From NCBI GenBank assembly GCA_016794485.1, contig JAEUHV010000523.1:1-34564 (forward strand): DNA of 34,564 nucleotides, read 5' to 3'. Source of the DNA: Planctomycetota bacterium. GTDB lineage: Bacteria > Planctomycetota > UBA1135 > UBA2386. This document shows, in pieces, positions 1-34,564 of this stretch. Under the pieces are notes generated by a model. The model was not told the origin of the DNA and made no database searches. It worked only from the letters and a program-made list of their open reading frames with translations. The position numbers were made by a program, and so were the translations under genes. Each line of letters starts with the position of its first letter. Positions within the stretch are counted from its first letter, which is position 1.

Positions 1-115
1 CAAGCTTCGGTGCATGGGTGCTGGCGTTGTACCTGGATTGTCGTCACGCACTCGGATGCGACGCCCTCCGGCTGTCGTTTCGCAGCCGGAACGCAGCGTC
101 ACCGCATGCGCACAT

Positions 116-511
116 TCAGGCGGACCACCGTCGGCAGCAGCGCGCCCGCAGCCACTCGACGACCAGTTCGTTGCCGAACGGTTTGGCCAGGAACCCGTCG
201 GCCCCGTGCACACCAGCCACGGCCAGCGTGGCCCAGTTCGCCGACACGACCAGCACCGGCATCGGCGCCGCGTTCGCCTTGGCGGCGCGCAGCACGGCGA
301 TGCCATCGGCACCGGGCAGGCGAACGTCGGTGACGACGGCAGCGAAGCGTTCCCGCTGCAACAGGCGGATCGCCTCAGCACCGTTCCCCACGCGAACGAC
401 GTCGAAACCGCTGCACTCCAAGTCGTCGCCGAGCGTCACGGCGATGGTCGGCTCGTCTTCGACGAGCAGGATGCGCGAGGCTGAAGTCGAGATCGAAGCG
501 TGCGTGTCCAT
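116..511 (-). CDS. Single-domain response regulator (receiver only)
   Basis: This 131-residue protein is a CheY-like receiver with no output domain. The acidic pair is in LLVEDE (about E18/D19), the phospho-acceptor is D62 in VVTDVRLPG, the switch residue is S90 in VVSAN, and the conserved lysine is K110 in FLAKPFG. After the domain only about 20 residues remain, ending in an Arg/Cys-rich tail. It probably acts by protein-protein contact in a phosphorelay or beside a hybrid kinase. No kinase is adjacent, and the gene diverges from the alpha/beta hydrolase at 586. The ATG at 511 is the first start that gives a sensible N-terminus. The receiver assignment is secure; the partner is unknown. Confidence 0.9.
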   Translation of the reverse strand: MDTHASISTSASRILLVEDEPTIAVTLGDDLECSGFDVVRVGNGAEAIRLLQRERFAAVVTDVRLPGADGIAVLRAAKANAAPMPVLVVSANWATLAVAGVHGADGFLAKPFGNELVVEWLRARCCRRWSA

Positions 512-585
512 GATCGATACCGGGGCGGTTCCCCCGTCGAATTCACATTCCGTGCCACGCCGAGCCTGTCGCTAGACTGCGCGCG

Positions 586-1377
586 ATGCCGACCGTCGCG
601 CGTTCCGGACGAACCATCACCTGGGTGCAGGAAGGGACCGGTCCCGGCGTCGTGCTGGTGCCGGGACTCGGCGCGGGCGCCCGCCTGTTCGGCACCTTGC
701 CGCGGCGCTTCGCTCGCCATGGTTTCACCTGCGCCGCGGTCGATCCGGTCGGCCTGCCACCGGGACCACCGCTGCCGGGCGGCGTCTACGACTTCGCCGA
801 GGCGGCCGCCGACGTGCTCGCGGTCGCAGCCACGTTGCCGCCGCCGGTGGCCCTGGTCGGAACTTCGCTCGGCGGCAAGGTGGCGCTGCAGGCCGCGGCG
901 ACCGGCAGCCCGCACGCGCACCGGCTGGTGCTGCTGTGCAGTTCGGCGCTGCGCACCGCGCGCAGCAAACGCATCTACCGCTGGTTCGAACTGCTCGCTT
1001 CGCAGGGCGACGGGCGCTGGCTCGGCGACCTGACCGCGCCGTTCCTGTTCGGCGACACGTTCCTGCGCGAGAAGCCGTCGGTGGTCGACGACATCGTGCG
1101 CGCGACGAAGCCGAGCCCGGAGTCGCTGGTGTTCATGCAGGCGCAGGCGCGTGCCCTGCAGGACTTCGACGGTGCCGCCCTGTGCGGCCTCGTGCAGTGC
1201 CCGACGCTGTGCCTGTCGGGCGGCGAGGACACGCTGACGCTGCCGGCCGACGTCGCCGCGACGGCTGCGCGCATCCACGGAGCCGAGCACGAGTGCTTGC
1301 CGACCGCGGGGCACAGCCTGCTGCTGGAGAGCGCCGCCGCGTTCGACCGGGTGGTCGCGTTCCTGCGCGCGACGTGA
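586..1377 (+). CDS. Alpha/beta-fold hydrolase
   Basis: This 263-residue protein is a single-domain alpha/beta hydrolase. The nucleophile elbow is GTSLGG with S94, the acid is D215 in SGGEDTL, and the histidine is H243 in TAGHSLL, so the catalytic triad is complete. VPGLG near residue 25 forms the oxyanion-hole turn. There is no signal peptide, so it should be cytoplasmic. The substrate cannot be read from the sequence; esterases, lactonases and C-C hydrolases share this architecture. The start codon is preceded 7 bp upstream by TAGACT (573-578), a plausible -10 box, and no Shine-Dalgarno is visible, so the mRNA may be leaderless. About 130 bp separate it from the next gene, with nothing recognisable between. 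Confidence 0.88.
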   Translation: MPTVARSGRTITWVQEGTGPGVVLVPGLGAGARLFGTLPRRFARHGFTCAAVDPVGLPPGPPLPGGVYDFAEAAADVLAVAATLPPPVALVGTSLGGKVALQAAATGSPHAHRLVLLCSSALRTARSKRIYRWFELLASQGDGRWLGDLTAPFLFGDTFLREKPSVVDDIVRATKPSPESLVFMQAQARALQDFDGAALCGLVQCPTLCLSGGEDTLTLPADVAATAARIHGAEHECLPTAGHSLLLESAAAFDRVVAFLRAT

Positions 1378-1507
1378 ACCCGCGCAGGCAGCCACGGCAA
1401 CGCGACTGCGGGCCGCAGGCGTTCCAGTTCGGGAAACGACGCCACGCCTGGGCTCAGGAGCGCCGTTCGCCGTCCGATCGGGTGCTGGTCAGAACCGACA
1501 GAGGCCC

Positions 1508-2050
1508 ATGATCCCGACGATCCTGCGGACCGCCGCCGTGGCGGCCGCCCTTCTCGCTCTCGGCACCGCGCAGGAATCGCAGCGCCAGGGCACCACGACC
1601 GCAGCCCCGACGACGACCAAGCCGACGAACGCCAAACCGGCCACGACGCCGAACGTGCCGACGCCGCGCGACCAGGCCAAGGCCTACCTCGACGCCCACC
1701 CCGAGCTGAAGCTCGAGATGTTCGAGCAGGCCGACGCCAACGACGACGGTGCGCTGGACGCCGCCGAACGCGAAACCCTGCGCAAGCTCGTCGAAGCCAA
1801 GCTGCAGGAACTGGCGCAGACGCTCGACGGCGACGACGTGGTCGTCACACCCGGCCCCGCCGACGCGCGGCAGCAGGTGCGGCGAGTCGACCGGCGCGAC
1901 GACCGCCGCGACGAAGCCCGAACGGAGGGCGCGGTGGCCCCCGCCGGAACGCGCGAGAAGGCCCACACACCCGCCCCGCGCGAACAACCACCGCCCAGCC
2001 GCGGCGCCGCCGGCAAGCCGGGCCCGTCGCGCGGCCCGGGCGACCGCTGA
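1508..2050 (+). CDS. Secreted EF-hand protein with low-complexity tail
   Basis: This 180-residue protein starts with a signal peptide (hydrophobic residues about 8-19, probable cleavage after GTAQ), followed by a Thr/Pro/Ala-rich linker. A single canonical EF-hand loop spans D76 to E87, with ligands D76, N78, D80, D84 and E87 in place, so it should bind calcium. From about residue 115 the chain is Arg/Pro/Gly-rich and probably disordered. Secreted proteins with isolated EF-hands are common in planctomycetes; a specific role cannot be named. Its TGA abuts the stop codon of the minus-strand gene at 2051 (shared TGATCA palindrome at 2048-2053), so the two convergent genes have no room for a terminator between them. 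Confidence 0.7.
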   Translation: MIPTILRTAAVAAALLALGTAQESQRQGTTTAAPTTTKPTNAKPATTPNVPTPRDQAKAYLDAHPELKLEMFEQADANDDGALDAAERETLRKLVEAKLQELAQTLDGDDVVVTPGPADARQQVRRVDRRDDRRDEARTEGAVAPAGTREKAHTPAPREQPPPSRGAAGKPGPSRGPGDR

Positions 2051-4084
2051 TCAGGGCAGCGGCAGCACGACGCTGGCCGCGAGCGATCCGTCGCCGCGGT
2101 CGCGCAGCGTGCTGCACAGGACGCGCAGCGACGGTTGCGGCGTGACCTTGCGCGCAGCCCCGTCGACGACGACCTCGAGTTCCTTGCCGAGGTCGCACAG
2201 CCGCGCGTCGAGCAGCACCTCGAGCCCGGTGGCGCCCTGCGTGGTGACCATCAGCTTCTGGCCGGTCAGGTTCGCGTCGACGCGGGCGCCGCGCTTGGGC
2301 GTCGTGGTGCGCAGCCAGTAGTGGTCGCGCACCGTGCCGTCGGTCTGCTCCCAGAACAGCGCCGACGGCGTCGCCGTGCGCACCTTCGGCACCAACTGCG
2401 CGAGGAGGTCGCGGTCGGGCAGCCCGGTGTGCCCGTTCTTCTCCACCAGCGTGAACGCCGCCGGGTAGAGCCCGGGGTGCGCCTGCTTCAAGCCGGTGAG
2501 CAGCACGTCGAACTTCTCGCAGCGTTCGCGCCGGCCATACGCGGTGTCGCGGCCGCCGACCATCCACGTGAACGGCAGCGAATGCAGGCCGACCGGCGAC
2601 GTCTCGCCATCGGTCGGCGCGGCGGCACTGGCGTGCACCGCGGCGAAACGATGCGGCAGCTTCGGCCCGATCGCGAACGCGCCGTAGCCGCCGTGGCTGT
2701 AGCCGAGCGCCACGACGCGGTCGGGATCGACGTCGGCGCAGGCGACGAACTGGCGGATCAGCCGTTCGAGCACCGGGTAGAAGTAGTCGGTGTAGAAGCC
2801 GTTCCACTCGTCGGTCGGCGCCCGCAGCGCGCAGGACAGGTAGCCGCCCGCCTCCGGGTGGTCCTTGTAGTAGATCTGCATGTGCTGCCACTGCGAGTCG
2901 TTGAGCTCCTTCGGCGCGTTGCCGCCGCCGTGCATCGCGATCACCAGCGGCCAGCGGCCGCTCGCGGGCCGTTCGCCGACCTGCTTCACCGTGAACGGGC
3001 TCGTCTTGTCGCCCGCCTTGGCGATCCCGGCGGCGAAGTCGGCCTGCAGCGCCTTCTTCTCGGCGGCGCACCACGCTGCAAACGCGATCGCGCGCGCCTT
3101 GCCGTCGAACTCCTTCGTCGCCAGCGCCGCGTCGAGGTTGCGGTCGAACTCGAACGTCGCCTGCCGCGCCGCGTCGGCGAAGAAGAAGCGTTCGCACTGC
3201 GCCCGCAGCGCGGCGGTGCCGTCGTCGACGCCGACCGCCGGATCCTGCGGCGCCGTCTTCGCCGCGTAGCGCGCCGACTCGTCGGTGCCGTGCAGTTCGA
3301 TGCCGCGCCCCCACCCGGCGGCGAAACGCTGGCCGGTGGGCGCGAACGACACCGCCCACACGCGGTGCTTCGGATCGGTCGCAGCGGCGCACTGCTGCGC
3401 GTCGCCGACGAACCAGCCGCGGTCGAGGCCCTGCGGGTCGGGTTCGGCGGCGCCGACGAACCGCCACGCCGCACCGTCCCAGACTTCGACCCACGTGTGG
3501 TTGCCCGCCTTGTGCGGCCACTGCACCGAGACGAGCCGCGCCGGCACGCAGCACGCGCGGCATGCGTCGGCGAGCACGATCGACAAGCCGGTGCAGCTCG
3601 CCTTGCCCTGCGCAATCGACTCGCTCGGCGCCTGGTCGGCGCGCGCACGGCCGGTCGAGTAGTGCACGTTCAAGGCGTTGAAGATCGTCTCGTTGAGCTT
3701 CTTCGCCGCCTCGCCCGGCGTCTTGCAGTCGAGCACCGTCGGCAGGAAGCGCGCCCTGAAGTCGGTGCGCCAGTCTTCGCGCTTCTCGTTGGCCTGCGCG
3801 TACGGCAGCACGTAGCCGAAGAACAGATCCTGCGGCAGGTCCTTGCCCCACGCCACCGCGTCGCGCGCAGCCAGTGCCTCGCGCACGTTCTGCAACAGGA
3901 ACGCGGTCGACAACCCGGCCCGGTCGGCCGGCGGCATGTGGCGCACCAGGTACTCGACCGCGAGCCGTTCGGCGGGAGTCGCGAGCTGCCACAGCGCTTC
4001 GAGCTCGGCCGGGGTCTCCGGCTGCTTGGCCTGGGGGAACGCGGAAGCGGCGAACAGGGCCATGGCGGCGAGAAGGCGCGACAT
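2051..4084 (-). CDS. Secreted transglutaminase-like / esterase fusion protein
   Basis: This 677-residue protein has two enzyme-like domains. After a signal peptide (residues 1-18), a transglutaminase-like cysteine domain has C164 in SCTGLS, H196 in NHTWVEV and an acidic residue in the following AAEPDP segment. From about residue 375 an alpha/beta hydrolase of the PHB-depolymerase/feruloyl-esterase type follows, with MHGGGN as oxyanion loop, S463 in GYSHGGYG, D513 in VGGRDT and H552 in KNGHTG. The C-terminal 100 residues look all-beta. The start at 4084 is preferred because it gives a clean signal peptide and lies 8 bp after TAGAAC (4093-4098, minus strand); an ATG eight codons upstream is unlikely. 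The family suggests an exported peptidase or amide-cleaving module joined to an esterase; the substrate is unknown. Confidence 0.8.
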   Translation of the reverse strand: MSRLLAAMALFAASAFPQAKQPETPAELEALWQLATPAERLAVEYLVRHMPPADRAGLSTAFLLQNVREALAARDAVAWGKDLPQDLFFGYVLPYAQANEKREDWRTDFRARFLPTVLDCKTPGEAAKKLNETIFNALNVHYSTGRARADQAPSESIAQGKASCTGLSIVLADACRACCVPARLVSVQWPHKAGNHTWVEVWDGAAWRFVGAAEPDPQGLDRGWFVGDAQQCAAATDPKHRVWAVSFAPTGQRFAAGWGRGIELHGTDESARYAAKTAPQDPAVGVDDGTAALRAQCERFFFADAARQATFEFDRNLDAALATKEFDGKARAIAFAAWCAAEKKALQADFAAGIAKAGDKTSPFTVKQVGERPASGRWPLVIAMHGGGNAPKELNDSQWQHMQIYYKDHPEAGGYLSCALRAPTDEWNGFYTDYFYPVLERLIRQFVACADVDPDRVVALGYSHGGYGAFAIGPKLPHRFAAVHASAAAPTDGETSPVGLHSLPFTWMVGGRDTAYGRRERCEKFDVLLTGLKQAHPGLYPAAFTLVEKNGHTGLPDRDLLAQLVPKVRTATPSALFWEQTDGTVRDHYWLRTTTPKRGARVDANLTGQKLMVTTQGATGLEVLLDARLCDLGKELEVVVDGAARKVTPQPSLRVLCSTLRDRGDGSLAASVVLPLP

Positions 4085-4145
4085 CGTCGGATGTTCTACC
4101 CAAAGCACGGGCCGCGATCCCGCACCGGGCGCGGCCCGGGCGGCG

Positions 4146-4173
4146 TTGACAGGCCCGTGACCGGGCGCATGCT
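4146..4173 (+). promoter_or_regulatory. Putative promoter of the deiminase gene
   Basis: A perfect TTGACA (4146-4151) is followed after 16 bp by CATGCT (4168-4173). The spacing suits a housekeeping sigma factor, and the box lies about 21 bp upstream of the ATG at 4195. It occupies the gap between two divergent genes. Confidence 0.5.
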
Positions 4174-4194
4174 GGACCCGCCCCGAACAGTCCC

Positions 4195-6006
4195 ATGCGC
4201 ACCCCGCTCGCCTTCGTCGCGTCCGCCGCCGCCCTCGTCGCCCAACAGCAGTACCCCGAAGGCGCCGACATCCCCCGCGCTCTCACGGCGGTCGAGGCCG
4301 CGTGGCTCGTGAACCATCCGCTCGACGCGGGCGACGCGGTGACCCCGCCGCCGACCGGCCCCGTGCACTGCGCCGCCGAGTACGAGCCGATGGAAGGACT
4401 CTGCCTCGCCTGGGAAGGCACCGCGGGCCAGCTCGGCGTGGTGCAGCAGATCGCGCTGCACGCGACCACCACCGGTGCCGCCAAGGTGTTCGTCTACTGC
4501 GACAGTGCCGCCGAGGCGACCACGGCGACCAACACGCTCGCCGCCGCCGGCTGCAACATGGCGCGCGTGCAGACCCTGGTCGCCACCACCGACTCGATCT
4601 GGATCCGCGACTACGGCCCGCGCTACGTGTTCGAAGGCGACTGCCGCGCGATCGTCGACCACACCTACAACCGGCCGCGACCGAACGACGACGTGATGCC
4701 GCTGCACTTCGGCGCGCTGAAGGGCCACCGCGTCTACGGCATCCCGCTCGTGCACGGCGGCGGCAACTTCCACCTCGACGCGCTGGACCACGGCGAAGCG
4801 ACGCTGCTGATCGCGAACGAGAATCCGACGCTGACCCAGACGCAGATCCGCCAGCACTGGCTCGACTACCAGAACCTCGACGTGACGCTGCGCACGCCGT
4901 TCCCGACCACCGTCGACAGCACGCAGCACATCGACATGTGGATGCAGGTCTACGGCGATCGCCAGGCGATGGTCAGCGACTGGCCGAACAACGCCGGTTC
5001 GACGCAGGACGTGGTCTGCGACAGCACCGCTGCGGCGCTGCAGGCCGCCGGCTGGACGGTGAACCGCGTGCCGGCCCGTTCGGTGAGCAGCGTGCACTAC
5101 ACGTACTGCAACATGGTGCTGTGCAACGGCGTCGCCTTGGTGCCGAGCTACACCAACACGACCGTCAGCCCGCACAACGCACCGGCGCTCGCGGCCTGGC
5201 AGGCCGCACTGCCCGGCAAGACGGTGGTCCCGGTCAACTGCCAGGCGCTGGTGACTTCGGCCGGCGTGATGCACTGCATCGTGATGCACGTGCCCGCCCC
5301 GCGCGGCGGCGCGATCCCCACCGCCTACCTGAAGACGCCGAACGGCGGTGGCCTGCCGTTGCAGCCCGGCGCCACGGCGACCGTCGAGTGGCTCGCCGAC
5401 GACGACATCGGCGTCACCGGGGTGGACCTGTGGCTGTCGGTGAACGGCGGCGCGTCGTTCGTCTACCCGATCGCACAGAACCTGCCGCACACCGGCAGCT
5501 ACACCTGGACCGTGCCGAACCTCTACGCACCGCAGGCGAAGCTGCGCGTGGTCGCGCGCGACGCCCAGGGCAACACCGGCAGCGACGGCAGCGACGCATC
5601 GTTCGCCATCGCCGGCACCGCCTTCCAGGCACAGTCGATTCCGTACGGCGTCGGCAAGCCCGGCCAGGCCGGCGTGCCCGTGCTGGCAGCGGCGCCCCCC
5701 GTGCTCGGTTCGACCTTCGCGCTGACGCTGGGCAACGCGCTGCCGAACGCACCGGCCCTGCTGCTGATCGGCGATGCGCCGTCGGCGACGCCGTTCGACG
5801 GCGGCACGATGCTGGTCGCGGCCTTCACCGGCGGCCCGATCCCGACCGACCCGACCGGGTACTTCTCGGCCGTGATCCCACTGCCCGACGAGCCGGCGCT
5901 GCGCGGGTTCTCGTTCTACGTGCAGGCGTGGGTCCCCAACGACCCTGGAGCCAGCGGGGCCGGCTGGGCCGCATCGCAAGGCCTGCAGCTGCTGTTCGGC
6001 CACTGA
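4195..6006 (+). CDS. Secreted peptidylarginine deiminase (PPAD/agmatine deiminase family)
   Basis: This 603-residue protein has a signal peptide (cleavage near residue 16) followed by a guanidino-group-modifying deiminase domain (about 58-370). Catalytic residues known from Porphyromonas gingivalis PPAD are all visible: D139 in IRDYGP, H246 and D248 in QHIDMW, N306 in YCNMVL, and the nucleophile C361 in VMHCIV. Export and the HID pattern favour a PPAD-like protein arginine deiminase over cytoplasmic agmatine deiminase. A beta-sandwich (about 380-475) follows, then a module (about 480-603) with YGVGKPG and FYVQAWV landmarks that recurs at the ends of planctomycete secreted proteins. Expected chemistry is arginine to citrulline plus ammonia. 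Substrate preference (peptide versus free agmatine) is inference. Confidence 0.88.
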   Translation: MRTPLAFVASAAALVAQQQYPEGADIPRALTAVEAAWLVNHPLDAGDAVTPPPTGPVHCAAEYEPMEGLCLAWEGTAGQLGVVQQIALHATTTGAAKVFVYCDSAAEATTATNTLAAAGCNMARVQTLVATTDSIWIRDYGPRYVFEGDCRAIVDHTYNRPRPNDDVMPLHFGALKGHRVYGIPLVHGGGNFHLDALDHGEATLLIANENPTLTQTQIRQHWLDYQNLDVTLRTPFPTTVDSTQHIDMWMQVYGDRQAMVSDWPNNAGSTQDVVCDSTAAALQAAGWTVNRVPARSVSSVHYTYCNMVLCNGVALVPSYTNTTVSPHNAPALAAWQAALPGKTVVPVNCQALVTSAGVMHCIVMHVPAPRGGAIPTAYLKTPNGGGLPLQPGATATVEWLADDDIGVTGVDLWLSVNGGASFVYPIAQNLPHTGSYTWTVPNLYAPQAKLRVVARDAQGNTGSDGSDASFAIAGTAFQAQSIPYGVGKPGQAGVPVLAAAPPVLGSTFALTLGNALPNAPALLLIGDAPSATPFDGGTMLVAAFTGGPIPTDPTGYFSAVIPLPDEPALRGFSFYVQAWVPNDPGASGAGWAASQGLQLLFGH

Positions 6007-6031
6007 CCGACGGCGCCGGGGCCGCGCCCGC

Positions 6032-6415
6032 TCAGGCCTTCAGGGTGCCGTGCGCGAACATCCAGACGCCGGTCCCGGTCGCGACCAGCACGCTGCACAA
6101 CCACAGCCAGACCGCGACGCGGTGCCACCGTCGTCCACGCTCGCTGCGCCACAGCCACAGCCCGGTGACGACGACCGGCAACGCCAACAGCCCACCGGCC
6201 TTGGCGCACGGCATGTGGATCGCCTTCACGTCCGCGGGAAAGTCGTAGGCGCGCACCAGCTGCTCGGTGGCCAGCACCGTGACCACCAGCATCGCGATCG
6301 TCAGAGGGCCTAGCCACAGGTGCAGGCGGCGGCGGCGCCGGAGGCCGGTCACCAATGACCCGACCAACAGCAGGACGGTCACGGACAACGAGAGCCAGAA
6401 CAGGGCGGGGTGCAT
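6032..6415 (-). CDS. Small four-helix membrane protein, unknown function
   Basis: Starting at the ATG at 6415, this is a 127-residue protein with about four hydrophobic helices, beginning MHPALFWLSLSV. An Arg-rich loop (GLRRRRRLH) marks the first cytoplasmic turn, and single histidines lie in or near several helices. The layout resembles small DUF420-like or cytochrome-b561-like membrane proteins, but I see no decisive motif. The reading frame is open to 6505, which would add a 30-residue N-terminus with another hydrophobic stretch; I prefer the shorter form because it starts directly with a helix. It is convergent with the deiminase and divergent from cheR. Confidence 0.6.
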   Translation of the reverse strand: MHPALFWLSLSVTVLLLVGSLVTGLRRRRRLHLWLGPLTIAMLVVTVLATEQLVRAYDFPADVKAIHMPCAKAGGLLALPVVVTGLWLWRSERGRRWHRVAVWLWLCSVLVATGTGVWMFAHGTLKA

Positions 6416-6539
6416 CCGGGCGCCATCGTGGGCGACGACCACCGCGCAAGGAAGTGCCAACCCGGCGATGCCACCGGCCACACCGGGTTGGCGGCGTCCA
6501 GGCACAGTCCACGTGCCGCGGCAGCCGATCAGGACAGCG

Positions 6540-7394
6540 ATGGAACGGGACCTGAGCCGCGAGGAATTCCAGCGCTACCACGATCTGATCTACAAGATCG
6601 CGGGCATCCACTATCCGGCCGAGAAGCTGGAGTTGCTCAGCAACCGGATCAAGAAGCGCCTGCGCGCCACCGGCACCCCGACCTACGACTCCTACCTCGC
6701 CCGCTTGCAGCAGCCGACGGAGGCAGCCGAGACGCAGGCGTTCCTCGACTCGATCACCACCAACGAAACCTACTTCTTCCGCTGCCAGCGGCACTGGGAC
6801 TTCTTCCGCCAGGCGGTCGAACAACGCCAGGCCGACCCGGCCCGACGCAAGGAACCGCTGCGGCTGTGGTCCGCCGCCGCGTCGACCGGCGCGGAAGCGT
6901 TCACCATGCTGATCGTGCTGCAGCAGGCGCTCGGCGCCGCGTTCGCGAGCACGCCGATCGAGGTGCTCGGCACCGATCTGTCGACGCAAGTGCTCGAAGA
7001 AGCGAAGCGCGGCGCCTACCGCGCCTACGCGTTGGCCCAGACGGCGCCGGAGCTGGTGAAGAAGTACTTCACGAAGAACGACAAGGACGAGTTCGTGTTC
7101 GACCGCACGCTGGCGCGGCTGGTCACGTTCCAGCGCCACAACCTGATGGAGCCGCTGCCGGGCAACCGCCGGTTCGACTTCGTGTTCCTGCGCAACGTGA
7201 TGATCTACTTCGACGGCCCGAGCCGCGAACGCGTGTTGAAGAACGCCTTCGACGTGCTGCTGCCCGGCGGCCACCTCGTGGTCGGCGAGTCGGAGAGCCT
7301 GCTGTCGGTGAAACACGGCTTCCAGTACGTGAAGCCGTCGGTGTTCGTGAAGCCGACCGGGGCCCCCGCCGCGCCGAAGCCGTCGCGCACCTGA
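6540..7394 (+). CDS. cheR: CheR-type protein-glutamate O-methyltransferase
   Basis: This 284-residue protein has the CheR N-terminal helical domain (about 5-60) followed by the SAM-dependent methyltransferase domain. Recognisable blocks are SITTNETYFFR, the SAM site WSAAASTGAEA, VLGTDLS, and FVFLRNVMIYF. It would methylate glutamates of chemoreceptors with S-adenosylmethionine. SAM motif I usually reads close to GCSTGEE; here it is AASTGAE, keeping Thr-Gly and the glutamate. No receptor, CheB, CheA or CheW gene is in the window, so it is an orphan CheR. The start at 6540 has an AGGA-like Shine-Dalgarno about 6 bp upstream; the frame is open further up, but that part has no CheR similarity. 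Confidence 0.92.
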   Translation: MERDLSREEFQRYHDLIYKIAGIHYPAEKLELLSNRIKKRLRATGTPTYDSYLARLQQPTEAAETQAFLDSITTNETYFFRCQRHWDFFRQAVEQRQADPARRKEPLRLWSAAASTGAEAFTMLIVLQQALGAAFASTPIEVLGTDLSTQVLEEAKRGAYRAYALAQTAPELVKKYFTKNDKDEFVFDRTLARLVTFQRHNLMEPLPGNRRFDFVFLRNVMIYFDGPSRERVLKNAFDVLLPGGHLVVGESESLLSVKHGFQYVKPSVFVKPTGAPAAPKPSRT

Positions 7395-7434
7395 ACCGCG
7401 TGCGCGCCCGGCACCCGTTGCCTACGCTGCGCGC

Positions 7435-7926
7435 ATGCCCACCATCCTCGCCGGCGAGCCGCGCGCCGTCGGCCGCCGCATCGGCATCGCCGTTGCCCGG
7501 TTCAACGAAGTCGTCACCGAACGCCTGCTGCAAGGTGCACTGCAGGCCTTGCGCGACGGCGGGGTCGCCGACACGGCGATCACCGTCACCTGGGTCCCGG
7601 GTGCGTTCGAACTGCCGACTGCGTGTCTGTGGCTGGCGCGCTCCGGGAAGATCGACGCGATGGTGATGCTCGGGGCAGTCGTGAAAGGCGGCACCGACCA
7701 CTACGAACACGTCTGCCGCGGCGTCACCGACGGCGCGATGCGCGTCGGCCTCGACACCGGCCTGCCGCTCGGCTTCGGCGTGTTGACCTGCTCCGAGATG
7801 GACCAGGCCCTCGCCCGCGCCGGCGGCGAGCACGGCAACAAGGGACACGACGCTGCCATGGCTGCGTTGGCGATGCTCGACCTGCAGCAGAAGCTCGGTG
7901 GTCCCGGGGCGGGACGCACGGGTTGA
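7435..7926 (+). CDS. ribH: 6,7-dimethyl-8-ribityllumazine synthase
   Basis: RibH condenses 5-amino-6-ribitylamino-uracil with 3,4-dihydroxy-2-butanone 4-phosphate, the penultimate step of riboflavin synthesis. The 163-residue length is normal. Visible motifs are ARFNEVV, VPGAFELP (substrate pocket), GAVVKGGTDHYE with the catalytic histidine H92, FGVLTC, and the NKGHDAAMAAL helix. TACGCT (7423-7428) lies 6 bp upstream of the ATG with no Shine-Dalgarno, suggesting a leaderless transcript. The last 25 codons lie inside an 83-bp sequence repeated at 8552-8634, where it forms the end of the DUF5615 toxin gene. ribH is commonly followed by nusB, as here after the inserted module. Cytoplasmic, forming oligomeric shells in the family. 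Confidence 0.96.
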   Translation: MPTILAGEPRAVGRRIGIAVARFNEVVTERLLQGALQALRDGGVADTAITVTWVPGAFELPTACLWLARSGKIDAMVMLGAVVKGGTDHYEHVCRGVTDGAMRVGLDTGLPLGFGVLTCSEMDQALARAGGEHGNKGHDAAMAALAMLDLQQKLGGPGAGRTG

Positions 7927-7931
7927 TCGGC
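7849..7931. repeat. 83-bp direct repeat, copy 1 (ribH 3' end)
   Basis: This segment covers the last 25 codons, the stop codon and 5 bp after ribH. It matches 8552-8634 at 82 of 83 positions; the sole difference (T at 7863, C at 8566) is silent in an alanine codon. The copies are 703 bp apart and bracket the DUF433/DUF5615 genes. I take this copy to be native in content, because the encoded helix is the normal RibH C-terminus. Confidence 0.95.
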
Positions 7932-7954
7932 TTCGTCTGCTACACTGCCGCGCC

Positions 7955-8185
7955 ATGACGACGCTCGGTCGCATCACGATCGACCCGAAGATCCTGCTCG
8001 GCAAACCCGTGATCCGGGGCACCCGCCTTGCCGTCGACTTCGTGCTCGACCTCCTGGCTCGCGGCTGGACCGAAGACCAGATCCGTGGCGAGTATCCCGG
8101 ACTCGAACGCGAGGACATCCAAGCCTGCTGCGGCTACGCCGCTGCGTTGTTGCGCGGCGAGAAGGTCTACCCGCTCCCCGCCTGA
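7955..8185 (+). CDS. DUF433 antitoxin (VapB-like, pairs with DUF5615)
   Basis: This 76-residue protein is a full DUF433 domain: ITIDPKILLGKPVIRGTR at the N-terminus, a helix-turn-helix-like LLARGWTEDQI, and YPGLEREDI followed by a helix. DUF433 proteins are antitoxins of PIN-like DUF5615 toxins and usually bind both the toxin and their own promoter. The toxin gene starts 3 bp after the stop codon, the expected gene order. TACACT (7941-7946) lies 8 bp before the ATG and could be an operator-overlapped -10 box, but the -35 region is poor. The module interrupts the usual ribH-nusB neighbourhood. Confidence 0.92.
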   Translation: MTTLGRITIDPKILLGKPVIRGTRLAVDFVLDLLARGWTEDQIRGEYPGLEREDIQACCGYAAALLRGEKVYPLPA

Positions 8186-8188
8186 CGG

Positions 8189-8629
8189 ATGCGTCTTCTT
8201 GCCGACGAGAACTTTCCGCGCACGGTGATCCTGGCCTTGCGCGCGAACGGCCACCACGTGCTGGCGATCCGCGAGAGTGCCCCCGGCAGCGCGGACGAAG
8301 CCGTGCTCGACCTCGCCCAGGAACAGCAGTGCATCCTCGTGACCTTCGACAAGGACTTCGGCGAGTTGGCGTTCCGCCGCGGCCTGCCCGCCGATTGTGG
8401 CGTCGTGCTGTTCCGCATCGGCGCCGCGAGTGTGGCCCAATTGGCCCATCGGGTCGTCAACGTGCTGCACAGCCAACCGGACTGGCAAGGGTTGTTCGCT
8501 TCCGTCGACGACGACCGCGTCGCATTCGACCGTTGCCGCACGCACGAACGTGACGCTGCCATGGCCGCGTTGGCGATGCTCGACCTGCAGCAGAAGCTCG
8601 GTGGTCCCGGGGCGGGACGCACGGGTTGA
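8189..8629 (+). CDS. DUF5615 PIN-like toxin with RibH-derived C-terminal tail
   Basis: Residues 1 to about 112 are a DUF5615 (Mut7-C/PIN-like) domain with acidic residues D6 and E7 in LLADENFP, the ESAPGSAD segment, and D54/D56 in VTFDKDFGEL, consistent with a ribonuclease toxin. The family normally ends shortly after a segment like VDDDRV. Here the frame continues through a short linker and then 25 residues (122-146) identical to the C-terminus of RibH, encoded by the second 83-bp repeat. The chimeric tail looks like a by-product of insertion. Whether the toxin remains active cannot be told from sequence. It is coupled to the DUF433 antitoxin 3 bp upstream. Confidence 0.88.
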   Translation: MRLLADENFPRTVILALRANGHHVLAIRESAPGSADEAVLDLAQEQQCILVTFDKDFGELAFRRGLPADCGVVLFRIGAASVAQLAHRVVNVLHSQPDWQGLFASVDDDRVAFDRCRTHERDAAMAALAMLDLQQKLGGPGAGRTG

Positions 8630-8634
8630 TCGGC
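8552..8634. repeat. 83-bp direct repeat, copy 2 (end of toxin gene)
   Basis: This is the second copy of the ribH 3' end, in the same reading frame, so it supplies the toxin's last 25 codons and stop. Identity with 7849-7931 stops sharply at both edges. Its terminal TTGATC (8626-8631) also sits 16 bp upstream of TACGTT (8648-8653) and may serve as the -35 box for nusB. Confidence 0.95.
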
Positions 8635-8653
8635 GCGCGGCGACCGCTACGTT
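8626..8653 (+). promoter_or_regulatory. Putative nusB promoter
   Basis: TTGATC (8626-8631), 16 bp, TACGTT (8648-8653). The -35 half lies inside the 83-bp repeat, so the same hexamer also follows ribH. The predicted leader to the nusB ATG is about 35 nt and has no clear Shine-Dalgarno. Confidence 0.4.
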
Positions 8654-8695
8654 GCGGGCCTTCGTTTCCCGTTCTCCCGGAAACCGCTCCTTCCC

Positions 8696-9220
8696 ATGAC
8701 CGCTCCCATCCGTCGCCGCACGCGCGCTCGCGAGATCGCCATGCAGGTCCTGTTCCAGTTCGACGTCCGTGGCGAAGGCTACGCGGGAGAGGTCGACAAG
8801 ACGACGGCACAGCTGTGCGCCGACGAGGCGAACGAAGGCAAGGAGCAGAAGGACGGTCGCGAGCACGCCGACGTGGTCGAGTTCGCGCAGCGCATCGTCG
8901 AGGGCACGCTGCAGAACCGTGCCGCGATCGACCAACGGCTGGCGGCGGTGGCCCGCAACTGGGACCTCGCGCGCATGGCGACCGTGGACCGCAACGTGCT
9001 GCGTCTGGCCACCTACGAACTCATGTTCTGCGCCGACGTGCCGCCGAAGGTCGCGATCAACGAAGCGATCGAACTGGGCAAGAAGTACTCGACGGCGAAC
9101 TCGGGCGGATTCGTGAACGGGATCCTCGACCGCATCCGGATCGACCTGGAACGCGAGCGCACTGCGACAAAGGCGACGCCGCTCCCGCCGCCACCGGCCA
9201 CCGGCGAAGCCGGGGCCTGA
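8696..9220 (+). CDS. nusB: Transcription antitermination factor NusB
   Basis: NusB binds boxA RNA with ribosomal protein S10 in rRNA antitermination. The 174-residue protein shows the family pattern: RRRTRAREIAMQVLFQFD at the N-terminus, a central helical bundle (about 60-110), MATVDRNVLRLATYEL, VAINEAIELGKKYS and SGGFVNGILD near the end. A charged insertion around residues 40-58 (EANEGKEQKDGRE) and a Pro/Ala-rich tail make it somewhat longer than the 130-150 residues usual for the family. It follows ribH after the inserted toxin-antitoxin pair and precedes ftsY by 58 bp. Cytoplasmic. Confidence 0.96.
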   Translation: MTAPIRRRTRAREIAMQVLFQFDVRGEGYAGEVDKTTAQLCADEANEGKEQKDGREHADVVEFAQRIVEGTLQNRAAIDQRLAAVARNWDLARMATVDRNVLRLATYELMFCADVPPKVAINEAIELGKKYSTANSGGFVNGILDRIRIDLERERTATKATPLPPPPATGEAGA

Positions 9221-9241
9221 ACCGGAGCCGCCAACGTCCGG

Positions 9242-9270
9242 TTGCCCGCGGCCCGTCCATGGACGACACT
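9242..9270 (+). promoter_or_regulatory. Putative ftsY promoter
   Basis: TTGCCC (9242-9247), 17 bp, GACACT (9265-9270). The -10 box ends 8 bp before the ATG at 9279, so transcription would start at or next to the start codon. Confidence 0.4.
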
Positions 9271-9278
9271 GCGCCGAC

Positions 9279-10202
9279 ATGGTGTTCGGCAAGCTGCTGG
9301 CCGCGCTCAAGAAGACGCGCGACGTCCTGACCGCGGGTCTCTCGCGCCTGTTCCACGGGCGCAAGCTCGACGAGGCGTTCCTCGAGGAACTCGAGGAGAT
9401 CCTCTACAACAGCGATCTGGGCCCGGTCGGCACCCGCGTCGTCGCGGACCTCAAGGTCGCCTACAAGAAGAAGGAAGTGAAGGAGACTGCCGAGGTGCCG
9501 GCGTTCCTGAAGCAGCGCCTCGCGGCGATGCTGGCCGGCAGCGAGGGCAAGCTGGCGAAGGCGGCCGGCAACCCGACGATCGTGCTGATCGTCGGAGTGA
9601 ACGGTGCGGGCAAGACCACTTCGATCGCCAAGCTGGCCCGGCACCTGCAGGCACAGGGCAACTCGGTGCTGCTGGGCGCCGGCGACACGTTCCGTGCCGC
9701 GGCCGTCGAGCAGTTGACGTTGTGGGCCGGACGGCTCGGCATTCCCATCGTCAAGCAGGCGACCGGCGCCGATCCGGCCGCGGTCGCATTCGACGCGGTG
9801 AGCGCCGCGGTCGCGCGCAAGGTCGACTACCTGCTGCTCGACACCGCCGGGCGCCTGCACACGCAGAAGAACCTGATGACCGAACTCGAGAAGATCGTTC
9901 GGGTCGTCAAGAAGCAGGTGCCGGACGCGCCTCACGAAACGCTGCTGGTGCTCGACGCGACCACGGGCCAGAACGCGATCCGCCAGGCCAGCGAGTTCAC
10001 CAAGTCGGCGCCGATCACCGGTTTGATCCTCGCCAAGATGGACGGCACCGCGAAGGGTGGTGCCTTGTTCGGCATACGCGACGTGTTGCCGGTGCCGGTC
10101 AAGTTCCTCGGCGTCGGCGAGGGCATCGACGACCTCGAGCCGTTCGCGGTGCAGGGCTTCGTCGACGCGATCCTGCAGTTCGACAAGCAAGCACCGGCAT
10201 GA
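9279..10202 (+). CDS. ftsY: Signal recognition particle receptor FtsY
   Basis: FtsY is the SRP GTPase receptor that docks ribosome-nascent chains at the membrane. The 307-residue protein has the N domain (about 1-95) and G domain: P-loop GVNGAGKTT (106-114), DTFRAAAVEQL (136-146), DTAGR (188-192), LLVLDATTGQNA (222-233) and AKMDGTAKGG (252-261). The long acidic A domain of E. coli FtsY is absent, as in many bacteria; the basic N-terminal helix probably touches the membrane. The guanine-specificity motif TKxD reads AKMD here, a small departure. Its stop overlaps the next start as ATGA (10199-10202), so translation of the downstream gene is likely coupled. Confidence 0.97.
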   Translation: MVFGKLLAALKKTRDVLTAGLSRLFHGRKLDEAFLEELEEILYNSDLGPVGTRVVADLKVAYKKKEVKETAEVPAFLKQRLAAMLAGSEGKLAKAAGNPTIVLIVGVNGAGKTTSIAKLARHLQAQGNSVLLGAGDTFRAAAVEQLTLWAGRLGIPIVKQATGADPAAVAFDAVSAAVARKVDYLLLDTAGRLHTQKNLMTELEKIVRVVKKQVPDAPHETLLVLDATTGQNAIRQASEFTKSAPITGLILAKMDGTAKGGALFGIRDVLPVPVKFLGVGEGIDDLEPFAVQGFVDAILQFDKQAPA

Positions 10203-12286
10203 GCGGCCCGGAAGCCAGCTCCGGCGCGCCCGTCCCACGCGGCCTCGTGTGGACGCTGCTCGTGCTCCTGGTCGTGCCGTTCGACCCGTTCTGGATCGAC
10301 TTCGAACAGGTGCGCCGCGGCCTCCTGCTCGTGCTCGCCGGTGCATGCCTGCTGCTGCAGCCGCGACTTCCGGCCGTACGCGGCGAGGTCTACGTCTGGT
10401 CGTTCGTGCTCGGGCTCTGCGGCTGTGGCGGCATCGCGTGGCTCGGCGAAGCCTGGTTCGGCGCCGCCAACCAGGTCCGCAGCTTCCAGCCCGTCGAAGC
10501 CCTGTTCCGGATCGCGCATTGGCTGGCGCTGCTGGTCGTGCTGCGTCTGGGCGCGGTGGCCGGCACGCGGCCGGCCGCGCCACTGGCGACCGTGCTGCTG
10601 CTGACCTCGCTGTTCGGCCTGCTGCAGCGCGCGGGCCTCGCCGAAGTCTGCGGCTACGGCGTCGAACGCGAACCGGTGTCGGTGTTCGGCAACCTCAACG
10701 TCGCGTCCGAGTGGACCGCGGTCGGCGCCTGCGCGGTCGCCGTACTGTGGCCCGCGTTCGTCGGACGCCAACGCTGGCTCGCGTTCGCGGCGCTCGGCCT
10801 CGGCGGCGCCTACCTGGTCGTCAACCAGTCGCGTTCGGGGCTGGTCGCCCTGCCGGTCGGTCTCGCGTTGCTGTTCCTGCTGCGGCGCAAGGAGCGACCA
10901 TGGCAGCCCGGGGCTGCCGCACTGGCCGGCGCCGTGCTGGGACTCGTGCTCGCGACCGCGGTGGCGAAGCCCGAACCGGTCGACTTCCAGGCGCGCCAGG
11001 CCGAACACGACCGGGCCACGTCGACGCTTGCGGTACGCTTCGAGATCGCCAAGGGTGCGACGAAGCTGTGGGCCGACTCGCCGGTCTTCGGCCGCGGCCC
11101 GGCCCAGTTCGCGGTGCACTACCCGCGGGTGCGCAGCCAGGCCGAGATCGAGGCGTCGAGCCACGGCCGCCAGTTCGCGACCGAAGTGCGGACCGCGCAC
11201 GACGACTGGCTCGAACTGCTGGTCGACGGCGGCCTCGTCGCCCTCCTGCTGTTCGCCGGCATGCTGTTCGGACTGCAGCGCGAACGCAGGGACAAGGCGG
11301 CGTTGGTGCCGCTGTTCGCGCTGTTGCTGCTCATGTTGGTGCGCGCGCCGTTGTGGAACGCACCCGCGGCGGCGGTCGCCCTGCTGCTCGTCGGCACCCC
11401 GGCCGTCCCGGCAGTGACGCGCCGCTGGATGCTGCCAACGGCCCTGCTCACCGGCCTCGTGCTCGTCGGGCTCGGCGTGTCGCAACTCGTCGGCCACCAC
11501 CACGCCGCCCGCTGGCAGGCGCAGGTGCGGACCGGTGCCGACGCCGACATCGCGCACCTGCAGGCGGCCGCGTGGTGGATGCCGTTCGAACCGCGCTGGC
11601 TGCAGCTGCAGACGCAGCTGCGGCTGAAGGAAGGCAACCTGCAGCAGGCCGCCCACCTCGGCGCGCGCGCGCTGACGTTGCGGCCGTTCGATCCGACGCT
11701 GCTGCTGCAACTGGGCGAAGTGCTGGCGCGCGGCAACAAGTTCGAGCAGGCCCGCGACGTGGCCAAGGAAGGTCTGCGCCACGACCCGCGCAACCCGGAA
11801 CTGCGCGTGTTGCTGAGCACCACCCTGGCGCAGCAAGACGCCGTCGACGACGCGATCGCCACCGTGGTCGACGACCCGCACGAACTGCTGCGCGTACGCC
11901 TCGCGCGCCATTTCCGCTCGCTCGCCGAACTGGCCCAGAAACGCGAACGCGGACGTTCGGCGGCGCGGTTCCTGCTCGAGCACCACGTGCAGGCCGCCCT
12001 CGACGCGCTCGACGACGCGTCGCCCGCGAACCTCGACGCCGCCAACGAACACGTCAAGGAAGCCGAACAGGCGGCGCGCATGGCGGAACGGCGCGACGCG
12101 CGACCGCGGCTCATCCTCGCGTTGCTGCTGCTCGACAAGAACCGGCAGGGTGCCTTGCAGCTCGGCGAACAGGTCGCGAAGTCCACCTACCCGCCGCTCA
12201 CCGGCTGGCAGCGCGCGCAGTTCGGCGACCGGCTGGCGCGCCTCGATTCGTTCGAAGGCTGGGCCCGCTGGCTCGCCATGCGCTGA
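10199..12286 (+). CDS. O-antigen ligase/polymerase-like membrane protein with TPR tail
   Basis: This 695-residue protein has about ten membrane helices (residues 15-425) and a soluble helical tail. The large periplasmic loop carries the Wzy_C/WaaL pattern: NQSRSGLVAL (about 209-218), RFEIAKGATKLWADSPVFGRGP (280-301) and TAHDDWLELLVDGG, with H334 at the position of the conserved WaaL-family histidine. Residues about 445-695 form TPR-like repeats (QQAAHLGARAL, EQARDVAKEGL). The family transfers or polymerises polyprenyl-linked glycans at the outer leaflet, or glycosylates proteins. The TPR-tailed type is common outside LPS loci, so the acceptor is unknown. The start at 10199 is chosen for the ATGA overlap with ftsY; upstream frame has no similarity. 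Confidence 0.8.
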   Translation: MSGPEASSGAPVPRGLVWTLLVLLVVPFDPFWIDFEQVRRGLLLVLAGACLLLQPRLPAVRGEVYVWSFVLGLCGCGGIAWLGEAWFGAANQVRSFQPVEALFRIAHWLALLVVLRLGAVAGTRPAAPLATVLLLTSLFGLLQRAGLAEVCGYGVEREPVSVFGNLNVASEWTAVGACAVAVLWPAFVGRQRWLAFAALGLGGAYLVVNQSRSGLVALPVGLALLFLLRRKERPWQPGAAALAGAVLGLVLATAVAKPEPVDFQARQAEHDRATSTLAVRFEIAKGATKLWADSPVFGRGPAQFAVHYPRVRSQAEIEASSHGRQFATEVRTAHDDWLELLVDGGLVALLLFAGMLFGLQRERRDKAALVPLFALLLLMLVRAPLWNAPAAAVALLLVGTPAVPAVTRRWMLPTALLTGLVLVGLGVSQLVGHHHAARWQAQVRTGADADIAHLQAAAWWMPFEPRWLQLQTQLRLKEGNLQQAAHLGARALTLRPFDPTLLLQLGEVLARGNKFEQARDVAKEGLRHDPRNPELRVLLSTTLAQQDAVDDAIATVVDDPHELLRVRLARHFRSLAELAQKRERGRSAARFLLEHHVQAALDALDDASPANLDAANEHVKEAEQAARMAERRDARPRLILALLLLDKNRQGALQLGEQVAKSTYPPLTGWQRAQFGDRLARLDSFEGWARWLAMR

Positions 12287-12380
12287 CCGAGTTCGCCGGC
12301 TTCCCGGCCCTCGCTCGAGGCAGCGCGACCGGTATGCTGGGCGCCGTGCCACGCCCCCCCGTCGAGCCGGAAACACCGCT

Positions 12381-12584
12381 TCGCCCGCGGACAAGCTGCA
12401 GATCTCGCTCGGCATGTTCGAGTACGGCTGCCAGGTGATGCGCGAGAACCTGCGTCGGCGATTCCCACACCTCGACGAGGTTGCGATCGAGCAGCAGTTG
12501 CACCAATGGTTGCGGACGCGACCGGGGGCCGAGCATGGCGACGGCGAAGGACGCATCGGCACCTGGCCCCGTTCCCGCCCATGA
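12381..12584 (+). pseudogene. Remnant of small helical partner of a nucleotidyltransferase module
   Basis: The readable part (SPADKLQISLGMFEYGC, RENLRRRFP, LRTRPGAEHGD) resembles short proteins, about 70-80 residues, encoded immediately upstream of AbiEii-like nucleotidyltransferases. No good start is in frame: the nearest GTG (12346), 7 bp after TATGCT (12333-12338), is separated from this frame by a run of seven C (12354-12360). One extra C would join them. The only in-frame ATG (12414) would drop conserved residues. Its TGA overlaps the next ATG (12581-12584), the normal operon arrangement. It is either a frameshifted gene, an assembly error in the C run, or a slippage-controlled gene. The family link is from memory. 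Confidence 0.5.
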
Positions 12585-12849
12585 CGATGGAGAAGCTGCT
12601 CCAGTCGGCCCTGTCCGACCTGCACCGGTCGCTTCCGTCGGCCACTTGATCGCCCTCAAGCTGCTTGCCACCGACGACGTCAGGCGGCCTCAGGATTCCA
12701 TCGACCTGGCCGCCCTGTTCGCGATTGCCTCGGCGGACGACCTGCGCACTGCCGAAGCGGCCGTGGCGACGATCACGCAACGCGGAGCCAACCGCGGACG
12801 CGACCTCTTGGCCATGCTGCGCGACCACTCCGGCCGCAAGCACCCGTGA
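12581..12849 (+). pseudogene. Internally deleted nucleotidyltransferase (AbiEii-like)
   Basis: An ATG at 12581 opens a start typical of this family (MTMEKLLQSALSDL), but the frame stops after 22 codons. The next frame resumes at about 12622 with PVASVGHLIALKLLATDD, RRPQDSIDLAALF and RGRDLLAMLRDH, the usual C-terminal helices of the AbiEii-like family. The middle, which should hold the GG(S/L)-type catalytic core of roughly 100 residues, is missing. I infer a deletion joining codons near 12618-12626 and a frameshift. No nucleotidyl transfer activity is expected. It ends 12 bp before the convergent membrane gene at 12862. Confidence 0.6.
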
Positions 12850-12861
12850 GGCTCCGACCCG

Positions 12862-13227
12862 TCAGGCGCGCAACGCGTTGGCGAAGCCGATCGACTCGGC
12901 CGCGATCAACAGCACGACGATCGCCTGCACCACGTGGCCGAGCCCGCGCGGCAGTTCGCGCAGCAGCAACGCGGTGACCCCGAACATCGCCAACGTCACG
13001 ACTGCGCCTACGACGAAGAACCACGCATCGTCGAGGTTGCACAAGACCGGCACCACGATGCCCGGCACGAGCGGCAGGCACAGCAGGTAGGTCGTCTGGC
13101 AGTGGCTGCACTCGTGCAGCATGCCGGTGACCACGGGTACCAGGACCGGGATCCACAACGTCGCCGCAGCGCGCACCATCGCACTACGCCATGCGAGGCC
13201 GAGTTCGGCAGCAGGCGCCGTGTCCAT
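12862..13227 (-). CDS. Small membrane protein, unknown function
   Basis: This 121-residue protein has about four hydrophobic helices (20-38, 48-62, 68-90, 98-118) and an HECSHC cluster (residues 38-43) between the first two, which could bind a metal or heme. I recognise no family. Its ATG shares one base with the stop codon of the SGNH hydrolase gene (TGATG at 13225-13229), so it is probably the last gene of the operon that begins upstream with nagB or with the GH3 fusion gene. Confidence 0.65.
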   Translation of the reverse strand: MDTAPAAELGLAWRSAMVRAAATLWIPVLVPVVTGMLHECSHCQTTYLLCLPLVPGIVVPVLCNLDDAWFFVVGAVVTLAMFGVTALLLRELPRGLGHVVQAIVVLLIAAESIGFANALRA

Positions 13228-14147
13228 CACTTCGCCCCGCCCTTGTCCTTGCCCGCGGGTGCCGCAGCCGCCTTCGTCGCCGCTTCCTGCAAGGCTTCGA
13301 CGTCTGGACCTGCCCCGCACGCGTCGACGAACTGGTCCAGCGTCCACTTCTGGCCGCGCAACGGATGGCCGTCGGGGAACTGCGCCGCCAGCGTGTCCTG
13401 CAGCGAGTAGCCGAGGAACGCCATGCCGAGCCGGTTCGCGTGCAGCCGATCGCCCTGCAGCAACGACCCGGGCGACGCGCGCAGCTTGCCGGCCGCGAGC
13501 GGCAGGTCGACGCCCTCGTCCTTCATCGTGCGGACCAGCGCCGCCAGCGGCACGACCTTCAGGTTCGGGTTCTGCTGCGCGAACGCGGCGAGCCGTTCGT
13601 TCAGCTTCGCGAGCACTTCCTTCTTCGGCACCCACGAGGCGCGCAGCATGCGCGGCGCGGCCCCGCGCATGTCGGCGAGATCGCCGACCACCACCGGCAC
13701 ACCGAGGCTCGCAACCAATGCGAGTCCCTTCTCGAACTTGGCCGAACGCGCGGCGGCCTCGTCGCCGGCCACCGGGCCGTAGGCGAACCAGAACAGGAAG
13801 TCGACCGCGACCACGACGTCCGCCTTCTGCTTCTTCGCACCCTCGACCTGGCGCGTGCCGTTGCCTTCGGCGTCGAGGAACAGCTGGGCCATGTCGAGCG
13901 GGTTGTGCGTGCTGGCTCGGGCGTGCTCGCCGCACCAGGCCTTGAGCACGTGCTGCATCGTGACCGATTCGCCCTGCTCGCCACCGGTCAGCGGTCCGTC
14001 TTCGAACCCGCCGCTCACCGACGCGCCGATGACGTGCAGTCGCGTCTTCTTCGTCGCCTTCTCGGGAGCCGCCTGGTCCTGGCCGATGACGACGCCGGCC
14101 GCGAGCACGGCCAGCAGGAACGAACCGATGCGGATGCCGATCTTCAT
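13227..14147 (-). CDS. Secreted SGNH/GDSL-type hydrolase
   Basis: This 306-residue protein has a signal peptide (hydrophobic 8-20, cleavage near VIGQ) and an SGNH hydrolase fold. Block I is GASVSGGF (S43 or S45 as nucleophile) and block V is DRLHANRLG with the Asp-x-x-His pair. Between them DFLFWFAYG and VVVGDLADM fit blocks II-III loosely; the asparagine of block III is not clear. The C-terminal 40 residues are Ala/Lys-rich. It begins 10 bp after the GH3-serine hydrolase gene and overlaps the next gene by one base, so the three are likely cotranscribed. SGNH enzymes are often carbohydrate or peptidoglycan O-acetylesterases; that role fits the neighbours but is inference. Confidence 0.8.
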   Translation of the reverse strand: MKIGIRIGSFLLAVLAAGVVIGQDQAAPEKATKKTRLHVIGASVSGGFEDGPLTGGEQGESVTMQHVLKAWCGEHARASTHNPLDMAQLFLDAEGNGTRQVEGAKKQKADVVVAVDFLFWFAYGPVAGDEAAARSAKFEKGLALVASLGVPVVVGDLADMRGAAPRMLRASWVPKKEVLAKLNERLAAFAQQNPNLKVVPLAALVRTMKDEGVDLPLAAGKLRASPGSLLQGDRLHANRLGMAFLGYSLQDTLAAQFPDGHPLRGQKWTLDQFVDACGAGPDVEALQEAATKAAAAPAGKDKGGAK

Positions 14148-14157
14148 GCGTGCGACT

Positions 14158-16929
14158 CTACCGCAGCGCCGCCAGCACCGCGTCGTGCACGGCGCGCCGG
14201 ACCGCAGTGATCTTGTTGTTGACCCGCGTCGGATGCACGCGGTTGGTCAGCAACACCACGCACAGGTCGTGGCGCGGGCAGCACCACAACGACGTGCCGG
14301 TGAAGCCGGTGTGGCCGAACGTGCCCGCGGGCACGTTCGTGCCGGCCCAGCCGCTCGCCAGCATCTGGAAGCCGAGGCCACGGGACCGGTCGGCCGAGAT
14401 CCCGGCCGGGCGCGTGGCGAGTTCGACCAGTTCGCGCGGCAGCACGCCGCGGCCGCCTCCGAGCAGGGTCACGCCGTACTCGAGCACGTCGGCGCCGGTC
14501 GCGAACAATCCGGCGTGCCCCGAGATGCCGCCCATCGCGAACGCGTTCTCGTCGTGTACCAGGCCGCGCACGATGCCACCGCGGGCGTCGTCGCGCTCGG
14601 TCGGCGCGGCCCCCGCCACCGGCGTGCCGGTGGTCGGCGCGAACAACGCGCCGCGCATGCCGAACGGGGTGCACACCTCCCGCTGCACGAAACGATCGAA
14701 CGGTTCGCCGGAGCACGCCTCCACCACCGCCATGAGCAGCACGAAGCCGAGGTCGCTGTAGGTCGGTCCCGTGCCGGGCTCGTACATCAGGCCCTCCTTG
14801 GCCGCGGCGTCGACGATCGCCGCCTTGCCGGACAGCGTGCGGTAGTAGCGTTCGTACGCCGGCAGGCCGCCGTCGTGCGCGAGCAGATGGCGCACGGTGA
14901 CCTTGTCCTTGCCCGTGCCGGCGAACGCGGGCACCCACTTCTGCACCGGATCGTCGAGCGACAACTTGCCGGTGGCGACGAGCCGCAACACCGCCGGTGT
15001 CGTCGCGCACACCTTGGTCAGCGACGCGAGGTCGTAGCGCGTGTCCGGCCCGACCGCCGGGGCGTCGGCTTCGTAGCCGAGCCGACCGACCGCGAGGTCG
15101 ACGAACGTCGCACCGCGCCGCGCCACGAGGCACCGCGCCCCCGGGAACGCCCCGTCGGCGATCGCCTGGTCGAGCAGCCCCTGCAATCGCGCCGGCAGTT
15201 CGGCCGCGAGTTCGGCGCGTTCCGGATCCGCGGTCGCCGCGGCGTAGATCGACGCCCCGCTGCCTGCCGCCGCGACCCCGGGGATCGAGACCGGCAGGCG
15301 CCCCGTCACTGGACTCTGGCCGCGCAAGGCAGCGGCGGCGGCACGTTCGGTCCGCTCCGTCGCGACGAACGCACACAAGTACGTGTCGACCAACGGCAGC
15401 TGCTGCACCAGGTACGGGTTGCCGAACGACACCGCGACGACCCGCTGCTCTTCGCGCAACGCCGCGAACACCGGCGCCAGCACCGCCGGCATCGCCACGC
15501 CGCCGCTGCTCTCGCGCACCTTGGCGTGCAACGCCAACACGACGCACTTCGCCGCCGCGACCTCGGCGGCGAGGGCCGCGACCTGTTCCGCCGTGCTGCT
15601 GCCCGACGCGCGCACCGCCTTGCCACCGAGCGGCGCCAGCACCTGCGCGAACGCCTGGCCATCGCCCTCGTCCTTGTCGAGCAACGTCACCAGCAGCGGT
15701 GCGGCCGCGGCATCCGCGTGCAGCGGCAGCAGGCCGCCGCGGTCGCGCACCAGCACGAGGCCGCGTTCGGCGATGCGGTCGGCGACCTGCTGCGATTCGC
15801 GGGTACCGAGATGCTGGCGCCAGTCCACGGCGAGCTTGCCGCCCCCAGCGAGCAGGCCGACCTTGGCCTTCGCGCGCAGGATGCGCAGCACGGCGTCGTC
15901 GAGGCGCGCCATCGGCACGCGCCCGCTGTGCACCGCGTCGACCACCGCCGCGCGCGCCGCCAGCGCGTCTGGCGGCATCAGCAGCACGTCGGCGCCCGCC
16001 AACAGCGCGCGCACCGCGACCTCGGCCGGCGGGAACGCGTTCTGCACGCCCTTCATCTCGAGCGCGTCGGTGACGACGAGGCCGGTGAAGCCGAGTTCGT
16101 CGCGCAACACGCCGCCGAGGATCTTCTTCGACAGCGTCGCGGGAACGTCGCGTTCTTCGCCGAGGCCCGGCACGGCGAGATGGCCGGTCATCACCGACTC
16201 GAGACCTTCCCTGCTCGCCTGCGCGAACGGCACCAACTCGACCGAACGCAACCGCGCGCCGTCGCCGGGCACGGTCGCGAGCGCCAGGTGCGAATCGCTG
16301 TCGACGTCGCCGTGGCCGGGGAAGTGCTTGCCGCACGCGAGCAGGCCGGCACTGCGCACGCCGCGCGCGAATGCGCTGCCGAGACGAGCGACGAGCTGCG
16401 GGTCCTCGCCGAAGCTGCGCACGTTGATGATCGGGTTCTGGGGGTTGCTGTTCACGTCGAGCACCGGGGCGAACACCCAGTGGAAGCCGAGCGCCTTGGC
16501 TTCCTCCCCGGTCACGCGGCCCATCGCCTCGGCCAGCGCGGCCGAACCGGTGGCGCCGACCAGCATCTGGTTGCCGAGTTCGGTGGCGCCCTGCAGTCGG
16601 AACCACACGCCCCCTTCGAAGTCGCCGGCGAGCAGCAGCGGGACCTTCGCGGCGGCCTGGAGCTTCGGCACGAGTGCCGCCGCGTCGTCGACGGTGCCGA
16701 GGCTGAGGATCACGCCGCCAAGGCCGGCGTCGCGCACCTGGGTCAGCAGCTTGTCGTGGTTGGAAGCACCGTCCTTGCCGTCGGTGCGCGACAGCGACCA
16801 CGCCATGAACAACTGGCCGGCCTTCTCCTGGACGGAGAGTCCGGCGAGCAATTCGGCGGCGGGGTCCTGCGCGTGCAGCGGCAGGGCCGACAGGACGAGG
16901 GCGGGAACGGCGGCGAGGATGCTGCGCAC
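14158..16929 (-). CDS. nagZ: Secreted GH3 beta-N-acetylglucosaminidase (NagZ) fused to AmiE-like serine hydrolase
   Basis: This 923-residue protein begins with a signal peptide (1-20). Residues about 25-360 are a GH3 NagZ domain: KHFPGHGD (201-208), the catalytic dyad D212 and H214 in SDSH, and nucleophile D288 in VVTDAL. A GH3 C-terminal domain (about 385-550) follows. Residues about 575-923 are a class C beta-lactamase-like hydrolase: S636-x-x-K639 (SLTK), Y724-S-D in place of Tyr-x-Asn, and H873-T-G. In Bacillus subtilis, secreted NagZ removes GlcNAc from muropeptides and the beta-lactamase-family AmiE then releases the peptide from MurNAc; here both are in one chain. It starts with GTG, 7 bp after TAGGCT (16937-16942, minus strand). 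The amidase role is inferred from AmiE. Confidence 0.9.
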   Translation of the reverse strand: MRSILAAVPALVLSALPLHAQDPAAELLAGLSVQEKAGQLFMAWSLSRTDGKDGASNHDKLLTQVRDAGLGGVILSLGTVDDAAALVPKLQAAAKVPLLLAGDFEGGVWFRLQGATELGNQMLVGATGSAALAEAMGRVTGEEAKALGFHWVFAPVLDVNSNPQNPIINVRSFGEDPQLVARLGSAFARGVRSAGLLACGKHFPGHGDVDSDSHLALATVPGDGARLRSVELVPFAQASREGLESVMTGHLAVPGLGEERDVPATLSKKILGGVLRDELGFTGLVVTDALEMKGVQNAFPPAEVAVRALLAGADVLLMPPDALAARAAVVDAVHSGRVPMARLDDAVLRILRAKAKVGLLAGGGKLAVDWRQHLGTRESQQVADRIAERGLVLVRDRGGLLPLHADAAAAPLLVTLLDKDEGDGQAFAQVLAPLGGKAVRASGSSTAEQVAALAAEVAAAKCVVLALHAKVRESSGGVAMPAVLAPVFAALREEQRVVAVSFGNPYLVQQLPLVDTYLCAFVATERTERAAAAALRGQSPVTGRLPVSIPGVAAAGSGASIYAAATADPERAELAAELPARLQGLLDQAIADGAFPGARCLVARRGATFVDLAVGRLGYEADAPAVGPDTRYDLASLTKVCATTPAVLRLVATGKLSLDDPVQKWVPAFAGTGKDKVTVRHLLAHDGGLPAYERYYRTLSGKAAIVDAAAKEGLMYEPGTGPTYSDLGFVLLMAVVEACSGEPFDRFVQREVCTPFGMRGALFAPTTGTPVAGAAPTERDDARGGIVRGLVHDENAFAMGGISGHAGLFATGADVLEYGVTLLGGGRGVLPRELVELATRPAGISADRSRGLGFQMLASGWAGTNVPAGTFGHTGFTGTSLWCCPRHDLCVVLLTNRVHPTRVNNKITAVRRAVHDAVLAALR

Positions 16930-17009
16930 GCGGCGAAGCCTACGACGGAGCGGTGCTCTCGTCGCTGTTCAGGTACCTCGACAACGCCCGAGCCGATGCG
17001 CCGGTGCGC

Positions 17010-18119
17010 CTACTGCGGACTCCCGTGGGTCCAGGTGAAGAGGCTCCCCGGGATCGCCCATTCGAACGCGGCCTCTTCGACGGTCACTCGCAGCAGCCCC
17101 CACGTCCGCGTCTCGACCGTCCGAGGATGGAGGCCAAACCAATCACTGCGCCGCATGGAGTCGCCATGGAGTTCGGAAGTCTCGAACGACGAGAACTGGA
17201 CCGCTTCTCCTGGAGTTGCCACGGCCAGCGTGGTCCTCGGCATCGTTCGGCGCAGCGATCCATGGTCTTCTCGGTACAGCGTCACCCGACCTTCGCCACC
17301 AGGTTGGTTCGAGAACGCGACGGAGACGTGGGTCTTGCCGGCCGTCCACTTCCAAACGTCCTCGAGTTCCTTTGGCTCGTCGGTCGCGACCTTTCCGGAC
17401 GCATCGAGCCACCCGAGGTCCAGCTCCACTTCGGACCACACGACTACTTCGTCTTCCGGTGCCCGTCTGTCCGGAAAGGCCGGTGGACCAGAACCACCGG
17501 CGACCTCCGTGAATCGCGCTGCCGGATCGCAGCCGAACCCGTAGGGAACCAGAAACCAAACCGTGCGATCGCTCATGCGAACGCGAATCCAATGGTCGCC
17601 CAGGTGGTCCGGCAGAAAGTCGAACGTGCTGATCAGGCTGCAGTAGGCACCGCCCATGTGTAGACCCCAGCCTTGGAACCTGGCTTCGCGGTCGTGTGAT
17701 GCCTGCACTACGTTCCGGCGCGAGCGGATCTCGGCGTGAACCGGTCCAGGTCCCGGTGGGAGATCGTCGAGATCTTCCGAGGCCGACTTGGCCGAGAAAT
17801 TGAGTCTGAAGCGCAGGTGGCCATTCTCGATCCGTAGGTCCGGACTGGCAGCACCCCACGCTGTGGCAATGCTCGGATACACCACCCGCTCCCATCCTCT
17901 CGGCGCCGCGAACACGTCCACCGGCACGGGTGCCTCGACTTCCTTGGGCCACTGTGCTTTCGGCCACCATGCGTCGCCGCTGCTGGCCGACGGCACAGGT
18001 CGCACCACAGGTGCGGAACGCGCCGAAGGACCACACGAAGGCCCAACGAAGGCCAACCACACCCATGGGACGCACGCGAGCCGAAGCACCGGCCACGTTG
18101 CTCCTCGGCGCCCCTTCAC
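17010..18119 (-). CDS. Hypothetical secreted protein coupled to nagB
   Basis: Starting at GTG 18119, this is a 369-residue protein. The GTG overlaps the nagB stop as GTGA, which decides the start. A basic then hydrophobic N-terminus ending near VGPSCG suggests export, possibly as a lipoprotein, although the lipobox is poor. The remainder is rich in Trp and beta-type segments (WGLHMGGAY, GDHWIRVRM, WFLVPYGFGCD) and resembles a beta-sandwich, perhaps a carbohydrate-associated domain; I cannot name a family. Its codon use is visibly less GC-rich at third positions than its neighbours, hinting at a different origin. It lies 80 bp upstream of the GH3 fusion gene. Confidence 0.7.
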   Translation of the reverse strand: MKGRRGATWPVLRLACVPWVWLAFVGPSCGPSARSAPVVRPVPSASSGDAWWPKAQWPKEVEAPVPVDVFAAPRGWERVVYPSIATAWGAASPDLRIENGHLRFRLNFSAKSASEDLDDLPPGPGPVHAEIRSRRNVVQASHDREARFQGWGLHMGGAYCSLISTFDFLPDHLGDHWIRVRMSDRTVWFLVPYGFGCDPAARFTEVAGGSGPPAFPDRRAPEDEVVVWSEVELDLGWLDASGKVATDEPKELEDVWKWTAGKTHVSVAFSNQPGGEGRVTLYREDHGSLRRTMPRTTLAVATPGEAVQFSSFETSELHGDSMRRSDWFGLHPRTVETRTWGLLRVTVEEAAFEWAIPGSLFTWTHGSPQ

Positions 18120-18874
18120 GCGCCAACGAGCCCCGACTGCAGCAGGCTCGCCGCTTCGCGATCGAGCAGCACGAGCACGTTGCCGTGCGTGCGCACCACA
18201 CTCGCCGGACAGGTTGGCGCCACCGGCCCCTGCAGCATCGCCGCGACCGCGGGCGCCTTCGCCTTGCCGAACGCACACAGCACCAACCGCTTCGCCGCCA
18301 GGATCGTCGCGATGCCGGACGTCACCGCGCGCGTCGGCGGCTCCGCCGGCCGGAACCGCGCCCGCGCGTCTTCGCGCGTCGTCTCCGCCAGCGTCGTCCC
18401 GTGGAAGCCGCTGTCGAACGGCGTGCCCGGCTCGTTGAACGCGAGGTGCCCGTTGCGTCCGATGCCGAGGAACTGCAGCTGCACCCCGCCCGCGCGCTGC
18501 AACCGCTGCTCGTGCGCCCGCAGCGACGCCGGCGCGTCGTCGTGTGGCACCGGGAAGAACGTGCCCTTCGCCAGCATCGCCAGCAGATGCGGGCAGGCGC
18601 TGCCGAGTTCGTGCACCATGCCGCCCTTCTGGTCGGGTGCATAGCCGAGGTATTCGTCGAGGTGCGTCGCCAGCAGGTTGCCCGCCGCGGGTATCCGGCC
18701 GGCGCCGAGTTCGTGGCCGAGCGCCTGCAGGAACGCCGTGAACGTTCCGCCGGTGGCGAAGCCGAGCAGCGGGCTCTTCGACGAGGTGAGCAGCGTGCGG
18801 ACTTCGTCGAGCAGCAGCGGCACCGCGGCAGCGGCGTTGGCGAGGATCCGGACCTCGGGCGGGGACGACTTCAT
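18116..18874 (-). CDS. nagB: Glucosamine-6-phosphate deaminase
   Basis: NagB converts glucosamine 6-phosphate to fructose 6-phosphate and ammonia, the entry of amino sugars into glycolysis. The 252-residue length is near the short bacterial form. Motifs: FATGGTFTAFLQAL (phosphate loop), THLDEYLG (with the catalytic Asp/Glu pair), the signature GIGRNGHLAFNEPG with its catalytic histidine, and TSGIATILAAKRL. Related 6-phosphogluconolactonases share the fold but lack this signature. The ATG at 18874 gives the normal N-terminus. It heads the run of minus-strand genes leading to the NagZ-AmiE fusion, which fits use of GlcNAc and MurNAc after MurQ and NagA action. Cytoplasmic. Confidence 0.93.
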   Translation of the reverse strand: MKSSPPEVRILANAAAAVPLLLDEVRTLLTSSKSPLLGFATGGTFTAFLQALGHELGAGRIPAAGNLLATHLDEYLGYAPDQKGGMVHELGSACPHLLAMLAKGTFFPVPHDDAPASLRAHEQRLQRAGGVQLQFLGIGRNGHLAFNEPGTPFDSGFHGTTLAETTREDARARFRPAEPPTRAVTSGIATILAAKRLVLCAFGKAKAPAVAAMLQGPVAPTCPASVVRTHGNVLVLLDREAASLLQSGLVGA

Positions 18875-18957
18875 TGCAGGCCCGGACTTTGGCGCGGCCA
18901 CCGCCGCCCGGCAAGACCATGCGCGAGACTGGCTGCGCCCGAGTCCCGGGCATTGGG

Positions 18958-19206
18958 CTAGTTCTTGCGGACCGCTCGATGCTTGCCGAGCATGGTGCGA
19001 AGGTCGCCACGGAAGGGCAGGGTGCGACCGTGGATCGCATCGTCGAATCCAGCGAGGATTGCCTGGCGAAGGGACTCGGCGTCCATGCGTTCCTTCTTTT
19101 CGCGGATGAGCGCGAGGACGAACTCCCCCGGAGTGGCGAACAAGGTCCCCTTGCCGGAGTTCTCGTCCAGGAACGCGTGCAGTTCGTCTGTCAGCGAAAC
19201 ACGCAT
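18958..19206 (-). CDS. ParD/CopG-like antitoxin, no partner toxin visible
   Basis: This 82-residue protein begins MRVSLTDELHAFLDEN, followed by GTLFATPGEFVLALIREKKER: the ribbon-helix-helix pattern of ParD-type antitoxins (one DNA-binding strand, then two helices). The C-terminal half would normally wrap a ParE toxin, but no ParE-like frame precedes or follows; nagB starts 83 bp downstream. A GTG at 19218 is an alternative start, but the promoter-like TTGACT-17-TGTCGT places the transcription start between the two, favouring the ATG at 19206. It may be an orphan antitoxin or a small regulator of its own or neighbouring promoters. Confidence 0.75.
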   Translation of the reverse strand: MRVSLTDELHAFLDENSGKGTLFATPGEFVLALIREKKERMDAESLRQAILAGFDDAIHGRTLPFRGDLRTMLGKHRAVRKN

Positions 19207-19216
19207 CGGTCGGGTC

Positions 19217-19245
19217 ACGACATCTCCGATGGTCGCCCAAGTCAA
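19217..19245 (-). promoter_or_regulatory. Putative promoter of the ParD-like gene
   Basis: On the minus strand TTGACT (19245-19240) is followed after 17 bp by TGTCGT (19222-19217), 10 bp upstream of the ATG at 19206. Ribbon-helix-helix antitoxins usually bind their own promoter, so this is also where an operator would be sought. Confidence 0.45.
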
Positions 19246-19359
19246 CTTCGCTGACGCATGGGGCCAAGATCGCCTCCCACCTGCCCATCGCACGCCCCCC
19301 CGAAGACACCTGGGGTGTGCACGGCCCCAGGTCCCCGCATCGGTGATCGAAAAGACCCG

Positions 19360-20337
19360 ATGCAGTCCATGGCACCGATCCGCATGCTGTGCCCGATGCA
19401 CCTCCCCACCGGTTGGCTCGACCGCCTGCGCAGCCTGCGCCAGCGCTTCCTCGAAGACGACCACATCGGCATCGCGTTGCCCGACTACTGGCGCGACGAC
19501 CTCGACCTCGTCGCCTACGACGCCATCCCGGCGGCGCGCATCGGCTGGAAGTGGGACGCCGCCCTGGCCGAAGCGGCCGACCGCGGCCTCGTGATCCCGG
19601 CCCACGCAACCGTGCTCGACTTCGGCTGCGGCACCGGCATCGCCGCGCGCCGCTTCCTGCACCGTTTCGCCGCGAGCGAGGTGCTGTGCCACGACCGTTC
19701 CGCCCGCGCCCGCAACTTCGCGGTGAAGCGCCTGCGCGGCGAACATCCGAAGGCGAAGGTGCGCGCCGTGACCAACCCCGGCGCCGACGGCGCCGAGTTC
19801 GACGTGCTGCTGGTGAGCCATGTGCTCGGCGAACTGGACGAGTCCGGCCGCACGGCCCTTCTGGCGCTCGCCCGCCGCGCGCGCGTCGTGCTGTGGGTAG
19901 AACCCGGCAGCCGCACCGCCGCCCGTGCTTTGGCGACCGTGCGCGACACGCTGCTCGGTCCGCTGCACCCGATCGCGCCGTGCCCGCACGCCGGGAAGTG
20001 CCCGACGTTGGCGAACGACCACGACTGGTGCCACTTCTTCGCCGAGCCGCCGCCCGAGGTGTTCACCACCGGCGACTGGGTGAAGGCCGCGCGCGAACTC
20101 GGCATCGACCTGCGCGCGTTGCCGTATTCGTTCCTGGCCCTGGCGACCGAACCCACGGCGGTCGCCATGCCACTGCACCGACTGCTCGGCCGCGCCGAGG
20201 TGTCGAAGTTCGACGCTCGCCGCCTCGCGTGCAGCGCCGACGGCCTGCGGCCCTGCACGGTCACGAAGCGTGCCCAACCGGAGCTGTGGCGCCGCATCAA
20301 GAAGGACCCCGGCGGCCTGCGGGTGCTGCCCGACTGA
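19360..20337 (+). CDS. Rsm22-like ribosomal small-subunit methyltransferase family protein
   Basis: This 325-residue protein has a class I methyltransferase fold with SAM motif I VLDFGCGTG (85-93) and LVSHVLGEL as the post-II loop. A cysteine cluster CPHxxxCP followed by DWCHFF (C208, C214, C224) is the hallmark of the Rsm22/METTL17 family, where it binds an iron-sulfur cluster and the protein assists small-subunit ribosome assembly. Bacterial members are mostly uncharacterised and true methyl transfer is doubtful. Several ATGs lie close together (19360, 19369, 19384, 19396); I chose the first, since the open frame to 19258 has no family similarity. It diverges from the ParD-like gene. Confidence 0.85.
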   Translation: MQSMAPIRMLCPMHLPTGWLDRLRSLRQRFLEDDHIGIALPDYWRDDLDLVAYDAIPAARIGWKWDAALAEAADRGLVIPAHATVLDFGCGTGIAARRFLHRFAASEVLCHDRSARARNFAVKRLRGEHPKAKVRAVTNPGADGAEFDVLLVSHVLGELDESGRTALLALARRARVVLWVEPGSRTAARALATVRDTLLGPLHPIAPCPHAGKCPTLANDHDWCHFFAEPPPEVFTTGDWVKAARELGIDLRALPYSFLALATEPTAVAMPLHRLLGRAEVSKFDARRLACSADGLRPCTVTKRAQPELWRRIKKDPGGLRVLPD

Positions 20338-20343
20338 CCCGGT

Positions 20344-20372
20344 TTGGCACCGGCGGAATCCCGTCCTACAGA
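20344..20372 (+). promoter_or_regulatory. Putative pirin promoter
   Basis: TTGGCA (20344-20349), 17 bp, TACAGA (20367-20372), which ends 8 bp before the ATG at 20381. The predicted transcript would start at the start codon, and no Shine-Dalgarno is present. Confidence 0.5.
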
Positions 20373-20380
20373 CGTCGCCC

Positions 20381-21244
20381 ATGAAACGCGTGCAGCAGCT
20401 TCGGCACGGCCAGGCCATGCACTGGGTCGGCGACGGGTTCCCGGTGCGCACGTTCTTCTCGTACGCGGAACCGCTGCCGTTCAGCCCGTTCCTGCTGCTC
20501 GACTACGCGGCGCCGAACACGTTCGCCAAGGGCACGAAGCCGCGCGGCGTCGGCCCGCATCCACACCGTGGATTTGCGACCGTGACGTTGGCGCTGCAAG
20601 GCGAGATCGCCCACCGCGACTCGGCCGGCCACGGCGGAACGATCGGCCCGGGCGACGTGCAATGGATGACCGCGGCGCGCGGCGTCGTGCACGAGGAACT
20701 GCACAGCGACCGCTTCACGAGCGACGGCGGCGTGCTCGAGATGGTGCAGCTGTGGGTCAACCTGCCGGCCCGAGCGAAGATGACGCCGCCGAGCTACCAG
20801 GACCTGCGCGCCGACGCGATCCCCACCGTGGCACTGCCCGGCGAAGCTGGCAGTGCGCGCGTGGTCGCCGGCACGTTGCTCGGCGCCACCGGCCCGGCGC
20901 GCACCGTGACGCCGGTGGAGCTCTGGGACGTGACCTTGCGCGCCGGTCGGCCGACGGTGCTGCCGTTCCGCCAGGGCCACACCACGCTGCTGCTGGTCAC
21001 GCGCGGCGAAGTCGTGGTCGCGGGCGAGGACGTCGTGCCGGCGAACGCGCTCGCCGTGCTCGACCGGTTCGGCACGAAGCTGGTGCTGCAGGCGAAGGGC
21101 GGCGACGCGCGCGTGCTCGTGCTCGGTGGCGAACCGATCGACGAGCCGGTGGTCGGCCACGGCCCGTTCGTGATGAACACGTGGCCCGAGATCCGCCAGG
21201 CGGTCGACGACTTCCAGTCGGGCCGCATGGGCAGGCTCGAGTAG
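20381..21244 (+). CDS. Pirin family protein (bicupin, quercetinase-like)
   Basis: This 287-residue protein has the pirin N-terminal cupin with metal ligands in HPHRGF and a following His in ALQGEIAHRDS, the diagnostic IGPGDVQWMTAARGVVHEE segment, and the pirin C-terminal cupin with LLLVTRGEVVVAG. Pirins bind one iron; some are quercetin 2,3-dioxygenases, others redox-sensing regulators. Length is typical. It follows the Rsm22-like gene by 43 bp but has its own promoter-like sequence. The physiological role here is unknown. Confidence 0.93.
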   Translation: MKRVQQLRHGQAMHWVGDGFPVRTFFSYAEPLPFSPFLLLDYAAPNTFAKGTKPRGVGPHPHRGFATVTLALQGEIAHRDSAGHGGTIGPGDVQWMTAARGVVHEELHSDRFTSDGGVLEMVQLWVNLPARAKMTPPSYQDLRADAIPTVALPGEAGSARVVAGTLLGATGPARTVTPVELWDVTLRAGRPTVLPFRQGHTTLLLVTRGEVVVAGEDVVPANALAVLDRFGTKLVLQAKGGDARVLVLGGEPIDEPVVGHGPFVMNTWPEIRQAVDDFQSGRMGRLE

Positions 21245-21268
21245 CTCGGCGCCGACGGCAGCGGGCGG

Positions 21269-22441
21269 TCAGACCTTCCACACGAGCCCGCGCCGGAACA
21301 GGACCGCGAGCACCGCGTACCAGCCGAGGATCCAGACGAGGCCGAAAGCAAGCGACGCCAGCTTCGGGTCGCCGATCGGTTCGAGCAGGCAGTTGGCGAA
21401 GAACCACTCCTTCACCGGGACCTGCTTGCCGTCCTGCACCACCGTGACCAGCGAGCCGACGATGCGGCCGAGCAGCGCACTGCCGACGAAGACCAGCAGC
21501 GCGTTCACGCCGTAGACCTGCAGCGGATGCGCCCACTTCGTCCACGCCTTCTGCTCGAACGCCCACACGCACAGGCCGAGCCCGCAGGTCGCGACGCCGG
21601 CGGTCCACACCGCGTAGCTCGCGGTCCACAGCGGCTTGTTGAGCGGCAGGAACCAGCTCCACACCGCCCCCGCCAGCAGCCACAGCACGCCCCATCGCAA
21701 CAGCCCCGCGACGCGGGCCGCCGGGTCCACGTTCGCGCGCAGGAAACGGCCGACCTGCACGCCGAACAACGCGGTCGCCAGTGCGGTCATCGTGCCGAGC
21801 AGGCCTTCCGGGTCGTACTTGCCCTTCACCCAGATGTGCTCGCCGAACAACGTGCGGTCGAGCCAGCCCTGCAGCGTGCCCAACGGCTCGTCGAGGTTCG
21901 GCATGCCATGCCCCGGCACCGGCACGCACGTGCTCACGAGCCAATGGCCGAACAGGCAGCCGAGCAGCACGTTGCGCTGCGTGCGCGCCGAGGTGAACAG
22001 GAACAGCAGCGCCGCAAGCCCGTAGCAGATGCCTATGCGCTGCAGGACGCCGGGGAAGCGCACGCCGAGCATCGGCGCGAACCAGTCCTTGCCGTCGGCG
22101 AACGTCACCAGCGGAAACACCGACGGCAGCATGCCGAGCAGCACGAGCCACAGGACCCGGCGGCCGATCGCCGCGACCAGCGGACCACGCGGCGCTCCGG
22201 CTTCGACCTTGCGCGCCAGAGCCGGCACGATCGCGACCCCGGCACAGAACAGGAACGTCGGGAACACCAGGTCGGTCGGCGTACAGCCGTGCCAGTCGGC
22301 GTGGCGCAGCGGTTCGTACTGGTACTTCGAACCCCAGCGGCCAGGGTTGTTCACCAGGATCATCGCCGCGATCGTGAGGCCGCGCAGCGTGTCCAGCCCG
22401 AGCCACCGCGACGGGGCCGGCACCGCGGCGTGGTCGCTCAC
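21269..22441 (-). CDS. DUF5009 / NagX-like membrane protein (HGSNAT-like acyltransferase family)
   Basis: This 390-residue protein has about ten membrane helices. The N-terminal signature [19 protein letters not shown] and the following [19 protein letters not shown] with conserved histidines are those of DUF5009, related to heparan-alpha-glucosaminide N-acetyltransferase, which moves an acetyl group from cytosolic acetyl-CoA across a membrane to glucosamine. Proteobacterial NagX in GlcNAc-use regulons belongs to this group. The start is GTG at 22441, overlapping the murQ stop as GTGA (22441-22438), so translation is coupled to murQ. That link suggests an amino-sugar substrate such as glucosamine or muramic acid, but transport or acylation direction is inference. 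Confidence 0.88.
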
Positions 22442-23343
22442 GGCGCCGCCAGCGCGGCGCGCACGCTGCCGTCGTGGGTGAACAGCAGGGTGCGGGCGAC
22501 GTGCGCGGCGACCTTCCTCTTGTGCGCGACGATCGCCGCCTTCACTTCGCCGTCGCAACCCGCCAGCAGTTCCTTCGCGACCGCGGCGGCGCAGCCGGCG
22601 GCCTGTTCGACGATGCGCACGGCGCGAGCCTTCAGCTTGTCGTTGGTCGCCTGCAGGTCGACCATCAGGTTGCCGTAGACCTTGTGCAACCGCACGAACG
22701 CGCCGGTGCTGAGCATGTTCAACACCATCTTCGTGGCGGTGCCGGCTTTGAGCCGCGTGCTGCCGGTCAGCACTTCGGGCCCGGTGACGACTTCGATCGG
22801 CAGCTCGGCGGCGTTGGCGACGGCACTGCCGCGGTTGCACACGACCGCGATGGTGCACGCTCCGGTCGCGCGCGCGGCCTGCAGGGCACCGACCACGTAC
22901 GGCGTACGGCCGCTGGCGGCGATGCCGACGACGCAGTCTTTCGCCGAAAGCCCGATCGCGCGCAGATCGGCGGCCCCGAGTGCCTCGTTGTCCTCGGCAC
23001 CTTCGACTGCTTTGACGAACGCGCCCGGCCCGCCGGCGATCAGGCCCACGACCTGTTCGGGCGAGGCCGAGAACGTCGGCGGGCACTCGACCGCGTCGAG
23101 CACACCGAGCCGACCGGAAGTGCCGGCCCCGCAGTAGACGAGGCGTCCACCCTTGTGCATGCGCTGAGCGATCGCGTCGATCGCCGCGGCGATGCGCGGC
23201 AGTTCGTGCCGAACCGCTTCGCCGACCAGCCGGTCCTCGTCGTTCATCACCGCCACCAGTTCGGCGGTGGACAGCGCGTCGAGGTCGACGGTGCGTGGGT
23301 TCCGGGCCTCGGTCGTGAGCGACGACAGGTCGATGCGGTTCAT
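22438..23343 (-). CDS. murQ: N-acetylmuramic acid 6-phosphate etherase
   Basis: MurQ cleaves the lactyl ether of MurNAc 6-phosphate, giving GlcNAc 6-phosphate and D-lactate, the defining step of MurNAc catabolism. The 301-residue length matches the family. Motifs: [13 protein letters not shown] (69-80), DAVECPPTF with catalytic E86, [11 protein letters not shown] (the second glutamate is E114 or E117), [11 protein letters not shown], and [17 protein letters not shown]. The start at 23343 gives [15 protein letters not shown], the normal N-terminus; the ATG nine codons upstream does not. It is coupled by GTGA overlap to the DUF5009 gene. A MurNAc kinase (MurK/NagK type or AnmK) is required upstream in the pathway and is not in this window. 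Confidence 0.97.
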
Positions 23344-23409
23344 GCGTGGGCCTCGCGAGCATGTTGGCAAAGCGGCGCGCCGAACGCGAGTCCAACACTG
23401 GCATCCGCT

Positions 23410-24384
23410 TCAGCGGCGCAGCACGGCGTCGAGCGAGGGCGCGTCGAGTACTGTGTCGAACCAGGCGTCGAGCTCGGCGAGGCTGGCCGCCGCCACTCGC
23501 TGGCTCGCCGCCGCCGGCAGCGGGCCGAATCGCCGCTGCAGCAGGTGCAACAAGGCTTCGGCCTTGCCCTCGGCCTTGCCCTCGGCCTTGCCTTCCATTC
23601 TGCCCTGCAATCGGCCTTCGAGACGGAGCTTGTTGGCGGTGGTCATGCGCGTTGGTTCGTAGTGGTCCAGGTGTTTCGCGAACGCCATGTGCAACTGCTC
23701 CTCGGTCACTTCGGTGACTTCGAGAACATAACACGCGATCGCATCGAGAGCGTCGTCGGGGTGCGGCGGGCCTTCGTCGCTGGCCATCGCCCGGAGCGGG
23801 GTCGCCCACCGATCCAGTGCCGCCAACGCCGCCGCCGGATCGTCCGTGGGCAGATGCCCGAGGCACAGCAGGGTCAGCTGTGCGAGTGGCAGGAGGCGCG
23901 GATCCAACAGGTCTGACTCGGTCGTGGCGCCGAGTTCGTAGACGACGGCCCGCAGCTGCGGCTGCAGGTCGGCGAGCGCCTGATCCAGTTCACCGGTGGC
24001 GGTAGAGGGTGGCGCCGCCCGCGGCCGCTGCAGCAGGACCACCGGCACCACCCACGTTGCCTCGCCTGGGCCGTGCTTCCACAGCACGCGGCGCAACAGA
24101 ACCACGTAGCGCAACTGTTGCGGCTCCCAGATGTCGGACGACCCGCTGTGGTGCTCGAGCACGAACCGCACGGAACGGGAATCGACGCGCAACCGCGCCT
24201 GCAGCGCGACGTCGAGGTCGTTGCGGCGCAGACGCGGCCCCACGAGCCGGTCTTGGGCCAACGTGAGCCCTGGCCAGTCGACCGCGGCCGCCAATACCGC
24301 TGGAAGACAGACCCGTAGCCACCCGGCGGCCAGCCGAGGGTGCCGAAACGTGAACTGGAACAGTCGATCGTGTGGTGCCTGCAC
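23410..24384 (-). CDS. Rpn/PD-(D/E)XK nuclease family protein (transposase_31-like)
   Basis: This 324-residue protein starts at GTG 24384 with QAPHDRLFQFTFRHP, the entry of the Rpn/PDDEXK family. The active-site strands are visible as RRNDLDVAL and VRFVLEHHSGSS; the last normally reads E-x-Q/K, here E-H-H. A helical middle and a GKAEGKAEGKAE coiled segment follow, then a DUF4351-like end (LLHLLQRRFGPLP). Rpn proteins are DNA nucleases that stimulate recombination and have been linked to phage defence; they are often multicopy and variable. It lies 66 bp upstream of murQ on the same strand but has no obvious pathway link. Confidence 0.85.
   Translation of the reverse strand: MQAPHDRLFQFTFRHPRLAAGWLRVCLPAVLAAAVDWPGLTLAQDRLVGPRLRRNDLDVALQARLRVDSRSVRFVLEHHSGSSDIWEPQQLRYVVLLRRVLWKHGPGEATWVVPVVLLQRPRAAPPSTATGELDQALADLQPQLRAVVYELGATTESDLLDPRLLPLAQLTLLCLGHLPTDDPAAALAALDRWATPLRAMASDEGPPHPDDALDAIACYVLEVTEVTEEQLHMAFAKHLDHYEPTRMTTANKLRLEGRLQGRMEGKAEGKAEGKAEALLHLLQRRFGPLPAAASQRVAAASLAELDAWFDTVLDAPSLDAVLRR
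23558..23593. repeat. Three 12-bp tandem repeats inside the Rpn-like gene
   Basis: Three consecutive units close to TCGGCCTTGCCC encode repeated Glu-Gly-Lys-Ala on the minus strand. The third unit differs by one base. Because the unit is a multiple of three, slippage would change linker length without breaking the frame. Confidence 0.9.
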
Positions 24385-24540
24385 TCGTCACCTCCACGGA
24401 AAGGGGACTGGCGGCACTCGATTCGGGCAGGAAATGACGAGAAATTGCGCCAGACGCCGCACTACCGATCCAACCGGCGCCGACGACCGCGCCACGTTCG
24501 CGGTGGCCGCGGGTGGAACGCGCGGCTACAAGGCCGGCGC
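24385..24540. promoter_or_regulatory. Divergent intergenic region before the symporter
   Basis: These 156 bp separate the Rpn-like gene (minus) from the symporter gene (plus). TACAAG (24527-24532) ends 8 bp before the symporter ATG and may be its -10 box; no convincing -35 or Shine-Dalgarno is visible. A relatively AT-rich patch (GAAATGACGAGAAATTG, 24432-24448) is unusual for this DNA and could hold a regulator site. I see no coding sequence. Confidence 0.35.
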
Positions 24541-26049
24541 ATGTCGATCGCCCCGCTCGACCTCGTCCTCCTCTGTATCTACATGGCCGGCACGGTCGCG
24601 TTCGGCCTGTGGATGGGGCGCGGGCAGAAGACCGCGAACGACTACCTGCTCGGCGGCCGCGACCTGCCGTGGTGGGCGCTGCTGCTGTCGATCGTCGCGA
24701 CCGAAACCAGCACCGTGACCTTCCTCAGCGTGCCGGCGGTCGCCTACTCGGCCCAGTTCGGCACCGGCGACCTGCGCTTCCTGCAGCTGCCGTTCGGCTA
24801 CCTGGTCGGCCGCGCCATCGCCGCACTGTTCCTGGTACCGCTGTACTTCAAGGGGGAACTGTTCACCGCCTACGACGTGCTGCGCGTGCGCAGCGGTCCG
24901 GCGGTGCGAACGCTGGCGAGCGGCATGTTCCTCACCACGCGCACGCTGGCCGACGGGTTGCGGCTGTACCTGACCGCAGTCGTGCTGCAGATGATGTTCG
25001 GCTGGTCGTTGTGGCTGTCGGTCGCAGTCACGGGCCTGGGCACCGTCGCCTACACGGTGATCGGCGGCATCAAGGCCGTGGTGTGGACCGACGTGCTGCA
25101 GTTCGTCGTCTACATGGTCGGTGCGATCGTCGCCCTGGCGGTCATCGGCGGCAGCGTCGACGGTGGTCTCGGCGGGATCGTCGACAGCGCAGCCGCCGCC
25201 GGTCGCCTCCGGGTGTTCGACTTCGGCCTCGACTTCGGTGCCACCTACACGTTCTGGGCCGGCCTGCTCGGCGGCGCCGTGCTGTCGATCGGCAGCCACG
25301 GCGTCGACCAGATGATCGTGCAGCGCTTCCTGTCGGCCCGCTCGCAACACGACGCGCAGAAGGCACTGCTGTGGAGCGGTCCGCTGGTGCTGGTGCAATT
25401 CGCGCTGTTCCTGCTGATCGGCCTCGGCCTGTCGGCCTTCTACACGCAGCACCCCCCACAGGCTGCGTTCCGGAAGGGCGACCACGTCTTCGCCGACTTC
25501 ATCGTGCACCACCTGCCGCACGGGCTCGTCGGGCTCGTGCTCGGCGCCTTGTTCTCGGCGGCGATGTCGACGCTGTCGAGTTCGCTGTCCGCTTCCGCCG
25601 GCGCGCTGGTGAACGACTTCCTGCTGCCGGCCACCGGGCACGCCCCGGACAGTCCGTTCGCGCTGCGGGCGGCGAAGGTCGCCACGGTGCTGTTCTGCGG
25701 CCTGCAGATCGCCGTCGGCATCGTCGACTACGGCGACGACAGCCCGATCGTCGGCAAGGTGCTCGCGATCGCGACGATCACCACCGGCGTGATCCTCGGT
25801 CTGTTCGTGCTGGCGCTGCTGCCGCGGCGATCGCCGACGGCGTCGCTGGTCGGGCTGTGCGGCGGGCTCGCGGCGATCGTCGGCATCGTGTTCGTGCTGC
25901 CCCTGATCGACCTCGACGCGGCGAAGCCCGATGTGCAGGCCTTCGCCCTGGCATGGCCGTGGCACGGCATCGTCAGTTCGTCGGGCACGATCGTCGTGGG
26001 ATTCGCGGCGTCGTGGTTCGTCGCGCCTGACGCGAACGAACGAACGTGA
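24541..26049 (+). CDS. Sodium:solute symporter (SSS family), candidate MurNAc/amino-sugar importer
   Basis: This 502-residue protein has about 13 membrane helices and the SSS pattern: NDYLLGGRDLPWWALLLS near the N-terminus, ATETSTVTFLSVPA in the second helix, YTVIGGIKAVVWTDVLQ (about 175-190), SHGVDQMIVQRFLSA, and LGALFSAAMSTLSSSLSASA, which carries the sodium-site Ser/Thr residues. The substrate is not readable from motifs. It lies 35 bp upstream of two NamZ-type genes and close to murQ. In Tannerella forsythia an SSS-type protein (MurT) imports MurNAc beside murK and murQ, so MurNAc or a MurNAc-disaccharide is the leading guess. Sialic acid and other sugars are alternatives. Confidence 0.9.
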   Translation: MSIAPLDLVLLCIYMAGTVAFGLWMGRGQKTANDYLLGGRDLPWWALLLSIVATETSTVTFLSVPAVAYSAQFGTGDLRFLQLPFGYLVGRAIAALFLVPLYFKGELFTAYDVLRVRSGPAVRTLASGMFLTTRTLADGLRLYLTAVVLQMMFGWSLWLSVAVTGLGTVAYTVIGGIKAVVWTDVLQFVVYMVGAIVALAVIGGSVDGGLGGIVDSAAAAGRLRVFDFGLDFGATYTFWAGLLGGAVLSIGSHGVDQMIVQRFLSARSQHDAQKALLWSGPLVLVQFALFLLIGLGLSAFYTQHPPQAAFRKGDHVFADFIVHHLPHGLVGLVLGALFSAAMSTLSSSLSASAGALVNDFLLPATGHAPDSPFALRAAKVATVLFCGLQIAVGIVDYGDDSPIVGKVLAIATITTGVILGLFVLALLPRRSPTASLVGLCGGLAAIVGIVFVLPLIDLDAAKPDVQAFALAWPWHGIVSSSGTIVVGFAASWFVAPDANERT

Positions 26050-26084
26050 TGCAGTCCGCCGGCCCGCGGTAGCATCCGCGCCCC

Positions 26085-27278
26085 ATGCGGTGCCTTCTCG
26101 TCGCGACGTTGCTGTTGCCGTGCCTCGGCACGGCCCAGTCCCCCTCGCCCGACGTGCGCACCGGCGTCGACGTGCTCGCCGCGAGCGGCTGCGCCGAGCT
26201 GCGCGGACGCAAGGTCGGCCTGATCACCAACCACACCGGTCGCACCGCCGACGGGCGGCGCACCGTCGACGTGCTCGCCGCCGCCGAGGACGTGACGCTC
26301 GTCGCGCTGTTCTCGCCCGAGCACGGTTGGGAGGGCAAGGTCGACGAGAAGGTCGGCGACACGCGCGACACCGCGACCGGACTGCCGGTGTATTCGCTCT
26401 ACGGCGCGACGCGCGTCCCCACCGAAGCGATGCTCGCCGGCGTCGACACGCTGGTGTTCGACATCCAGGACATCGGCTGCCGCTTCTACACCTACCTGTC
26501 GACGATGCGGAACTGCCTCGAGGCCGCCGGCGCGCGCGGCCTGCGCTTCGTCGTGCTCGACCGACCGAACCCGATCGGCGGCGTGCGCACGGAAGGCCCC
26601 GTGCTGGCGAAGGACCGCCAGGACTTCGTCGGCGCGCACCGCATCCCCCTGCGGCACGGCCTCACCGCCGGCGAACTGGCGCGCATGGTCGCCGGCGAAG
26701 ACGGTCTGCAGGTCGACCTGCACGTCGTGCGCTGCGAAGGCTGGCAACGCGCCGACCTGTGGGACGCAACCGGTCTACCGTGGGTCAACCCGTCGCCGAA
26801 CATGCGTTCGCTGACCCAGGCGCTGCTCTACCCGGGCATCGGCCTGCTCGAAGGCACCAACCTGTCGGTCGGACGCGGCACCGACACTCCGTTCGAAGTG
26901 CTCGGCGCGCCGTGGTGCGACGGCCTTGCGCTGGCGAAGCGGCTGCGCGCGGCGAAGCTGCCCGGCGTCACGTTCGTCCCGGTGGCGTTCACCCCGACCG
27001 CGAGCAAGTTCCGCGGCGAGGCCTGCTCGGGGGTCAACGTCGTGGTCACCGACTGGGCCACGTTCGAGCCGGTGCGCACCGGCATGCACGTCGCGTGCGC
27101 CCTGCGCGCGCTGCACCGGGACGCGTGGGACGTGCAGAAACTCGACTGGCTGCTCAAACACGCGCCGACGCACGATGCGATCCTCGCCGGCACCGCGGCC
27201 GACGCGATCGTGGCGACGTGGGCGAAGGAACTCGACCTGTTCCGGTTGCGCAAGAAGCCGTTCCTGCTCTACGAGTGA
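26085..27278 (+). CDS. namZ: Secreted DUF1343 protein, NamZ-type exo-beta-N-acetylmuramidase
   Basis: This 397-residue protein has a signal peptide (1-17) then a complete DUF1343 (GH171) domain: GRKVGLITNHTGR, LFSPEHGWEG with E79, VYSLYG, VFDIQDIGCRFYTY, DRPNPIGG, RHGLTAGELA, NPSPNMRSLTQALLYPG and LEGTNLSVGRGTDTPFE. NamZ (YbbC) of B. subtilis releases terminal MurNAc from muropeptide-derived glycans after NagZ; the PEHG glutamate lies in the proposed active site. TAGCAT (26070-26075) lies 9 bp before the ATG. It follows the symporter and precedes a second, leaderless DUF1343 paralogue by 10 bp, so the three are probably one operon. Confidence 0.92.
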   Translation: MRCLLVATLLLPCLGTAQSPSPDVRTGVDVLAASGCAELRGRKVGLITNHTGRTADGRRTVDVLAAAEDVTLVALFSPEHGWEGKVDEKVGDTRDTATGLPVYSLYGATRVPTEAMLAGVDTLVFDIQDIGCRFYTYLSTMRNCLEAAGARGLRFVVLDRPNPIGGVRTEGPVLAKDRQDFVGAHRIPLRHGLTAGELARMVAGEDGLQVDLHVVRCEGWQRADLWDATGLPWVNPSPNMRSLTQALLYPGIGLLEGTNLSVGRGTDTPFEVLGAPWCDGLALAKRLRAAKLPGVTFVPVAFTPTASKFRGEACSGVNVVVTDWATFEPVRTGMHVACALRALHRDAWDVQKLDWLLKHAPTHDAILAGTAADAIVATWAKELDLFRLRKKPFLLYE

Positions 27279-27288
27279 GATCGAACGC

Positions 27289-28464
27289 ATGCCCGCCGCC
27301 ATCCACTTCGGTCTCGAGATCGCCTGCAACCAACCACCCGACGTGCTGCGTTCGGCGCGCACGTTCGGCCTCTTGTGCAACCAGGCCTCGGTCGATCGCC
27401 AGTTCCGCCACGCCGCCGACGTGCTCGACAAGCGCTATCCGGGCAAGCTGAAGGCGATCTTCGGGCCACAGCACGGGCTGTGGTCGACCGAACAGGACAA
27501 CATGATCGAGACCGGCCACGCGCGCCACGCGCGGCTCGGCGTGCCGGTGCACAGCCTCTACAGCGACACCAGGAAGCCGACGCAGGCGATGCTCGACGGC
27601 CTCGACCTGCTCGTCGTCGACCTGCAGGACGTCGGCACTCGCGTCTACACGTACGTCTGGACGCTGACCTACTGCCTGGAGGCGTGCGCGCAGAAAGGGA
27701 TCCCGGTGCTCGTGCTCGACCGGCCGAACCCGCTCGGTGGCCTCGTCGCCGAAGGCCAGGCTCTCGACCTGCGCTGGCAGAGCTTCGTCGGCAGGGCCCC
27801 GCTGCCGATGCGCCACGGCTTGACCATGGCCGAGCTGGCGCGCTGGTGCAACGACGTCATGGGCCTGTCGGCGGACGTGCGCACCGTGCCGATGCAGGGC
27901 TGGCGCCGCAGCATGTCGTGGCCAGATCTTGGCCGCGCGTGGGTGCCACCGTCGCCGAACCTGCCCCGCTGGGAAGGTGCCTTGGTGTATCCGGGCCAGG
28001 TGCTGCTCGAAGGCACGAACCTCAGCGAAGGCCGCGGTACGACGACGCCGTTCGAGCAGTTCGGGGCGCCGTTCGTCGATCCGTGGCAGCTGCTGGCCTT
28101 GGCTGCCGCGCACGACGTGCGCGGGGTCGCGCTGCGCGCGGTGCAGTTCGAGCCCACGTTCCAGAAGTGGCAGGGCAAGGCCTGCGGCGGGCTGTTCGTG
28201 CATCCAACGGACGCCGAGACGTTCCGGCCGTACCGCACGACGCTGACGCTGCTGCGCGCGATCCGCGAACTGTGGCCCAACCAGTTCGCGTGGCGCGAGC
28301 CGCCGTACGAGTACGAAGCCACGCTGCAACCGATCGACATCCTGGCCGGCAGCCCGGCAGTGCGCGAGTTCGTCGATGGCGAACGGCCGCTCGACCAGCT
28401 CGACGCGCTGGCGGCCCCGCCGCCGGACTGGTGGCAACGCGTGCGCCGCACGCTGCTCTACTGA
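27289..28464 (+). CDS. Second DUF1343 (NamZ-like) protein, no signal peptide
   Basis: This 391-residue protein is a full-length DUF1343 homologue: TFGLLCNQASV, FGPQHGLW, QDNMIETG, VHSLYSDTRKPT, VVDLQDVGTRVYTY, DRPNPLGG, PSPNLPRWEGALVYPG and LEGTNLSEGRGTTTPFE. It lacks a signal peptide, unlike its neighbour, and the PEHG motif reads PQHG (Q61). I believe the PQHG and QDNM combination marks a separate subfamily, not decay. A cytoplasmic NamZ-like enzyme could split imported MurNAc-containing disaccharides. T. forsythia has two NamZ enzymes with different substrate preferences, a useful parallel. The ATG at 27289 is chosen because the frame upstream overlaps the first paralogue. Confidence 0.88.
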   Translation: MPAAIHFGLEIACNQPPDVLRSARTFGLLCNQASVDRQFRHAADVLDKRYPGKLKAIFGPQHGLWSTEQDNMIETGHARHARLGVPVHSLYSDTRKPTQAMLDGLDLLVVDLQDVGTRVYTYVWTLTYCLEACAQKGIPVLVLDRPNPLGGLVAEGQALDLRWQSFVGRAPLPMRHGLTMAELARWCNDVMGLSADVRTVPMQGWRRSMSWPDLGRAWVPPSPNLPRWEGALVYPGQVLLEGTNLSEGRGTTTPFEQFGAPFVDPWQLLALAAAHDVRGVALRAVQFEPTFQKWQGKACGGLFVHPTDAETFRPYRTTLTLLRAIRELWPNQFAWREPPYEYEATLQPIDILAGSPAVREFVDGERPLDQLDALAAPPPDWWQRVRRTLLY

Positions 28465-28473
28465 GGCCGCCGC

Positions 28474-30501
28474 GTGTCGCCGACCGACAAGCCGTCGTGG
28501 AGCTGGACCGCCGTCGCGGCGTTGCCTGCCATCGCACTGGCCGCGGTGCAGACGCGGTTCGTCGGGGCGTTCTTCAGCGACGACGCGTTCATCTCGCTGC
28601 GCTACGCGGCGCGACTGCTCGGCGGCGATGGGCTGACCTGGACCGACGGCGAACGGGTCGAAGGGTACAGCAACCTGTTGTGGGTGCTCGCCACGGCGGC
28701 GCTCGGGGCGTGCGGGCTCGACCTGGTCACCGCGGCGCGGGCACTCGGTGGCTGCGCCACCATGGTCGCGTTCGTGGCGCTGGCGCGCGCGTTCGCACCG
28801 CACGACCTCGGCTCGGCGATGCGCGCGGCGGTGGCCCCGCTGCTGGTCGCGTCGACGCAGGTCGTGCTCGGCTGGACGTTCGGCGGGCTCGAGGGGCCCT
28901 TCGTGCTGTGTTTCCTGGCCTGCGGCTTCACGGCGGTGTTGCGCGCGTTCGCGGCGGCACCGCAACCTGCGGACTGGAGCGCTCGCATCTGGGCCGCGAT
29001 CGCCGTGCCGTTCGTGCTGCTCGTCTGGACGCGCCCCGACGCCCCGCTGTGGGTCGCGGCCATCGCGACGGCCATTGCCCTCGCGGCGTGGCCGTGCGGG
29101 TTCGGCACCGCGCTGCGCACGGCACTGCGGTTCGCGACGCTGCCGCTGCTCGCGTTCGGGCTGCAGCTCGGATTCCGGCTCGTCTACCACGGCGACTTCG
29201 TGCCCAACACCGCGCACGTGAAGGCGGAGCTCGATCCGGCGACGTGGCCAGCGGGCCTCGACTACGTGCTGGGCGCTGCGAACGCGCACCTCGGGCTGGT
29301 GTTGCCCGCGATCGCGATGGCACTCGCCGGCCTGTGCGTCCGAACGCTCCGCGCGACGACCCTGCTGTTGCTGCTGCCGATCGCGGCATGGGCGCTGTAC
29401 CTGGTCGGAATCGGCGGCGACCACTTCCCGGGCCGCCGCATGCTGCACGGTGCCGTGGTGCCGCTCGCGTTGCTGGCCACCTCGGCACTGGCATGGCGTC
29501 GACTCGCGTGGGCGCTCGCCGCGGCGCTGCTCGTCGGGGTCGGCGCCAACGTGTGGCTCGCACGCACCGATCCGCAGAGTCTCGAACTGCGCGGCGAGGT
29601 GTGGGAATGGCGCGGCCGTGCCGTCGGCGAAGCGCTGCGCACCACGTTCGCTGCGAGCCGGCCACTGCTCGCGGTCGACGCCGCCGGCGCCGTGCCGTTC
29701 TACAGCGGACTGCCGTGCCTCGACCAACTCGGGCTGTGCGACCGCACCATCGCGCGCACTCCGTTTCCCGAATGGCTGCAGACCGTGGCGCCCGGCACGC
29801 CCAAGCCCCCAGGGCACCTGCGCGGCAACGGCCGCTACGTGATGGACCGCGCCCCGGACCTGCTGCTGTTCAGCAACCCGCCGCACCTGCCGCTGCCGGT
29901 GTGGGTCAGCGCCGCCGAATACGAAGACGACCCGCGCTTCCTGCGCGGCTACCACTGCGTGCGCGTCGAACTGCCCGCGGCCGAACTGCTGCCCGGCGTT
30001 CGCGAAGACCTCGTCGTGCCGTTGTGGGTCGCACGCGACGGCAAGGCCGGTGTGCAGCGCAGTGACGACACGGTGCGCGTGCCGGCGTTCCTGTTCGCGT
30101 CGCGGCAGTTGCCGGAACCGATCACGCGGCGCTACCAGCCGTCGGCCGATCCGGCCCTCGCGGCGCGGCTCGGTGGCCACATCGCCGGCCTGGTCGGCTG
30201 GCTGCAGGATGCCGCGTGCACTGCAGCCCCGGCGCCAAATGGCGGGCTGGCACTGCGGCTGTCGCGGCCCGGCACGTGGTCGGTTGCGCTGCCGCTGCCG
30301 CGCGGCGTGTGGAGTCTCACACTGGAACCCAGCCGACCCGGGGTCGCGGTTCGCACGGCCGGAGCAGCCAGGGGAGATGCGGCTCCAACCCTCGACGTGG
30401 CCGCGGACAACGATGTGCACGCTCTCGAAGTGCACGTCGCCGATGGCATCGGCGGCCCGGTTTGGCTCGAGTCCGTCGTGCTGCGTCGCAGTGGAAAGTG
30501 A
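28474..30501 (+). CDS. GT-C type membrane glycosyltransferase
   Basis: This 675-residue protein starts at GTG 28474, 9 bp after the DUF1343 gene. The N-terminal half has about ten membrane helices. The first extracytoplasmic loop has FFSDDAFISLRYAARLL (D36-D37) and GERVEGYSNLLWVL, the pattern of polyprenyl-phosphate-sugar-using GT-C transferases related to mycobacterial arabinosyl/mannosyltransferases. YHGDFVPNTAHVK and GGDHFPGRRML are further family blocks. The soluble C-terminal half (about 400-675) ends in a beta-rich domain. It would transfer a sugar to a glycan or protein outside the cytoplasm; donor and acceptor are unknown. It may be cotranscribed with the NamZ pair by position only. 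Confidence 0.82.
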   Translation: MSPTDKPSWSWTAVAALPAIALAAVQTRFVGAFFSDDAFISLRYAARLLGGDGLTWTDGERVEGYSNLLWVLATAALGACGLDLVTAARALGGCATMVAFVALARAFAPHDLGSAMRAAVAPLLVASTQVVLGWTFGGLEGPFVLCFLACGFTAVLRAFAAAPQPADWSARIWAAIAVPFVLLVWTRPDAPLWVAAIATAIALAAWPCGFGTALRTALRFATLPLLAFGLQLGFRLVYHGDFVPNTAHVKAELDPATWPAGLDYVLGAANAHLGLVLPAIAMALAGLCVRTLRATTLLLLLPIAAWALYLVGIGGDHFPGRRMLHGAVVPLALLATSALAWRRLAWALAAALLVGVGANVWLARTDPQSLELRGEVWEWRGRAVGEALRTTFAASRPLLAVDAAGAVPFYSGLPCLDQLGLCDRTIARTPFPEWLQTVAPGTPKPPGHLRGNGRYVMDRAPDLLLFSNPPHLPLPVWVSAAEYEDDPRFLRGYHCVRVELPAAELLPGVREDLVVPLWVARDGKAGVQRSDDTVRVPAFLFASRQLPEPITRRYQPSADPALAARLGGHIAGLVGWLQDAACTAAPAPNGGLALRLSRPGTWSVALPLPRGVWSLTLEPSRPGVAVRTAGAARGDAAPTLDVAADNDVHALEVHVADGIGGPVWLESVVLRRSGK

Positions 30502-30640
30502 TCCCCAAGCCCGGCCGATCGCGCATCCGCGACACCGTATCGACCACCGCGAACGCGCCGCGCAGCCAGCCGCAGGCACCATCGACAAGTCGCCGGGCTT
30601 CGTGTTGCATGCTCGCCTTCGTTTTGGAGACCTCCACCCC
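30502..30640. promoter_or_regulatory. Intergenic region before the secreted protein at 30641
   Basis: The 139 bp contain CATGCT (30608-30613), the same hexamer seen before the deiminase gene, and a GGAGA Shine-Dalgarno (30626-30630) 10 bp before the ATG. This is one of the few convincing Shine-Dalgarno sites in the window. No small gene is apparent. Confidence 0.35.
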
Positions 30641-32044
30641 ATGATGCCCACTCTCGCCCACGTCTCGCTGCGCTCGTTCGCGGTGACCACCCTGTTCGCC
30701 ACCGCGCTGTGCGCGCAGACGCCGCTCACGATCGGCAACCTGTACGTCGTCCGCGTCGGTGACGGCCTTGCCGCGTTGAGCAACGCCTCGACGCCGACCT
30801 TCGTCGACGAATACACCCAGTCGGGCACTCTGGTGCAGTCGATCGCGCTGCCGACGGCGGCCAGCGGCCTGAACCAGCCGTTCACGAACAGCGGCACCGC
30901 AACGTCGGAAGGTTTCCTGAACGTCTCGGACAACGGCCAGTATCTCGTGCTCGGCGGCTATGCCGTGGCGCCGGGCCTGCTCGGCGTCGCCACCAGCGCC
31001 AACCCGACCGTCGGCCGCGTGATCGGCCGCATCGACCTGCTCGGCAACGTCGACACGTCGACGGTCCTCGGGGACGCCTACTCGACGCGCAACATCCGCA
31101 GCGTCGCCAGCACCGACGGCCAGAACTTCTGGATGACGGGCAGCAGCGAAGGCATCCGCTACGTCGCGGGCCTCGGCGCCACGACCTCGCTGGTGATCTC
31201 GCCGACGCCGCTGAACAACCGCGTGCTCGGCATCTACGGCGGCCAGCTCTACAGCACCGCGTCGTCGACCGGATTCTTCGGCGTGTCGAAGGTCGGCACC
31301 GGCATCCCGAACGGCTCCGGCAACGTCTGCGCCCTGCTGCCCGGCATGCCCGGCACGACCGGCCCGTCGGCCTACGACTTCTGGTTCGAGAGCCCGACCG
31401 TGCTGTTCGTCGCCGACGACCGCGTGACGGCCAGCAACGGCGGCATCCAGAAGTGGGTGCTGACCAGCGGCACCTGGTCGGTCGCCTACACGATCCAGAG
31501 CGGCGGCACGAGCGGCTTCCGCGGCCTCACCGGCAAGCGCGTCGACGGCGTCACCACGCTCTTCGCGACGCTCGGCACCTCGTCGGCCGGCAACACGCTC
31601 GTATCGATCGTCGACACCGGCGCGGCCTCGACCGCGACCGTCATCGCGACGGCTCCCGCCAGCACCGCGTTCCGCGGCGTGCGCCTGCTGACCCCGGCCA
31701 GCACGCTGACCAAGATCACGGCGACCTGCGGCACCGCCGGCATCAACGCGACCGGCACGGCCCAGATCGGCACCGAAGTGCACACCGAGATCACGACCCC
31801 CCTCGGCCTCCCGTTCGTCAGCTACGGCACCCAGCTGTTCCTGTTCCCGTTCTGCGGCTGCACCGTGGTGCACGACAACCTGATCGTGCTGCCCGGCCCG
31901 GTCAACACGCTGGCGCTGCCGAACAATGCGGCCCTGATCGGTGTGCAGATCTACAGCCAGGGTGTCGACTTCCTGGCTCCGGGCGCCTGCCCGGACCCGC
32001 TGCTGACGCTGACCGACGGCTACGTCTTCACGATCCAGTCGTGA
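30641..32044 (+). CDS. Secreted protein, propeller-like, planctomycete type
   Basis: This 467-residue protein has a signal peptide (cleavage after ALCAQ) and a repetitive beta-rich body (about 27-370) rich in Ser, Thr and Gly, with segments such as GQYLVLGGYA, GQNFWMTGSS and GGQLYSTASS spaced like blades of a beta-propeller. A C-terminal module (about 370-467) has four cysteines in CGTAG, FCGC and ACPDP and resembles the terminal domains of many planctomycete exported proteins. The frame is open far upstream, but the ATG at 30641 gives the only signal peptide. Function unknown; its Ser/Thr-rich composition and abundance type suggest a cell-surface protein. Confidence 0.75.
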   Translation: MMPTLAHVSLRSFAVTTLFATALCAQTPLTIGNLYVVRVGDGLAALSNASTPTFVDEYTQSGTLVQSIALPTAASGLNQPFTNSGTATSEGFLNVSDNGQYLVLGGYAVAPGLLGVATSANPTVGRVIGRIDLLGNVDTSTVLGDAYSTRNIRSVASTDGQNFWMTGSSEGIRYVAGLGATTSLVISPTPLNNRVLGIYGGQLYSTASSTGFFGVSKVGTGIPNGSGNVCALLPGMPGTTGPSAYDFWFESPTVLFVADDRVTASNGGIQKWVLTSGTWSVAYTIQSGGTSGFRGLTGKRVDGVTTLFATLGTSSAGNTLVSIVDTGAASTATVIATAPASTAFRGVRLLTPASTLTKITATCGTAGINATGTAQIGTEVHTEITTPLGLPFVSYGTQLFLFPFCGCTVVHDNLIVLPGPVNTLALPNNAALIGVQIYSQGVDFLAPGACPDPLLTLTDGYVFTIQS

Positions 32045-32057
32045 GCTGACGCCCGCG

Positions 32058-32081
32058 CGGGCGCCGTTCCCGAACGGCCCG
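32058..32081. terminator. Possible hairpin after the secreted protein gene
   Basis: A GC-rich inverted repeat, CGGGC/CCGTTC pairing with GAACGG/CCCG around a CC loop and a small bulge, begins 13 bp after the stop codon. There is no T tract, so it would be at most a weak intrinsic terminator; the nearby GCCCGCGCGGGC palindrome overlaps it. Confidence 0.3.
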
Positions 32082-32145
32082 CGCCGACCCGCAGCTACCG
32101 GGCGACGGTGCGGGCAGCTACGCTCCCGCGTCGAGCCCGAGCCTG

Positions 32146-34305
32146 ATGTCGACCGCGCGTTCCCGCCTCAGCCACCGTCACCTGCTCGCGTTGGGCACGT
32201 TCCTGGTGCCGCTTGCGATCCTGACCGTGCTCGGCTGGAGCGAACTGCAGCGCACCGGTGCGCTGGCCCAGACCGCGCTCGACCGCGAGGGCCGCACGTT
32301 CGTCGAGAGTGCGCAGAAGGCGGTCGACCAGCAGCTCGACCGCTACGTCCAGCCGGTGCTCGACCGCAGCGAAGTCGTGCTGCACAAGAACGGGCCGGTG
32401 CGCACCACCCTGGCCCTGCAGAGCAACCGCGAGTTCGCCGCCCTGCGCGGCATCGTGCTGCTCGACGACCAGATGGGTGTGGTCTGGCCCCTGCTGCCGA
32501 GCTACACGGTCGCGGGCCGGGTCGACCTGCCGTCCAACAACGCGTGGCGCCCGGCCCTGACCGCCGCCGACCTGTTGCTGCAGAACGACCACCTGCAGGA
32601 GGCGATCGCCCTGCTCGAACACGTGCTCGGCCGCATCGAGGCCGAGCAACCGCGCGGCGACCGCCCGGGCCAGCGCTGGCTCGAACACACCGAAGCCGAA
32701 GCGGTGCTGCGCTTCCGTCTCGGCGCCGCGCAGAAGAAGTTCGGCACCGTCGACAAGGCCCGCACCCAGTTCGAACTCGTGAAGCGCCTGCTGCAGCGCA
32801 CGCGCCGCAACCCGACCGCGCCGCCGCTGGCCCTCGTCAACGAACTGGCGCTGGCCGAGCTCGGCGGCCCTGCCGACCGGCTGCAACTGCTGCGCGACAT
32901 CGCGGCCAACCGCTTCGAAAGCCATCCCGACGGCTACCTGTCCGCCGTCGCCCAGGATCTGGCAGCCTCGTTCCCCCCCGACGTTCCGGACCGGGCCGAA
33001 GTCGACGACCTGCTGAACGAAGAACACGTGCGCGCTTCGATCCGCACGTTCGCCGACGGCTACGAGTTGTTGCTGCGGCCGTTCCTGCAGCGCCGCCGCG
33101 GCCGCGCCGGCGGCGAACCCGAGCCCTCCCTGCTGCGGCGGATCGACACGCTGCACGGTGAACTGGTGGTCGTGTGCGTGCGGCCGGCGACCGCCGCCGA
33201 ACAAGCCGAACTCGGTTGCCGGTCGGTCGGGCTGCAGTTCGACGTGCGCACGATCCTCGGGCCGTTGTTCCAGCAGTTCGCCCTCGGCGGCACGTTCACG
33301 CTGGCGGTGCTCGACCCGGACGATCGGCTGCAGGTGCAGGTGCCGAACCTGCCCGAGGGCTACCAACCGCCGACCGCGGAGATCGACGGACTCAAGCTGG
33401 CGGCGCATCCCGCCGACCCGGTGGCATTCCTGGCCAACGTCGACGCGAGCCAGAAGTCGCGCACGGTGCTGCTGCTGTTCGTGTTCGCCACGGCACTCGG
33501 CGGTGCGCTGTGGTCGTGGCGTTCGGTCTCGCGCGAAGCCGAGCTCGCCAACCTCAAGGTCGACCTGGTGTCGCGCGTGTCGCACGAACTGAAGACGCCG
33601 CTCGCCCTGGTCCGCATGTACGGCGAGACGCTGGGCATGGGCCGCGCCAAGGACGCGCGCCAGGTGGCCGAGTTCGGCGGCATCATCGCGCGCGAGGCCG
33701 AGCGGCTGACGACGCTGATCCAGCGCATCCTCGACTTCTCGCGCCAGCAGGCCGGCACGCTCAGCTACGCACGTGCCCCGATCGACCTCGGCGAGCTGCT
33801 GCGCAAGGTCGCCGAGACCTACGCGCCCCACCTGGAATCGCGCGGCGTGCTGCTGATCGACTCGCTGCCGCTCGACGTGCTCGTCGACTGCGACGCCAAC
33901 GCCTGCGAAAGCGCCATCGTGAACCTGCTCGAGAATGCCGCGAAGTACGGGCCCGACGGCGATGCGGAGCACGAGGTCGACCTCGTGCTGCAACGTGCCG
34001 GCGACCGCGCCGTGGTCGAAGTGCGCGACCGCGGCCGCGGCATCCCAAACGGCGAGCACGAACGCGTGTTCGACGGCTTCTACCGCGCCAGCAACTCCGG
34101 CGAGGTCCGCGGTGCAGGCCTCGGCCTCAGCCTCGTGCGCCACTTCGCGCGCGCCCACGGCGGCGACATCCGTGCCTTGCCGCGCGACGGCGGTGGCACG
34201 GTGATGCGGCTCGAACTGCCGATCGCCGGCGGCCAGGTCCCGCCCGGCTCGCATCCGACAGAACCCCCTCTGCCCGGGCCCTCCAACCCGGCCACAACCC
34301 CATGA
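32146..34305 (+). CDS. Membrane sensor histidine kinase with large extracytoplasmic domain
   Basis: This 719-residue protein has two membrane helices (about 14-32 and 439-457) enclosing a 400-residue sensor region. That region starts with a coiled segment, then shows TPR-like helices (about 140-240: LQEAIALLEHVL, DKARTQFELVKRLL). The kinase core follows: H-box SRVSHELKTP with H480, N-box around N593-N597 (NLLENAAKYG), G1 DRGRGIP (628-634), and G2 GAGLGLSLV (656-664). It autophosphorylates H480 and should pass phosphate to the adjacent regulator, whose ATG overlaps its stop as ATGA. The C-terminal 35 residues are Pro-rich. The ligand is unknown. Confidence 0.94.
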   Translation: MSTARSRLSHRHLLALGTFLVPLAILTVLGWSELQRTGALAQTALDREGRTFVESAQKAVDQQLDRYVQPVLDRSEVVLHKNGPVRTTLALQSNREFAALRGIVLLDDQMGVVWPLLPSYTVAGRVDLPSNNAWRPALTAADLLLQNDHLQEAIALLEHVLGRIEAEQPRGDRPGQRWLEHTEAEAVLRFRLGAAQKKFGTVDKARTQFELVKRLLQRTRRNPTAPPLALVNELALAELGGPADRLQLLRDIAANRFESHPDGYLSAVAQDLAASFPPDVPDRAEVDDLLNEEHVRASIRTFADGYELLLRPFLQRRRGRAGGEPEPSLLRRIDTLHGELVVVCVRPATAAEQAELGCRSVGLQFDVRTILGPLFQQFALGGTFTLAVLDPDDRLQVQVPNLPEGYQPPTAEIDGLKLAAHPADPVAFLANVDASQKSRTVLLLFVFATALGGALWSWRSVSREAELANLKVDLVSRVSHELKTPLALVRMYGETLGMGRAKDARQVAEFGGIIAREAERLTTLIQRILDFSRQQAGTLSYARAPIDLGELLRKVAETYAPHLESRGVLLIDSLPLDVLVDCDANACESAIVNLLENAAKYGPDGDAEHEVDLVLQRAGDRAVVEVRDRGRGIPNGEHERVFDGFYRASNSGEVRGAGLGLSLVRHFARAHGGDIRALPRDGGGTVMRLELPIAGGQVPPGSHPTEPPLPGPSNPATTP

Positions 34306-34564
34306 CCAACCTGACCGAGACCCACATCCTCGTCATCGAAGACGAACCGGACCTGCGGAACGGCTTGCAGCACAACCTCGAACTCGAGGGCTTCAAGGTG
34401 CTCACCGCCGCCGACGGCCGGGAAGGACTGCGGCGCGCGAAGGAAGGGCAGGCCTCGCTGGTGCTGCTCGACCTGATGCTGCCGGGCATGCCGGGCCTCG
34501 AGGTGCTGCGCCACCTGCGCGAGACCGGGCGGGAGATCCCGGTCATCATCCTGTCGGCCAAGGG
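34302..34564 (+). CDS. Response regulator, N-terminal part (runs off the window)
   Basis: The visible 87 codons encode a receiver domain: ILVIEDEPD with acidic residues E13 and D14, phospho-acceptor D57 in VLLDLMLPG, and the switch serine in VIILSAK. The sequence is cut at the window edge before the conserved lysine context and any output domain; an OmpR-type DNA-binding domain is the usual partner for this kind of kinase, but it is not seen. The ATGA overlap with the kinase gene indicates one two-component operon. Confidence 0.93.
   Translation, partial: MTNLTETHILVIEDEPDLRNGLQHNLELEGFKVLTAADGREGLRRAKEGQASLVLLDLMLPGMPGLEVLRHLRETGREIPVIILSAK

Follow-up and report, generated by a model that had tools for sequence, protein, structure and literature searches.

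A conserved planctomycete gene cluster for the putative salvage of cell-wall sugars

A conserved gene cluster in a family of planctomycetes

We describe a gene cluster, conserved across a family of uncultured planctomycetes, that most likely serves to break down cell-wall fragments, import the sugars and supply them to central metabolism. The locus is predicted to be a catabolic MurNAc/GlcNAc salvage system split over two compartments, a reading to which we assign a probability of about 0.78. The genes, the families to which they belong, their export signals and their family-wide clustering were established directly. All parts of the cluster are of known kinds, although NamZ2, an intracellular muramidase-like protein, is a member of an uncharacterised branch that is also present in several other phyla.

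A reading of the 34,564-nucleotide stretch of DNA analysed here (the window), made from the sequence alone, had placed a system for peptidoglycan-sugar salvage in a probable planctomycete at positions 12862 to 28464, with genes for NagB, a secreted NagZ-AmiE fusion, MurQ, a NagX-like protein, an SSS symporter and two NamZ-type proteins. All of these were recovered in profile searches of the window proteins, in which the genes of the locus scored above or near curated thresholds (Table 1), and the source genome is indeed that of a planctomycete. However, the SGNH esterase gene at 13227 to 14147 had been overlooked, and the cluster starts with this gene, at 13227, since 12862 to 13226 holds no part of the salvage system. 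An Rfam search of the window gave no match. The unknown ORF at 17010 to 18089 had no counterpart in the loci of relatives and was left out of the part list.

Table 1. Parts of the cluster, with positions in the window, strand and basis of assignment
Feature	Position	Strand	Basis
SGNH-fold esterase, secreted, PatB-like fold; candidate sugar/peptidoglycan O-acetylesterase	13227..14147	-	structure model and conserved residues
nagZ-amiE fusion: exported GH3 N-acetylglucosaminidase and beta-lactamase-fold AmiE-like domain (predicted)	14158..16929	-	PF00933, PF00144
nagB, predicted glucosamine-6-phosphate deaminase	18116..18874	-	PF01182, NCBIfam glucosamine-6-P deaminase
nagX-like membrane N-acetyltransferase (TmAT/HGSNAT superfamily), putative	21269..22441	-	NCBIfam NagX, HGSNAT_cat
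murQ, predicted MurNAc-6-phosphate etherase	22438..23343	-	TIGR00274
SSS sodium:solute symporter, candidate MurNAc or MurNAc-disaccharide importer	24541..26049	+	TIGR00813
namZ1, predicted exported exo-beta-N-acetylmuramidase (GH171), PEHG type	26085..27278	+	PF07075, PF20732
namZ2, signal-less (cytosolic) GH171-family protein, PQHG type	27289..28464	+	PF07075

Conserved clustering, which had been proposed as a check on salvage, was seen in the 23 loci of the family that contain MurQ: within 12 kb of this gene, a divergent SSS gene was located in 22 loci, NamZ1 in 16, NagB in 15 and NagZ in 13. NagX was not near MurQ in 8 of the 23 loci and SGNH was not near in 16, with contig ends accounting for some of these cases, and 3 genomes (G010, G015 and G048) had kept SSS and MurQ with no NamZ nearby. 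A related cluster was identified in other planctomycetes, including the chromosomes of TBK1r (L124) and K23_9 (L126). By chance, 2 given genes would be expected no more than 12 kb apart in a genome of about 5 Mb in well below 1% of genomes; their repeated co-occurrence in relatives puts the clustering of these genes above chance, and peptidoglycan-sugar salvage is supported. A chance assortment of unrelated sugar genes is very improbable: genes for Rsm22, pirin and Rpn are interspersed between the parts in the source genome, for which the description as a gene neighbourhood rather than one operon holds, but the cluster recurs in more than 20 genomes, and murQ-(nagX)-nagB-nagZ/amiE forms a compact, single same-strand run in several relatives.

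Enzymes encoded on the reverse strand

The NagZ domain belongs to GH3, as indicated by the GH3 N domain (PF00933, 276.6 bits, 4e-82) and the motif KHFPGHGD, which together with VTDAL aligns with GH3 hexosaminidases. It matched B. subtilis NagZ/YbbD (3bmx) with an E-value of 7e-62, and fell under the cut-off for equivalog PRK05337 (158.7 vs. 207). The AmiE domain was assigned from the fold family PF00144 (2.5e-62) and an SxxK motif, visible as SLTK in the translation, which also has a signal peptide. AmiE-like domains are also found in esterases and D-Ala peptidases; the MurNAc-L-Ala amidase activity predicted here is probable from the known family.

MurQ scored 398.9 bits against the TIGR00274 cut-off of 302 and matched PDB 4s12 with an E-value of 4e-96. 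NagB scored 44.7 bits for PF01182 (cut-off 27), under the nagB equivalog cut-off, and resembles B. subtilis NagB (2bkv, E 1e-36) across most of its length, with LDEY and GIGRNGHxxFNEPGT in common. Judged from their known families, NagZ, MurQ, NagB and the NagA encoded elsewhere in the genome almost certainly have the activities that their names imply.

The best NCBIfam match of the membrane protein was to NagX (2.3e-43), but at 148.7 bits against an NF046061 equivalog cut-off of 480 bits, and we therefore call it NagX-like only. It is a member of the TmAT/HGSNAT superfamily (HGSNAT_cat, 28.6 bits, cut-off 22), with an invariant D17xxR20 (DxxR) and an invariant acyltransferase His, H47. The SGNH esterase gave nothing significant in Pfam or NCBIfam. 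The top Foldseek matches of its AlphaFold model (pLDDT 84, pTM 0.80) were GDSL/SGNH esterases, among them N. gonorrhoeae PatB (1.5e-4), and the SGNH fold is accompanied by a catalytic Ser and an Asp-x-x-His, GAS43VSGG and D233-x-x-H236 being invariant in 7 sequences. The gene is located 10 bp past nagZ-amiE, a neighbourhood kept in 7 relatives. We infer a sugar or peptidoglycan O-acetyl group as its substrate; the roles of both NagX and SGNH, suggested by genomic context, are tentative.

Two NamZ proteins of different clades

The 2 NamZ-type proteins are both present, as had been noted, but are not alike, a difference that the sequence-only reading had missed. NamZ1 is a GH171 member with both NamZ_N (PF07075, 276 bits) and NamZ_C (PF20732, 158 bits) above cut-off, and matched PDB 4k05 with an E-value of 2.4e-75. 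Its orthologs have a signal peptide and a PEHG motif, the Glu of which was present in all 60 NamZ1-type matches and corresponds to Glu92 in B. subtilis NamZ, which we take to be catalytic. The muramidase activity of NamZ1 is very likely, given the known family.

The gene for NamZ2 begins 10 bp after namZ1, and its product also has NamZ_N (PF07075, 261 bits) and NamZ_C (153 bits) above cut-off. The signal peptide is missing in nearly all orthologs, and the protein is thus cytosolic by sequence. NamZ2 falls into a separate clade, with 0.999 support, that spans phyla, and all 101 copies have PQHG in place of PEHG; because of this Gln, we treat it as a clade of its own within the DUF1343/NamZ sequence family. 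In the Deltaproteobacteria, NamZ2-type genes were found with NagZ, MurU-like and AmgK-like genes (L113), near a gene for a MurU-AmgK-like fusion (L125) and ahead of Mpl (L139). In the Verrucomicrobia, SSS and NamZ2 genes are paired a few bp apart, with MurQ and further NamZ genes elsewhere in the genome.

Genomic context slightly favors a cytosolic muramidase. NamZ2 might instead be a binding protein, for example a pathway regulator, or act on another sugar, which we consider rather unlikely: the invariant Gln occupies the position held by Glu in NamZ1 and in the solved structures 4k05 and 4jja, but the remaining conserved pocket motifs (DRPNP, RH, SPN, E-x-TN and RGT) do not vary in either clade, and in 3 phyla the gene is partnered by genes for peptidoglycan sugars or again by this SSS. 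For the muramidase-like reading, the odds are about even that the signal-less PQHG type of Planctomycetota, Verrucomicrobiota and Deltaproteobacteria is a distinct, uncharacterised cytosolic GH171 branch that frees MurNAc from symporter-imported peptidoglycan disaccharides or feeds AmgK/MurU recycling. If so, it would be the equivalent of S. aureus MupG in a system without a PTS, with one candidate catalytic residue changed.

Uptake and phosphorylation of MurNAc

The SSS protein scored 205.9 bits for TIGR00813 (cut-off 184), and its relatives include SMVT, NIS and bacterial SiaT (5nv9). The gene adjoins murQ divergently in 22 of the 23 family loci and in all 10 loci of other planctomycetes, a context from which a MurNAc-type substrate is probable. 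A SiaT-like carboxylate site was considered and rejected; the residue aligned with SiaT Arg135, which we presume to be functional, is not Arg, a point against the proposed salvage, and 2 other arginines in the same stretch are conserved.

It is improbable that the NagX-like protein is the MurNAc transporter and that the SSS moves another solute. NagX is described as distantly related to T. forsythia MurT (PMC9007349), and the start of the nagX-like gene overlaps the stop of murQ by 4 bp. On the other hand, the gene was not found in 8 of the 23 family MurQ loci or in the 10 loci of other planctomycetes, so that a role as sole transporter is unlikely on co-occurrence, and the residues expected of an acyltransferase, DxxR and His47, are retained. 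The analogy that had been drawn between the SSS importer and MurT is uncertain; TfMurT appears as a sodium symporter in the introduction and as an MFS protein in the discussion of PMC5790795.

The substrate of MurQ is MurNAc-6-phosphate, which a PTS makes during uptake and a sodium symporter does not. Since MurQ requires this substrate, the symporter provides none, and no kinase was found in the window, the locus is incomplete. The description as complete-looking has to be corrected accordingly: neither a MurNAc kinase nor NagA was found in the window, although both are encoded elsewhere in the source genome, unlinked to the locus. The kinase, located on another contig, is of the BadF type, its top PDB match being the MurNAc/GlcNAc kinase 8zo3 (E 4e-16), and a BadF kinase is near murQ in 8 of the 10 loci of other planctomycetes; MurK-like activity is likely from the known family. 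AnmK, the anhydroMurNAc kinase, was rejected as the missing kinase, as it was absent from all 34 family genomes, which agrees with a supply of free MurNAc and not of anhydroMurNAc.

A proposed pathway

Outside the cytoplasm, the NagZ-AmiE fusion would strip terminal GlcNAc and the stem peptide, while the SGNH esterase, by O-deacetylation, and NagX, by N-acetylation of glucosamine-type sugars, may normalise the acetylation of the sugars. NamZ1 would free MurNAc at the chain end, and the symporter would bring in MurNAc and probably also the MurNAc-GlcNAc disaccharide. In the cytosol, NamZ2 may cleave the imported MurNAc-glycoside, the BadF-type kinase would produce MurNAc-6P (and GlcNAc-6P), MurQ would take off D-lactate, and NagA and NagB would yield fructose-6P.

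The genes do not separate recycling from feeding, because the same enzymes are needed for both. MurA was above cut-off in 30 of the 34 family genomes, so that synthesis of an own wall is very likely, and a T. forsythia-like dependence on external MurNAc was rejected. That periplasmic turnover products of this wall are re-imported and catabolised, rather than material of other bacteria, has a little less than an even chance. It would fit with the export of NagZ-AmiE and NamZ1, and with the lipoprotein-like NagZ-AmiE of some relatives, which suits periplasmic work; however, MurQ and NagB define a catabolic route, and SGNH and NagX hint at the handling of modified sugars that come from elsewhere.

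Comparison with known systems

The B. subtilis murQ-murR-murP-amiE-nagZ-namZ (ybb) operon likewise clusters the extracellular NagZ, AmiE and NamZ with the internal MurQ. The claim that the 2 are equal function by function is not supported, since neither the transporter MurP nor the regulator MurR was found among the annotated proteins of the window and the symporter does not phosphorylate. A non-PTS symporter and a separate kinase take the place of MurP, NagZ and AmiE are fused, a second, cytosolic NamZ is present, the genes form 2 divergent arms, and NagB, NagX and the SGNH esterase are inside the cluster.

The T. forsythia murTKQ system shares non-PTS uptake, a BadF-type kinase and MurQ, with kinase and murQ as neighbours in other planctomycetes, whereas in the source genome the kinase is unlinked. 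In contrast to the planctomycete family, T. forsythia has no MurA/MurB (PMC7670621). In S. aureus, MurNAc-GlcNAc is imported and cleaved in the cytosol by MurP/MupG (PMC6262408), so that murP-mupG-murQ resembles the proposed pair of SSS and NamZ2 in disaccharide uptake and in a cytosolic muramidase ahead of MurQ; MupG, unlike NamZ2, is a DUF871 protein that cleaves the phosphorylated disaccharide after PTS uptake (PMC6262408). Cytosolic MurNAc recycling of the Pseudomonas AmgK-MurU type has a parallel in some Deltaproteobacteria, in which NamZ2-type genes accompany NagZ, MurU-like and AmgK-like genes, whereas the window has the catabolic MurQ, with neither AmgK nor MurU found there.

Significance

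Planctomycetes were long held to be without peptidoglycan. A conserved MurNAc catabolic locus would allow part of the phylum to recover or consume the sugars of cell walls, and is relevant to how bacterial necromass is turned over in lakes and sediments. The pair of exported and cytosolic NamZ proteins, and the tie of the cytosolic clade to peptidoglycan-recycling genes in other phyla, pose a defined enzyme question. The sequenced chromosomes of TBK1r and K23_9, which we take to be cultured planctomycetes, carry a kinase-murQ/SSS-namZ1-namZ2 locus, so that this question is open to test in planctomycetes.

Organization of the Gene Cluster

The window represents one entire contig of a draft genome of 5.9 Mb that is 83% complete. 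Since the closest named records were Planctomycetota metagenome genomes, the planctomycete origin proposed in the sequence-only reading was correct. The parts of the cluster were separated by an orphan ORF, an Rsm22-like methyltransferase, a pirin and an Rpn-type gene. The orphan ORF matched no Pfam or NCBIfam family and had no counterpart in the loci of relatives. The gap between murQ and the SSS gene was only about 150 bp in relatives L030 and L031, and the Rpn/YhgA-type gene therefore looks like an insertion. Several relatives (L030, L031, L044, L068) shared the arrangement of the 3 genes downstream of namZ2 (28474-34305). The tRNA called by ARAGORN within ftsY is probably false.

Features of the window
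Feature	Position	Strand
Porphyromonas-type peptidyl-arginine deiminase family protein	4195-6006	
ftsY	9279-10202	+
tRNA-Val (cac)	9753-9838	-
SGNH esterase	13227-14147	-
nagZ-amiE	14158-16929	-
Orphan ORF, ~359 aa, between nagB and nagZ-amiE	17010-18089	
nagB	18116-18874	-
nagX-like	21269-22441	-
murQ	22438-23343	-
Rpn/YhgA-type recombination-promoting nuclease, inside divergent murQ-SSS region	23410-24384	
SSS	24541-26049	+
namZ1	26085-27278	+
namZ2	27289-28464	+
Predicted membrane protein	28474-30501	
ORF without Pfam match	~30641-32044	
Histidine kinase	32146-34305	

Conservation in Planctomycetes

NamZ was identified in 54 and MurQ, above the cut-off, in 52 of the 101 genomes in the order-level sample. 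NamZ was present in 27 of 32 genomes of the window's family, and patchily in the phylum (56/294). Within 12 kb of MurQ in 23 family loci, where contig ends depress the figures, an SSS gene was found in 22, divergent every time, along with NamZ1 (16), NagX (15), NagB (15), NagZ (13), AmiE (11), NamZ2 (11) and SGNH (7). Other neighbors in the window, such as FtsY, the O-antigen-ligase-like protein, Rsm22 and pirin, occurred in 2 to 5 of the 23. The observed cluster is real, and more conserved than could be known from the sequence alone.

In L033, L039, L046, L058, and L063, the murQ-(nagX)-nagB-nagZ/amiE-SGNH arm was located on a single strand without other window genes in between, and L050 had the identical order as far as the contig end. 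The splitting of the cluster is therefore mainly a trait of the window's genus. In 10 MurQ loci of other planctomycetes, kinase-murQ was divergent from SSS-namZ1-namZ2. Unlike the NagZ-AmiE fusion in the window, an AmiE-like beta-lactamase domain was fused to NamZ1 in several loci of these planctomycetes (L103, L104, L106, L107, L108, L111, L114, L122).

Two Types of NamZ Proteins

PEHG was found in 60/60 NamZ1-type and PQHG in 101/101 NamZ2-type proteins, in sets that partly overlap because certain family genomes are present in both. The scan for NamZ2 relatives used patterns without the PQHG motif, so the latter count does not directly reflect how the sequences were selected; the 80 loci are, however, those of highest similarity. 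Among 134 distinct sequences placed in a tree, the 2 types formed separate groups without exception (support 0.999). By a simple signal-peptide rule, NamZ1-type proteins had a signal peptide or were placed behind a fused AmiE-like domain, with a few unscored, whereas NamZ2-type proteins had no export signal, save for 4 doubtful positives and 11 unscored. The glutamate of PEHG is described as catalytic in the NamZ literature.

NamZ2 relatives in Verrucomicrobia were encoded immediately behind an SSS gene; MurQ was present in 6 and additional NamZ genes in all 8 of the genomes. In Deltaproteobacteria, L113 contained a run of GH3 NagZ-type, NamZ2-type, MurU-like, and AmgK-like genes (35-4630), L125 a NamZ2 relative about 3.6 kb ahead of a MurU-AmgK-like fusion, and L139 one immediately before Mpl; the MurU-like and AmgK-like matches were below the equivalog cut-offs and Mpl above. 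These contexts provide a link, independent of the window, between the cytosolic clade and the recycling of peptidoglycan sugars.

A Putative Salvage Pathway

The substrates of MurQ and NagB are MurNAc-6-phosphate and glucosamine-6-phosphate, respectively, and the pathway therefore requires a kinase and NagA, neither of which was found in the window. Contig C223 of the same genome contained a BadF-family frame of 313 codons, for which the best solved relative was the MurNAc/GlcNAc kinase 8zo3, an assignment supported by the kinase-murQ neighborhood in other planctomycetes. A NagA-like protein on contig C433 scored 221 bits versus a cut-off of 225.65. AnmK was searched for and was absent. The earlier interpretation held in outline but was wrong on completeness; its analogy to MurT is uncertain, and it overlooked both the SGNH gene and the different compartments predicted for the two NamZ proteins.

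For the proposed action of NamZ2 in the cytosol, a precedent is known from Staphylococcus aureus, where MurNAc-GlcNAc is imported by MurP and split by cytosolic MupG (PMC6262408). NagX has been proposed to N-acetylate periplasmic glucosamine (PMC9007349), and the conserved DxxR and histidine in the NagX-like protein are consistent with an acyltransferase. The SGNH model matched PatB and other esterases (E-values ~1e-4, TM-scores ~0.4 to 0.6), which supports the predicted fold, not the substrate. Together, the 2 proteins suggest that the cluster may handle acetyl-modified wall sugars.

MurA was above the cut-off in 30 of 34 genomes, so the locus could serve either to recycle the cell's own wall or to feed on other bacteria; gene content does not separate the two uses. 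The set of parts was already known, and the system as a whole is a variant thereof; its point of greatest interest is the cytosolic PQHG clade.

Follow-up and report, generated by a model that had tools for sequence, protein, structure and literature searches.

A pair of NamZ genes in a planctomycetal contig

The window analysed here, a stretch of 34,564 nucleotides from a Planctomycetota bacterium, contains two NamZ (DUF1343) genes, NamZ-A and NamZ-B, which are both complete, lie on the forward strand and are separated by 10 bases. The pair and its motifs are located as follows:

26085..27278, forward strand: NamZ-A, predicted exported PEHG member of the SVGRG type (open reading frame, 397 aa; Pfam NamZ_N 1.8e-82, NamZ_C 5.2e-46)
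26085..26138, forward strand: predicted signal peptide of NamZ-A, about residues 1-18 (hydrophobic leader, heuristic 2.52)
26316..26327, forward strand: PEHG motif of NamZ-A, residues 78-81 (E79), from the translation
27289..28464, forward strand: NamZ-B, predicted cytoplasmic PQHG member (open reading frame, 391 aa; Pfam NamZ_N 4e-78, NamZ_C 7.1e-45)
27466..27477, forward strand: PQHG motif of NamZ-B, residues 60-63 (Q61), from the translation
27493..27504, forward strand: QDNM motif of NamZ-B, residues 69-72 (Q69, N71 and M72 in 88/88 PQHG rows)
28024..28041, forward strand: SEGRGT stretch of NamZ-B, residues 246-251 (E247 in 88/88 PQHG and 19/78 PEHG rows)
28300..28317, forward strand: PPYEYE stretch of NamZ-B, residues 338-343 (P339-E343 in 88/88 PQHG rows)

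The initial annotation of this DNA described two complete and adjacent DUF1343 genes, of which only the first would encode a signal peptide, and a change from PEHG to PQHG with QDNM downstream in the second, all of which was borne out. Both products contain NamZ_N and NamZ_C with Pfam scores far over the curated cut-offs (276 and 158 bits for NamZ-A, 262 and 154 bits for NamZ-B), and NamZ_N has no further match in the genome assembly of the window, which is 83% complete. The N-terminus of NamZ-A (MRCLLVATLLLPCLGTAQ) is a typical signal peptide, whereas no hydrophobic leader was found for NamZ-B from any in-frame start, the best 10-residue Kyte-Doolittle mean being -0.47 versus 2.52 for NamZ-A; these and all other export calls come from our own Kyte-Doolittle hydropathy heuristic and not from a dedicated signal-peptide predictor. 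According to the translations, the PEHG glutamate of canonical NamZ (GH171), which we take to be the catalytic residue, is kept in NamZ-A (E79) and replaced by Q61 in NamZ-B, where EQDNM follows at residues 68-72. A predicted structure of NamZ-B, a single model from 10 sequences that is least confident at the active-site loops 62-76, 220-231 and 250-254, matches the DUF1343 structures 4k05 (E 1.6e-27) and 4jja (E 3.3e-21).

Gene neighbourhood

The genes around the pair are the following:

14158..16929, reverse strand: GH3 (NagZ-like) protein fused to a beta-lactamase-like domain (PF00933 4.1e-82, PF00144 2.5e-62)
21269..22441, reverse strand: HGSNAT/NagX-like membrane protein (PF07786 1.4e-06)
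22438..23343, reverse strand: MurQ, MurNAc-6-phosphate etherase (TIGR00274 399 bits, cut-off 302)
24541..26049, forward strand: SSF sodium:solute symporter, directly upstream of NamZ-A (frame 24340-26049; TIGR00813 1.1e-60, PF00474 5.3e-36)

The GH3 gene is the only one matched in the window's genome (83% complete), and the beta-lactamase-like domain that it carries is found on a PEHG NamZ in the relative L165. The HGSNAT/NagX-like gene occurs in the same gene order in L095, L096, L098 and L099, and a distant NagK-like BcrAD protein is encoded elsewhere in the window's genome. A YhgA-like transposase-family gene (23410-24384) sits between MurQ and the symporter, a Pirin gene (20270-21244) adjoins the recycling cluster, and a large gene at 28474-30501, 9 bases past NamZ-B, has no Pfam match and is conserved close by in five further related loci.

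Neighbours were counted over 90 PQHG loci, which correspond to 89 places (L118 is the same as L060). A layout that recurs among them has the kinase and MurQ on one strand and SSF, PEHG and PQHG on the opposite one. The PEHG NamZ lies upstream of PQHG on the same strand in 27/90 loci, whilst symporters of the SSF family, MurQ and BcrAD kinases are found near 27, 17 and 7 of the PQHG genes, respectively. In five loci the SSF gene is immediately upstream of PQHG with no PEHG between, and two Verrucomicrobia loci (L105, 4362-7796; L103, 1-2199) encode SSF and PQHG NamZ in a single reading frame. Moreover, PQHG is followed by a MurU-AmgK fusion in 11 loci, mostly from Desulfobacterota and Nitrospirota (L063, L133, L148, L156 and seven more).

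The PQHG proteins as a conserved class

A family search that made no use of the motif gave NamZ_N matches in 56 of the 294 genomes of the window's phylum. Two of the 56 (G179 and G246) contain fragments only and were left untyped, and the truncated gene of G199 was assigned to its type manually. This search gave 10 PQHG proteins, all with QxNM. A scan of named genomes returned at least 585 relatives, and the best 80 of these at least 585 are all PQHG, a make-up that is by design since the loci were found partly via the PQHG pattern; the unbiased counts are those of the phylum-wide family search and of a Desulfobacterota sample, where QxNM is present in 93/94 PQHG genes. The record titles of the best 80 name, besides others, Planctomycetota, Verrucomicrobia, Armatimonadetes, Acidobacteria, Desulfobacterales/Deltaproteobacteria and Nitrospirae; the distribution of PQHG NamZ spans at least six phyla.

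To compare the motifs, 88 PQHG and 78 PEHG rows were aligned, the Q or E at the motif defining the class, after the short rows L068 and L069 and two duplicate L118 rows identical to L060 had been dropped. Q69, N71, M72, E155, R175, E247, T252, P339-E343, P348 and R359 are invariant in 88/88 PQHG rows. The P339-E343 positions, which include the YEYE stretch, are a gap in 67-68 of the 78 PEHG rows, and QxNM is absent from the PEHG motif stretches examined in the window's phylum, the named genomes, Desulfobacterota and the tree rows. On the other hand, D111, D114, R118, D144 and E182 are invariant in PEHG rows and also kept in PQHG rows; because most PEHG-invariant positions are retained in this way, binding of MurNAc is probably kept in the PQHG class.

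Some acidic residues were considered as substitutes for the missing glutamate. E247 of SEGRG as a relocated catalytic acid is weakened by its presence in 19/78 PEHG rows, and PEHG proteins encoded on plasmids of Gram-positive bacteria and haloarchaea also have it. A new acid within the QDNM loop is unlikely, as D70 is often A and residue 68 is variable, and E74, present in 85/88 PQHG rows, is lost in several.

A tree was calculated from 113/294 rows after thinning near-identical ones, with the motif columns removed and the motif-less L187 omitted. PQHG needs two changes on this tree and one is not rejected, the single-clade PQHG tree exceeding the score of the free search by 0.17 log units (p-AU 0.51); the PQHG proteins thus appear to be essentially one clade, whose single origin is neither rejected nor proven. 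Together with a PEHG group carrying QxM they are set apart from the other rows by a branch whose support is 97, whereas NamZ-A falls among the SVGRG PEHG rows, apart from the PQHG group. With NamZ-A and NamZ-B in separate tree regions and 44% identical (337 columns), a recent tandem duplication is ruled out, and the pair is, to judge from the sequences, an old divergence brought together, that is, two anciently separate subfamilies. The phylogeny of DUF1343 had been proposed in the initial annotation as a check on whether PQHG/QDNM proteins form a conserved clade, and they appear to do so, with companion residues shared by 88/88 rows. Both findings that the same annotation had named as contrary to its reading are at odds with the data: the rows with these companions group together, so that PQHG is no isolated mutation among PEHG proteins, and no hidden export signal was detected by the heuristic.

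Three groups of NamZ and their predicted cellular location

NamZ sequences sort mainly into three groups, which can be written as PEHG-SVGRG, PEHG-QxM-SEGRG and PQHG-QxNM-SEGRG. The first is mostly exported, 55/57 of its proteins starting with a leader or an extended N-terminal region, and its members are often on long frames; the single one inspected has a beta-lactamase-like domain. In the QxM group, which is sister to PQHG, none of the eight proteins from the window's phylum (L083, L085, L087-L089, L091, L093 and L094) has a leader, and the heuristic called a hydrophobic leader in 4/88 PQHG rows, two of them symporter fusions. The idea that the E-to-Q change singles out the cytoplasmic proteins was consequently rejected, the QxM PEHG group being equally leaderless (8/8), and since this group also lacks a leader the split in location is probably earlier than the change from E to Q. 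Moreover, E-to-Q alone does not mark a functional split because the QxM sister group agrees with PQHG in location and, very nearly, in its AnmK pattern (see below). The division of labour envisaged in the initial annotation is supported in having an exported and a cytoplasmic member, but the functional divide does not lie at E versus Q.

Further PEHG-SEGRG proteins are found in Gram-positive bacteria and haloarchaea. In the haloarchaeal plasmids L176, L184, L188 and L189, DUF1343 genes lie beside genes for GH3/NagZ or serine hydrolases, and apart from a single PTHG copy in L188 they are PEHG proteins. To our knowledge, haloarchaea are without murein.

Distribution of AnmK and of the partner enzymes

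PQHG genomes are nearly always without AnmK. In a set of 60 such genomes, formed by those of 50 of the 80 best loci plus 10 others, AnmK was over the cut-off in three, one of them strong; G199 has PQHG together with a strong AnmK. The window's genome, 83% complete, gave no match to PF03702 (AnmK), and NamZ-B itself matches the NamZ_N and NamZ_C profiles only and not the PF03702 domain. Across the window's phylum, AnmK is present in 155/294 genomes overall versus 1/10 with PQHG (kinship ignored), in 0/8 QxM genomes, and in 19/26 genomes with SVGRG-type PEHG and neither PQHG nor QxM; within the window's order, the counts are 0/3 for PQHG versus 17/19 for non-PQHG genomes, again ignoring kinship. 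Similar figures were obtained for 198 genomes of Desulfobacterota, where AnmK occurs in 0/94 PQHG versus 20/104 non-PQHG genomes (p 1e-6, kinship ignored) and in 1/11 QxM genomes. In the family f20, eight QxM genomes are without AnmK and two with no QxM (G177 and G264) have it, and AnmK is missing regardless of PQHG in G125, the other member of the family f1, and in the listed PEHG-only genomes of f29.

Regarding the enzymes that would act downstream, the NCBIfam profile of MurU was useless as a marker, with weak matches in 60/60 genomes and 14/14 controls and none over the cut-off, and the AmgK half was used in its place. An AmgK-like kinase of at least 112 bits, a threshold set after the scores were seen and which leaves 10/94 PQHG genomes below, is encoded in 84/94 PQHG, 12/104 non-PQHG and 0/20 AnmK genomes of Desulfobacterota; in 91 of these 94 PQHG genomes the protein occurs without an exported NamZ. 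MurQ is over its cut-off in 31/60 PQHG genomes, including 10/10 Acidobacteria and no Desulfobacterota or Nitrospirota. The product of SLT-type lytic transglycosylases is anhydro-MurNAc, and an SLT domain was detected, in a search of the SLT family only, in 0/24 Planctomycetota-like PQHG genomes, the window's included, and in 35/36 of the others, from which AnmK is missing; the title of the record says no more than 'bacterium' for two of these 24 Planctomycetota-like genomes.

A proposed role in MurNAc salvage

Altogether, the pair is a real, conserved and informative variation of NamZ, whose proposed part in peptidoglycan recycling without AnmK can be tested, and the group that stays inside the cell seems to replace this standard recycling enzyme, which is usually missing in these bacteria. 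We propose that both NamZ subfamilies would serve one MurNAc-salvage operon, where the exported NamZ-A most likely trims MurNAc from peptidoglycan strand ends outside the inner membrane, the SSF symporter would import the sugar, and NamZ-B would hand free MurNAc in the cytoplasm to a kinase, which in the window's genome may be the BcrAD/NagK-like one followed by MurQ, and in Desulfobacterota and Nitrospirota AmgK-MurU. That the PQHG proteins are cytoplasmic suppliers of free MurNAc is our main reading, with a probability of roughly 0.65. Free MurNAc and not MurNAc-6-phosphate is the suggested product because the partners are MurNAc kinases, and the partnership with AmgK fits free MurNAc rather than MurNAc-1-phosphate.

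NamZ-B would then stand in for the anhydro-MurNAc kinase AnmK, and its most likely reaction would be the hydrolytic opening of 1,6-anhydro-MurNAc, which would give free MurNAc in a single step. The acid glutamate of NamZ presumably protonates the GlcNAc leaving group; as the leaving oxygen of anhydro-MurNAc is part of the same sugar, the glutamate may not be needed here and could have been exchanged for glutamine. This assignment of the substrate is weaker than that of cytoplasmic supply and we hold it tentatively, at somewhat less than even odds, and we are slightly more hesitant about its extension, by which PQHG and PEHG-QxM proteins would be anhydro-MurNAc hydrolases that replace AnmK in whole lineages and feed AmgK-MurU without MurNAc-6-phosphate or MupP. 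That AnmK is almost excluded and that AmgK or MurQ are partners fits the opening of anhydro-MurNAc at least as well as the intracellular processing of a MurNAc disaccharide, a possible reaction that the initial annotation had put forward. Some observations count against the anhydro substrate: the Planctomycetota-like PQHG genomes show no SLT domain, so that a source of anhydro-MurNAc in Planctomycetota would have to be assumed, and cleavage of MurNAc-GlcNAc is an equal candidate in this phylum; the QxM PEHG group is mostly AnmK-free yet keeps the glutamate, which unties E-to-Q from the AnmK pattern; and G199 combines PQHG with AnmK.

NamZ-B could otherwise be a cytoplasmic exo-muramidase on imported MurNAc-beta-1,4-GlcNAc, with some other acid replacing the PEHG glutamate. 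As modelled, its fold would be that of the solved DUF1343 proteins, most other PEHG-invariant positions are kept (D111 to E182, as listed above), the conserved acids E241, E247, E341 and E343 could serve, and the SLT-free Planctomycetota-like genomes suit a non-anhydro substrate there. However, from such an activity alone one would not expect PQHG and AnmK to exclude each other so nearly, and E247, already found in PEHG rows (19/78), did not arise as a replacement for the glutamate. We regard this reading as the main rival, and as somewhat less likely than the opening of anhydro-MurNAc. The loss of the presumed catalytic glutamate, together with the symporter fusion in two loci, would also be consistent with a protein that binds MurNAc compounds without turnover, either as a sensor or as a partner of the symporter, a role made improbable by the AnmK near-exclusion and the coupling to AmgK and MurQ, which suggest a metabolic step, and by the usual lack of an exported NamZ beside PQHG in Desulfobacterota (91/94).

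Phosphorylases can do without a catalytic carboxylate, and this fact and the MurU domain as a neighbour would favour a phosphorylase yielding MurNAc-1-phosphate, or an enzyme acting on another muramic derivative. A phosphorylase is nevertheless disfavoured because there would be no need for AmgK if MurNAc-1-phosphate were the product, but kinases of this type are present in 84/94 genomes, and we see this whole option as very improbable. It could also be argued that lineage accounts for the patterns of AnmK and AmgK and that the pair is just two hydrolases differing in substrate preference, as is reported for NamZ1 and NamZ2 of Tannerella forsythia: the counts treat genomes as independent of kinship, and G125 and the PEHG-only f29 genomes are AnmK-free with or without PQHG. 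The contrasts within the window's order (0/3 versus 17/19) and within f20 speak against it, and we give this explanation little credence.

Comparison with known systems

In the open-access literature we found no description of a PQHG class of NamZ or of a replacement of AnmK by it, the primary NamZ papers being beyond that search; DUF1343 is mentioned in five open-access full texts, of which none was on this subject as judged by title. If true, the proposal would supply a recycling step that is missing in Desulfobacterota, Nitrospirota, Acidobacteriota and Planctomycetota and for whose test a single purified protein would do, and it would mean that a glycosidase family can drop its presumed catalytic glutamate and yet stay strictly conserved in at least six phyla.

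The closest structures, 4k05 (BF0371) and 4jja (BF0379) of Bacteroides fragilis, have the same fold and both domains, as does NamZ-B, but they are PEHG proteins, and QDNM and YEYE were not seen in the stretches compared. The presence of two NamZ paralogues per organism recalls Tannerella forsythia, whose NamZ1 and NamZ2 reportedly have distinct substrate specificities in the work of Borisova et al. from 2022, a likeness drawn from a title-level description. The founding exo-beta-N-acetylmuramidase is said to be NamZ (YbbC) of Bacillus subtilis, from the work of Muller et al. in 2021. NamZ-A and NamZ-B resemble it as two-domain NamZ_N/NamZ_C proteins in a recycling cluster with MurQ and a NagZ-type GH3, both of which belong to the B. 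subtilis MurNAc-recycling cluster in the part of the source at hand (PMC5061867). Unlike B. subtilis NamZ, NamZ-B appears leaderless and has Q for E in PEHG plus QDNM and PPYEYE, and the genomes with its PQHG type are nearly always AnmK-free. As for AnmK (PF03702), described in the consulted part of PMC5371407 as the conserved anhydro-MurNAc step in Gram-negative bacteria, NamZ-B is its proposed functional equivalent in making anhydro-MurNAc usable. The two belong to unrelated families, and AnmK yields MurNAc-6-phosphate, after which, in the same part of that source, the Pseudomonas route needs MupP to reach MurNAc (PMC5371407), whereas free MurNAc would be the direct product of NamZ-B.
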